Part shown: positions 1 through 64,000 of the stretch, in pieces
Numbering within the stretch: position 1 is the first letter of the stretch
Layout of the letters: each line of letters starts with the position of its first letter
Assembly (NCBI GenBank): GCA_014871385.1
Contig: CM026424.1
Location: 1,116,001-1,180,000 of the forward strand
Direction of reading: 5' to 3'
Length of the DNA stretch: 64,000 bases
Origin: Ceratodon purpureus
Lineage: Eukaryota > Streptophyta > Bryopsida > Pseudoditrichales > Ditrichaceae
The notes under the pieces: model-generated
Databases searched by the model: none
What the model was told of the DNA's origin: nothing
What the model saw: the letters and a program-made list of their open reading frames with translations, nothing else
Program-made: the position numbers and the translations under genes

Positions 1-50
1 ATATTGATGAGTAGATCATTTAACAATGTAATAAGTGGAAAATCACTTAC

Positions 51-2477
51 AGTCACCATGACATTGTCGCCGAATACATGTGAAGATCCAAAAACCCAGA
101 AGACATCATACAGAAGAAGCCCAGAAAGCATGGCAGCCGCTGTCGCAAAACTGCACAGGAACCGGAACAGAAATCCCTTCAGCAGATGACAACTTATTTG
201 AGCCCTTGGGTTGAAGGTGAAGACAAAGATTGCATAGCACTTTAGTATAAACAGTATGAGCGAAGTAAGCTACAACCTCACATATATACGTCACTCGATT
301 CTAAGCAGCAAAGAGTATACCTGCCAAGAGACAACAGTTGAAGAAGTTCAGTTACAATGCAAACAGCAATGAAGTTGTTCAACGTGAATGGGGCTCCGGC
401 TTGTTTACTTGCAATAGCCGCCGCAATTCCCACTGTTGGATCCACAAAACCAATCAAACAATTCTTCAACTTCAGTGTAAGACTTGTAATACAATCATCA
501 TAATGCAGCTTGTTCAAGATTTTTTTCCAGGTTTACGAAAGATTCGAAAGTCGCCACCTCATCGACTTCCTGCTGTGAGCTAGAAATCCTTTTGATACAA
601 TAGTCTATCAAAATCTGGTACAATTGACAGAAACGCTACTTGCATCTAGAGCACATCAACTGTGTTCATCTTCGGCACCAATAACTGACAGAAGTAACAT
701 ACCAATGGTCGCCACTGCATCAGCAGGAGTAAGAGTAACGTGAACTGGTTCATCTTCATCCACAACCAGCCACTTTGGAAAATCTGCCATTCCAAAGCAC
801 GTCCATCAGAAGACACATCTTTGGTCGTGCCCTGCGGACAGAACAGAGTAAATATACCACGAGTCGTTCACTCCATCTTCATATGTCGAGCACATGTTTT
901 CTTGATAAATGCATGGTATGTGGGAGAGTTCCAGAATCCTTAATAGGCTCCACATTCAAGAGGACGGACATAAATGAGCTATAAGGATACAGCACAAAAA
1001 CTGATCAGAAAGTCCATACCAATACGCCATGCCGTCTGATCGTCATTTGGGAGGATGGAACGAAGTGGCGGTGCAAGATTACTGGCAACAGCGACAACAC
1101 CAGCCACACCAAGGTAAGCGGAGATAAAAGTGCGGATGTCGAGGTTGGGGAAGAAGCGCAGCAGACTGTAGAATCCAAAGAGAGATACTGAACACAGCAG
1201 GGGAGCTGCAAGTCCTTGCTTGAAACTGACGCTCTGCGGGGGCTTCTTCCCTAAGCTGTAATCAAAGCCATTTGGAACCGTTACCAATGTACTTCAAACT
1301 GCATTGCTATTGTGGGCAATCACACTGCTCAACTGATCTACATTCTTTTCCCTCCAAGTTATGCATAAACCCTACATGTTTATGTTGAGTTCTTTTCACA
1401 CTTCCCTTTTTCTACCTGCGATTCAATTCATCTAAAGGAGGTACTGCCGGCATTATCTTAAACCTCTATTAGCACTAGTCTTGATCCTGAGCTTGTCTAG
1501 GGCAGGACCTGTATCTTCAATTCTTTTTCACGACATTGGTAGACTTGTTAGACTTCCTCTGTTTGTCGAAGAGTTCGCGCAGAGCCAGAAATTGTGCTTT
1601 AATTATAATGTCAGTGTTCGTAATTTTTCCTCCAGATGCTGCTTAGCTCACCAACTTCGAGAATACATAAATTTGTGACACGAATTGAATTAGTGCTGTT
1701 TTCAGTGGTAGTTCATCTTCAACACTTAATTCCACAATTGCTTTCTCTGTGAATCTTGTCAATGCCCGATTGGAGTTAGACCACAGGGTAGTCAGGCATC
1801 ATACCTCCGATGACTGCCGACATAGACAGTCCACACCGCGAGAAAAAGGAAGTAAAATGCACCCGACCACTGATACCCAACCAGCGGCAGAATTGTCCCA
1901 ATAGGCACGGCTGCAAGCAGTAGAGAATACGCTATCTGCATTCAGACAGACAAATTTGCAATCAAGAAAACTGCAGAACCAATTTTGGTGAGCTCCACAA
2001 GCAACCCTAATTCTGCACAAGACGAATTGTTACCAGCTCTTGGTTCGTCTTGGTCCACTGCCACCCATCCCTCACGACGTCAATCTCTAGCTCTTCCTTC
2101 ACAATCTCCACAATCTTATCGTCACTCGAAACCGGCTCCCGCCCGGCTCGACATTGCAAAACCCTCCTCCTGCACTCCGTGGAGGCGAAATTGCTAAAAG
2201 TCGAGGAGGCAAGCGACAAAACAGTCACATTGCTCGCCAAACCAGCACGAACTTTTCTACATTCTAATTCAATTCCTCGATTCGCACCACAACCCTCGTA
2301 GCTCCTGAGCACCGGCGGTCGAGAGGAGGAGAAAACCCGCGGCACTACAGAGCCGCGACCGACCCTCCCAATGGGTCCTAGCTTGCTGAACCTATCCAGA
2401 GACGCGCTCAGCAGCTGCGGCTGATTGCAGAGCGACTGCTGCTGCAGCGCCAACGGGTTGTACGTGAATGACCTCAT
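51..2477 (-). CDS. Signal peptide peptidase-like intramembrane protease, plastid-type, 3' end beyond window
   Basis: Aspartyl intramembrane protease of the presenilin/SPP family. Exons read on the minus strand: 2477-2034 (148 residues, Ser/Arg-rich, transit-peptide-like), 1935-1805, 1255-1020, 783-703, about 469-321, and 150-51, which runs into a GT donor at the window edge. Exon 2 and exon 3 give hydrophobic segments, and exon 3 ends in a LRSILPN-like stretch matching SPP. Exon 5 has TLNNFIAVCIVTELLQLLSLG and exon 6 has GLLLYDVFWVFGSSHVFGDN, carrying the first catalytic Asp (YD, codon 105-107) and the SPP-typical FWVF. The second motif (GLGD) and PAL must lie left of the window. Junctions 1-2, 2-3, 3-4 and 5-6 keep frame. 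I could not find an in-frame AG for the exon 4-5 junction, so that border is uncertain. The long N-terminus before the first membrane segment suggests a plastid location; this is an inference. Confidence 0.8.
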
Positions 2478-4898
2478 CCTTCACAGACGACAACCCTCCA
2501 ACACACTGTCGCCACTTCAATCCTCCTCACTCGCTCATGGATTGCAGATGATCCTCAACCCAACCCAATTCTCATACCAGACCACAAATCTATCTGTACC
2601 AAATACCCCAATTAACAAGACGTACTTTCTCAAACTCTGATCTCCTCAACTCAAAAACCTCAATCTAGCACACATACAGTTCATCTTCCAACAGTCCCCA
2701 GCTCCACCAACACTCTAAAACGAACTAGTTCCTGAATAGACACAACAGTACGTTGAATTCTAGCGTCGATGATCGATAACATCTAGACAGCAAGCTTACA
2801 GGACTAGTACTGCAGCGGCGGCACCAGGTTGGCATAACACAGTTGTGATGACTTTACATGGGACTGTTTGAGGAAGCTGAGGATTTGGACCGATGGACTG
2901 ATTCGAGAGGAGTTGGAGGCCGGTGCGTGTGAGCTGGTGGGCGAATCGCGGAGGCAGCGCCGTGCGGGGATGCACTGCAGCCATGTCGCCGGCAAGCTTG
3001 TCCACTGATGCCCAGCCTCATCCCGGGGATTTGGGCTCCGGCGTGGGCTCGCGAGCGCCGCTGGATGTGCGATCGGACGGTGCTGAGGGTTCCCGTGTCT
3101 AGATTCTGGGCTTTGTGCTGTCAAATCACGGTCTCGGTGTGGCTTGAATATTACTCAGCTTCACATTCAGAGTTTCATTGGGCACTGGTTGGGCCCAGTA
3201 TATACTTGAGGCCGGATTGAGGGCTGCCCAAACTTTTCCAATTTCAACCAATAGGTTCGCTCGATTTTTTCAGGATTGGGCTCTAGGATTTTAGTTTAGG
3301 GCCCAACTGGATTTTCAATCCACCCTATGTGGCATCCTACGTGGTATCATTTTTTGTGCGAAAATGTTTGGGCGTAATTGACACTACAATAGATCCCGGT
3401 CTGGTGCAGCTTGCTTCTGTGAATACATTCCCTAATCTGCCCCCCTTTGTCTCAGTTACCGCAGTTTCCTTTCACCTTCCCGGTTTTCGTGTTTTACCAT
3501 CCAGATTTGTTATAGTTGCGGGAGGAACAAGTGGCATTATTCAACTTTGCCTCCGATTTGATTTATATAGCTCCTAGTGTTTGCTTTCAGTGATGTCCGG
3601 GTAGTCTTATGAAATTTCATCATCAACCGCCACATATAATCAGATATATTTTCCTTCTTACTATCAGAGTTCTCAATTTATCGCTCCGTCGTCTTTAGCA
3701 ACAAATATTTAACAAACGTGAAGACTCATAACCTCTAATCAGGCATAACCATTATAGACATTACAACAACACAAACACGCATAACCTATCCGACACCCAA
3801 ACCCCCAAAATAATTAGTGCAGTCAATACCTACACCATATGATCCACTGGAATCGACCAACATCTAGAACTTGATCCCACATTGCACCCAACCAACCAAA
3901 TAAACAAACATACTCATAGACTCACCTATCAAAAACCTATTGTTGAAAATCCCTGGATCCAGAATAAATCCTTGTGGTTGCAACTATGCAACTACAACAA
4001 AAAAAAAAACCCAATAGCTTGCATAATATCAACGTCAAAGCATTTGTCGATGCGGACCCTATAAACGCATTAGCATTGGCGATGAGTAAAGAATGTGAGG
4101 GCAAGTTCAACTTCAACAAGAACATGATATAATGGGGACAGGGCAATAAATAAAGACAATCTAACTGGCCAGTCATAAAAATCAATCTAATCAAGGCGCC
4201 CGTAATTCACCAACACCAACAGATAAAGTAAAAGAAACACATCAACTTAACAACCACATCGAGTAGTCTAGGTAGTTTGCGCTAGCCACAATATGTTGTG
4301 CATCCTACATGGAAACAAAAGCACATGTTGTGCACACGAAAGCACACGTTGCATATATTGCACGAAAACAAAAGTAAATATAGAGCATATGTGCAAGACG
4401 GAGGATATCAAAAGCTTCAAATGTTTTGGAGTTACGTTGTTTACTGCCATTAGACTTGAGGAGTCAAGAAAGGGAAAACATGCGAGACGGCACATAATGT
4501 TGCCATCGCATCAAGCAAAAGTGAAAAAAAGACTATCGGGTCTCACTCTACACCCGAAAGCACTCCGCTATGAATCTTGAACAAAGAAATAAACCTCATT
4601 GGTCAATATGCTCCATCTTCGGCTGACCACCTCGCTTCCAAAGGCTTTGCCGTTGTTTAACACCTCGACCCATTCCCAAGTGCATAGGCCTGTTGTAGTG
4701 TAATGCAATTGGGTCAAAGTATCCCCTGCCAAATTTTCACCTTCGACTGGGACTGAGGCCTCAATTAGAGGCTCAATCAAAGAGCAATCTAGCCTACCTT
4801 CTACCCATCTTTAGACGGCGTGTAAATTAGGCCTTAGTCTCAAGGGATGCCTTCATTGCATAGAATTCATATAAACGAGCATATTTTTGTTTGTTTAA
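2478..4898. other. Spacer upstream of the SPP-like gene
   Basis: No convincing coding region. The part next to the gene (2478-3220) is less AT-rich and probably holds promoter and 5' leader. The open frames here are short and lack family motifs or consistent splice sites. Confidence 0.4.
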
Positions 4899-5446
4899 TT
4901 CCTAAATGCCTGAGCGGTGTCCGAGGAATACCGATCAAAACCAAGATGTGTTATAATATGTAGGTTTTGCAACTTTGATGAAGTTTTTTTCTAAGAATAA
5001 ATTAGCACAATTATTATCAAACAATAAAATAAATTAGTCCCTTTATTTGATCCTAAATGCAAGAGAGAAAAAAATGTAATGTAATTTAGAACAAACTTTT
5101 GTGAATTAATTATGACTTTTAGAATAAATGTACTATAATTATGTCTAATTTTGGCCATAATTTTAATTTTTCGAAGGTATACATCCTTGCCATCAATTTC
5201 TAAATTTAAAAAGAATTAGAATTAGGCATGGAGCTAAGGACATATTAGTTTATCCTAGTTGAATTTTTATTAAATAACATCTTTGTATCTTTAATGAGCC
5301 AAAATTACAACAAAAATTCGTAGTATATGTTGATTTGAAAAATTGATTGATGTCTATTTTTAGTAATTAAAAAAACAAAAACTACGAAATTAAGTTTTTT
5401 GGAGATGAACTTTATTTTTTCTAAATGGTAAATATTCGTTTAGGGG
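4899..5446. repeat. Possible decayed TTAA-flanked element
   Basis: The left end is TTAA (4895-4898) followed by TTCCTAAATGCC. The right end is CGTTTAGGGG followed by TGAA (5447-5450), a one-base departure from TTAA. The ends resemble the CCCCTAAA inverted ends of the better copies in this window, but I did not verify interior similarity. Confidence 0.25.
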
Positions 5447-6303
5447 TGAACAAACTTTCTATAGTACCTTCGAATGTCATGCCAAGAAATGTTTTTACTC
5501 ACCAAAAAAGAGATTCTAGAACTCAAAAGAAAATTTACATATTACTTTTGAATTTTGAAATTAGAATGAAGTTTCCAAAGTGAAGATTTCATCTTGAGCA
5601 ATACTTGTGATAGATACCAAGTTATTTCCAATTACAAGCATGTTTAAAATTTGATGATGGCGCTCCCAGTACAAAAAATTCGTTATAAAAATTAGAATGT
5701 AGTTTCTTCTTCTAGATTTCCCCCCAAAAAAATGTATACTTGACATCATTAATTGATCTATTTCTTTCTATAAATATGAACAAATTCATAAATTATTAAT
5801 ACTTCATGAATCTCTTAAAATAATTTTAATATATATTATCAAAGGAAGAAAAAAATCTGGGAATATATCTTTTTCTAGCATGAACTCTCTTACACACAAT
5901 TTGAGTACAATTGTAATATATTTGATTATTGCAATCCAATTCAAAATAAGTTAGAATCACAAAAATGTAATAATATATAAGATTGTAAAATTATAGAGTA
6001 CTATAAATAAATCTAATACATATGAGACTAAATACAGAATTCATAGGAATATCTTGAATAGTTGTGTTATATTGTAGCTCTCATAAAATACTAGGTCAAC
6101 TTAGATGGTATCTAATTTCACATTTGGATCTTGCCATAAAGGTTTAAATGAATAAAATATTTTTTTGTCAAATAAAAAATGATTCTTGGATTAAACAGTA
6201 AGAAAAATATTTTAGGCATCAAAAAATCAATATGATATTATTTTTTATAATTTGAATCATTGCAAATTTGTGATTGCACAACTAGAAGGATATATGAGGA
6301 CTT
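5447..6303. other. AT-rich spacer
   Basis: Very AT-rich DNA with no gene, clear tandem repeat or transposon ends that I can recognise. Confidence 0.35.
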
Positions 6304-6307
6304 TTAA

Positions 6308-7138
6308 CCCCTTAAAGTCGAATGCCCTCAAAATTGCAAAAAACCCTCAAAACAGCCTTTTATAAATGCAAGGTGCAAATTTTAAATTTTTGATGTATTT
6401 TTGAGTATTCAACCGTAAGATCTTGTACCTAACTTGTATGTGCATATGTATGTCAAATCTCAAATTCAAATTCCTTACCAATTGTGAGATCATAATGTTA
6501 AAAGATGGAAAAACAGTTTTTTTTGCTTGTTGGAAAAAGGGTAACTAGTTCTTTGAGGGCTAAAAAAACCATTTTTGGTAGAAAATTTGATATGAGGCTC
6601 TGCAAATTGTTTTTTTTAGGTGAGTTAGGAACATGCCTTTGCAATTTTTACCCTCATATGACCTATAAAACCTAAAGAAATTCTTGATTATTCACATGGA
6701 GGTATGCTGAAATTCAACTACGAAGGCCAATCTTTGACAATAATAAAGGCATGTGAAGAATAATTGGATTGAAAATCCAAACGGTGAGATCATGCCTAAA
6801 AACCTTATTTACTTGAAAAAAAAAACTTGAAAAAAAAGTAAAATATCAAGTTTTGGTGAATTTTTGAAGTTTCTGCAATTTAATTGATTTTGGGCAGTTC
6901 CTGAGAATAAATTAGCATATACAGCAGTTTGGGCGGTTTTGGGCAGATTTCAAATAGTGTTTTCTAACTTTGACTAGGAATATTTCCTAAAGTATGAAGA
7001 ATTTTGAAGCATGAGATAACTTTTTGGAAATGTATGGAAAAACTCTACAATTAGCAACTTCATATGATCTATATTTAGTAATTTCAAGCTTGACCGGACC
7101 GAAATCAACCCTAACATGGATGATTTTGACATTAGGGG
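6308..7138. mobile_element. TTAA-flanked non-autonomous element (copy A)
   Basis: TTAA lies directly outside both ends (6304-6307 and 7139-7142). The ends read CCCCTTAAAGTC on the left and, as reverse complement, CCCCTAATGTC on the right. The interior shares blocks with copies F and G, for example the stretch around TTGGATTGAAAATCC at 6766-6780. No open frame of useful length is present, so it would depend on a transposase made elsewhere. The family is assigned from ends only (piggyBac-like). Confidence 0.65.
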
Positions 7139-7142
7139 TTAA

Positions 7143-8446
7143 ACACAAGTACAAATACATGTAGAGTCAAAAACAAATTACAACACAAGTTTTAAGTCAA
7201 TAGCCAATTTGCTACACTGTCCACTTTTAATCCCTAAAGTTCTTTGACCATTTCTATTCTAAACAGCCACTTTTTTTAAGGCAAAGAGCAAAAACCCAAA
7301 AAATTAGTTCTCTTTGCATTTTCAAGCAGATGGTCTTAGCTAAGACTACTACAAAAAGAATGCATAAAAAATCCAATAAATTACGCAGCAAGGATTGAAA
7401 AATTATGGAATTTGAAGTAAATATATATTTTTTAAAAATCTAATCCAAACATGATTGATAGGCTTTGGCTTCTTTAGGTGTCAAATTTTTGAACTTTACT
7501 TAGTGTCTATATTTTATACTATATAATTCACATAATGCAAGTTTGTTTTACACCAAATTTTAGAGGTTTTAAAGGGATATAGCATTGTAAAATAAATTGT
7601 AAAAGGAACATGGATACCTACTATTGCCAATGCATATTTAAAGAAATAATTAAATTCATTATCCTAGAGAACTAGGGCTTCGCTGCTCTCCGCATTACCA
7701 GTGACGATTGGTATTTTTGATTGATAGGTGTGTAAATGTAATGGTAGATAGGTATATATTGGGAGAAGGTGGTTGGTTTTTATGATGGTCATGGTTGAAT
7801 AGTTCATTATGTTGTTTTTGGAAAAGGCAATAGTTTGAATTGTGTAATGCTATCTCGTAAATGTTGTCGCATATTAGGTATACTGTAGATTTGTGTAATG
7901 CCAACTTTGATAAGTTAGAAAATAGCAGCCTCCTGCGTTCTTGGATGGGCTGATAGGTTTGTTCTCGTTCGAGATTTTTAACATTCGAGTTCTAAGAAGC
8001 TCAGCACAGATGACAGATAGGTAACGAAACACTGGACAGAACTGTAAAATTGTTCCTGTGTCTTCATGTCAAGCTGCAGAATAGATAGTATATCTCAGGA
8101 AGAGCACATCACCACAAGGTTTTAAGTTGTGTTCCAACCTAGGCAAAAAGATATGACGAACGACTAATGGGCTGCTCAGTTTGAGATGTAGTACCTGCGG
8201 TAATTGCTGGTAACCTCAAGGGAAGGATTGAGCGTTCTCTCTCAGGGCACCCAAACGATTTTCGGATTGTGAAGCTGCAACCCGGTTCCTGTCAACCTAA
8301 TGAAAGACTGATGCTGAACATTTCCAAGTAATCTTTTATTGCATTCTGTGACCCACTTGGCATAGATGTAACGTAGTACACTGTAGTGGATCTACCTGCT
8401 GGTGCTGAGATAAGGATGTATCCACCATTGTCGTGGAGATGTTGAG
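7143..8446. other. Spacer with a possible truncated TTAA-element end
   Basis: TTAA at 7227-7230 is followed by TCCCTAAAGTTC, like the left ends of copies D and F, but no matching right end was found. The remainder, up to the stop codon of the HAD gene, shows no gene; its last few hundred bases are probably that gene's 3' untranslated region. Confidence 0.3.
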
Positions 8447-11153
8447 TTATTGAGTGCTAATCCCTTCTCTCTTGAGAATAAAATCTACAGCTTCGTATAC
8501 GTCATCGACCACTTTATCGGCAGGGTACTTGTCGTGGTTCCCAGTTCCTCGAAAATAGCCACTTCTCACAAGAATGGAAAACCATGGTCGTCCTACACGA
8601 ATTGCTCCGGCTATGTCCGTTTCAGGATTGTCACCTATCATGTACAAGGTCTTCAGTGGAGGATCTTCTTCTCTTGGTTCTGGTAACTCCAAAGTGCTCG
8701 CGGAAGGAAGAAGCATTTTATCTTGGAAATGCATCATCCTTGCAATGTTGTGCAGTGTTTTTCCTGCCAGATGGTAGACAATGGGTTTCGGCTTTCCGAA
8801 TGAAGTAAAAGCAAGAGGACGTTGCGTTAATTTCACGTATAGAGTCTCAAGAGCGATCCGAAAGGCCCCCATGCCAAACCTGGGAACTGAAAATTTGGCC
8901 GGGTACTCAAAGTCATCGGCTGCAAAAAATATTGGTGGTTGGGGAATGTTGGAATCAACGTTCCCAGGATACCCACCACTTCGAAGCACATCACATAATA
9001 CCTGCAACAACAGCACACACTTCATGAACAGCTGAGAAGCTTAATAAGTAGATTGGAGCTCAAAGAAACCGGATGTAGTTACACTGAAACCTGAATACGG
9101 GTAAGTCATAAAAGTGTTCACGTACCTGGAGATCCCCACCCCAATCAACTGGGTCACTGCACACAAACACAGCTGCGATCTGCCTCTCATTTGCAGGCGT
9201 ATACGTGTCGGTAGGAATGGTCTCATTTTTCACCCAAGGCTTGTAAGACGCCAAGGGATCAATGTGCGGAAATTCTTTACAAAAGTCCTCCATCTTTACC
9301 ACCTTTCTGAAACAGCAACATTATTCACTTGAGAACGAGAACGGGAATCAAAATCAAACAGAGTTAGAGTCACAATATTAAAAAGGTGCACTACTTATAA
9401 ATCTCTAAAGATAGCACATTAATCGAAGAATGTAGCTACAGTATCGACTATCTAAAATTATTATGATAGTTTCAGCCTTTCCATGAAAAAGACCAAATCA
9501 ACCAGAAGGATTTACAGTCTGAACTAGAAGTTTTGTCATGAGATTGCAGCTTACGGAAATCCATAGCTGGTCATAGCCTTTGCTGGATCACCTTTGCCAA
9601 CAGCCAACACCCTCCGTGATCTATATCTGCATTCGCAGACAACACCATTCTTATCTAAAAACATGAATTAGACTTGCGAAAGTTTTAGACAATTAAATTT
9701 CCCTAGTATATCATCAATAAACTGAACTTAAAAACAGCGTACTGTTCGAAAGCATAAACGTTGCGCAAGAACTTTTACACGATGACATAAAATCCATCAA
9801 GTTGGAAACAAACCGCTTTGCAAGAGACTTGAATGGAGTGTGACCTAGAAGTACCTGCAAGTTTTATCATTGTTGCCAGTCAGGTTCCAAAATTTGTCTC
9901 CCTGAGAAGGACTAGTGACGAAAAATTTGAAAATAACAAACCACATAGAGAAAAGTGCAGCGAAATCAAACAACTGATGACCTCACAAACCTTGACCGGC
10001 ATAACACGAATAGAGCAAAAGAACAGGATTTGAGAAAACCACCTGAATGGGATTCACAGGAACTTTAAGTTGGCGAGTTAGCACCACCGCTCTGGCTGCT
10101 TCCGTTGTTCCTCCCCCTGTAAAAGTACAATAACCAAGCACAGCTTAGTCATACAACATCTGTTCTAGACCAACACTAAAACGTATCGACTAATTTAGTC
10201 ATCCTGAAGAGATAGATGAAGCCTCTACACCAGTCTTGAATATTTTCTAGGACTTTCGAAATCGGTAGATAACCAAAGGCTCGCACTGAGGGCTACTAAA
10301 CAAACGCAGTTTGCATGATTGTACAAACTAACTCACATACCATTGGTGAGGAATATATACGGCACGCGGAGCTTCCCTGCAAAATTTCACGCCCTCAGAT
10401 CATCAGATTGAAGCTAAAATCTCGGAATATTAACCACAAGGAGAAACATTAACAAAGAAACAAGTCAATTATCGTTACCTCTTTCTACATCTTTGTAAAG
10501 ACGGCGCAGAGCATCGGGTGCCCTCCCTATGGTTTCATTGCCTCGAATCAGGACACCATCTATATCAAATGCAATTCCAAAAGCGTTCCTGTAACCATTC
10601 ACCCCCCAACTCCAATCACGTCAAAATCACCTCATCTCAAGCCCACTTGATACCAAGCTGCAAAAACCCCCAAATTCTACTTGAGATTATAATCAGGCAA
10701 TCTTGAACGTCTTAATCTAGAAGAGAGAGCGAATTCGACGTCTCGCCTAGCTCATAATAAACTTGCACCGAACAACCCAAAACTACACCCTACATGAGAA
10801 ACTAACAACTCACTGAGCATCCTTCCACAGCGTTTTCTTCTTCACCCACTTACACCAAAACTCAAAATCTTCCATGTAATTCAATGAATCCCATACATCT
10901 CTCTCACATACGAAGCCCATACCATAGCACATAGCAGATATCCATGTCCATCCCAAATTCCGATCAGAAAATTAGGGTTTAGTAGAAATCTCAAACAAGT
11001 GATGAAATTGGCAAATTACCTGAAGAGGTTCAATCTATTGAAATAATGAAGCGATGGCTTCCCAACCGCATACTCGCTGCTGCAAGTTCTGGCAGAGAAC
11101 CAGAGCCTGCTTGTGCTTGTCCGTGACCACCGCAACACCCTGCTTGCAGCCAT
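8447..11153 (-). CDS. HAD-superfamily hydrolase of the HDHD5/CECR5 type, probably mitochondrial
   Basis: Eight exons on the minus strand, all with GT/AG borders and consistent phases: 11153-11020, 10588-10479, 10376-10341, 10116-10043, 9854-9814, 9626-9555, 9306-9126, 9001-8447. They give 400 residues. The first 26 residues are rich in Arg and Ser with few acidic residues, like a mitochondrial presequence. HAD motif I is FDIDGVLIRG (exon 2), motif II is FLTNGGG across the exon 3-4 border, the motif III Lys lies in GKPKP, and motif IV is GDNPETD near the C-terminus, so the catalytic core appears complete. The closing region has the family's VNDV-like VDDVYEAVDFILKREG. The substrate is not established for the family as far as I know. 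The start ATG (11153) is the first Met in frame and gives the presequence. Confidence 0.93.
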
Positions 11154-12890
11154 TGCTTCCTCTCCACCTCTACCTCCTCCCTCATCACCACCTTGTTACC
11201 ATGTTTACACAAGCTGGGCTCTCCTGCTGATGATCAAAGGCACCATTCCAGGCTCACCCACAGATGATTGTCTCTAGATAGTGATCATGCACTTGAGTGA
11301 CTTAATTGGAGTTTCTCCGTTCTATCAGCCGCATTCTGTGCATGCGAGTTCTAGTATCACATTCTCTTTCTGATTTCACCTCAGGCTTGCTCAAACAAGA
11401 CGTTTGTTGATGGGTGACCATTCACTGAAGAAACTGCTCAAGGTGCTGCTTCATCTACAAAGTCGGCCATTAGTTTCAACAATTACAAGAGCTTCTAACA
11501 CATGGAGAAACGAAAATTTATGTTAGAAAATTTATGGACAAGTTTGCTGAGAAGTAAGGTATACACACCCATGACAGATAAGGTTGAGTGTCCTAAAACC
11601 ACCAACTTAGGCAGTTTAGGCTATTTTGAGTAGTGGTAAATTCCAACCGGCTACGAGAGGATCGTGTGCAGCACATTCAACCGGCCCCTCACAGAATTAC
11701 GCCACATTTAAATACATCCATTCCTAAAAGCAACTTGATAATCAGAAAAAACTCACTAAGATTCCCCTTCTCTCGTATTCATCAAGTGCCCTTTAACTGG
11801 GAACGAAGAGATGAGAAAGAGAACATGTGTGACAATCCCAGCTCAATGGCCTTGATCCCGTTTTCTGCAGCATGCTGCGGCATCAGTCCAACCACCTTAG
11901 AATAACAATTCATCACAGCGCATACCACAGCTTGCATTCACAATATCAATATCACACCCTAGTACATCGTTGTAGAGAGGAGAAAAAAGACGTTAGAATG
12001 GCTTTCATTCAGAACTTGTTTGAAGTACAGACCTCAATGAGCACAAAGAGACCAGGGATTAGACTTTCACATCCTTCGATGCCGAAACATTTGGCGGCCT
12101 GAAATTTTGTTGCCAGAATACGCTCGAAATGATCTGCATATAAACTCACGGACAATCAATCTGGAATCAGAGCACTTAGGGTAAAAGATGCCATTCTGCT
12201 CACAATCAAGATATGAAATGTCACAAAACATACGAAGGTTGAGAGATACCAGCGTAGAGCAAGTGGTACAAGATCCGCCGCTGGAAAAAAAGGCAGAAAA
12301 AGAGACCGTGCTAGCGGACCCTCCAGCATGAGGCGGATCCAATCCTTCCCAGGCTGCGACACCACATGCTCATGCTCCACGGTGGTGGTGCCGCAGTAGC
12401 TCCCCCTGAGCAACGCCACCACTTCATTCACTGTCCAAAACAGCTGCGTCGCCCGTGACATGCGCAGATGGTCGCCCAAGTAAAACCTAACATCCCCTCA
12501 CCCACCAACATCTGTAAAACCGTCACAGGGCCTTGAGAACAAAAACTACAAGGACGATAATCAGTCTCGGAATGCACCTGCTCAGCTTTCTCATTCAGGT
12601 TTTCTTTCTCAAGGGCGCTCAGCAGAGCCTCAAACGACAACACTCCCGGCTTCTTCTGTCCATGCGCTTGAGCTCTCGCACAAGAGGGCAAACACAAATC
12701 CCACCAAACCCAACAAAATTCTCGATTCACGCTGGTCCGAGAACCAGCATTCTCTCGTTCTCTCTTCCAACAGAGCCAGAATTTGAAACTCTCCCCAAGG
12801 TTACTCCCGTACTCAAAGTCGACTTCCAGCACTAGCATGTATTAGGACTACATAACCCACATCAATTGCACACCAAAACACACTCCCTCG
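11154..12890 (-). other. Unassigned region with possible gene remnant
   Basis: On the minus strand, open frames at 12838-12428 and 12479-12156 overlap. One contains YCGTTTVEHEHV followed by KDWIR, a pattern recalling the YCG...EYMHI...WLR region of 2-oxoglutarate dehydrogenase E1. I could not join the frames into a gene. A TATATAAG sequence lies at 12892-12899 on the plus strand. It may be a decayed fragment or chance. Confidence 0.2.
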
Positions 12891-13000
12891 GTATATAAGT
12901 CCCGCTCCCTCCTCTTCCGTAACGCACGTAGTGTAATGTACGCAGTGATCCGTTATCAGGAACATGGGAACGCAGAAAACGTGATTACTAGGAACAATGT

Positions 13001-13072
13001 TGGAACTGTCGTGGTGTCGAACGAAAATGGAACTGTCGTGGGGGCCGAAATGGAACTGTCGTGGGTGACGAA
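13001..13072. repeat. Short imperfect tandem repeat
   Basis: The 13-base motif TGGAACTGTCGTG occurs at 13001, 13028 and 13051, spaced 27 and 23 bases apart with GNCGAA-like spacers. No coding sense was found. Confidence 0.7.
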
Positions 13073-15694
13073 ATAATTGTCATGTTGACGAACGACCCTC
13101 CCAGTCATGCTAAACCAGATCCGACTTAGGTCGTCACTGGAATTTGAATCCAAATGGCCAAAATTACATTTTATGTTTATTATTGAAGTAGAAAAAGTAA
13201 AAAAGAAAAATCTTTGTTAAATAATGAAAAGGTTTCTTTTGCATCCGGACAAAAAATGATGAGAAAACTATGACTCTTATGGAATAAAAACTTTGGATCT
13301 CATGTAATGAAATTTTTCTAGCATAGATGAGATGTTTTTTGAAAAATTGAAAATAAATCATTTAAATTACTTATGTAAATTCTCAAAGGTTGTTGAAGGA
13401 TATAGCAAAAAGATTGAGCTATATCTTCTTGAAGAAAATTGACTTAAAATAGCATAAATGTTTTGTTAAAGCTCAATGAGAAAAGAAAATATATTCACAC
13501 AAAGCTCTTGTACTTCCTTACATCTACGTTTTTTTTAAATCAAATTTAAAATTAGTATTGTAAGAACTTACCTAAGATCTTAGTTTTGTGTCAAATACAA
13601 ATATATTAAGAATTAAGCTATCATCTATTCAATTTCTTAATGTTTTATAAGTAATTGGACAACTTAAAAATTATTATCTTTCATTGCCCACTTGCTTAGC
13701 AAAGGTAATTGATTATGTATTTGTATATATTTGTAAGGTAGCATATGTATTAAAATCTTATTAATATGATAAATTAGTCAAAGAATGTCTATTTTTAGAC
13801 ATTCGTCATAGCCTCCGTTAGAAAAGGGTGTTCTTTGCATTCTTCCTTTAGTGTAGCAAATGTCAGAGATTCTAGTGTGACAAAGGCCAATTTGCTTTAT
13901 CTCCACTATAATTCATAGTTATCTTTTAATTTAGAGGTAATAGAAAATATGAGATAAGACAATAAGACAATGCTCGTAGTCATTAAGAACAACATTAACA
14001 TGTGTATTCTTTTCTTTACAAAAACAACTTTTGTTCATACAAGGTCCATGTTTGCTTCATTTCTCTTTAATTGATTCTATGATTAATTGTCCTGAGCCTT
14101 ATGGATTAATGATTAGTTAGACAAATAAAATGTTGTTAAACAAAACTTGAACAAATATTTCATGAGAATAAAATGTAATTTAAGGGCCTCACTATATACC
14201 CAAGGTTGCTCTTGAATAATTCTTGTGAATGATTGTTTATTTTTTCATTTAGGCCAAAACTCTTTCTTTTGCTAATGTAAAATTTTATTGTATATCAAGT
14301 ATATATATTTATTTCTACAAAAAAACCATAAATAAATTACCTATGATTTTGAATTTTTCTACTAAGATTTTGAAAATTTTGAAAATTTCAAATTCTAATT
14401 CCCTAATACCAATAAAAAAATGTCTTATATTTTCAATGAAAATTACTATTTCAATTCAATAATATATATTGAAATAAAACACTATTATGAAACAGTTGTA
14501 TGATTGTTGAAATAGAATAATTAATATGTATTTAAAAATAAATCTGATAAACTATTAGAAAATAGTAGTCACATCTTTACACAAGGAAATAATAAATTAC
14601 TGAACTCCAATAGAAGTGAGATCATCAAACTTTTAGCAACTTATGTGGTGTTATCTAGAAATTTTTATTTTTTGAAAATAATTTTAATCCTTCAATTTTC
14701 AGCATATCACTAATTGAATTCTTTTAAAATTTGGACAAGCTGTTAAAATTGCCATTTCCAATCGAGAGTTTCTAATATATTTCATGAAAATGCCAAAAGA
14801 GAGTGGTTTTGTGGATGTTTAATTGCTTGTCCACTGGACCTCTAGAAAAGAAGGTATGCTATTTAGAGTCATTTTTTCTTGACCTCATAAACTTCACAAC
14901 TCTATTGCCTATATGATTTTCCATAAAAGTGACTATCACGCATGTACCGTATTTGAGATTTTAAACTAAAATCCTTGCCATAGTAAAAATATTTTACTTC
15001 ATGAAGGAAATTATAATACTTCCTTTTTGAAAAAAGTGAAGAGGTTATTTGAGGGTTGTAGCAAAAGTTTTGGAGCGCCAAGCAATCAAGGTTGTTAATC
15101 CAGACGTCCTGAGGGGTCTGATGACCAAATATTGCGTTAGACACTACGTCCGGGAGTAAAATCTGATTACCAAGGCTTAGATTAAATCTAGTAGGTTGTT
15201 GGATTCATTAGATCAGTAGCGCGGCTGCATTGCCAACGTCTAATTATTTGGACACATCACCAGTCAACCAATCGGTTGGCCAATTGGCCGTTTACCAATC
15301 AGACGGTTGCGATGCAATCACATGGCTTGCCAATCGGCTATTCAATCTATGAGACTACCCTTAAAATCTGATTAGACGGTTGCCGTTGCAGACAGTCCAG
15401 TAATGGCTGTTCAATCGAGCAGTCGATGGGCGCACACTTTGTTGGCTGTCCTTTCCGCGGACCCCCCGGCAGACGGGCTTTCAGCTTCGCCAATACAAAT
15501 GAACCTTAAGAGCCCTACAAAGTAAGTCTTGATTCCTAAGATTCTGCAAATATTTCTAATTGTAATTTACCATCCTACAAAATTGGTTTCTATGTTTCTA
15601 CCATCCACAATTTCAATTACCATGCACAACCTTCAGAATGTAATTTTCAAGTCCAGTCTCTTTATTTTGCTAACTTTCTTTAACCCTTTAGTTT
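13073..15694. other. AT-rich spacer with a short GC-richer island
   Basis: No gene recognised from 13073 to 15180. From about 15195 to 15480 the composition becomes richer in GC, with repeated CCAATCGG/TTGGCC motifs resembling those near 18.1 kb. This may be an LTR fragment, but no ends were found. Confidence 0.3.
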
Positions 15695-15698
15695 TTAA

Positions 15699-16617
15699 CC
15701 TCTAAGTGCCCAAGAAAGCCAAAATGGCTTTTTGCTGTTTCGGGCAGCCTAGATGAAGAGGTTAAAAGTAATATTTTTGCTTAAATTTTTTATTGGATGC
15801 TTCCTTTATCGCAATGTGTACGTGGTAAAATTTTCAAAGTCAAATTCCAATTTTAGAACCTTCAATTAGAAATTTTAGGTTTCAAGTCCAAAACGGGCAG
15901 TCTAAAATTAGGTCTATAAAAAAAAACTGAAATATGTTCATAACCAAATCACTACTCAAAATTCAAAGTGACCCAAGTCAAAAAATTTACTAATTTTAAA
16001 AGGGCAGCCTCCAAAAATTACATGAACAAGCTTCAATTTTTTTTGTAATTTTACATTTTCTCCTTTCAAAAATTGTCAAAATTTGAGATTTTGGAATTTT
16101 TCAGAATTTTTTTTCTAGAATTCAAAAACTTGTAGATGTAACTTTTCACCGTTCACTTTTTTTGCAAACCAAAAATCTTTAACGTTATTAAGTTTGACCA
16201 TATTGTAGGTTTTATACCTCCTTTTGGAAAAGAATTTGCATGAAGGCCAAAAAATCAAAATGAGTCTCCAACTTTTTGCATGGAGGTGCCCAACTTAGTT
16301 ACCTACATGGAAAAAAATATGAGCAAAATGTTTGGAGTAATAATCACCGAGTCCCCCTTGGCACAAAGTGAGTATGTCTTTTGGCCAAGGCAAAAAAAAA
16401 TTCTGCATCAACTTTGAACGTTATAATCTCACTATTGGTGAAGATCCAACGGTTGAAATGTTTTGAGGAAGTACTGACAATACTTAGGTTCAAGATCTTA
16501 CGATTAAAAGTAGAAAAAATCAGTATAAAATTTGACCACACCTCAATTCTAACAAGGTGGTCAAAAATCACTATTTTTGAGGTTTTGAGACCCGAAACAT
16601 GCTTGGGCACTTAGGGG
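15699..16617. mobile_element. TTAA-flanked non-autonomous element (copy C)
   Basis: Flanked by TTAA at 15695-15698 and 16618-16621. The terminal inverted repeat is 16 bases with one difference: CCTCTAAGTGCCCAAG on the left, CCCCTAAGTGCCCAAG on the right strand. The interior is clearly related to copy D (around TTTCGGGCAGCCTA and AACTTTGAACGTTATAATCT). It has no coding capacity. Confidence 0.75.
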
Positions 16618-17099
16618 TTAAACGGTCCAACTTAGACCACATTTTGTAATTCCTCCTCTACAACCCTCAAATTTTAATTTCCATCTACTATCCTCGACTT
16701 CTAATTCTAATTTACTATCCGCCAAATTCCAATTCTAAATTCCATCTATCATCTCCAACTTTTGATTCTAATTCACCATCCCCCATTTTCAATAAGCATG
16801 TATTTCCTCCATCACACACTTTTAATCTCCTTCTGATATTTTTATGTTATAATTTTCTAATCTTACCCCCATATCTTATCTCCCTATTTGAACCTCTACC
16901 CTTTGTAGATGACTGAGTTCATGTTTTTAAATTCCTCCTCTAACCCCCTTGTATTTATATTTCCATTTTCCGTCCCTTGTATTTTAATTTTTGTCTACCA
17001 CCTTCAACTAATAATTTTAATTTACTGTCCCTTGTATTTTAATTCTCGTTTATCATCCCCGGCTTCTAATTCTAATTTTCATCTTCCAATTTGAATTAA

Positions 17100-17325
17100 C
17101 CCCAAAAATTCCACAAAACCCAAAGTAGGTTGCAAGGAACTTCGGCAAGCTACCATATTTAGGATTTTTAATATATCTTGACAAGGTTTTTTAAGTGAAT
17201 ATGATAAATCATAATCTTTATGGGGTTGAAATTTCAGCATTTAAAAAAATAAAAATAAAAAAAGATTTTTTTTTGAAATTTTCAGCATTTTAGAAGTGGC
17301 AAAAACGGGTCTGGAATTTTAGGGG
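17100..17325. mobile_element. Short TTAA-flanked element (copy H)
   Basis: TTAA at 17096-17099 and 17326-17329. The ends are CCCCAAAAATTCCA and, on the other strand, CCCCTAAAATTCCA, which match at 13 of 14 bases. At 226 bases it is the smallest copy, MITE-sized. Confidence 0.65.
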
Positions 17326-17554
17326 TTAACATATCTTCCCTCCAGTTTTCAATCCTTTATTTTTCTCTAATAACCTAAATTTCCACCACCATCTCGGGAC
17401 TTTAATTGAAAACTTGAATAAGAAACTATTAAGTTCAATAGTTTAAAAGTATGTCCATTATTAATTTATTACTTAGACCCCCTCTTCAAGGTAATTATGG
17501 TCTTTTTCAACAAAAAATCTTTTGGACATTCTTCTGACTATTGATGCACGTGCA

Positions 17555-19018
17555 TGTAATATCCCGATTTGGACCGCATGTGCAAAGTCACAGACTCACA
17601 TGTCAAGATTAAGAAAGTCTAGAGGTCTTTTTGTTTTGCCAAGGAAAGAAGGATATTGAGGAGGAGAGGAAGTTGGAGAGGAGAGGAAGTTGGGGGAGAG
17701 ACGAGAGGAAGTTGGGGAGAGAGTAGAGAAAGTGAGGCGGGCAAAGGATTGGCCTCGAGGATGAGGCTCAGAGGCTGTCCGATCGAACTTCAATGTACTG
17801 CGGCGTTAGCAACCATCCGCCACGGCCGGCCGCTTGATAAAACTTTTTAGCTACTTTGTTGCCAACAAACCTTCAAAGCCCCATTATTTCCTTAACAATT
17901 TTCCAAATTGGAATAATGAGATGATTTTGGGCAATGTCTACATTTTGTATAGATGCCAAAAACATCTGATATGCCCAGTCATGATATGTTTTGAGGAAGT
18001 TATGAGTTATGAAGGTTCATCTTCATTGTAATTTGTCAAAGCCCAAGGGCTGTCCGCAAGTTCAGTTGGCCGAGTCGATGGCCGTATAAAAGAATTTGGT
18101 TGTCCGCCGTGTAGTTGGTCGTGCGAGCAGACGTTCGCCACTCGGTTGGTTGGGCAATTGGCAACTGTCAGTCAAAGGCACATTTGAAGGATGACCGCTT
18201 GCCAACCGGTCGGCCAGTGGACGTCCATGGCACGGTCGACCACGGTCGATGGCGCAAGCCGCCGTTCACAACGTGGATGCTACTTTTAGACGGACGCTTC
18301 TTTACCTTAGAACAGGGTTTTCTATTGTGTCGTGACGTGGGCCTATTGCGTCATAATGTCGGGACGTCACGACGGTTTAGAGTCACGACATAATGACCGA
18401 TCCTGTCTTTACCGTGTCGGATCCGCCCCATTTTGGGCCATTGTCCAACCCCTTGTTCCTTGTTTTCCTACGTTGACCCCTATAATCTATTGTGACGTCA
18501 CAATGGTCTCGTCACGACCCATTCCGACGTCCCGACCGGATAGTCACGACCAGACGGCATAGAAAACCTTGCCTTAGAATAAAATAAGTATTTCCTAGAA
18601 GTCACCGAATGTCAAAGACAAGTCAACCCTTCCAACGAATAAAGGAAACAATTTATTAAGGCACTATAAATACTTATTTCAATGACTAGTATAAAGGGAA
18701 TTATAGTCCTCTGAAGCTCTTGTAATTCTCTGCATCTATAAAATGTAGTCACTAAAATCTAGAGTCATAGGGACCTCCCTAAAATCCTAAAAAGCTCATT
18801 CCAAGACTATTGAGTTTAAAACAATCACAAAATTATGTTGTCTGACACAAAAAGCCTGAAGCCCGTTCTAGTGTTATTTCAGTAAGCATTTCTGAAATGC
18901 AATATTTAACTGAATATTATAAGTAGATGTGGGGGCCAGGGCCCTATTGGACATTGTGTTTCTTGTGTTAAGGTAGAGATGGGTATTCCTGTCAGGGTTC
19001 TAATTCCGTGGCCTATCA
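17555..19018. mobile_element. Candidate solo LTR of a Ty3/gypsy-like retrotransposon
   Basis: It begins TGTAATATCCC and ends CCTATCA (TG...CA). The five bases GTGCA occur on both sides (17550-17554 and 19019-19023), as expected of a target-site duplication. Inside is a purine-rich repeat tract (17655-17740), GTCACGAC-rich sequence (18330-18560), a TATA-like CTATAAATA at 18664 and downstream AT-rich sequence. No internal gag-pol region adjoins, hence solo. The right end overlaps an independent inverted-repeat pair (18969-19317), so this border is in doubt. Confidence 0.4.
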
Positions 19019-19317
19019 GTGCACCAATATGTGAGCAGACAACACCTGACTACCACAATCAACAGATTGTATAACAACCTATCATGTTCTCCATGCAAGA
19101 ATCTTTGTATTGCATATACCTACTCACGGAAATAGTGGTCTACAATGTTGCACTTCAAATATTCATGAAAATTTGATAAATTTCAAAAAAAATATTAAAA
19201 AATCAGATTTGTGATTTTGGACCTAACTTCTATTTGTATAAATTTAATCCCCATAGTTTTCTCAATCCCAAATAGGCTGAATGGCTTAAATTGACGAGAA
19301 TACCCATCTCTACCTTA
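18969..19317. mobile_element. Element bounded by a perfect 20-bp inverted repeat
   Basis: TAAGGTAGAGATGGGTATTC at 18969-18988 recurs as its exact reverse complement at 19298-19317. If the outer TA is a target duplication this would be a mariner/Stowaway-size element of about 345 bases. It may instead mark two fragments of one repeat in opposite orientation. Confidence 0.5.
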
Positions 19318-22300
19318 CCACTTATGTCAACAGTCAGCTGTTAGGTTTCTTAGCTAGGAATTGAACTGTTTATTCAATTCTAGACCATTCCTCCGAAGGA
19401 AATGTACAGCAGCAAAGTTGTGTCTCAAACTTTGGACATACTTCTTTCACTGCAGGTACTGAATGATGCGTATACAGGATTCAACTCACTAAGAGAGGCA
19501 AATAGTATGGTGAAAATATTTTGCACCCACCAAGTGGCCTAAGGCCTTCTGAAAAGGCCAACCATTCACCCCATAATTTGATCATTGAATGACACAACAG
19601 TCAGAAGATGTCCCCACATAATCCATATGAAGAAGCAGTTGAGGTTGCAAGAAACACAGATACTGTACAAGTACATGATTCAGGAAGTGCACCTGCAGTG
19701 CGTATCATTGCCACTGCACCCAAATATATCAGCACTTTACAGAAACCCTAAATTCTAATAAAATGTCGGTCATGAGTGCAGGAACCCTAGTAAGTGAACT
19801 CAAAGAATTGCACTATGGACAAACAGCAAAGGAACAGAGTATGTAATGGAGCTCACTGCATATTGAAGCAGTGTGGACACTGGTTGGATGGTTGCACTTT
19901 GAAACCTGTGCATTTGGGCATAAAGTGTAGCTCAATCATGTCTTGACTCCTTAGTACCTGTTAACTTAATGTGACGTACACTGGAACTTGGAAGGGCAGT
20001 TGATGAGTGAATATTTGTGCTCGTAGCTGGCTGATCAGCATAATAGTAGGCTTCTTTGCAAGGTTATAACTTATATGGCATGCTTAACACGAGTCAGTAA
20101 ATCTTGAAAATTGGTTTTCACCACCTCAGCTTTCGTTCCTGGTTGTTAGAACTTTAGGGTCGCACACTGCCCTTCAAATCTTCAAAATCTTGAGGAATCC
20201 AAGTATCTGAAGGGAATGGAGGGCACTGTTCAATGTGCGACACTCCAATTTCAACCCTGAGATTCCCTGCCATTGTGTCCAAGTTCATTAAAGAAGTAAG
20301 TATGCCTCAGTGCTGGCCTCATGTTACGTAGGCTCATTGACTTTGTAAAGTATCCTCATTGTGACAACAATAGTACACACTGTGTGTTCACTCTTTGTTG
20401 CACAGTGCCTGTACGAATTTATACCCAGTTGGGAGTCATCTGTGAAGAGCTGAACCGCCAAGTAAATGAACTGCAAGGAGACTGCAACGTAGTCAAAAAG
20501 ATTCCTTGATCTTGGAAGTTAATACAGAATACATTTGAAGGTGGACCTACATTAAATCTCCATTTGCAATGGCCATGAACATATGTCAAAAAGATTACAG
20601 CCCATTGAGTACTGAAATACGTGTTATGAGATATGATAGTATGATTCAGAGATAAATCATGATGATTATTTTATAAATGTAAGAAGGATCTAGTACAATA
20701 GCTGTAACTGTAATTGAGTTCTAGACTAGGGAATTGATTTCCAGATGCTCACAGACAAACACTTCCTTCCAACTTCCCAATTGTGGAGAAGAGACTTCCT
20801 TTACTATGGCAGCTCAATAGGAATGCAATGCAGCTTAACTCAGTGCACCGAGCTGTGCAGATATCCCTGCTGGGGCATCAAAGCTGATCTAGTGAGTGAT
20901 AACTGAGACGAGTACATAATTCAAGGCTCCAAGGAATCATGATGTGCTACAGGAACCATATTGGACCAATCTATTGGTAGCATTTGAACGGGCAGGGCCT
21001 ATGCTTGGCCGGCACGTGTACAAAACTTTATTAGAATAAGGTGGTGCAGCCTGTAATGTTACCGAGGGTGATCATTGCAGACCTAGCCACAGCAGAAGCA
21101 CCATACTGATAGATGCTGGTACAGATTCAATGCTAGCTTGAGTTGGACCACCACGTAGTACTTGCTAAAGAGTCCTATTACTTCACGCCACTTCTTCTCT
21201 TATTGACCACCTGCAATTGCGCCGTTGATGCAGCTGCTACACTCCACACAGACTTGACACACTCAACATGGGTATGGAATCTTGTTTGTTTTGGAACTAT
21301 TTTTCTTAGTGCAGCTCCAGGTGATTGATCGAGTTCTAGCGTCTGGTGTGCCGATTTGCATGTTTTGCGGATCGATCATGCCAGACTCAAACGACGATCT
21401 TCTCATTGTTTGGCGCATGTCAAGGTCGGGTCTGGGGGTTACTGGCCGGAAAGTTGAGGCACAGATATACAGGTTTGTCTTGGAATGAAAATGGGATTCT
21501 AACTATCTGATCGTTACCCCGTAAGCATCGAAGGGTATATAGTGCAGCGGGTCGGTGGGCCGCAGCAGCAAAGATATAGTTCGAGCCTGGGATAGCAACA
21601 ATGCTTTCTTAGATTGATGGCGAACTGGGCGCTGGTCTGGGTCAATATACTTGCCGAGCAAGACTAGTAGCTGCGGCTGTTCGACAGAATCACCGAGACT
21701 CTGAGAGTACTATAACTCAACCTACATGTATAGGGCGATCGATACATGTTTGTAGTATCTGATCTGTGACCGTTGCCGGCACGCCCCAGCCGTGGGAGCA
21801 GGGAGTAGACTCAGGAAGTTCATTAATAGAGGCAAGCTAGGCTTGATGACATATTAGAAATACTTCGGGAAAGAACAATACGCTCTAGAAGCTATCGTCT
21901 TGGAACTTAGTTAGCTGGATACCATTGCAGGCCTGCGCTGGTACGCAGAAGTTGATTCTTTGTTTGCGAGACGTACAATCGTACGACTGGAAGCATGAAA
22001 ACTCACCATGAGGGTGATCTTAGTGAGTCGGACACATTTTAGAGCACGTATGGTCGTAAAGTAGAAATGGATCTATAGAATAAACACGTTGAAAACTCTA
22101 TTTGACAAATAAGGGTCTAATGCCAGTTGAGCAATTTAATGACATTCAATATGGAGGAGTTGAATATCTGATCGAGTTGAAGAGCATTAGAAAGATATAT
22201 GTGGGACAGCTGCTTCGTGTACTCGTCAGATTATCTGCATATTACAAGAGGTGATAGTCACGACTCCATGCGGTTTTCTTGGATCTATACTCTGGTACTC

Positions 22301-22631
22301 TTCTCCGAGTGGAAATTAGCCAGCTAGTCCACTGCCAATAAGCGCACATAGAGAAAGATATATGTATACAAATGGATGATGTACTAGCAGCTTGGAGTTA
22401 CATGAGAATATACTTTGAAAATTGGAAGTTGCCGGCCTTTCAGATCTTCTGCCGACATCCAGAGTTTGTCATGTTACAGTGATTCGGAAAGTACAAGGCT
22501 CCTGATCTCTACAGATTGTCCAATCAACTACAGATGAATCGATTGGATCATAGCTGCTTTAGATCCAATATAACGTCAAACTTTGACTCTGGGTAGCTAG
22601 CTGGGACAGTTCGTGCTGATCTGGGAACATC
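19318..22631. other. Spacer upstream of the SHR-like gene
   Basis: No gene recognised. A partly self-complementary stretch lies at 20158-20245 (GTCGCACA pairs with TGTGCGAC). The last kilobase probably contains the promoter of the GRAS gene. Confidence 0.35.
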
Positions 22632-25194
22632 ATGGCACAACCTGACGATCAAAGCCCTAACCAGCTTTACTTACCCTTCGCACAACATCACTACGGTACT
22701 GGAAGTGATTCGGAAACCAGTGCCTCGAAAACAACTACAAACTTTTGTCCGGACGAATCAGTCTCCAATCAAGCAGCAGCAAGTACGAGCTCCGTGCAAA
22801 ACTTACCTCCAGTTCAACATAAATATATGACGCAGTATTCTTGGGCGAAAGCCCTTCTTCTGGATTGCGCAAGAGCAATAGCTGACGAAGACTCTTCTCG
22901 CATTCAAAGTGTCATGTGGATTCTGAACGAGAGTGCATCACCTTACGGCGATTCCGATCAACGAATTGCCTCCTACTTCGTCCAAGCTCTCTTCTGCAAG
23001 ATTACTGGCACTGGTGCCCGTTGCCAACACAGCCTCAGCGCTGCTGCCGAGAAGACCTATTGCTTCGAATCCATGCGCAACATGATACTCCAGTTCCAGG
23101 TACCCAAACAATTAAGATGAATCTGCCGTTGATCCATTATTATCGGATATCTGTTGTCGAGCAGCCGATACTGACTAATATATGTTGGCTATAATTTGTT
23201 GTGGATATTTCTCTGGATTTGATGATCAGGAAGCAAGCCCCTGGACGACATTTGGGCATGTTGCTGGAAACGGAGCGCTGATGGAGGCGATGGAAGGAGA
23301 AGCCAGGATTCACATCATCGACATCAGTAGCACATTCTGCACTCAATGGCCGACCTTTCTGGAAGCGCTAGCGACGCAAACCAAGGAAACCCCCTTCCTC
23401 CGCCTCACTACTATCGTCATCTCCCCCGAGGAAGCCGCCATGACGGTGATGAAACAAGTGATGATCAGGCTCGATAGATTTGCCAGGCTCATGGGGGTGC
23501 CCTTCGAAAGCAGCGTCATTCAGCAGCCTGCTTTGGAGGACCTGGATTTGGCGATTCTGAATCTGCGAGAGGATGAAGCTCTAGCCATCAATTGCATCCA
23601 GACTCTGCACCATATCTCCGAGGTTGTGGCAGCTGATGATAATCAGCAGCACTCATGCAGTCCTCGTGACAAAGTCCTGTCTACATTCCGAAGCGCTAAA
23701 CCCAAGGTAAGACTTGAATTTAATAGAGCAATTACGCATGGCACCTGACGAATTCGAAGCGACCAGTGAGAGTACAGTCTGGCAAATGATTTGCTAATTA
23801 TGGTTGAATCATTGTATATTAGTTCTAAAGGTCAATCATAAAGTATTTTTTCTGACCGTGGAAGTTCCCTGGGCAATGGAGTGGTGTAGATAATGATAAT
23901 CATGGAGGATGAGGCTAACCTGGTGTGGCAAGATTTTGTGGGCTGCTTTGGCGAGGCACTCAGATTTTACTCGCTCTACTTTGAGTCGTTAGAAGAAAGC
24001 TTCCCGAGAGCTAGCAATGAGCGTCTCATGCTAGAGCGGAACTGCGGTAGGAAGTTGGTTAATCTGCTAAGTTGTGATCCTTCAGATTGCACCGAGAGAC
24101 AGGAGACGGGAGTTCACTGGGATTCCCGTCTAAGACAAGCGGGCTTCCAACCTGCTCCTTTCAGCCCAGACGTTGTCGACGACGTTCAAGCTCTTCTCAA
24201 AAGGTATCTTAATGTCCTCAGTCTTGGTTTGTGTGCATCATAATGGTGGTGTGAATATTTCACCTACGAAACTTTGGCGTATAAAAACTACTCAAATATT
24301 ATGCAATGCAAAATGAGACGTCTTCATGGTCATGCATGAATACGCATCTGTACATGGAATATACAGTAGAATTCTAAGTAGAGGATTTAGTTTAAACACT
24401 TTTATTTGAGTGCAGTTACACATGTATATCTGTAAAATAACGAGGCCAATATTGTGGAAATTGTTGTTTCTACTATGGGAACTGGAGGTTAGTCGTCGAA
24501 GCTAGATAAAAGGGTGGCAATCTGGTGAAACTTTCGGCATATATGTATTTCAAACTGTCGCTACTAGAAAGAATATTGATTTGGAGATGGGAAATGAACT
24601 TTTGGGAAAACAATTATGCATTATATGGGTCTAAGCTATAACCCCGTTGATGTGGAAAGTGACATTGTTACAGTTCATTTTTCGTTTTGCAGTGCGCAGT
24701 ACTATACTCTACTAACTAGTACATCTATTTGGAATCATACATATGTATAATCTCTAGTCTATACTCCTACATAGAGCACCGGTGCAATACGCTCTGTAAA
24801 TTAATGCCAAGAAAACCAGAAACTTCAATTGCTAAATTCTACCTACGCATGTACTAGCGTCAACTTACTACTGAACTGAACTACTCTATTTTCGTCTGAA
24901 TCTCCTCCGCTGTTGATCAGCACGATTTGAAGGCAGCAAATTAGCGTACAGAGCAGTGATATTGTATTGAACTTGACTTTTGTATCTTTATCTGTCTGCT
25001 TTCCAGCATTATCCGTTGTACTACACGTCGTTTCTGGCACAGATGGTGGAGGGCTGATTGGATTGCGTGCACTTTGCAGATACAAGAAGGGATGGGGTCT
25101 TGACTTTGTCGACAACCGACTTTACCTCACCTGGAAGGAGCAGATGGTTGTTTGCAGCACTGCTTGGAAGCTCATCACAGACCCGTCACCGTGA
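22632..25194 (+). CDS. GRAS transcription factor, SHORT-ROOT type
   Basis: Four exons: 22632-23099, 23230-23706, 23890-24203, 25080-25194. All have GT/AG borders, phases agree, and the product is 457 residues. The first 65 or so residues are a variable polar N-terminus. The GRAS domain follows: the leucine-repeat start [19 protein letters not shown], then [19 protein letters not shown] and [10 protein letters not shown], all strongly SHR-like. Exon 2 opens [19 protein letters not shown] with the VHIID-equivalent IHIIDIS and [13 protein letters not shown]. Exon 3 has the PFYRE region ([17 protein letters not shown]) and SNERLMLER. Exon 4 gives the SAW end (RYKKGWGL...STAWKLI). In flowering plants SHR moves between cells and acts with SCARECROW in asymmetric division; the role here is inferred. 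Three introns are notable because the angiosperm SHR genes I know have few or none. Confidence 0.93.
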
Positions 25195-26575
25195 ACTAGG
25201 CTCGAACTATAAGACTCGCATTATAGGGTTCATTTAATTCCTCAGGCTGAAAGGAAATATGGAAGCACAACCAGTCAATCATCGATCAACGGTATCCTGT
25301 AGATTCTTGACTGTAACTAATTTAGCTGAATTTTGTACCGAATTAGTGTAGCTTACTTGAAACCACTGAACAGGGCCCCGTTAGATTACTGGATTGAACT
25401 CTTTATTTTCTGTCTGGGTTGATTTTGTTCACATGTAGGATCTTGAAAACATTTATCTCACATTCATACTTCTCTTAATAGACTCTTGATCAAACTGTCT
25501 AATATCATCAGAGAATTGGTGCTGAAACAATTGCTCAAGTCCAGTGCAGACTGATCTCACAGAGAGATAATTGCATGCACCAAAATTATTGGATGCAATC
25601 ACGCAAGAGACCATAGTCAACCACAATTAGGTCCCCTGTCAAAGACAGATTTCCGGGCATTAGAGCTGGCAGTAGCCCATGAATTAACATCTGAGACGAC
25701 GTAACTAGTTGACACATGCGAACTCTGAAGTCTCTGATTCTGTATCAATACAAGAATTTAATGATACTGCACGTGATTAAATGCAAGTATAATTTCACAA
25801 CGATAGCTCAGTAACTACAAGAGTAGTCGAAGACAATCTGAAGGAGATCATAATGGGACTAATGGCCCTGTTCGTAAACCTGCACAAAGCATATACTCCA
25901 GAATTTCCACTCTAGATCTGTAATAGGCTAGAATGTAATCAACTCAATACCTGTTTGGCTCCAAACACCTGTTTCTAAGGTGGATTGAATTTGTCTTAAT
26001 ACAGTAATCCAGCTAGATCAAAGCGGGCTCTGGATGTCTAGATCATTCAGGTCAGTTTCCAAATTGGCTATACCTGAACTTGTTCCTGGTTCTTACATAA
26101 AAACTTGTATGTATATTGCCAATTACTGGGCTGAGATCAATAAGCTAGGTCGAAGCGAAACCTCAACTGATCCTGCAAAGCAAGAGAACAATCTTACAGA
26201 CAGGTCTTGCACAGCTAAGAACAAGTAGCAATCTCCGAGGCTTCAGTACGTTCGGACTAAAATGTTGACAGCAATATTGGGAGAATGTGGAATAATAAAT
26301 TGCAAGATTGCCTTCCAGTAGAAGTCTACGAATTATGACTGAATCACTTGTTACGTTCAACCCTCTGCCGCTGATTATCCTAAGTGAAGTGACCATCGGC
26401 ATTCCCAAGAACAAGCGCCTACAGAAGACTTCATTCCTTGCCTGACGACATGCAGTGCTTCAACTTTTTTCTAAGTTACCGGCTGCTCTTGACCTTCAAG
26501 ACCATACGTAACTGCATTGCTATCACTTGGTGGCGCTATCCTTTACAGCTCAGAATGGTTCCAAAGAAACTACAG
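25195..26575. other. Spacer downstream of the SHR-like gene
   Basis: No gene recognised. GGGCCCCGTTAGATTACTGG at 25373 and the reverse complement of CAGTAATCCAGCTAGATC...GGGCTC ending at 26030 look like imperfect inverted ends (about 650 bases apart), perhaps an old Tourist-like element. No target duplication was found. Confidence 0.3.
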
Positions 26576-27314
26576 GAGGGAAGCACGGTAAAGTGGACCA
26601 CAAAGTGACACATGTGATCATTTGGAAGTGATTATGAAGTGTGCTGTTTTTCAAAGCTCAAATCTGATTTTGAGCATTTTGGTGTAGTTTTTGAGCATTT
26701 TAGTCACTTTTTAAGGTATCAAACGATATCTTACAGGCGTCTCCATAAAAAAAACATCTTCTATTGAAACTTAATTTGACGACTAGTTCTAAATCATGAA
26801 AATGAACTTTTCCAAAGTCTTAATTTCTTCATTTGGTGCCCTCTATTGTCTTTAGAGGATGTTTTTTCCAATTTAAAAAAACAATGTTCGGTGAAAAAAA
26901 ATTCACTAAAAGTATTGCGGAAGTGACCCTCCTAAAAAACATCCTTGCAATACTTTTAGAACCCTAAATCAATTAATGAGTATATGAATTGACTATTTTA
27001 GAATACCTCTTAAAGATATAGAGGGCCCTACTTCATCAAAAGTGATTTTTAGATAGTTTTTGATTCTTTTCTAGCCACTTCTTCAAATGACTGCATTCAC
27101 TTTGCTTGGATTTAAAGCCCTCATACAATAACTTAAAAGTGTCCACTTTGTATGAAACTTTTCCAAGTTGTAGAAAAACAAGTTGTGAATCTACATTAGC
27201 AAAAAAAATTGACTTCAATTACATCTTTCCATCACTTTTGTGCAATTTTTGCAAAAGGGCTAAAACTGACGAATAGTTAAGCACTTTTTTGGTCCACTTT
27301 ATTGTGCTTCCCCC
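26576..27314. mobile_element. TIR element of 739 bp, unclassified
   Basis: The ends form an inverted repeat of about 25 bases with three differences, beginning GAGGGAAGCACGGTAAAG on the left and GGGGGAAGCACAATAAAG on the opposite strand. CTACAG occurs directly outside both ends (26570-26575 and 27315-27320), a possible 6-bp target duplication. The interior is AT-rich without coding capacity, so it is a non-autonomous DNA transposon of unknown superfamily. Confidence 0.65.
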
Positions 27315-29580
27315 CTACAGTATATTTAAGCCTACCTTAATCAAACAAGTTCTCATTAAATCTTGTTAAGATCTCACAGTTGGATTGGAAGATTATATTA
27401 TCCTTTCGAACTAGATATACCACACTAAAAAATGAGATTTTGGAAGGTCTAGAACTTCAAAGTTAAATGAAGTTTGGGTTGAATTTTAAAATTAGAAGGG
27501 ACAAGGCCCAACTATGACCTATGCCAACACCTCTTCATTGCAATCTTTTATATCAAGAACATGCTTACAAGCAATTATTGTGATTTTTATAAGCGAAAGT
27601 AACTTATTGATATATAATTTGAGACAATAATTTATACATTCAAAAGTAGAAGGTGAGTGGTTTATTGATTAGGGTTGGATTTTATTTTTTATAGAACACG
27701 AATAAGAGAAGGCTATCCAAAAAAATAAAACAAGATAATAAACTTCTAAAACACAAGAAAATTGGAAATACTATATGTTATATATTTGTAAGTATTTTCT
27801 ATGTTTTCAAGTATTTGTAATTATATTTTTGTGTTTTGTTCTTGGTTATTTTGATGATTACACAACTCCAAATTGGTTTTTTTTAAAAGATGTGTGTTAT
27901 GATTATTAATTGTACTCATCAAAATTCAAAATCCAATTCTTTGCAGACTTTTTGTTATTTACATTTGAAACACACCGTCAACCAGAATGTGGTTAAGATT
28001 TAGCCTTCAAGTTCCAGTGAGCGTAATATTACTCACAGTAATGTTTTGCAGCAGAATCATCAAATTCATCTTTCATGCTTAGTACTATTCAAAAGATCCT
28101 GACGCATTAGGAGAAAAATGGGGTCCCAAAGGGTCCGTTTAAGACAGCCCATGGTAAGTGAACTGATGCCCAAAAACTCTTCCTCATAAAAGCCCATTGA
28201 TGCATGTTGCTATCCGCTGACAAGCTACAGGGTCAGAATGTATAGTGCTGGCAGTAATGGCATTGTTGGCAGGGCTGGCAACGTCGATTGGCTGGACCCC
28301 TCGCTGGACCGACAAAACTTTCATAGCTGTCAGTCAAATGACACCATTGGTGCCACCATCAAAAGTACACAGTTTGGGGTCAAAATCTTTTGCACTTGTA
28401 AATGCCAAAGGCCCCTTTGAGACTACAGATTTCTCCTAATGATATTAAGACATGGCTCACCTTTCTTATCAAACTCCACATCTTCCTAGTTCAATTTTCC
28501 CATTCTTGCTTTGAAAAAAAAAAAAAAAAATTAAAAAAATCTACTCCATCAAACTTAGGAGTAAGCAAACATACCCTCCCTGGACCCTGGTCTTAATTTC
28601 CCAACTTGAATTTTTGACTGAAGTGTCCAAAACCTCAAACATATTTATGTAAATTGACACAAAAGACACTAAATTCACCTTGTCTAACTTTATTGATATA
28701 AATATACCATAACATCATAGCTTGTTTGACCTGAAAATAATTCTTTGAAAATATAAATAAAATTGGAAGTTATATGGTCAAAAATATATTTAAAAATTAA
28801 AATTTGAAATCTTTTTTTGGTGAAATAATATTCAATTAATCATTTTTTACTTTAAAAATAACAAGAAATTCAATTTTGGAGAGCCAAACCATTTTCTCTC
28901 AAAAAAATAAAGGATTTGTTTTACATCTGTGAACCTACTGGTAGATATCCTCACCTACGTGATCATGCTTACTTCATGTGTAAACTTTTAGGGCATATTG
29001 CTACTGTAGTACCATAGCAGGTTTGCCCAAAAATAATTTCAATAATAAGAAGAAAAAAATATTAGAAAATTATGAAATCAAATTATAAGAATAGAATAAA
29101 TTAGTTTTTGCAACATTTTGTTATTTCTAAGCCATTTAAGAATATTTTTACTGATTTTTTGCTTAAGAAACAAAAATTGAGAAATTTAGGCATGATGTGT
29201 GCATCTACGGACCGGACGAACGGAGATGAAGTTCTGTCCTGAAAGTCTTCAAAAGAGTCCTAAGTTTTGAGGGACAAGAATTTGAGAACAATAATGCTCT
29301 TTGCGGTGGGTCTTGGGGACAGAGACAAACCCTGATAGCTCGTCTACACTTGTACTGGCGCCCTCAATTGTGGCGGCTCATAGTGTTTCTACATACACCT
29401 GCACAGTGTTTTCATTTACACACTGCAGGTGCCTGTTGGTAACTTCCCTGACATTCTACACAACAACTTACGTCACTGCCATAATCAAATAAATTAAATG
29501 GCCATTCGAGTTTGTTGATTTCTAAATACGTGTATATTCAAGTTTGTTAATTACTGTAGGTGGCCATTCAAGTATATTAA
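27315..29580. other. AT-rich spacer
   Basis: No gene recognised. Contains homopolymer runs (for example the A run at 28515-28530) and several degenerate AT-rich stretches. Confidence 0.35.
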
Positions 29581-29755
29581 TTTCAGAATATCAAATTTAT
29601 ATTCAAGTTTATTAATTTCAGAATATCAAATTTATATTCAAGTTTATTAATTTCAGAATATCAAATTTATATTCAAGTTTATTAATTTCAGAATATCAAA
29701 TTTATATTCAAGTTTATTAATTTCAGAATATCAAATTTATATTCAAGTTTATTAA
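29581..29755. repeat. Minisatellite, five identical 35-bp units
   Basis: Units start at 29581, 29616, 29651, 29686 and 29721, each beginning TTTCAGAATATCAAATTTAT and ending GTTTATTAA, with no differences between copies. Degenerate related sequence precedes it (ATTCAAGTTTGTTAATT from 29535). Confidence 0.95.
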
Positions 29756-30270
29756 TTAGGCTTCATTCAAGTTTGTTTTGAATATATTTAGTAACTTGTG
29801 TGGAACTATCTTGGTACTCACACCTCTTGAACAATTTCATATGAAATTACATATTTTGTAGTATTTGACCATCTCAATGAAATTGCCTTAATGGAGTTGT
29901 GATTATAATAATTATCTAATTAGAATTTTAAATGGCATTTAGAATTTTTATTTATGATATTGTTTCTTAAAATAGCCTACATGTTTAAAAATAAATATTC
30001 ATATAGATTCTAATTAAATTATCATTAAGAGATAAAGTAAAATTAAAGTAAAACAATTAAGTTAATTTCATAATATAGAGATCATAACTCAAAATATCTT
30101 TGTACAATATAATTTATACAATTTATTATAGTTATATATGTGTGAAAATATCATTTAAAGATTCATAAAAAACTATTAAGTATGGAAAAGATTAAAACAC
30201 AACATTCTATTATATATAAAAGTTTGATTTACATGTACTTAATAGCACTTAAAAAAAAGTAGATGAAGAT

Positions 30271-31477
30271 ATGGATGATAACTTCATTTTTATTACACTT
30301 ATGATATCTTTTTTAGCATTGGTAAGCACATTATATCCTAAGCAATGCTATACTCGTCCAAATAGAGAATTGTGGGTAGATGCATGTCAAAAGTCTCAAT
30401 GGAATGATATACACAAAGGAGGGTGGTTGAAAGAGCCTTTATATCAGTTGTATAAGGATTGGGTTGGTCAATTTAGGATGAAGTACTCACAATTCTCCAA
30501 GCTTGTTGAGATGATAACACCATATATTAGAAAATATATTTAAGAGAAGGAGTCAGGACACACGAATGAGAGAAGGAGTCACGACACACGAATGAGAGAA
30601 GGAGTTCTAGTTGACAAAAAGGTTGTTGTGGCATTTACAGGTTCTGTTATAAATACATGAGATCATTTGGATTTCTCTCCTGCAACCACCTCTAAATTTA
30701 CACATTGAATTTGTGAAGTTTGGGTAACTCATTTTTATGAAAAATACATTCAACTTCAGGAAGTGAGGAAGTACAAGAAATCATGAATGGTTTTGAATCA
30801 CTTACTGGAATACGTTATATGTGGGGAGCAATTGACGGAACCCATTTCCGTTTAACCAAAAAGTCAAGTATTAAAGAAGTTCCAGGTGATTATCACAATA
30901 GATTAAAATTTCATTCAATTCTTTTGTAGGCGATATGTGCCCACAAACAAAGATTTTAAAACGTTTGTGTAAAAGCTCCTGGTGGATGCCATGATGCCGC
31001 CCATTTAAAATCGTCTTTATTATAGAAAAGGTTAAGAGCAAACGACCTTCCTCATAAATTACATTTTAAAATTGGTGGTAAAAAGATCCAACCTTATCTA
31101 CCCGGCAATTTTGCATACTCTTTACGCATTAGTCTTATGAAGTGTTTTAGCTCATATGGGATGGGTAAGGAGTGGGAAAATCTATTTGATAACGAATGGA
31201 GAGATGGAAGAGTGAAGATTGAGAATGTTTTTGGTCTTTTGAAAAACAAATTTGGAATTTTGCAGAACTTAACGTGGGTCTCCAATATGATCCAACAGTA
31301 ATCACAACTTGTTACATATTTCACAATTTTTTAATTGCTAATGGAGAGAAAGGTAATGAACAAATATTGGATAAGCATCCAAATAGTCTTGATGAAGAAA
31401 AGCTAAATCCAGAGGAGTATGAAAAAGAAAAAAAATTAGAGAGTATCACAAAGATGTATAAAAATAGATTGTATTGA
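30271..31477 (+). pseudogene. Broken PIF/Harbinger (HARBI1-like) transposase
   Basis: A 90-residue opening frame (30271-30543) contains NRELWVDACQKSQW and FRMKYSQFSKLVEMITPYI, typical of the N-terminal part of Harbinger transposases. Downstream, in other frames, are AIDGTHFR (first catalytic Asp, codon near 30833), PGGCHDAAHLKSS (second Asp, near 30993) and KIENVFGLLKNKF (catalytic Glu, near 31221). Stop codons and frameshifts separate these blocks, for example between 30544 and 30770 and near 30925-30970, so no complete protein can be made. I did not find terminal inverted repeats that clearly belong to it. Confidence 0.85.
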
Positions 31478-33033
31478 GATTGAATTAAAAACAAATATAA
31501 AATTAAGAAAGAAAAATATGAAACAGAAAAGGAGATGGAAGAATTGAAAAATCTAGAAAACTCAAAAAAATTGAAGGATTTCAAAAAAAAGAAACTAAAT
31601 TTATGAATTATCAATTAATATGGTACTTAGTAAGTATTTGAATATTTAGTAAGTAATTACTACTACTACTACTACTACTACTTAGTGACTAAATAGTAGT
31701 TATTTTAGTACTCATACTTTTTCATATAATGTAAATTTATTTATTTATTTTTTATTTATGTTTTTACTTCTGTTTATGTTTATGTTTATTTTCATATTCA
31801 TGTTTAAGTTTATGTTTGTGAAACGTGGCTTTTATTGGCTGCCCTTGCCCATTTTTTTCATATGTGGTTATGAGTTTACAAGCCAAGCAATGCTCTTCAA
31901 AATCATTTCAAATTTCAGTCTTTACAAACTTCACTTTCTATTATTTATATATTTATAGATGAGTGCAGATGTATATTAAATGAAATATAAAGTGAATAAA
32001 AAATAAGTATACATTTGTAAAATATCTACCTAAAAAAAATCAATAGAAGGTTTTGAAATGGTATTAAATTATTGAAATCATACGCTTTTTGATGGCACTT
32101 GATGCGTTCAACAAGGTTCAAATTCTTTAGCTCGACCGTGAAATGAGACAGAAAAAGTGGTTGGCATTCATTGGGACACTCCAAACAGTTTGGAGCAAAT
32201 CAACTTGTACCTGTTGTATAGTGTTAAAACTTTAGCACAATGTACTAAATCAGAAAAGAAAATACGATGTGTTGGTTTGAATAATATTTACATGACTTGG
32301 GAATTAAAATCAGTAACACTGTTGTAACTGAACATGAAATACATAAAACCAACTTGGATGAAAGAAAGATGAAAATTCAAATGAAGAACTTATATGTCGT
32401 AACTTTGCAGGCGCAGGCGATGATAATCACTTGTACATCCTACAGGCTCGGAAAACTACTCCTAATAATCATGGTGTACTTCTTACTTAAAATTGCTCTG
32501 CATGCATCTGGAGAGCAGTTAGTGTAAATGACCCATGAGGCCCAAAGTATACATACTGTATGAGGTCTAGTGTACATTGAAGTGTATCAGAAAGTTCGTT
32601 GTGCAATTTTATCTGCCAAAGAGTCTTGATCCACTAAATTAGATTCTTCCTCTACTAGTTACTAATTGTTTTAAATAGAGATCTGCTACGATGTGTGAAA
32701 AGAATCCATCAGCTTTTGATAAACATACCCAATTACGGGTATATAAAGTGGAAATGGCCATATTCTCATTTGAAACCCTAATTTGTGAGGGCTCTCCACC
32801 TCTCTTAGACGTCTCTTCCAATGATAGGAGTAGTCAAGCTTCTTTAGACCTCCGAATACAGTATCACCAAGGTTACGGTCTGGGCTGTGCACGGTCTTTG
32901 GCCCCCGACTTCCAATTCAAGCTGACACTCTTGCAATGCATAAAATTTGGGATAATGGTGGGATTTGAGAGGAGAATATGTGGATATGCATGAGGCTACT
33001 ACAATAACTGTAAGATGTATCAATTTTGTGTAC
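31478..33033. other. AT-rich spacer with microsatellites
   Basis: A (TAC)n run lies at about 31660-31682 and a TTTATG-like run at 31740-31800. No gene recognised in the rest. Confidence 0.4.
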
Positions 33034-33037
33034 TTAA

Positions 33038-33966
33038 TCCCTAAAGGTTCTGGAAATCCGAAATGGCCCTCCGCTATTTCGGGCAGCCTACATGAAGCGT
33101 TAAAAGCAATATTTTTGCCTAAGAATTTTACTGAATGCTCCCTATACCGCAAGGTATATGTGGTAAAATTTTCAAAGCCAAATTTCACTTTTAGAACCTT
33201 CATCTAGAAATTTTAGGTTTAAGTCCAAAACGGGCAATTTAAAATTAGGTTTTTTTAGATTTTTTTTTTGGAAATGAGTTTATAACCAATTCACTATTCA
33301 AAATCCAAAGTGGCCTATGTCAAAAAGCTTATCAATTTTACAAGGGCAGCCTCCAAAAATTACAAAAACAAAGTTCAGAGTTTTTGGTAATTTTACAATT
33401 GTTTCTTTCAGAATTTTTCAAAATTTGAGATTTAGGAATTTTTCCAAACTTTTTTTCCAACAATTCAAAAATTCATAGACGTAACTTTTGATCGTTCACT
33501 TTTTAAAAAAACCAAAAACATTTGATGTTATTTAAATTTTACCATATTGTGGTTTTTGTACCTTCTTCTGGAAAATAATTTGCTTGAAGGTCAAAAAAGC
33601 GTAATGAGACTCTAAAATTTTGCATCGAGGTGCCCAACTTAGTCACCTACATGGAAAAAAATATGAACAAAATTTTTGGGGTAACTATAATCAAGTCTCC
33701 CTTGGCACCATTTAGAGTATGCTTTTCGCGCAAAGCCAAAAAAAAAAAAAAACAGTAAACTTTGAACGTTATAATCTCACAAATGGTAAAGATCCAACCG
33801 TTGAAATTTGACATGGTATTAGTGCATGTAGTTAGGTTTAAGATCTTACGGTTGGATGTACCAAAAAAGTAAAAAAAATAAGAATCATACTCCAACTTCT
33901 ACAAAGGTTGTTAAAAATCACAGTTTTTGGTTTTAAAGGTCCAAAAACGGCTTGAACCTTTAGGGG
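33038..33966. mobile_element. TTAA-flanked non-autonomous element (copy D)
   Basis: TTAA at 33034-33037 and 33967-33970. The ends TCCCTAAAGGTTC and (opposite strand) CCCCTAAAGGTTC match at 12 of 13 bases. The interior is related to copy C, in the same orientation, over most of its length. No open frame supports a protein. Confidence 0.75.
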
Positions 33967-34098
33967 TTAAACCAAGTAGAGGACATGAGGATTATTTGAC
34001 ATACAGATTGAACTATAACATGAGAGTCAGGTTACATGCTAATCTATGTAACATGTTAACGTATATATTCTTGTGAAACTATTTCTTTTTCACTTTAA

Positions 34099-34665
34099 CC
34101 ACTAACTGCCCAAGCAGGTTAAAATGGTATGATGTACAGATTCCATCTGCATTTTCTCATCCGTCATGCACTTTTTGTGGTGTGATTTTTTCATTGAATT
34201 TTCTATGAGAAGTTAGCTTCTTATATGCGTCATCTGATTGAAAAGGAAACAATTATTGAAGAAATTATGCTTCATTTTGTGTTGCAGTGTTTCACCCAGA
34301 ATTTTGAAAATTTTAGTCTAAAAGTGTTCTTCTAAAAATAAACTCATAAAATCAAGTGTCCAAAAATCTCCAAAAATCACTACACCTAAAGTACTACGTT
34401 ATAACCTATCACAACAAATTTCATCCACTTATTGTCAATACCCTATTTATAAATGAATTACAAAATAAATTTTTATTATATGTTTCAAAATTTATAAATA
34501 AAGATTAGTGATAGCAGTCATAGATCTAACCATATAGATAGAATCTAAAATTCAAAATGTATAACGTTTTTCCTACATCAAGTTCTAAATATTCATATTA
34601 ATTGCATTTTATAATGCATCTTTGCAAAACTACCTAAATTGGACATAGATGAGGTCGTTTAGGGG
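34099..34665. mobile_element. TTAA-flanked element (copy E)
   Basis: TTAA at 34095-34098 and 34666-34669. The ends are CCACTAACTGCCC and, on the other strand, CCCCTAAACGACC, more diverged than in copies C and D. It lies 133 bases from copy D. Confidence 0.55.
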
Positions 34666-34669
34666 TTAA

Positions 34670-35559
34670 TTGTTTTCATTTTGGGCGGTGGAGCATAACA
34701 GTTTATAATTGCAGTGTAAACGAACAGCTTCTCCCTCACTAGACAAAAGTTTCAGAGATGGACTGAAACGTTCTAAGTACGTCGGGTCGCCAGCAGCTAT
34801 CAGCTTACTAGCTGTCGTCAAGAGGACAATAAAGAAATCCATCGCACCAATAATTCAATCTTACAACCAATTCGCTCTCTCCTTGTCCATAATTCGAATT
34901 TGAAGGACATACACCAATTCAGTTTCAACGTTTCTGTGCAACAACCGTAGGTGCATTTCATGACCACAAAAGTTATATAATCATCCTCTGCGAATTCTTG
35001 CAAATAATTTGCAAAGAGGATGGAAAAACAACAACGCAAAATCAACAACCAATACATGTGAGTCCACATTACACCAAATCAATGATGCGTAGGACAAGAG
35101 CCTATAACACAAATACAAATGCTTATACAGGCACAAGAAGAAGAGTGAATAGCTAGCTTAACATACTCAAAGAGGCAGAACCTTTGTTCGACCATCATAC
35201 ACATGGAATTAGCATACTTCAAACCAACACCAACAACCACTCGTAGTTATAAATACTCATCGACTGCAAATGCTGTTGGATAACAACATCAACACCATAA
35301 CCCTACTCTACGCAAAGGAGCCTCAAAAGAGCTATCATTATAAAATAAGCCCATCCTGCAACTAAATTAGAGCGCAGCCGGCTTTCTAAGTATTTCGGGG
35401 TACAACACTGGGAATCGATCAAAACTGAATTACGCCTGGTGGTACAGATCATATACATATGGTACAGGAACAAACTGCTGCGAGTTTCAGCAAACTTGGA
35501 AAATTAACATTCTATGGACAGTGGCTGTATTGATATTCAGTATAATCCCATACGATTGA
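34670..35559. other. Spacer and probable 3' untranslated region of the ARM gene
   Basis: No coding region recognised. The 200-400 bases next to 35560 probably belong to the 3' end of the minus-strand ARM-repeat transcript. Confidence 0.4.
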
Positions 35560-37167
35560 TCAGTAGTGGATTGCTTTCGTACCCTCGGAGTCTGGATTGC
35601 AGGGATCCTGCACCCAGATTTTGTGGAGGACCTTCAGCAGCTGGGAAGCTTTCCTCTTCGCCCGCGCCGTGCAGTCACTCTGGATGAGCAGCAAGAGCTT
35701 GGTGGGCGCTCCATGCGCAACGGCCGCCTCGCGCATGGCTATGGAGTCACTACACATGGCGCTCAGTGTTCCAGCCGCATACTCCGTTCCTCGGTCTGAG
35801 ACTCTGAGAATGAGCTCCACTAACACCGGCACCGCCAATGCGTGGTCGATTATGGCTTCTTTACCTTCCTCGATGGTACCCAGAAGCTCCAGAGTTGCTA
35901 AAGCCTTCTCGGCTGTCGCAGACCTTGCTCGCGGCAGCATCTCGAGAAGTGATGCCACCGCTCCCACCTCCACAGCCCTTCTCTCACAAAAAAGGAAAGA
36001 GAACACAAAATCAGGCTCCTCAAATCACAAAAATAAGCGTCTATCAGGATCATGCCATTCATCCACAAGATGCATAGCACAGACCATTCCGATAATTGCT
36101 GGCCATGGACAAATTTGGAATTCTTACCATCGCATGTGATTTTCTTCTACCAGTAATAAATCACTGTAAGGAATGTCATATAGAAGAGGGATTCTCAATA
36201 GAAATAAAAAACACAATCAGAGATGTTCAGAGGCGTACCGACGTCGATTTTCGCGAAGCAAGCACAGAGCAAGCATTGTCCTGGTGGCGACTTTGACGAG
36301 CTTGAGATGCTTCTCATCGCGCAGTAAATTGTTCAAGGCGTCCATCACACCTGGGCTTGATCCCATAGTGCCCTTGAAGCTTTCCTCCAGGGAAAGCTTC
36401 TCCAAAATCAAGCAAGCGCTCTCGCGAGCTTCTTTCCGCCCCTTGGACACATACCACGTCACCACAGCCAAGAATTCCGGCGTCGCCATCAACCTCGTCG
36501 TGGCCTCGTCCTCAGACAGCACCGCCAACGCAGCGAGCGCCTCCTCCAAAACATGCGGCACACATCGCTCATCGACCGAGTAACGGGCGCCACTATCATC
36601 ACCCACGGTCAAGTCCCTCGACAGCAACAACGAAACAAGCGACGTCGCCACACCCGACGATCGAATAAGCTCTTTCGACGTCCGGCAATCCTTCCCCAGC
36701 TTACTGTTCAAGCTACTGATCGTCATCTTCGTCACATTGCCAGCCTTGATTTCAGCCAGCAGCTCCTCCAAATCAGACGACGAGCTAGTCGCCGAAACCT
36801 CCGACGCAATCGACGACCTAGCATCCGTCACAGAGCACTGGTCCATCCGGTCCGACGCCGACGACGACGCGTTGTCCCCAGCTTCACTAGCCGACGACGG
36901 CGACCCAGGCACGGGCCCAGACATCGGGATATCGATCTCCGAGCGCTCACATTGCCGAACGCCATCACCCCCCTGCCCCGCCTCAATCTGCTGCTGCAGC
37001 GCGCAGTCATTCGCCGCCCACACGAACGCCGCCTTCTGCCCAAAGTCCGGCATGCCCGGCGGCGTCCGCGGGCTCAACACCGAGCTCGCGCAATTCCCAA
37101 ACATCCCGCAGATGAAGAGCTGCCCCCTCGCCTGCTGCAGCCTCGCATTCTGCTTCTGGTTTCGCAT
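35560..37167 (-). CDS. Armadillo-repeat protein related to PUB25/26-type U-box proteins, without a U-box
   Basis: Two exons on the minus strand: 37167-36239 and 35977-35560. They join in phase (CG/G gives Arg) and encode 448 residues. The ATG at 37167 is the first Met in frame; the frame upstream lacks ATG. The N-terminal 130 residues include QLFICGMFGNCASSVLSPRTP, then an acidic, Ser-rich stretch (SSASEAGDNASSSASDRMDQ). From about residue 140 come ARM-type helices, including EEALAALAVLSEDE, REARESACLILEKLSLEESF, TRTMLALCLLRENRR, EVGAVASLLEML, EKALATLELLG and GTEYAAGTLSAMC. The order and wording resemble the C-terminal ARM half of plant U-box E3 ligases, but no U-box precedes them. A scaffold or partner role is an inference. 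The GC content is well above that of the surrounding spacers. Confidence 0.9.
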
Positions 37168-40100
37168 GATCCCGCCTCCCCCCAACCCGAACTCCTCCTC
37201 CCCCAAAACCCCAACCTTTCCCAGCTCCTTAAACCACCACCCCTTCCACCATAGCCACAACTACATCCAAAAAATAAAAAATCCCTACACAAATGCTCCA
37301 CTCAGCTGAACTTCAAACACTAGCTACTTGGGCACCTTCACAAACGCCAGAAAAATACTCCGGCACCTGCAGACTGTATGTTCTCATGAACACTGCAGCT
37401 CATCGAAGTGGTGAAGCTAGGTACACTTCCAGCTCCGGCAGTTGGGGAATGAGATGAGATGGCCTTGTGGGAGGGAAGAGGAAGATAGGTGATGCCGTTG
37501 AGTTAGTGATCCGGCGGAGGCTGGAATAAGATGATGAGGCGATTCAAAGGGCGTGCACTGTATGTGCAGCTGCTGGCTGCATGCGTGTGTACGATTGAAT
37601 GGGCCCGGGGGGCGGGGAGGGAGCTAGCGAGAGAGAAAGGGAGAGAGGAGGGAGGAGGCGTTGGGCGAGAGGAGAGGGGGAGATTTTTGGTCTCGGAGTT
37701 TCTGTTGACTGGCTGCAACTGTGGGAGACTGGCGATGTCTGTCTGTCTGTCTGGGCGTCTGGGCGTCTGCAGGCTCGAGCCCCACCTTGAAGCGTGGCGT
37801 CTGGCGCTTCTGTCAGTGGCCACTCCATTTATTTCATGCCACCACCACCAGCGCCTCCTCCTTCATTTCTCATAATTCGGGTTTTTAGTTTAAACATTTG
37901 ACCCACTTTTCAACAATCATCTGCGACCTTTCTGCCAGTTGGGTTTTGATTACTGTGCTGTGGTTTGGATGGAATATTGGGATTTTCGTTTTGTTTTTGT
38001 TTTTGTTTTTTGCTTACGTTTTGTAGCTGGTACAGATGAAAGTTACATTTGCCGGTGTGTGAAGGAGAACATGGTCTTTGGTCTTTGGTCTTCGGGGGAA
38101 GACTAGGACTGGACTCTGAGTGATGCTGTGATAGGTTTTGTTTCAGGGGTGGGGAGATGGCAGCAGCAGCAGGTGTGATTCATCATTCTTTTTTCTTACA
38201 ATATTGGGGGGTCTTGTGAGGATGGTCGGAGCCTGAAGTGATTTTGACATGGGATGATTGCTTGGTCAAACATTAGGTTTGTTGCGAGGGGCTGGTCGTA
38301 AAGTGGAGGTAGGCAGGAAGCTTGAGCGCGTTGGTTGATCATTATTGGTGTTCCTTTTGGGGTGTGATTTGGATTCCTGCTCAAGTTGTCGCTGTATGTC
38401 TCCATGGAGCTTGCAGGCTATGGTGGGGCCCTATAGCTGGTCAAACATCAAGTCAGAGAGTGTCAACCCAAAGTCATGGTGTATGGTTTGGATGGCTTGT
38501 CCATTCCTGAACTGATTTGGTGCACAACACTCAAGAAGTGCCATCTTTTTGGAAATGCCCTCACATCAAGACTATAGTAGTGACAATTGTACACTATGCT
38601 GTAATAATAATTCCTTTGCTCACTGTAATGTGTTCTCACTGTAATATGATCTAACTTAATCATACCATCAAACTGGCAGTTTCACTGAAATATCTATTAT
38701 CAACTGCCATGTTTGACCGGTTCTAGTTGAAAACATAGCTGCTCACATCTGTAAGCTTGCATTGAGTGGTACAGAAGGTGCCCAAGTGGAAGTGATAAAA
38801 CTGAAGTTAGAGTTACTAGAGTCAGAAACCATACTCCACCGTCACTGCAACCGCCAGAGGTAAATGAGATTGAGTCATATTTAGTCCACATGCTTAGTCA
38901 AGTCAAACCAGCACACTTCTGTTCAGTGGACTGTGGAGCATGCCATTTTGCCAAGCTCCAACAAATTCATTTATGGCATTGATGCTGTACCGCTAATCAA
39001 TCAACTTACAATAAGGTAGAAGCACCCATAACCACCAAAATAAGGGTTTTTGCTTATTTGTGGCAGTTCTATTTTTGGGGAGTAATTTTCTTGGATTGGA
39101 AGATAGTTTTTTTACACAACGCGTATTTTCCCATAATTTAAGTCCTCATAGATTATTAGATACAAATTTTCAAAGTGAAAAGTAGTTTTTTTCCTATAAC
39201 CCACCTATAGGTTTCGCTAGAAACCACTTCAGTCAGTACGTTAAACCACCACACAATTTATTCCAAATTCTACAAATTTATTCCAAACCCTGGCTTGCCA
39301 TTGCTTTGCTTGTTTCATGGGTGCTACAGTGGAATGGTGGTGATGGGTTCTAACAAATGGTGGTGCAAGGAAAGTCTACAGTTTGGCCAAGTGTTATGTG
39401 GTGGTAATGGGTACGTCAACCTTACTTTGGAGAAGCAATAATCAGGTCTAGGACTGCAGTAATTCAAACTTTGCAGTGGCTGTGAGGCCTGGGCCAACAT
39501 TTGAATATCTCAGATTCTCGGCTGACTACTGTAATAAATCAATCCCTGCAGCTGTAGAAACTTTTACTGCACAGTGCATGGTGCAGGATTGAGCCTGTAT
39601 TCACAAATCCCAACTCCAATTTGATTGCTCAGGTATCCGCTCTAACTGATAAATTGATAATATCTTGGGCTTTCTGTAGAGCTGTGGTCTGGTCATCAAA
39701 ATGAAGACTTGTGATAAATCACTAACTTTCAATGACCCAATTTTCCATTTTTTCTAGTTGATAAAAATTTGAGACTGAATGTTCTTTTCGCAATTCATCT
39801 AGCACACATGAAGAGGGTCCTTTCACAAACCTAAGTTTGCCACAGCAGAGAAAGGAAAACCATGATCCAAGTATTTGCAGTAAGCCAGACTAATTTTAAC
39901 ATACTCATATGTCCTCTAAGCAATGCACTTTCGGCTTCCTGTGGGAAGAGCATCTGAAGAGAGTCCAGTGGCAGTCAGTGAGTTCATTTCTATTCTGATT
40001 GAGTTTGTTCTTCAATTCCAGATTGCAGTGGTGAAGTTGCCGGAGCCGGCCTTTACAGAGTCCATGGGTGCTGCCGTAGGATGAGTACTGGATGCTGTCA

Positions 40101-40201
40101 AAATCTACAGGATCATTGATGTCTGTAAGTTTATGTTGTAGTGAGCGAAGTGGATCTGAGGAAATGTCAGTTGTGAGATTATGCATGAAGGCTGGCATCC
40201 C
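37168..40201. other. Upstream region of the ARM gene and spacer
   Basis: A purine-rich tract (37600-37680) and a GTCTG/GGGCGTCTG microsatellite (37735-37772) lie within about 600 bases of the ATG and probably belong to the promoter or 5' leader. The rest shows no gene. Confidence 0.4.
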
Positions 40202-40264
40202 TTTTTTTTTTTTTTTTTTTTTTTGAAGCTAAGGAATTCCATTGCAGAGAAATAGATTACAAGT
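40202..40264 (-). mobile_element. 3' tail of an older, inverted LINE (left part)
   Basis: A run of 23 T at 40202-40224 is followed by GAAGCTAAGGAATTCC and CATTGCAGAG. Read on the minus strand this is ...CTCTGCAATGGAATTCC...CTTC-poly(A). It resembles the 3' end of the intact LINE beside it (TTTGCAATGAAATCG...CTCC-poly(A)). The sequence resumes at 47233 after the younger LINE. Confidence 0.6.
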
Positions 40265-40761
40265 GAGGGTTCTACATGTTTTACATGAATAGTGTTCTAC
40301 ATTTTAAAAAAGGGTTCAACAAAGAATTCAGTGGGTATACATCAGTGTGCCCCTAATTTGATCCTGTGCAATTGTATCCTGAGTGCAGATCACCATGAAT
40401 AGATTCCATTGCATACATTGAAATTTTGAATAGGGTGTTGCAAACTTCTGCACGGCTGACTTCTGGACAGCTCCGAGCGTAGTGAGACCGCGAGCCTTGA
40501 TCTCGCTTGATCGCCTCTAAGCTAATGCTTAAGCACTCACTTTGCGTTGTTTTTGAGATGTGCATCATGTGTTTGGCTTGATACTGGGTATCGCTGCCCC
40601 ATTGTGTGCGTCTCAGCTGCCTCAAACCCTTTTCCCCGAGAGGTTAGGGTTCCTTAAACCCTAATCTAGTGATTAGGACTAATTAGGGTCGACTAATCTC
40701 CGTTCCTGGAGAGTACTGTTTGCTAGCTGCAGTTCTTTGGCGTATTCGCGGCCCCACACGG

Positions 40762-42744
40762 ATGGAGTCGTATAGAGATGCCCTCATGCGTGAGAACTCT
40801 GGCAAGTCACGGAGTAGGGTTACGGGCTCTGTTCCTCGTGGCCCTGACCGTCCTGTGGCTTGCGACTCTTCTCTCACGCATCCCCCCATTTGCCACCGTA
40901 TCAGCGAAGCAGGTCCACTTAATCCGTATCAGGCGGAGGATGGCGAGAAACTTCCCCCGGGCTTCAGCCGGAACTATCACGGGCTCCTAATGCGGTGCAT
41001 CACGGCTGCCCCGGCTCTTGATCTTGGCGTAGTGGGGACTGAAGCCGGTCTGCTTAGAGACCACACGGTGGTGGCCAGTTTTCTTGGTAAGAAAATCCCC
41101 GATCATGCAATTGCCGACTGGATTCAATTGATTAACAAAGAGTTGAGATTTCAAGGTATTGCTTTCAAAATGGATATGAGCCGTGGCTTCATCTTCTTGT
41201 CTTCCATTAACGTCCAAGTTACAAGGAAGATCCTGGCCATGACTCCCCATGAAACCCCATGGGGCAAGTGTATTTACCAGGAATGGATCCCTGGATTTGA
41301 CCCAGACGACCCATCCGGCCTCAGGATACCAACTTGGATTAGCTTAATCAAGCTACCGCACGAGTTTAAGCCCTTAGAAGGATTTATTGCCTCCTCCCTG
41401 GGCCCGGTCTATGAAGCAGACGGCATTAACGGCAAGCTCAGAGACCCACGCTTCTGCGTGGGATTGGATGTAACTGCAGGATGGCCCTCGGCCATCAAGA
41501 TCGATGGTCTTGAAGGGAAATCGAGTGTTGTTCTTGTTAACTATGAGCAGGTTCCGGTTCGTTGCCGCTTCTGCTTCTCGCTCAGCCACAAAGTCTCCGA
41601 CTGCGTGGCGCTTAAACTCAATGGAGCTCAACGATTGGGACCTCTTGAGGGAAGACCTAGCCATGGTGGCCACGACAGGCCGGTGCAACGACGGCCTCCT
41701 CCTAGGCCACAGCAGGCTCCGAAGGCTCCTCACGGCCCTCCTCCTCCCTCTCGACCACAAGCCCGACCACCGCCGAGGCCCAATCCGAGACCTCCTCGAA
41801 GCAACCCGGGATGCGACCAGGACGGATTTACTCTGGTCACTAGGAGGAGAAACAGCAAGCCCCCCCATCCAGAAAAGAGCCCAAGATCACCGGAGGCCCC
41901 AAGTAAGCCAAGGCAAGCGCCGAGAGGTGCTGGAGCGTCGAATAGAACCCGTAAAACCCCTCAGCCTCCGACTCTTGCTCAGTGGCTCCCAGAGCCCCTC
42001 AGGCCCTCTGAGGAGCAGGCTCCTCCCCCGGCTCTTCTCACGTCCGAACAAGTCATGCAGATGTTAGACTCTCCCTGCGTTTCGGACACTGAGAGAGGTG
42101 ACTCAATGACCTGGTCCCCTGGACGATATGGAAGATACCCAGGGACCAAGCGTCCAATCCAACCTTCCAGCCCCCACAAGAAGAAATCCCCAGGTGGCGG
42201 TCCCCAACCTTGTCCCGACCCCCCCCAGCCAGGTCCTTCTCCCTGCGAGCCTGTTCCCTCGCTTGAAGCTACTCCCCCACCGGTCAGGTACTTGGATTCT
42301 CCAACCAAAATTAGAATTATTTTCGATAAGCCTCCTGCTGAAGCCTTTAGGGTCCTGGAAGAGGAAGGTGTGATTAACTCTCCAAGCAATTCCAGTCCCA
42401 GTGCCTCTTCCTCATCTTATGTGCCCACGGTATCCTTAGGGGCCTCTGATCTACCCTTTCCAGCTCGATGCTCAGCGCCCTCCAGGACTTCAAGTCCAAG
42501 CCAGGACCCAGCTCGGAGGAGTGGCGACAGTAGGCAGGCCGAGCCCCTGTCTGATTCCTCCAGCATGGATTCTATCCCACACTCGGTGCGTCTCGCCTCC
42601 CAAGAACCGGTCGAATGCTCTGACCAATGCCCGGAGGAGCAAGACCCCAGCCCTGCTAGCAAGATTCGTGCCCTGGGACTAGCGGCGGCATACAAAGCAA
42701 GGTGGCTTGAGCTAAACCGCCGGCTTGACTCAGCAGCGACTTAA
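40762..42744 (+). CDS. LINE ORF1 protein (nucleic-acid binding, CCHC knuckle)
   Basis: 660 residues from the ATG at 40762; the frame is open a little further upstream but without ATG. The N-terminal third resembles the DUF4283-type domain of plant L1 ORF1 proteins (WIQLINKELRFQGIAFKM, WISLIKLPHEFKPLEGF). A single zinc knuckle CRFCFSLSHKVSDC (CX2CX4HX4C) follows at about residue 270. The C-terminal half is strongly Pro-, Ser- and Arg-rich and probably disordered. In L1 elements ORF1 coats the element RNA and escorts it to the nucleus. It ends 44 bases before the ORF2 ATG. Confidence 0.93.
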   Translation: MESYRDALMRENSGKSRSRVTGSVPRGPDRPVACDSSLTHPPICHRISEAGPLNPYQAEDGEKLPPGFSRNYHGLLMRCITAAPALDLGVVGTEAGLLRDHTVVASFLGKKIPDHAIADWIQLINKELRFQGIAFKMDMSRGFIFLSSINVQVTRKILAMTPHETPWGKCIYQEWIPGFDPDDPSGLRIPTWISLIKLPHEFKPLEGFIASSLGPVYEADGINGKLRDPRFCVGLDVTAGWPSAIKIDGLEGKSSVVLVNYEQVPVRCRFCFSLSHKVSDCVALKLNGAQRLGPLEGRPSHGGHDRPVQRRPPPRPQQAPKAPHGPPPPSRPQARPPPRPNPRPPRSNPGCDQDGFTLVTRRRNSKPPHPEKSPRSPEAPSKPRQAPRGAGASNRTRKTPQPPTLAQWLPEPLRPSEEQAPPPALLTSEQVMQMLDSPCVSDTERGDSMTWSPGRYGRYPGTKRPIQPSSPHKKKSPGGGPQPCPDPPQPGPSPCEPVPSLEATPPPVRYLDSPTKIRIIFDKPPAEAFRVLEEEGVINSPSNSSPSASSSSYVPTVSLGASDLPFPARCSAPSRTSSPSQDPARRSGDSRQAEPLSDSSSMDSIPHSVRLASQEPVECSDQCPEEQDPSPASKIRALGLAAAYKARWLELNRRLDSAAT

Positions 42745-42788
42745 GCCATAAGCCTTTCAGGCTCCTCACCCTTAACCATTTGTTATCC

Positions 42789-45700
42789 ATGACATTGAAC
42801 CTATATACACTTAACATCCGAGGTCTCAACAACCCGGACAAAGTTGCTCGATTTAAACAGTACCTCAGAACGCTCAACCCCAAACCAGATATTCTCCTTT
42901 TGCAGGAGCACAAACTAAGGGGTGATAAAGCTGCTGAGCTTGGCCGCTGTATAGATAGCAGCATGTTATACTTTTACAATGAAGCAGAGGAGGGCTACCG
43001 GCATGAAGGCTCTGATCCTGGTGCTGGGAAAGGAGGCACAGCCGTCTTTGTCCACCACAAATGGAGTGCGCAAGTCTGCTCTAGCGGAAGCCTCTTCCGT
43101 GGCCGAGGACTTTGGATTGTACTCCAAGATGTCCCGGGCGGCCCCTTAGGCATCCTCAACGCCTATGCCCCCAATGACCAGCAGGCGCGAAGAGCCTTCT
43201 GGCAGACGATTCAGGCCGAGCTACCGAAAGACTGCAGGTGGATCTGTGGAGGGGATTTCAACATGGTGGAATCCCCTCATGACAAATCCTCTTGTTGCAG
43301 CAGGCTCATTTCCCCCTCGGAACTTCTAATGTGGGAGGCCACGAAGATCAGCCTCAATGTTTCGGATAAATTCAACTCTAACAGAGGGCTGCGGTACTCT
43401 TGGGAAAATGGCCAAGAAGGTGAGCTCAGAATCCTAGCCCGCTTAGATAGGTTTTATACCTTTAATGACCACCCTCTCTCGGCTGCCGCATCCATCGCCA
43501 CTTACTCTATCAGAGGAGATTGCACCCTCTCGGATCACTTACCGGTCCACTTAGCGATCAATCTCAGTGAAGAAGAGCGCAAGCGCCCAACGTGGAAAAT
43601 GAACACCAGGTATTTAGACGACACAGCGAATGAGATCAAGGAGCTCTGGGAAGCCCAGCCCCGGCATCACTCCTTCTTTGCGAAGTTACGGAAGGTAATC
43701 GCCTTTTACAAATCCTACTGCAAGCGGAAGGCCGAAGAGCATAGAAAGCTGGAGAACGACCTCAACGGAAAGTTAACAGACGCCATGGAGCGGCTCCACA
43801 GGGAGCCTCAATCTAGGACCCTGCAGATGGAGATCGCGACGGTCAAGCTGCGCCTGGCTGGCCTGCTGGCTAGCAAGACAGAAGGAGCTCGGATTCGCTC
43901 TCGTGTTCGCTGGAAAGACCGTGGAGATGATTGTAACTCAGATTTCTTCAGCTGGGTTCGGGAGCGTCCAAAATCCACAGTCATTACCCAATTGAAGGAT
44001 AAAAATGGTACCCTTTTTAATCAGGAACCTCACCTTAGCAGCATAGCAAAGGACTATTATGCGGAATTGTACTCTGCCCCTCCGGATCCTGACCCCGCAG
44101 TGGTCAATCGGGTCCTCGACTCAATTCCAAGTCGTGTCACTCCTGCTATGAACCGGGGGCTAGGTATCGAGCTCACTCAGGAGGAGCTTCATAGAGCTGC
44201 GAAGTTGTTGGCGAAAGAGAAGGCGCGGGGCCCTGATGGGATTGCAATTAATTTCTACACGTTGCACTGGAAAATGCTAGGCCCAGAGTTTTTAGACATG
44301 ATTAATCGGGCCTTGCAACAAGGGCACCTTCCGCCTGGAATGACCCGAGGATTGATTTCTCTTATTTTTAAAGCTGGGCCGAGGGAGGATCTTGCCAACT
44401 GGCGTCCGATCACTCTCCTCAACACCTCATACAAAATCCTAGCGAAGGCACTGCAACTGAGGATTAAACCCCTCCTCTCGGAGATAATTGATCCAAATCA
44501 GACGGCCTTCGTCCCAATGCGCTCGATCTTGGACAACGTCCTTGTAGCTAACGAAACGATCAACATTGCCAAGCGAACAGGTCAGCCCCTGTTATTTCTA
44601 AAAGTGGACTTTCGCAAGGCCTTCGATAAGGTGGACTGGAATTTCCTTTTCCAATGCCTTCAAAGGTTTGGATTCTGCGATTACTACATTAGTTTAGTCA
44701 GGCTCCTCTTCACTGGAGCCACAGCAGCGGTCAATTTCAACAGGAACAGCACCGACCTCTTTCCCCTCCGCCGAGGAGTCCGGCAGGGCTGCCCTTTGGC
44801 GCCGTCCCTGTTCATCATCGTGACCGAAGTACTCAACATTCTGATCAAGAAGGCCGAGGCCCAAGGTGACATTAAGGGTATCAATATTCCCCACTCATCT
44901 CAGACCCAAATTCTATCGCAATTTGCTGATGATACAACGGTATCCATTGACATCAGTGATAATTCCTCCATTAGAAGGCTCATTGGCATCCTCGAAGATT
45001 TCAAGAGCGCTTCCGGTCTTGAGATTAACTGGCTGAAAAGTCACGCCTTCTGGCTGAGCTCCTCCCCGAAACCCGATTGGCTGGATCAATTCGGTTGGCA
45101 GTGGGCTGAAGAAGGAGACCTAGGCAAACTCCTAGGTACCCCCTTCGGCATCGACCCTTCAACTGACAGCATTGACCAGTTCTTATTTGAGAGAGTCTCC
45201 TCTAAACTTTCTTTCTGGACTTCCCAGCGTCTCTCTCTTGCTGGTCGAGCTCTTATAGTTAAGCAGGTCCTTCTATCTTCACTCTGGTACTTTGTCTCCG
45301 TCTGGCAAGGCTCAGTTAAAATCCTTGCTAAAATTCGGAGCCTTCTGCGCAATTATCTGTGGTCTGGTAAAGAATTTACTGCTAGAGCCCGTGTCAGCTG
45401 GGTGGACTGCTGCGTAAGGAGAAAAGCTGGAGGCCTTAGCCTGATTGATCCTGCGATAACGACTTCTGCCCTGCTTGGTAAATGGATAACTGTGGCTTAT
45501 GCTCCGGGGAGTTCCAATTTGCAAGCCATCCTCCGCCACAAGCTGTGGGCATGCAACCCAAGCAAGCACTCAGGTTGGCCGGCAAACCCAGCTTGGGGGC
45601 TGGTTACCTCCCACACCTCGGTCCCTGGCTCCAAATCCTGGAGCAAAATCCACCTCGCCTGGAGGAAGCTAAACGGGAAAATCAGGTGGAAACCCCCGAC

Positions 45701-47093
45701 AGAGCCGGCTGCCACCCTTCAGATTTCCCTCTGGTGGGATTGTAGGTTCAAGGCAGGCTCCTTTGATATCTCCATCGACCAGGCCCGCGACTTCTACATC
45801 AGAGGGATTAAATCCATTGGCGACATCTGGGACTCGAACCATAGGCATGTCAAGTCTGACCCCCAACTGATTGAAGATTTCGATCTCTCTCCGGAGGAAT
45901 GCAGGAAACTTCGACCCCTCCTCCAGGACTGCGAAGTTTCTCATGGGCAGCGACTCAGAGCTGACCCCTCGACCATCTCACCGGGTGAATGGATTGGGGG
46001 TTTCCGCACCCACAACCTCACAGACCCCGACTTTGTGATCCGCACGACAGCGGATTGGTGCCCATCGCTGCTTGCAGACCGGTGGGGATTGCGTCATCCT
46101 CCCGCACATATCCCCATTTACCTGGTTGGTGCGTCCTCGAAACTCCTCATGGCAGATTTAGACCCGGACAGATATGACTCTCTCGCTGAGTGGAGAGGCT
46201 CCTTCAAGAAAGTCCGTGTCGCTCAGATTGATAAGCGGAAGAACTCCAAAGAGGAGCACCTTTATTATTTTGGAGAAGTAGGCAAGCTTGACGGGATCGA
46301 CCCAGCATGCTGGACCTGGAGTGATAACACTCCGCTGCTCATGTACAGCGCCCAAAAAGGGAGAGAACTCCTTGCCGCGAACCAGGAACTTCAGAAACCG
46401 ATCGCTGTTAAATGGCGTGATGAAGGAAGCCCAAGCTGCGCCCTTGACTGGAAGGAGGTTTGGAAGAAAATTAGAGCCAAGAAAGAAGCAGCGTTTATGT
46501 GGTCCCTTTGGCACAAGGCGGTAGCGACTAATACTTGGAGAGGGAAATATAACCCCCAGGTGGATCAAAATTGCCAACTCTGTACAGACCATTGCCCAGA
46601 AAGTTACACCCATTGCTTCTTCGAATGCAGGCATGCGAAGCAAGTCTGGAGCTTTAGCTTCCAGATCATCCACTGGCTTCAAAAGGGTAAACGGAATCTG
46701 ACCCCCCCGCAGAAGTTCTCATTTCACCAATGTCTCTTTGGTAAGCATGTTAGAATTAGAAAGAAAGGCATTATGAAACTATGGTCCCTCCTTAGAGGCA
46801 TAGCATTGTGGTGCATTTGGCTTAGTAGAAATAGGGGTAGCTTTGATGGCGCGTGCTGGCCTGGCAGCCAGTGCAGACAGTTCATTTGGGAAGGGCTCCT
46901 TGACTACGGTAGGATAGCATGGAAACAAGCCCTTAAGGATATTAAAAGAGCTAATTTGGATGCTCAAAAACAGAGCACCCTCAGAGCCTTTGACGCCATT
47001 TGGATGTGCAAAGGCATCCTTGGGACCAGGAATGACCAGCAAGTGAAATGGAACTTACTGCCTCCTCCTGGCATCCTCACGAATTGGTTGTAG
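42789..47093 (+). CDS. LINE ORF2 protein: AP endonuclease and reverse transcriptase
   Basis: 1434 residues. The apurinic-type endonuclease occupies about residues 1-255, with LNIRGL, LLQEHKL, GGDFNMV and SDHLPV carrying the expected Asn, Glu, Asp and Asp-His residues. The reverse transcriptase spans roughly 470-760: LISLIFKAG, NWRPITLLN, KVDFRKAFDKVDW, GVRQGCPLAPSLF and the catalytic FADD at about 712-715. Near residue 1262 a zf-RVT motif begins (CQLC...HCFFEC), with a conserved Trp-rich tail after it. I see no RNase H domain. All catalytic residues are present and the frame is intact, so it could be functional. It nicks target DNA and primes reverse transcription there. Confidence 0.97.
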   Translation: MTLNLYTLNIRGLNNPDKVARFKQYLRTLNPKPDILLLQEHKLRGDKAAELGRCIDSSMLYFYNEAEEGYRHEGSDPGAGKGGTAVFVHHKWSAQVCSSGSLFRGRGLWIVLQDVPGGPLGILNAYAPNDQQARRAFWQTIQAELPKDCRWICGGDFNMVESPHDKSSCCSRLISPSELLMWEATKISLNVSDKFNSNRGLRYSWENGQEGELRILARLDRFYTFNDHPLSAAASIATYSIRGDCTLSDHLPVHLAINLSEEERKRPTWKMNTRYLDDTANEIKELWEAQPRHHSFFAKLRKVIAFYKSYCKRKAEEHRKLENDLNGKLTDAMERLHREPQSRTLQMEIATVKLRLAGLLASKTEGARIRSRVRWKDRGDDCNSDFFSWVRERPKSTVITQLKDKNGTLFNQEPHLSSIAKDYYAELYSAPPDPDPAVVNRVLDSIPSRVTPAMNRGLGIELTQEELHRAAKLLAKEKARGPDGIAINFYTLHWKMLGPEFLDMINRALQQGHLPPGMTRGLISLIFKAGPREDLANWRPITLLNTSYKILAKALQLRIKPLLSEIIDPNQTAFVPMRSILDNVLVANETINIAKRTGQPLLFLKVDFRKAFDKVDWNFLFQCLQRFGFCDYYISLVRLLFTGATAAVNFNRNSTDLFPLRRGVRQGCPLAPSLFIIVTEVLNILIKKAEAQGDIKGINIPHSSQTQILSQFADDTTVSIDISDNSSIRRLIGILEDFKSASGLEINWLKSHAFWLSSSPKPDWLDQFGWQWAEEGDLGKLLGTPFGIDPSTDSIDQFLFERVSSKLSFWTSQRLSLAGRALIVKQVLLSSLWYFVSVWQGSVKILAKIRSLLRNYLWSGKEFTARARVSWVDCCVRRKAGGLSLIDPAITTSALLGKWITVAYAPGSSNLQAILRHKLWACNPSKHSGWPANPAWGLVTSHTSVPGSKSWSKIHLAWRKLNGKIRWKPPTEPAATLQISLWWDCRFKAGSFDISIDQARDFYIRGIKSIGDIWDSNHRHVKSDPQLIEDFDLSPEECRKLRPLLQDCEVSHGQRLRADPSTISPGEWIGGFRTHNLTDPDFVIRTTADWCPSLLADRWGLRHPPAHIPIYLVGASSKLLMADLDPDRYDSLAEWRGSFKKVRVAQIDKRKNSKEEHLYYFGEVGKLDGIDPACWTWSDNTPLLMYSAQKGRELLAANQELQKPIAVKWRDEGSPSCALDWKEVWKKIRAKKEAAFMWSLWHKAVATNTWRGKYNPQVDQNCQLCTDHCPESYTHCFFECRHAKQVWSFSFQIIHWLQKGKRNLTPPQKFSFHQCLFGKHVRIRKKGIMKLWSLLRGIALWCIWLSRNRGSFDGACWPGSQCRQFIWEGLLDYGRIAWKQALKDIKRANLDAQKQSTLRAFDAIWMCKGILGTRNDQQVKWNLLPPPGILTNWL

Positions 47094-47189
47094 TTGTGTG
47101 TCTTTGTCCAGAAGTCCTGTCCTCGCCCTGGGCTTTTGCCCGATGAGGGTTGTATCTTGTTACTTTGCAATGAAATCGTTCATTTGCTC

Positions 47190-47222
<33 letters not shown>

Positions 47223-47232
47223 GATTACAAGT

Positions 47233-49203
47233 CAAGGGGGAGACCCCAGGACACAGTTACCAAAAGATGAGCGGACTCGAACAAGGCATAGGCTGCCAAC
47301 CTTTGGGGGTTGAAGTTCCAAATGGACCACCACAGTTGGTGAAGAAATTATGCTACAGCACTTTAGAGTTTAGACGTCTAGACACCTGAATTCCAAACAC
47401 TCAGGTTAACTTAACTTACTTGATGAAGCCTACGAGGTTGCCAAACCAAATTTTACCGTAAAGTCAGCACAAGGTGATTTGGAATGAGATTCTACTCTGA
47501 ATGTCATCATCATTGCCAGGTGCATCCCTGTACACCATTCAGAGCTGATTTGTTACATTTTCAGTTTTTATTGGATGATAATTTATATAAAGCCCTGAGT
47601 ACTGCCAGTAATGTGATTCTACACCTTGTCATCAGGAAAAAATGAGACATGAAACTGTTAAGTTATCTGTAAACTAGCAAACATGCTTGATATTGCTTTG
47701 TCATAAATGGAGCAAAATGGTTAAATACACAAGATTGAATGTAGTATTGATGTATACATTAAACCCCTATGGTCCTAAGATTGTGAACCTCACCATGTCT
47801 TTGCATCTCAGTGCTCACAATGAAACTCTAGGCACAGAAAGCTCAGGAAACACTTTAGAATTTTCAGAAACCTCTGGGCACAGAAAACTCCATAAACTTT
47901 ACAAATAATTCCAAACTGTTCCCTCGCAAACTCTCTTAGTTTCTTAGTGCCTTAGGAACTATCATGCAGTGTTCCTTGGTTTATGTTCTTTTCCACATGT
48001 TGTTTTTTTTGGTTTCTAACAATGTACAAATGCACAAACTAGCCTCATTTGACAAGAAAAAATTTGGTTTCTTCCAAAGACCAACATGAACCAAGTGTTT
48101 GTTTCTTCTCTTTAATTATAGATTATCCATATCCAAAGTTGTCAACTACAAAGTTTGCTACCTCCGAGTTGAAAAATAGATATATGTAAAATAATTTAAT
48201 TGATCTATTTGAAAAGTAATTAAAATCTTCTATTTTCTTTTGTGGATAACCTTTTTTTAAATTTCTAAAAATCTTGATTATTCAATTTATGAATTATTTT
48301 TTGCTGAGCCTATTATATGCATGTGATAATTTAGCTATAGATCTATAAAAAGTATCTACAAACACACCTTCAAAATCTCAAAGTTCAAGAAGAGTGATCA
48401 CACCATACTCATTCAATAATATTATATGCAAAATAGATCTGAAGGTCAAAAATTTCAAACTTCCATGTTGATTTTAATTTTTCAATAAGCACAAGTAATT
48501 AATATTATTCATGCAATATAATAATCTTAGTATGTGTTTAAAAAGGCACGTAAATTCTCTTGAAGACACAAATTTGGAATAAAGGTTGAACTTTTATGAA
48601 ATAATTGTTAGTATGTGAATCTTAATGACGTTAAAATTATTGCTAATTCACAAATGCCTATGCCATGCTATGAAAAGACCAATGGATATGAGAGATGGTG
48701 ATGATTTTTGACAAAAATCATGTAGCCATATACATGGTGGTATCCAAATGAAAATTAGTTACTCTTGCACTCAATGAATAGTGGTAGTTCATTCATGATT
48801 AGGTGATAATAGGCTGGTCTAGTGGACCAATGGTGGTCATTCCAATATCCTTCAAAAATACATAACTAATTCAATTTTTATCAAAAAATAAAAAATGACT
48901 TGAAGTACATTGATTTCAAAACCTTCTTTTCTTTCAATCAAAAACATTTTGTATTTCACACAATATCTACAATAGGTAGCATTCCTTATTCTGGTGGTCA
49001 TAAGAACGTGGTTTACCTTTGTGTGCCTGTAACTTGTAAGACACTAAATTCAAAGATTATAAACATGTTCAAACATTCATTTACCCCACTGTATATCTCC
49101 ACAAGATCCATTAACAGAGCCCATTGGAGAAGACATACATTAGCAAATTATGGCAGAAATTTGCAATTATTGATCAGTTTATATTCCATTAGCAATTTGG
49201 CAC
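47233..49203. other. Continuation of the older LINE fragment, then spacer
   Basis: The first 50-60 bases continue the inverted LINE tail begun at 40202. AGGCTGCCAACCTTT at 47290 loosely resembles AGGCTGGCATCCCTTT at about 40191-40206 and may be its eroded target duplication. The rest is AT-rich without a recognised gene. Confidence 0.4.
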
Positions 49204-49205
49204 TA

Positions 49206-50492
49206 CAGTCTGCCCTCTATAAATGTTAACCCTTGGAGTAGACCAAAGTTAACATTTATGGAGGTGTTAACAATTAACAATTGTAAGATAGATTTTTTGA
49301 GCAATATACAAATCTTAACCCCTAAAGTTCTGAGGGTATTCAAAACTGCCTCAAAACAGCCCCTCTTCAAAGCAAGGTGGATTTTGCAAATTTGAGGTCC
49401 TCTTTAGTACATCTAACTGTAAGATCTTGTAGCTAACTTCTATGTCTACATGTCCACCAAATCTCATACACTCATTCCTCACCAATTGCAAGATCGTAAC
49501 GTTCAAAGTAGAAAAACAAGTTCTTTTTCCCTGAAAAAAAAAGGGGACATCAGAGTTTTGAAGGCCCAAAAAACCATTTTTTAAAGTAGATATGGAATGA
49601 GTCTCTCCATGTGATTGTTCCTAAGTGAGTTAGGTACATGTCCAAAAACAATCATATTCAAAAACATTGTGGAAGGTTTCAAAAAAATTATTTTCCGCAA
49701 AGGGGTATGTTGAAATTCACATACAAAGGCCGTTTTTTTGACAATAAAAATAGCATATGAAAAATTCTTGGATTGAAAATCCGAACAGTGGAAACATGCT
49801 CTACTGCCTTCTCTATACATAGAAATTTTTATTTTTGAAAAATATCAAAATCTCAATTTTTGGTGGAATTTCAAAGTTTCGTCTTTGGGCAGATTTTTGC
49901 AGATCTTCGTAATTTTGGGCAGTTTTGGGTAGAATTTGCTGCATTCACAGTGGCTTAGAAAATTTCAGCAGCTGCATAACAAACAACGTTTGACACTTAA
50001 ACCTTCATAACTTTTGATCCGGATGTCGGAATTGAAAAATAAAAATATGCACACGGAGCTCTCGGAATGGCACACCTCCATTTAAAATTTCAAAAAATCT
50101 CGATCTAAATTGAAGTCATAGGTACATGCCCAAAATCCAAAATAGCCCCCAGTGGGCTACTTGTCCTTTAAGGGTTAACATTTATAAATATAAGCAACTG
50201 TGAAGAGTCCTTCTGAGAGAAAACCATTCATGAAATTGCAAACCGAATCAAAACTTTATTCAATATCAAGTAATGTGTAGAGAAACAGGAATGTGTAGTT
50301 TTTATTATCCATATTATGGTTGTATTTCACTTGTTAACATTTACAGAGTCAAATTTACAAAGAAGGGAGTACCATTTTGTTAACAGTTAACACATTTAGC
50401 ATTCATAGTGTGCAATATGTAGGGAGTAGAAGAAAGTTAACATTTAGAGAAGGTTAAGAATTATGAGTGTAACATCTATAGAGGGTGGACTG
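49206..50492. mobile_element. Pogo/Emigrant-like element interrupted by a TTAA element
   Basis: Starts CAGTCTGCCCTCTATAAATG. The right end on the other strand is CAGTCCACCCTCTATAGATG, 17 of 20 bases alike, with TA directly outside both ends (49204-49205, 50493-50494). CAGT...CCTCTATAAAT is the end type of Emigrant/Lemi1 pogo-like elements of plants. Removing the nested copy F leaves about 430 bases rich in GTTAACATTTA motifs, so it is MITE-sized and without coding capacity. Confidence 0.75.
49319..50174. mobile_element. TTAA-flanked element (copy F), nested
   Basis: TTAA at 49315-49318 and 50175-50178. The ends are CCCCTAAAGTTC and, on the other strand, CCCTTAAAGGAC. It lies wholly inside the pogo-like element at 49206-50492, so it arrived later. 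It is closely similar to copy G in reverse orientation, with long stretches differing at only a few bases. Confidence 0.75.
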
Positions 50493-50494
50493 TA

Positions 50495-51807
50495 TCATGT
50501 TCTTTGAGTGAAATTGAGAATGCAGAATATTTTGGGCTCATCACACCCTGGAGACGAAGTAAGACAGTGTTTTCTCATCATCATGCCTCTCCTCTACAAG
50601 TCATACCCTCGGAAACATATGGTCAAATGTTGGAGCTCCTCAGCTTCCACAATCAATTGCATATGATTCCAGATATTATACCATAGAAGAAGCTCCAAGT
50701 CATGGAACACCAGGTCTCAGGGATCACTCCATTAGGCAGCAATTCTTCTTTTGAGTTTTTAATTTTTTGGACACAATTGAAGCAAAATTGAATTTAGTCT
50801 TTCTATTCATTTGAGGAGGTCCAACCTTAACTAACGTGTTGTGCAGGTAGGCCATCATTGCAAGGACATGACAACCATGACTTGATGCTTGATTGAATAG
50901 ATTCTTAGTCAATTTTTCAAAATTTTTATAACCCCCATTTGAAGGCATCAGAGTTCTAAGTTCAGAGAAACAAAGACGATAGACTGGAGTCTCAGAAGAG
51001 GGTTTAGAGTAGAGGTCTGAAGTGAGGAGAAGGTGTTCAGGTGTACACATACAAGGAGAGGGTCAGAGAGAAGTGAAGGATCGAAGGACAAGCAAATCAG
51101 GAAGAAAGCCCTTTACTTAGATAGCTTTAGAGGAGTCCAAGAGTACAAATTTATGAGCAGTTGTCCACGGCTACTATTGATATTGTGCTATGCCCTACGT
51201 GCTAACAAAATGGAATTGTTTCTCTTCTCTCGTGCTTATGTCATTATATTGTTGTTGCCGCCCAACGAATCCGGAATTTACTTTGAGTTGATGTTACCCT
51301 TGCCTTCGGGTACTGCAGTGCTTGCCGTGACTGCTCAAGGTAACAATTCTATTGTCAAATAACCAATTATTGATGAAAGTAATGCCAATAGAAATGGGTC
51401 AGCTCATTAGTAATTTACATTAAGGTAGTAAAACCTTTTTTAATCCTTGAAAGTCCTTGGGGATAGTATATATGATGACGTGTTTTTAACATTTGTCACA
51501 AAAAAATATAAACTGTAATTTCAATAACTCAGCAAGACCACATAGACATGAAGTGCAACTTCACTCCGTCTAAAATCAATTTGAAGACAGGAACCATTCC
51601 AAAGATATTAAAAAAAAATGTATCTTATTGGTTGCCACGGGCATTTTGGACCCTTGAGGAATCAGATTAAAAAGAGTCAGCACTGCTCAGATCAATGATA
51701 GTACATGCATATTTGATGACAAGTGCCACCATTGGAATGAATTTGGTTGATTACAAGTCACACATCACTTGAACAGACTGCTGCCATAACCACTGCCACT
51801 GATGTTT
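50495..51807. other. Spacer between the two related TTAA elements
   Basis: Short open frames on both strands without recognisable motifs or splice structure. No gene called. Confidence 0.35.
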
Positions 51808-51811
51808 TTAA

Positions 51812-52672
51812 CCCCTAAACGACAATGCACCCCCTGGGGGTGCAAATGGAGTTTGGGCATGTACCTATGACTTCAATTTAGATCGAGATTTTTTGAAATT
51901 TTAAATGGAGGTGTGCCATTCTGAGAGCTCCGTGTGCATATTTTTATTTTTCAATTCTGACATCCGGATCAAAAGTTATGAAGGTTTAAGTGTCAAACGT
52001 TGTTTGTTATGCAGCTGCTGAAATTTTCTAAGCCACTGTGAATGCAGCAAATTCTGCCCAATATTGCCCAAAATTGCGAAGATCTGCGAAAATCTGCCCA
52101 AAGACGAAACTTTGAAATTCCACCAAAAATTGAGATTTTGATATTTTTCAAAAATAAAAATTTCTATGTATAGATAAGGCAGTAGAGCATGTTCCCACCG
52201 TTCGGATTTTTAATCCATTTTTTTTTCATATGCTATTTTTATTGTCCAAAAACGGCCTTTGTTTGTGAATTTCAGTATACCCCCTAGCGGAAAATGATTG
52301 TTTTGGCAGCCTTCCACAACTTTTTTGAATATAATGTTTTTAACGCAATTAGGTAACTCAGTCTTCTTTGACTTGCATCCGGACCCTCAAAATCCATAAT
52401 GCAAAAAAATGGTTTTTTGGGCCTTCAAAACTCTGATGTCCCCTTTTTTCGCAGGAGAAAAAAACTTGTTTTTCAACTTTGAACGTTATGATCTTGCAAT
52501 TGGTGAAGAATGAGTGTATGAGATTTGGTGGACATGTAGACATAGAATTTAGCTACAAGATCTTATAGTTAGATGTACTAAAAAAGACCTCAAATTTGTA
52601 AAATCCACCTTGCTTTGAAGAGGGGCTGTTTTGTGGCAGTTTTGGTGAAAATTACCCTTAGAACTTTAGGGG
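51812..52672. mobile_element. TTAA-flanked element (copy G), inverted relative to F
   Basis: TTAA at 51808-51811 and 52673-52676. The ends are CCCCTAAACGAC and, on the other strand, CCCCTAAAGTTC. Its reverse complement aligns with copy F nearly from end to end, including ATGCAGCTGCTGAAATTTTC and GGACATGTAGACATAGAATT. Confidence 0.8.
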
Positions 52673-52899
52673 TTAAGAGAACTTTGTCTGCAAAGCATCA
52701 AAACTTATCAAAAAGAAATTCAAAATGATTTTTTAAAGGTCTTGTACATCAATTTCCAAAGTGAAAAAGCATAGTTCAATTTGGAAAAGTGAACTTGACC
52801 TCGGAGGCAAATGAGCTTATTTCTCAAATGTACCAAAAAGTGGTTGAGAAACATTTTCAGATCATTCTAAAAATATTACTATGAAAAATATATTATTCT

Positions 52900-53520
52900 T
52901 ACAAAAACTACCTACATTTCTTTGGGCTCCAACTGAATGTGTTTTGGTATTGTCCAACCGAAGGTTCAAGCATTCAAACTCACTTGCTCTCTCTGTGTTT
53001 GATACGGTATTTCTTTGTTTCTCAAGATGTTTGCATCTGATGAGGGCTGATGTTGGTACCTTCAATGATAAACCTCAAGAAAATACCGTTCCTAATTGGC
53101 TACTTCCTAACGCATGCAGCTCGCAAAGATGCTATTGTAACTCAAGATTTAGACCGGACATTCTTCGTGTCAAATGTTTGCAATACCAAAGCGACCTTCC
53201 TATAGAAATAGATCCCAATTTCACCATACAATTTATTGAATTTACATATTGCAATGACAGGTTCTCTCTATAAACACTTGAAGCTAAAACTAACAAATAC
53301 ATACCAGTAATCGCTAATATTGTTGTCCGAGGATGAAATGTCAACTCCTTAAATGTCATTCCAACATGCGCTAGAGCTACCGCACACATCCCATCAATAA
53401 AATTACTTGAAGAAAATATCAAAATATCGATGCCTACTATCAAAAATACCTATAAAAACATAAATACTATTGCTATACAATATACCATGTCTATAGTCCT
53501 CTACAAAAGAAGAATAGAAA
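52900..53520 (+). pseudogene. Remnant of a restriction-like endonuclease domain of a non-LTR retroelement
   Basis: The frame reads HLMRADVGTFNDKPQENTVP, then CSSQRCYCNSRFRPDIL and TIQFIEFTYCNDRF. RPDIL plus IEFTYC fits a PD-(D/E)XK type nuclease centre, and CX4CXC before it is a likely zinc cluster. After stops at 53271 (TAA) and 53333 (TGA) the same frame continues with TNKYIPVIANIVVRG, ARATAHIPSIK and IVLYKRRIENHQP, so the domain once extended further. I recall this domain as the C-terminal part of retroelement proteins in algae and some bryophytes. No reverse transcriptase part is seen upstream, only copy G, so the element is truncated. Confidence 0.65.
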
Positions 53521-55675
53521 ACCACCAACCGCTAACCCAAACATAAGACTCCATATAATTAAAACTAATAAAAAAATTAGTAACTAGAGCTACTTTATTT
53601 AATATTAGCAAACTGTTGTAATGTTTTCTGTCATGCATGGTAGGCTTTTGGTTGGCACAACTCATTTCGTGCTTGCGATCGCTCACTCAGCAACACCAAA
53701 TCACTTCATCCCTCACATCCGCTCAAACAAGTCCATCATGGTTCAAACTCGGACCAGTTATAAGAGACTAACGCTCACCACTAACCAACAATGAGCTCGT
53801 GGCTTGGTGGCCAAATCCACATTAAAACAAAACTTAAAACGCCAAACTATTATGGTTTCTTGGTATTCTCAAAAAAGAGGAGTAGATCTTTACTTCCATA
53901 CCTTTGTCATGTGGGCACTGAACTGGGGATGGATCAAACAGACATTTAATTCACGTCGGTCTCTTCCGAAGGCCGAAGTTTCTCTCTAATGAAGGCTGGG
54001 AATGTTTGAATGAAATTGAGCACAAACAGCATTCAAGGTACAAACAACATTTAAGGTCTAAGTCAAAATAAATATCAAAATTTAGAATTTTATTAGAAGT
54101 CAATAAAATTTTGACCATTTATAAGTCCATGAATATTTGTCTAATCACGTTATTGTTTTTGTCAATGTAGGTTAGATTTATTAATCATCTTCTACCCATT
54201 TCATTTAAAAATTTCTATATTAAAATTGAATAGTCATCTGAAATCGAGAAAACAAAAATTTCATTACATGGAGTAATTTTTATAAGTTACTTTGAATGAC
54301 AATAAAAATTAGTTAAAATAATCAATAGGGGGAGACTTGGTATGTTTGAATTACTTATGGTAATATCTATAGAGAAAAAAGAAAAATGCTACGTAGTGAA
54401 AACATGAGGGTGGAACAGACCTCAAAAATGAGGGGAAAAAAAACGAGAAATGCCCATTAGGTTTAAAGATCAAGTTTGTAACTGTGTGTGCCTCCTAATT
54501 CTTCCATGCACACTGACACTGGCTGTACGCACGAGCTTCATGTCACATACATTTGCAACTAGGACAAGCACCCATGTGAATGCTAGGCAGACATCTCATG
54601 TGCGTCAATCCCTCCGTTGAATCTTCTCCACCCACTCTTGAAACCTTAGCTGGCCAGTCTCAGTCACTCGCATCCAGTCCAATATATCTTTCAGGCTCTA
54701 AGTTGCGCCACCGACTTCGCCTTGGTAATTTTCCAACGTGTGCACTGTGCAGTGAAATATGTGTAATCCTTTTTATCCTCCCCGGGAAGTCCGGAGTGAA
54801 GACAATGAGTTACTCTATTCACATGTCAAAAGCAGCTTGACTTAATTAGATTTGGATGAGAGCTCCTCGAGAGGTATAGAGAAGGCACGGGGTTACAAAT
54901 GGGCAGAGTCTATCCCCGCTTTATATAAGGGGACTCCTAGTTTAAGCAATCTTGACTTCAATTTTTTTTAAAAAAAAATATTAGAATAAATGGAAGAAAA
55001 AAAAAAAAAAAAACAGAAAAGAGATTAGAAATTCTACAATTATTAAGTCGTCACTTATTTTTTTTATTTTTTGTTTTTTCTTCACAATATATTTAGTACG
55101 CCGTATTCCTATTTCTATTTGAAAAAAGAAAGAGGAATATGGCTTAAAATTTAAGATTAATATGAAAGACTTATAACTCTCTCTTCATCAATTCTAAAAC
55201 ACATATCACAAGTACAAAATTAAACACCTAAGTTTAAGAGAAAATTGAAAAAAAATTAAAAAATTACTTCAATGCGTAATTCAGAATTATTCTCCACATG
55301 TTTGTGCTTGAAATATAATTTTTTTTAGACGTTCTAAATGTAAATTATAGGTGAATTTGGCTCAAAGAACCTCCTTCTGGTAAATAATCATGCACTCAGA
55401 ATTTAAAATAAAATTGATTGTCAATTTGGTTGTTTATATTTGTTGATGAAATGAAGCAAGTTGCTATGTTTTGTCATTTTTGTATAATAAACATTCCAAA
55501 GTAATTTTTGGCAACTATTTATTGGTATTTTGAGCTTTAAAAATGCAAATTTCTAATGCCTTAAATAAATTTGATTTGTAGTGTTTGATGTCAATTGAAT
55601 GAATTAAGAAATGGATTTTGCATGGAATTTTACAATGCATGCCGAAATACATTTTAGAATTAAATCATTATAATA
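53521..55675. other. Spacer, AT-rich
   Basis: No gene recognised. A TATATAAGGGGACTCCTAGT stretch at 54922 has a partial counterpart at 56918 (TATATATAGGCAAACTTGTA). They may be remnants of one repeat family. Confidence 0.35.
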
Positions 55676-55677
55676 TA

Positions 55678-55950
55678 CCCCCTCTGTTTCACAAAGAAAC
55701 CAGGGTTTCCTTTGGAGTGTGGGATTAAGAACAATGACACGGTATTATCAATGCCATTTTTAACAGAAAGTGCTTTTTGGCATATCACGTTGGATTGGTG
55801 TCACCTTGCTGAGTGTCGGTGCCTGACAATTTCCCCGTTTGAAATTAGAAGCTGAGACTTACCTGCTACTCCTAGTAATAATGAAACCATGATTTCATTT
55901 GGGTACAAAGTATTTGTAGAAACCATGGTTTCTTTGTGAAACAGAGGGAG
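55678..55950. mobile_element. Stowaway-like MITE
   Basis: Ends CCCCCTCTGTTTCACAAAG and, on the other strand, CTCCCTCTGTTTCACAAAG, with TA outside both ends (55676-55677, 55951-55952). This is close to the known Stowaway terminus CTCCCTCCGTTTC. The inverted repeat extends to about 30 bases (AAACCA then GGTTT). The element is 273 bases and non-coding, and would be moved by a Tc1/mariner-type transposase. Confidence 0.92.
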
Positions 55951-56825
55951 TAATACATTATTGAAAATATAGACCACATTTTTCCTCCAATAAAACCAAA
56001 GATACTTTTTTATAAAAATAGCTTTTGATTATGAAAAAAAGGTTCTTATTTAACATGTTCCTTTTATATTTGGAACAGATATCACATTATTTACATTAGT
56101 TTGTTTCAGAAAGGTCAAAGTTGTCATTTTTTCTTTTTGTAATGCAAAAGTGTTTAAACAAAATCACAATTATTTTGTTTTATAGTTTTTTTCTTTTTGA
56201 TATAATAGGATTCGAACAAAATTTTGAAAAGGTCTTCAAGTTTTAATAATCTCATGTATATTTTTTGGTTCCAAGTATGAGATTCATTTTTTGTTCAAAA
56301 TTTTGTCATTTTGAATGAATTTTTATCAAAATTACCTTTATCATGAAACACATGGTTTAATCTGATATGTGCTTTGATCAATAAATGAAACATTATGAAA
56401 ACTCTCATCGAGATGTATTTAGCATAGCTGCCCAAATTGCCGACCAAATACAAAATTCCACTTTGGATTCAATAACTATTTATTTAAATGTCTAATTGGA
56501 AAAACTATATTCCCTCAAAGTTCTTGTTACAACAAACATTCACAAAAAAATTCAAATTTTTGATCTAAAATTTGCATCACATAAATCTGCCCAAACTTCC
56601 AAAAAGCCCAAATGTGGATGATTGTTGTTCACGGGTTAATTTTTGTCACCATACAACTCATCTCCATTTTGGTATCCATGATGTATCCAATTAGAATGAA
56701 ATCTATTGCACCATGCTAACTATATTCCTATTAAATTCATAACAAATTATATGGTTTCAATATTGTGAAAACTAAAATTATCATGTCTAATTACATGTCT
56801 AGTAATTTAACTAGACACGTAATTA

Positions 56826-56852
56826 AAGAGAGAAAGAGAGAGAGAGAGAGAG
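56826..56852. repeat. GA microsatellite
   Basis: A run of AG dinucleotides with one AAAG interruption, in AT-rich spacer. Confidence 0.9.
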
Positions 56853-57310
56853 TTCAATCAGAGGTGAAGAGTCTTCACAGAATAAGGATAAAAATGACGA
56901 GATGCTACTACCGCTATATATAGGCAAACTTGTAGTTTAAAAGTGACCTGATTTCTACTTCTATACTCATATACACCAAGATAGCGATTTTAAATCATTT
57001 TCAAATAAAACTTTGACCCTTTTTTAACTTTTGCATACTATATTCAAATCATGCATTCTTTGGTGTGTTGGAATCCTCTTGAACTTGCTCACAATAAAAT
57101 TCAGAAATTTGAAAATTCTAACAATTGCAAGTAGGCACAGCAGGTAAAGTGGCGGTTTAGGTATCACTACCTTACTCTATACTTGATACTCTGTATCTTT
57201 CATCCACAACAAAAACATAAACATTAATTAAAAAGCCTAAATCTGCCCAGGTGGCGACCCAACGCAGCCCTCCACGTCATCAACCCCGACCGCGCTCCCA
57301 CGCATGTCCG

Positions 57311-57318
57311 CCACGTGG
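57311..57318. promoter_or_regulatory. G-box CCACGTGG
   Basis: A palindromic CACGTG core about 380 bases before the hydrolase ATG, followed by C to give the ABRE-like form. A nearby CCACGTCATCA (about 57271) contains an ACGTCA half-site for bZIP factors. Binding is inferred from the motif only. Confidence 0.4.
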
Positions 57319-57699
57319 CACGAACAGAACCTTCATCCACCTCCACTCCCCTGGCCCACCACCAACCCTCCACATCACCACTCTCCCCAAACCTGACACC
57401 CAAAACCGCGCCCAACACATCCAAAAACCGTCACTGCATCCAAACCCGACAACATCAACCAAGGGAAGATTCAGAATCCAATCCGGCATCACGCGCTCAA
57501 TCCAACAGTCGAGCCCAGTCAATGCCATGCCATGGAAGCAATCACGGACTCAGTGATGGAGCGTTGATGCTGCGGAGCCCAATTGGCAAGTCCGCAGTTT
57601 GTTGCATGATGCCCACCTTGTTGCAGAATCAAAGCTTAGGGTTGTTGCAGCTGGAGCTCAGGTGGAGGTGAAGGTGAAGGTGAAGGTGCAGCAGCAGCA

Positions 57700-60600
57700 A
57701 TGCCTTTCTGTTTGGTGAGGAATCTGGGATCGGAGGAGCACGTTCGGAATGGTGGCGATGTGAATGGGAGGGTGCCCCATGTGGTGGAGATTTTCTACCA
57801 GCTCTATGGCCATGGTGACACCAAAGTGTTGCTCATTCCTGGTATGTTGTTGTTGTTGATGTTGATGTTTGGTGTTAGGGGTTTTTGGATTTCGGGGTTT
57901 GGGTGTTAGTGATTTTCTTCAGTGTATGGTGGTAAGGTGAGAAGGGAGGTTGATGGGTTGGGTTCATGGATTGGTTTATTTATTTATTTTTATTTTGAAT
58001 TGAATGAGTTTGATGGTAGAGTTGGGAAGTGGTTTTGGTGAGGGTGTGGGGTAGTAGGTGATCTGAGGAATGTTTGTGTGCAGGCGTGGCAGCGAATTAT
58101 GAAGCGTGGGGGCCTCAGCTGGTGGAGCTTTGTGGGACTGATGTGCCCAACCAGGAGGAGGGAGTGGGGAATGGGAATGGTAGCCAGAGAGGTGGCCATG
58201 GGTATGAGGAGTATGGGAAGGAGGAGGTGGGAGTGTCAGGGAATGGGATTCAAGCTTGTGCGTTTGACAATCGGGGTGTAGGTCGAAGTTCGATGCCAGA
58301 AGATAAAAAGCATTACAGGTTAGTGTTTTGGAATCACCCAGAAAAGACTTATGAATCGAAAGTATTGTTTCAGATGCTGATTTGCTTCAATTTGCAAACT
58401 CTATATGGGCTTCCTTTCCTCGGAATATTCAGGGCTAAGAATTTTATGTCTTCTAATGTTGGAGTGGGAATTCTACAAAGTCAAGATGTGTTGCACATAA
58501 TATAATCCTTCGTGATCTTTGTCATGCTTTGTTCAAGTAGACTTGAATGCTGATCGAGCTGAAAGTGATGTTTTAGTTGGAAGAGTTTCTCCTTGTGCTC
58601 TAAGGTTCGAGGTTTGGGTTTGTACGTTTCTGGTGGCTGTGAGATTCTTGTTGACTCTCCATAGTGTTGCGCAGCACGACTGTAATGGCCAGGGATGCTC
58701 TGGCATTGATGGATCATCTTGGATGGGAAAGAGCGCATATAGTTGGACATTCTATGGGTATGCTTCAGTTATTCTGCTGTTTTCTTGACTTACAGTTAAC
58801 AATTTAGTTTGCAGAGACTTGTTGGTTTGCCCTTGTCTATTTGAATTATGCTTGTGGGTATTGTATTCTCTCTGCCATGTTATCTCTGGTGTCGCCTATC
58901 GTCTCTAAGTAAAATGCCGAATCTTACCGATGTGTGCCTGAAACTTTGGTTAGAATATCACGATTACCGTAGCAAGAGTTTCATTAAAGACAATTTTCTG
59001 TATCGGCCAGCATGTATTCTTCCTTACTTTCACCTTCTCTCTGTCCTTTTGTTTTGCGATTTATCTTGTGTGCATTTGTCAGAGCAGGGGGGATGATTGC
59101 ATGTAAGTTGGCAAGCATTGCTCCAGAGCGGGTAATATCTTTGGCCATGCTTAGTACTACAGGAGGAGGGTACCAGTGTCTGCCAAAGGTTTGTTTTACC
59201 ATCAAACTCTATTTTATAAATGGGCAGAGACAGAAGTTGTGTAGGAGTTTCACATCGTTTATTGAATCAGCTATGGTGGCTCAGCAGCATTGTTTTTTTT
59301 TCGTATGTCTACCTTCTGCTGACGTATGACTTCTGAATTGAATTGGCAGTTTGACAGGACTATGATAAAAATTGCTTACCGTTTCATGCGAGCAAAGACT
59401 CCCGAGGAACGTGCACATGTCGATCTTGACACCCATTACACAAAGGTGATTAAATTTTAACCTGAGGTGAATCTGAGAGGTGATGTTGGAGGGGGAAATG
59501 TGGGGGGAGATGTCACCTGAAGTTTGAACGTGCGAATTGTACATTCAGCTTATGAGCATGGTCGAGCAATTGCTGACAGTTCGTGATGTTGTGGTGCAGG
59601 ACTATCTGGACACGTTAGTTGGTGAAGAGTATAGGAGGGCTATACTATATAAGGTACCTTGGATCATGATGTCTTGCAGTTGTAGGATACACCTTGATTA
59701 ACATTTCACCGTCTGCTTTACTTGAGCACTTTTTGTGCATAAGGGCCAAGTACTTTCCCCTGTCGAGATCTTGCAAGCCATATCCATGGTTATTATTCTG
59801 GCACTGACCTTCACCGTGGTGCTATTGCGTTGGGTTTTAGGATTATGTGAAGAATCTGTCAAACAGTGGGATGCAACCCAAGCACGGACTTGACGGACAA
59901 TTCCATGCCTGTTGGACTCATGGAGTGTCGTCTCGTGAACTCGACAGAATACGAAATGCTGGTGTTAGGGTGGTTGTTATTCATGGAACGTAAGTGAGTA
60001 ATGAATAATACGAGTAGTTCTTCGGTTTTAGCAGGCATAAATCACTTTATACCTGAAAATATGGCTTTTATGCCCTGAAAATGAATTGGATCCTAAGCAT
60101 AAGCTCGCCTATGTAAAAGCATTGAGGCTAGTGGAGAGTAAAGATTTATCTGAAGAATGCTTCTGGGACGCATTTGACGCCTTCAGCATTGCACTGCCCG
60201 TTTCTGTTATGCAGAGGTGATATAGTTGCACAAGTAAGGCACGCCCGTAAAATTGCCGAGAAGCTGCATCCTGTGTCTCGCATGGTGGAACTCCCAGGCG
60301 GGCACATGATTACGCATCAGCACACCAAAGAGGTGACCGTTTTTCTGGTTTTATTTCTAAATCATTGACGTCAAGTCATGCTTTTAGTCCAAGCGAAGTC
60401 TAAAGTATGGCGTGGAAACTTTGTTTTGAAGACTGGAATGCGAAACACGTGACTATTTGATGAAGGGAAAGAACTCTGACCTCTTTTGCAAGAGTCTATC
60501 CCTTCTAGACTCTTAGGCCTTTAGCCATGCCTACTTTCATAAGTAGGTCGCCTAGAACTACTACCCACTTTTGAGGGTATACACTAAGCTGCACGACTTG

Positions 60601-61227
60601 TTTGATTAATCTTTAAGATGTTAATGTATTGTAAATGAATGGAACCTTTGTTCTTTTGTGTCGGGGAATGTTACAGGTGAATGAAGTGTTGTTGGCTGCT
60701 ATTAAAGACGAGCTCCCTTCGCACCGTTACTCCGAATGGGGCGATGAACCCCTACGAGGAAAAGGTGATTTTTCAGCTTTCTCTACATGTTGGCATTTAT
60801 ACCTTTTGGACGAGCCACTTCTGTACCATGTATGCCAAGAACCTTTTATATATATGTATATATATTCTTTTTTCTTTTTTCTTTTTTCTTTTGCTGATTC
60901 TTAGAAGATCATAGAGGTTCATGCATGTTGGTTTGTTACTGTGAGCCTTCGTAGGGAACTCTCGATTTTCTTTTCAGGACTGCTTGCTTTTTCTCTGGAT
61001 ACTTCATTGCTCTTACCAGAAAAGTTTTTCCATTGCTAACAGGGTGGAATATTTGGCAGAGAGGAGAGGCGGAAGATGGAAAAGTCACCTCCGTCCTTGG
61101 CAGTCGCTGTGTGGGTTCTGTTGTTAGAATCTTAATCAGATATTGGCCGCAATGCCTCTCACTAAAGTACGCCTTCCCCAGTTTTTATTGGTTCCTCAAT
61201 TGGTTCCTGAAGTATTTTTATTCTTAA
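57700..61227 (+). CDS. Alpha/beta-hydrolase fold protein
   Basis: Ten exons: 57700-57841, 58084-58318, 58675-58757, 59088-59188, 59350-59445, 59600-59653, 59841-59989, 60215-60332, 60677-60764 and 61043-61227. All have GT/AG borders and agreeing phases, giving 416 residues. Oxyanion-side VLLIPG is followed by VAANYEAWGPQL and AFDNRGVGRSS. The nucleophile elbow GHSMGG is split between exons 3 and 4 (Ser at about residue 151). HGTGDIVAQVRHAR supplies the likely acid Asp and GGHMITHQH the His, so the triad looks complete. A Gly-rich insertion (about residues 68-100) lies before DNRG. The substrate is unknown; epoxide hydrolase-, esterase- or lipase-like chemistry is possible. The last exon is the least certain: its product is poorly family-like, and an alternative acceptor near 61057 would give another tail. 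Confidence 0.88.
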
Positions 61228-63136
61228 TTTTATAGTCTTGTATTTTATAGTCTTGCCAAACTCGTAGTTACACAAGGATATTTCTACTAGTCACCAGTAG
61301 CAGCTCTGTTGGATTTACAGCATTGTTCTGGTCCAATTGCAAGCTCTACGAACTAGAGAAATGAGGTGATCCGCTTGTTAGTGTCATTCTTCAAACCGTA
61401 GGTCCATACGTCCATACATCGTTTCTGCACAATTCCAGTAGAATGATGAACATCATGCCGGTATTTAATGCAAAAGGAGAAAACACTGATTGGTTCTACT
61501 CGCAACTTAAGGAACCATTTAGGTTTAGGAACTGGAGTTGCCATGTAAATGTGTCATGTATACAATGAATGGCTGAATCTAGCCAATTTAGACTCTGAAA
61601 TGTCTCCTGTTCAAAAGAATGTGGTGCTACATCAACATCGGTTTTGTCTTGATGCTGAACCTGTGCTTTTGGTGAGACCTGTGGCGATAGGGTTGCCGAG
61701 CCGTGTACTCAAGGAAACCTTTATGCGACTCCAAGCCCTTCGTTATAATAGATAAATCTGCTAAATGCATGACTGCTGCAGCTAGTTTGTAAAGGATGAG
61801 CGCACGAGTTCTTTCGAGCAAGACTTCATGTTCCCGACTCCGTGGGGTATATATAGTACCGCGGTGCCGAACAGAATCTGTCAACATTAAACTCAATGAG
61901 ACACCAGCAGATGAAGAGACACTGCGTTTCTGGATACCTGAAGGTCAGCTTCTAACATGAACTGACTAGTGTATTCCAAACCACAGGGATCACTAAACAC
62001 CATGCATTTAGCGTTGGTTTATGGGAAGTTAGCCTCTTGATCCTCAACCTCCAAACCCGTCGCTTTGTACCCTAATCACGAATATCCATACCTCCAAACT
62101 CAACCTTCTAACTCACATCTTGGGTTAGGTGCAGAAATTAGAACTCTGTGTGGTGTTGTAACCTAATCATGAATATCCAATCTTTCTGTGAACTCAGAAT
62201 CAGCACGTGCTGGAGAGAGCCTTAGAGCACGGCTGCCAAGCAAACCTGAGATGGAGTTTGGACTTTGAATAAGTTGACAGCAAAGATGAGGTTCTAGTTG
62301 CTCTCCTGATTCCTCTTGATCTTATCAATTCTGTTGCGGTGCGGGTTCAGCTATCCTTTTGAAGTCATGATGATTGTGAAGGACAACTGGAATTACTTAT
62401 TCGAACAAATTTGCATGAGAACCCTTGCACAAATATGTTCGAATTTCAACCTGGTAAGGATTTATAGGGGCGTAGCTTTCACTGGTGACCGTGAATTTTT
62501 CGAATCATTGGATCCTCCAACCTGTAACTGACGATGGGACATGAAATGTAGCTTTGAATGGCCTTGAATCAGTTTCTCGTTTTATTTCCTGTCCTTTTAT
62601 GTGTCGGGCCGCGACACGCATCGTTGACATGTGTGGAATCTAAAATCGCCAAAGCCTATGTTTAATGCTGAGCACCAACCTTGCTCCAACGTAGTCAGGT
62701 TTCCACTTTCAACCGGCTTTGCAATCGACAGAAGAACGTGAATTTGGAATTGCTGCTGAGGATGGCATTCGATGTGTTCAAGACATGGAAACCTCAGCAT
62801 GAGCACGCCGGGTGTTCGCCAGGAGTATTGGAGAATCTCTCATTCATCAAGCAGGCAGTCTAAGGAAACGACGACATGATGCTGGTATTTTCCAAATGCT
62901 GAGCATGAATTATTTAAAAGGCAAAGGTTTCTTTGAGAATATTTTGCTCATATTCACCACTAGGTTTGTTTTAAATGGTTTGAAGGAACCCTACTTTCCA
63001 GCAGATGACATGAAATATTATTGAGGTGTAGAGAACGGATCCTTTCCTCTAAGCAAAGTCAGGAAGGTAAGCGGTTACGCATATATTAGCTTGCATCACT
63101 CGAACTTGATACCTCGTTTGGCGGTTCTCGACGGAA
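61228..63136. other. Spacer between the hydrolase gene and the last gene
   Basis: Contains short open frames but no motif or splice pattern I can support. The first few hundred bases are probably 3' untranslated sequence, and the last few hundred may be promoter or leader of the next gene. Confidence 0.35.
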
Positions 63137-64000
63137 ATGGAGTACATTCGAGGTCAAGTGGCAAAACTTTTTGAAATGGAGTTTGTTCGAAACCAAGTGG
63201 CGAAAATCTATGCGATGTTTGAAGAAGAAGAAGAAGTCTTCTACGATGCAGTTTCACATCAAATATGGCTCGATGACTATTCATCGCCGGAAGGAGACGC
63301 TACTCCAGAGGATCCTGGGAACCTGGATGAACCTGAACGTATGTCGACGTTGCAGCCCGGGAACTTGCCAGAGCTGGAATTTTCTACAGAGGATCTCGAG
63401 ACTTCGGAGGGGAGATCCAATAGTATCGTATCCGTAATTCAAGACGAATCGAGCAGCGAGGACGATATCGCAGAGGTTTCCGGTGATCATTCTGAGGCCA
63501 TTGCCGAGGATCTCAGAAATTCTATTGCAAAGCTGAGTAGTGTTATTGAGGCAGAGGCCTTGGCACCAGAACCTGCAGACTTAACTAAGACTGCTACTGA
63601 GGATGTCGCACCAGAACCTCCTCCTAAATCACCAAGTTTTCTTGCCAATCTCCGAACATATTTAACCACTCGTCCTGCAATTTTTGTTAAAAAGCTTCCA
63701 AATATAAAGGGATTGAAATTTTTGAAGCTGCCCTTCCTGAAGCTGCCTGTCCTGAAGCTGCCTGCTCTGGCTGTTGTTGGTGCAAGGTCGCAGCCCGGCA
63801 CGCTCAAAGGAACAGAGACCGCAACGCCTGTGAAGAAGGGGCCTGAGCTCAAGCATTATGCAAGGACTCCATTGGCAACTTATGCTCGTGTGAAGTCGCG
63901 TCTACAAGATCGGCCTCCGCTAGTGGCTGCATTTGCAGATCAAGTTTTCGATCTCAATCCTTCAGCCCTGATTCCAAAACAAACCTCCGAGGAAGAGGTG
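63137..64000 (+). CDS. Unrecognised protein with LKLP repeats, 5' part
   Basis: Open for 288 codons from the ATG at 63137 to the window end; the previous in-frame stop is at 63107, so this is the first possible Met of the frame. The protein starts with a 13-residue tandem (MEYIRGQVAKLFE, MEFVRNQVAKIYA). It continues with an acidic run (FEEEEEVF), a long acidic Ser/Glu/Pro-rich region, then a basic segment with LKFLKLPFLKLPVLKLPAL (about residues 194-212), and a Lys/Arg-rich stretch (HYARTPLATYARVKSRLQDR). No known domain recognised. It could be a structural, membrane-contact or nuclear protein. An upstream exon cannot be excluded. The codon-regular frame and lack of stops argue for a real gene. 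Confidence 0.6.
   Translation, partial: MEYIRGQVAKLFEMEFVRNQVAKIYAMFEEEEEVFYDAVSHQIWLDDYSSPEGDATPEDPGNLDEPERMSTLQPGNLPELEFSTEDLETSEGRSNSIVSVIQDESSSEDDIAEVSGDHSEAIAEDLRNSIAKLSSVIEAEALAPEPADLTKTATEDVAPEPPPKSPSFLANLRTYLTTRPAIFVKKLPNIKGLKFLKLPFLKLPVLKLPALAVVGARSQPGTLKGTETATPVKKGPELKHYARTPLATYARVKSRLQDRPPLVAAFADQVFDLNPSALIPKQTSEEEV

Follow-up and report, generated by a model that had tools for sequence, protein, structure and literature searches.

Short TTAA-flanked elements of the moss Ceratodon purpureus are very probably non-autonomous members of the piggyBac superfamily

The window, the whole stretch of 64,000 nucleotides analysed here (Ceratodon purpureus, GCA_014871385.1, contig CM026424.1, positions 1,116,001 to 1,180,000), contains seven short elements which, as judged from sequence, belong with a probability of about 0.96 to the piggyBac superfamily as non-autonomous members; B, D, F and G look like copies of larger piggyBac elements of this genome that have lost internal sequence by deletion. 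The assignment is made because the same kind of ends is found on transposase-bearing elements, because short and large elements have terminal sequence in common and because uninterrupted sites have one TTAA or keep the 4-bp register. piggyBac is a known superfamily, here in a poorly documented host. The elements and two decayed ends are listed below, the strand being that of the transposase sense in the matched large element.

A, 6308..7138, minus strand: 831 bp, flanked by TTAA at 6304-6307 and at 7139-7142; related to F and G but diverged.
Decayed single end, 7231..7325, no strand assigned: TTAA-TCCCTAAAGTTCTTTGACC, weakly similar to one end of the transposase-bearing element L029.
B, 15699..16617, plus strand: 919 bp, TTAA on both sides; apparent deletion derivative of an L065-type transposase element.
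C, 17100..17325, no strand assigned: 226 bp, TTAA on both sides; in a family of 221-241 bp.
D, 33038..33966, plus strand: 929 bp, TTAA on both sides; same family as B.
E, 34099..34665, no strand assigned: 567 bp, TTAA on both sides; left end similar to an end of B.
F, 49319..50174, minus strand: 856 bp, TTAA on both sides.
G, 51812..52672, plus strand: 861 bp, TTAA on both sides; opposite orientation to F.
Decayed F-type end, 56417..56635, no strand assigned: adjoins TTAA at 56636-56639.

The preliminary description had placed seven elements between TTAA tetramers, and indeed every coordinate pair is exact, with TTAA at 14/14 ends. The CCCCTAA-type termini that it had read on both strands were found as well: C occupies position 2 at all 14 ends, positions 1 and 4 at 13 ends each and position 3 at 12, and positions 5 to 7 read TAA with 1, 1 and 0 exceptions, respectively. 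CCC starts 11 of the 14 ends, CC starts 13 and the remaining one starts with TC. When one mismatch was tolerated in the seven bases next to TTAA, the window held nine left-type and seven right-type ends, and the inward pairs 150 to 1500 bp apart were exactly the seven claimed elements and no others. Simulated sequences (third-order Markov, 100 runs) averaged 0.63 ends, never had more than three and contained no pair. The decayed ends at 7231 and 56417-56635 had been overlooked in the preliminary description; no partner end was found for the former, nor the remaining part of the latter.

The letters alone, TTAACCCC...GGGGTTAA, are compatible with a duplication of only 2 or 3 bp inside TTAA. If the elements were Tourist-type MITEs of the PIF/Harbinger superfamily, a 3-bp TTA/TAA duplication in a TTAA target, misread as TTAA, would yield identical letters, and a TAA/TTA duplication is reported for plant Tourist elements in an excerpt of PMC10004981. 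However, a 3-bp duplication would free the fourth base, which is invariant at the 14 ends, and the ends are symmetric about TTAA; moreover, a TTA-flanked element of 1,180 bp in the genome copy L024 looks different. We therefore regard this origin as very unlikely, all the more since such ends were found to carry transposases of the piggyBac type, with terminal sequence in common. The same ambiguity of letters would allow Tc1/mariner-type elements with ACCCC ends that duplicate TA within TTAA targets, and pogo-like ends do lie nearby in the window; but the outer T is present at 14/14 flanks, which is not expected if TA alone is duplicated, and such ends carry a piggyBac transposase, so that this alternative is exceedingly improbable. 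Independently of this question, F lies inside a pogo/Emigrant-like element at 49206-50492.

Homology between copies supports the borders assumed for piggyBac elements. F and G are homologous over their full length (88%) and B and D over their full length from base 16 (78%), and in both pairs the similarity ends a few bases beyond TTAA. The seven window elements and 28 copies fetched from the genome, with 300-bp flanks, gave 109 pairwise matches, or 218 sides; 211 of these ended no more than 12 bases beyond the element edge, including 29 that did not reach it, and six ran 14 to 24 bases beyond it; the one exceptional side, D versus E, is identical DNA counted twice, because D and E lie near each other. 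A, F, G and the reversed B and D can be aligned end to end with a mean column identity of 68%, whereas C and E have little beyond the ends in common with these five. TTAA and a C-rich start were partly selection criteria for the genome fetches and end searches, so that independent testing comes from the homology borders and from the seven elements in the window.

Uninterrupted sites were sought with 45 joined flanks, all sites compared being paralogous. Five matches crossed the junction, of which one belonged to L023, two to L015 and two were poor. The empty site of L023, found in L091, has exactly one TTAA; those of L015, in window element E and in L007, keep the 4-bp register and read TATA and TAAA. 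For C, a junction-crossing match to a neighbouring array unit was found in one search and was absent in another, and the array site scored 46 with one TTAA, 46 with two and 45 with none, that is, with no preference. The expectation that empty sites restore a single TTAA is thus borne out exactly once, and for L015 the register alone is kept, the sites being few.

The DDE_Tnp_1_7 transposase that the preliminary description had hoped to find on such ends is present in the genome. TTAA-CCC-type ends frame elements of 3.9 to 6.5 kb that encode a piggyBac transposase, with Pfam matches to PF13843 at E values of 4.4e-80 (L029) and 1.4e-80 (L030), and the L029 transposase matches the solved structures of Trichoplusia ni (T. 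ni) piggyBac (6x67; E 3.6e-29) and piggyBat (9c0f; E 2.2e-25). At least 116 scored PF13843 matches, all above the curated cut-off, were found in the genome, 93 of the 116 with a stop-free matched domain, and the transposases fall into no fewer than eight lineages. In 30/30 transposases examined, the catalytic aspartates are conserved at each of the four aligned positions; they correspond to D268, D346, D447 and D450 of T. ni as read off the alignment. The C-terminal cysteine-rich zinc finger (zf-Tnp_2) scored E values of 0.023 and 0.0055, under the Pfam curated cut-off; a C-terminal Cys motif is visible by eye in the L029 and L030 transposases. Thirteen transposase loci were read together with their flanks; both TTAA-CCC ends were identified at 12 of them, and 24/24 ends of these 12 copies start with CCC in a search that admitted only CC, CA, TC and CT starts; the exception, L067, has a candidate left end only. 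With a stricter cut and no rule for the start, TTAA was recovered at 11/13 loci and 19 other tetramers at 0 to 4 of 13.

Kolobok elements make an identical TTAA duplication, but the Kolobok transposase differs from that of piggyBac, and the transposase found here matches PF13843 and the solved piggyBac structures. Chlorophytes and rhodophytes are reported hosts of Kolobok, and the termini given for it are 5'-RR...YY-3' (both in excerpts of PMC9587614), whereas 13 of the 14 window ends start with 5'-CC and the other with TC. A Kolobok origin thus has next to no likelihood. It was because a piggyBac transposase was found on such ends that the Kolobok, PIF/Harbinger and mariner readings were dropped. 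None of the three observations named beforehand as contrary to a piggyBac origin (empty sites without a single restored TTAA, ends extending beyond the borders, and the same ends on a transposase of another superfamily) was made, the empty sites compared being paralogous.

The window itself holds no transposase, as had been described: tblastn with 13 transposases gave a best E value of 0.036. The 6,973-bp inward pair L031 contains no PF13843 match and, by eye, no transposase-like frame among the listed open reading frames. A scan of IMG/VR with the L030 transposase domain returned no matching stretch. The profile search was also silent in 14 control genomes, which says little because they are probably prokaryotic.

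Several of the short elements can be linked to larger ones. B has both ends in common with the transposase-bearing element L065 (B 1-68, 79%; B 531-919, 74%) and D one end (D 536-929, 79%). F matches an end of L029 with 70% identity (174 bp) and an end of L072 with 76% (169 columns), and G matches the same two with 72 and 75%. The genome copies L034 and L038 are 95 to 96% identical to L072 over 203 bp, and L014 and L033 have one end of 51 to 52 bp in common with L066 (86 to 88%). With short derivatives beside likely parents, as in L034 and L038 beside L072, the origin of short non-autonomous copies can therefore be studied directly. A is 68% identical to F over A 33-566 and gave no more than weak matches to the sampled transposase-bearing elements; three of the fetched genome copies are related to C (79 to 84% identity), and E has relatives in L007 and in the host site of insertion L015. 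No close tie of A, C or E to any transposase element sampled was seen, and their parents were not found.

The genome-wide search proposed for such ends yielded 9,407 exact TTAACCCCTAAA sites in the 362.5-Mb genome versus 128 for the reversed control, so the genome probably holds thousands of such short repeats, for which a label is now supplied. The first 100 places listed, all on C1, included 36 adjacent inward pairs, 28 of them 221 to 2,019 bp long and in tight size classes. Among the 28 fetched copies, 27 fall into families of at least two members; the remaining one, L024, is an F-type element with a foreign insert. mPok1 and mPok2 from Daphnia and coral MITEs are likewise short, transposase-less, piggyBac-related elements; unlike these, the moss copies are mostly 0.8 to 1.1 kb long, with an inverted end of about 8 to 16 bp, and form nine groups among 35 copies (seven from the window and 28 from the genome).

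If the moss elements move as piggyBac elements, a transposase supplied in trans would bind the CCC-starting ends and subterminal sequence, excise the element and join it to a TTAA target, by which the TTAA would be duplicated; since it would act in trans, gene-less short copies could still spread. By analogy with the superfamily, excision would be expected to leave no footprint and to restore a single TTAA. Many full-length elements are apparently intact and could move the short copies.

Widely used for gene delivery, piggyBac is best known from, and mostly studied in, animals. Short inverted ends starting with CCC are given as a piggyBac feature in an excerpt of PMC10813416. Like T. ni piggyBac and piggyBat of Myotis, the moss elements combine such ends and TTAA duplication with a DDE_Tnp_1_7 domain, the aligned aspartates and, by eye, a Cys-rich C-terminal motif. 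Unlike the 594-amino-acid chain of T. ni, several moss frames span 950 to 1,050 amino acids between stops and have an extended N-terminal part of low complexity; a land plant as host, the presence of eight or more lineages within a single genome and a likely splice acceptor at the frame start in three elements are further differences. The suggestion that land plants have seen little description of piggyBac is borne out only in part: "plants" are named among the hosts (PMC8086355), PiggyBac is counted among angiosperm MITE superfamilies (PMC10004981), and repeat surveys list 1,230 PiggyBac pieces (122 kb) in the fern Ceratopteris (PMC6890710) and 1 piece of 75 bp in the grass Stipa. The fern and grass entries have the label in common with the moss elements but are table lines, with no element structure given in the excerpts. 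Among the matches listed, no title or abstract start dealt with piggyBac elements of mosses, titles and abstract starts being what was covered. An excerpt of a 2024 review calls piggyBac use in plants limited compared with animals (PMC10794571); the dense, diverse and apparently intact moss elements show where the superfamily thrives in plants and offer native plant transposases for testing.

Some ten thousand non-autonomous copies, fed by eight or more transposase lineages with many open frames, and a head-to-tail pair among the elements may reflect a piggyBac radiation that is large, recent and possibly still under way, a reading with roughly an even chance of being right; if true, the superfamily would be naturally at home in mosses, and these could provide a piggyBac system native to plants. 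Two inserts considered as nested TTAA copies, in L024 and L026, both proved to be other elements, and that in L024 (TTA-flanked, as mentioned above) is unlike the TTAA-CCC elements. In the head-to-tail pair, the two transposons look identical and have one TTAA in common.

The seven elements that the preliminary description had placed between TTAA tetramers, with CCCCTAA-type ends (A, 6308-7138; B, 15699-16617; C, 17100-17325; D, 33038-33966; E, 34099-34665; F, 49319-50174; G, 51812-52672), were found to have exact borders in all seven cases. All 14 ends are flanked by TTAA, and their consensus is CCCCTAAA. When the window was scanned for such ends with at most one mismatch, nine left-type and seven right-type ends were found, and the inward pairs 150 to 1500 bp apart were the seven elements and no others; no inward pair occurred in 100 third-order Markov sequences. 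F and G, in opposite orientations, are 88% alike along their length and B and D 78% alike, and in both pairs the similarity ends a few bases beyond the TTAA. A and F share 68% over 557 columns, and an end-to-end alignment was obtained for A, F and G together with B and D in reverse complement. By eye, a degenerate motif (ACGGTTGGATC / AACCGTAAGATCTTG) was seen in this alignment in several copies inside these elements; they could be binding sites.

The window occupies positions 1116001-1180000 of contig C4 in an assembly of 362.5 Mb and 151 contigs. Genome-wide, the word TTAACCCCTAAA occurs 4,663 + 4,744 times, versus 70 + 58 times for the reversed pattern. Because 6 of the 14 window ends carry the exact word, the genome total may be put roughly at 20,000 ends or 10,000 elements, an order of magnitude scaled from one window. 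Among the first 100 listed places, all on contig C1, there are 36 neighbouring inward pairs, 28 of which measure 221 to 2,019 bp (221-241 bp, 3; 815-926 bp, 19; 1,067-1,086 bp, 4; 1,356 bp, 1; 2,019 bp, 1). All 28 short pairs were fetched and grouped with the seven window copies by matches spanning 70% or more of the shorter copy. The 35 copies fall into nine groups, of which three consist of a single copy, namely, A, E and L024. L024 is an F-type element carrying a 1,180-bp insert of a different type; L026, a D-type element, carries an insert of 430 bp. When flanks were included, 109 long pairwise matches were obtained among the 35 copies, and in 211 of the 218 sides the match stopped at most 12 bases beyond the element edge (in 29 of these, short of the edge). 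Six sides extended 14 to 24 bases past the edge, and the one remaining side is DNA common to the neighbours D and E. Decayed ends and other repeats are as follows.

Decayed ends and other repeats (window positions unless a fetched copy is named)
7231: decayed end, weak
15500-17400: degenerate array of ~55-bp units, broken by B and C
29531-29792: 35-bp tandem repeat, several near-identical units
40687-47093: LINE with long open frames
49206-50492: pogo/Emigrant-like element, TA flanks, ends CAGTCTGCCCTCTATAAATG / CAGTCCACCCTCTATAGATG
55678-55950: short Stowaway-like element between TAs, ends CCCCTCTGTTTCACAAAGAAACC / CTCCCTCTGTTTCACAAAGAAACC (by eye)
56417-56635: decayed end, F-type
L024:620-1799: PIF/Harbinger-like insert, TTA duplication, GGTCGACACACC inverted ends
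L026:1000-1429: insert with ATTAGGGG / ATTAGGAG inverted ends

F is nested inside the pogo-like element, and the Stowaway-like element adjoins the decayed F-type end. ORF2 of the LINE (1,454 aa) contains endonuclease, reverse transcriptase and zf-RVT domains; ORF1 (685 aa) had no Pfam match. Pieces related to the L026 insert lie at 28103-28441.

The earlier suggestion that the elements may form a piggyBac family, here in a land plant, was supported by a DDE_Tnp_1_7 (PF13843) transposase between the same kind of ends. Two longer inward pairs from the same C1 list, L029 (5,329 bp) and L030 (5,863 bp), hold open frames of 1,023 and 1,050 aa that match DDE_Tnp_1_7 (4.4e-80 and 1.4e-80, respectively) and the solved transposases of Trichoplusia ni (T. 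ni) piggyBac (3.6e-29 and 7e-28) and piggyBat (2.2e-25 and 2.7e-27). Genome-wide, at least 116 matches were found, all above the curated cut-off; scoring covered the best of 998 first-look candidates, so the number is a minimum and intact copies are favoured in it. The matched domain is free of stops in 93 of the 116 (counted from the table), and 14 control genomes, probably prokaryotic, gave no transposase match. Contig C6 (110,524,308 bp; other large contigs with a reported size, C1-C5, C7 and C9-C13, have 16 to 29 Mb) carries 19 of the 116, below its 30% share of bases. At least eight lineages, with a mutual identity of ~36 to 54%, are represented among 30 fetched domains, and the four aspartates aligned with D268, D346, D447 and D450 of T. 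ni piggyBac (numbering from the alignment to the solved protein) are kept in all 30. In L029, L030 and the further locus L058, the frame is directly preceded by a T-rich run that ends with TAG, by its sequence a likely splice acceptor, which makes a further exon upstream likely.

Of the 30 transposase loci, 13 were selected for diversity and read together with their flanks. A TTAA-flanked inverted pair surrounds the frame in 12, giving elements of 3.9 to 6.5 kb, and all 24 ends start with CCC, in a search that admitted only CC, CA, TC and CT starts; L067 has a candidate left end only. With a stricter cut and no start rule, TTAA was found in 11 of the 13 loci and 19 other tetramers in 0 to 4, some of them low-complexity. 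TTAA with CCC ends is typical of the piggyBac superfamily (PMC10813416). Kolobok termini are given as RR...YY (PMC9587614), which rules out a Kolobok identity. Other papers mention piggyBac-like elements for plants (PMC8086355), PiggyBac among angiosperm MITE superfamilies (PMC10004981) and PiggyBac pieces in a fern repeat table (PMC6890710). In the literature surveyed, which did not include the primary Ceratodon genome paper, no title or opening of an abstract dealt with endogenous piggyBac of a moss; one moss genome paper that came up has "piggybacking," not the transposon (PMC10619864). The superfamily is already known, and the case is notable for its host, density and diversity.

The short copies are linked to the large elements by their ends. 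B shares both ends with L065 (68 bp at 79% and 389 bp at 74%), D shares one end with L065 (394 bp at 79%), and both F and G resemble one end of L029 and one of L072, with 70 to 76% identity. Among the copies fetched from the genome, L034 and L038 are 95 to 96% identical to L072 over 203 bp, and L014 and L033 have 51 to 52 bp in common with one end of L066. A and C gave short or weak matches only, and E gave none to the sampled transposase-bearing elements. At the level of sequence, the shared ends and the terminal sequence common to B, D, F, G and the large elements are established, as are the transposase family, its catalytic residues, TTAA at insertions and uninterrupted sites. The short copies would arise by internal deletion and would be moved in trans by the piggyBac transposases that this genome encodes.

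For uninterrupted sites, flanks of 45 elements were joined with one TTAA and compared with DNA sampled from the genome, which yielded five junction-crossing matches. The host sequence of the short copy L023 has an uninterrupted relative in L091 with exactly one TTAA. L015 is inserted in a relative of element E, and its site is uninterrupted and in register in E and in L007, where the place reads TATA and TAAA. Two matches were poor (aut_L043, gappy; aut_L048, in poly-A). For C, one comparison aligned the joined flanks, junction included, with an adjacent unit of the array; this alignment was absent in the 45-element test, and one TTAA was not favoured over two.

Finally, L072 and its neighbour L093 (G000:C1:26679717-26690342) are identical-looking transposase-bearing copies of 5,311 bp, arranged head to tail 5,315 bp apart with one TTAA common to both (...TTTAGGGGTTAACCCCTAAA...). 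The direct comparison covered 325 bp, which are identical throughout, and the positions of the two outer ends are estimated from the spacing. Insertion into the TTAA adjoining an existing copy would give this arrangement, as might an assembly error.
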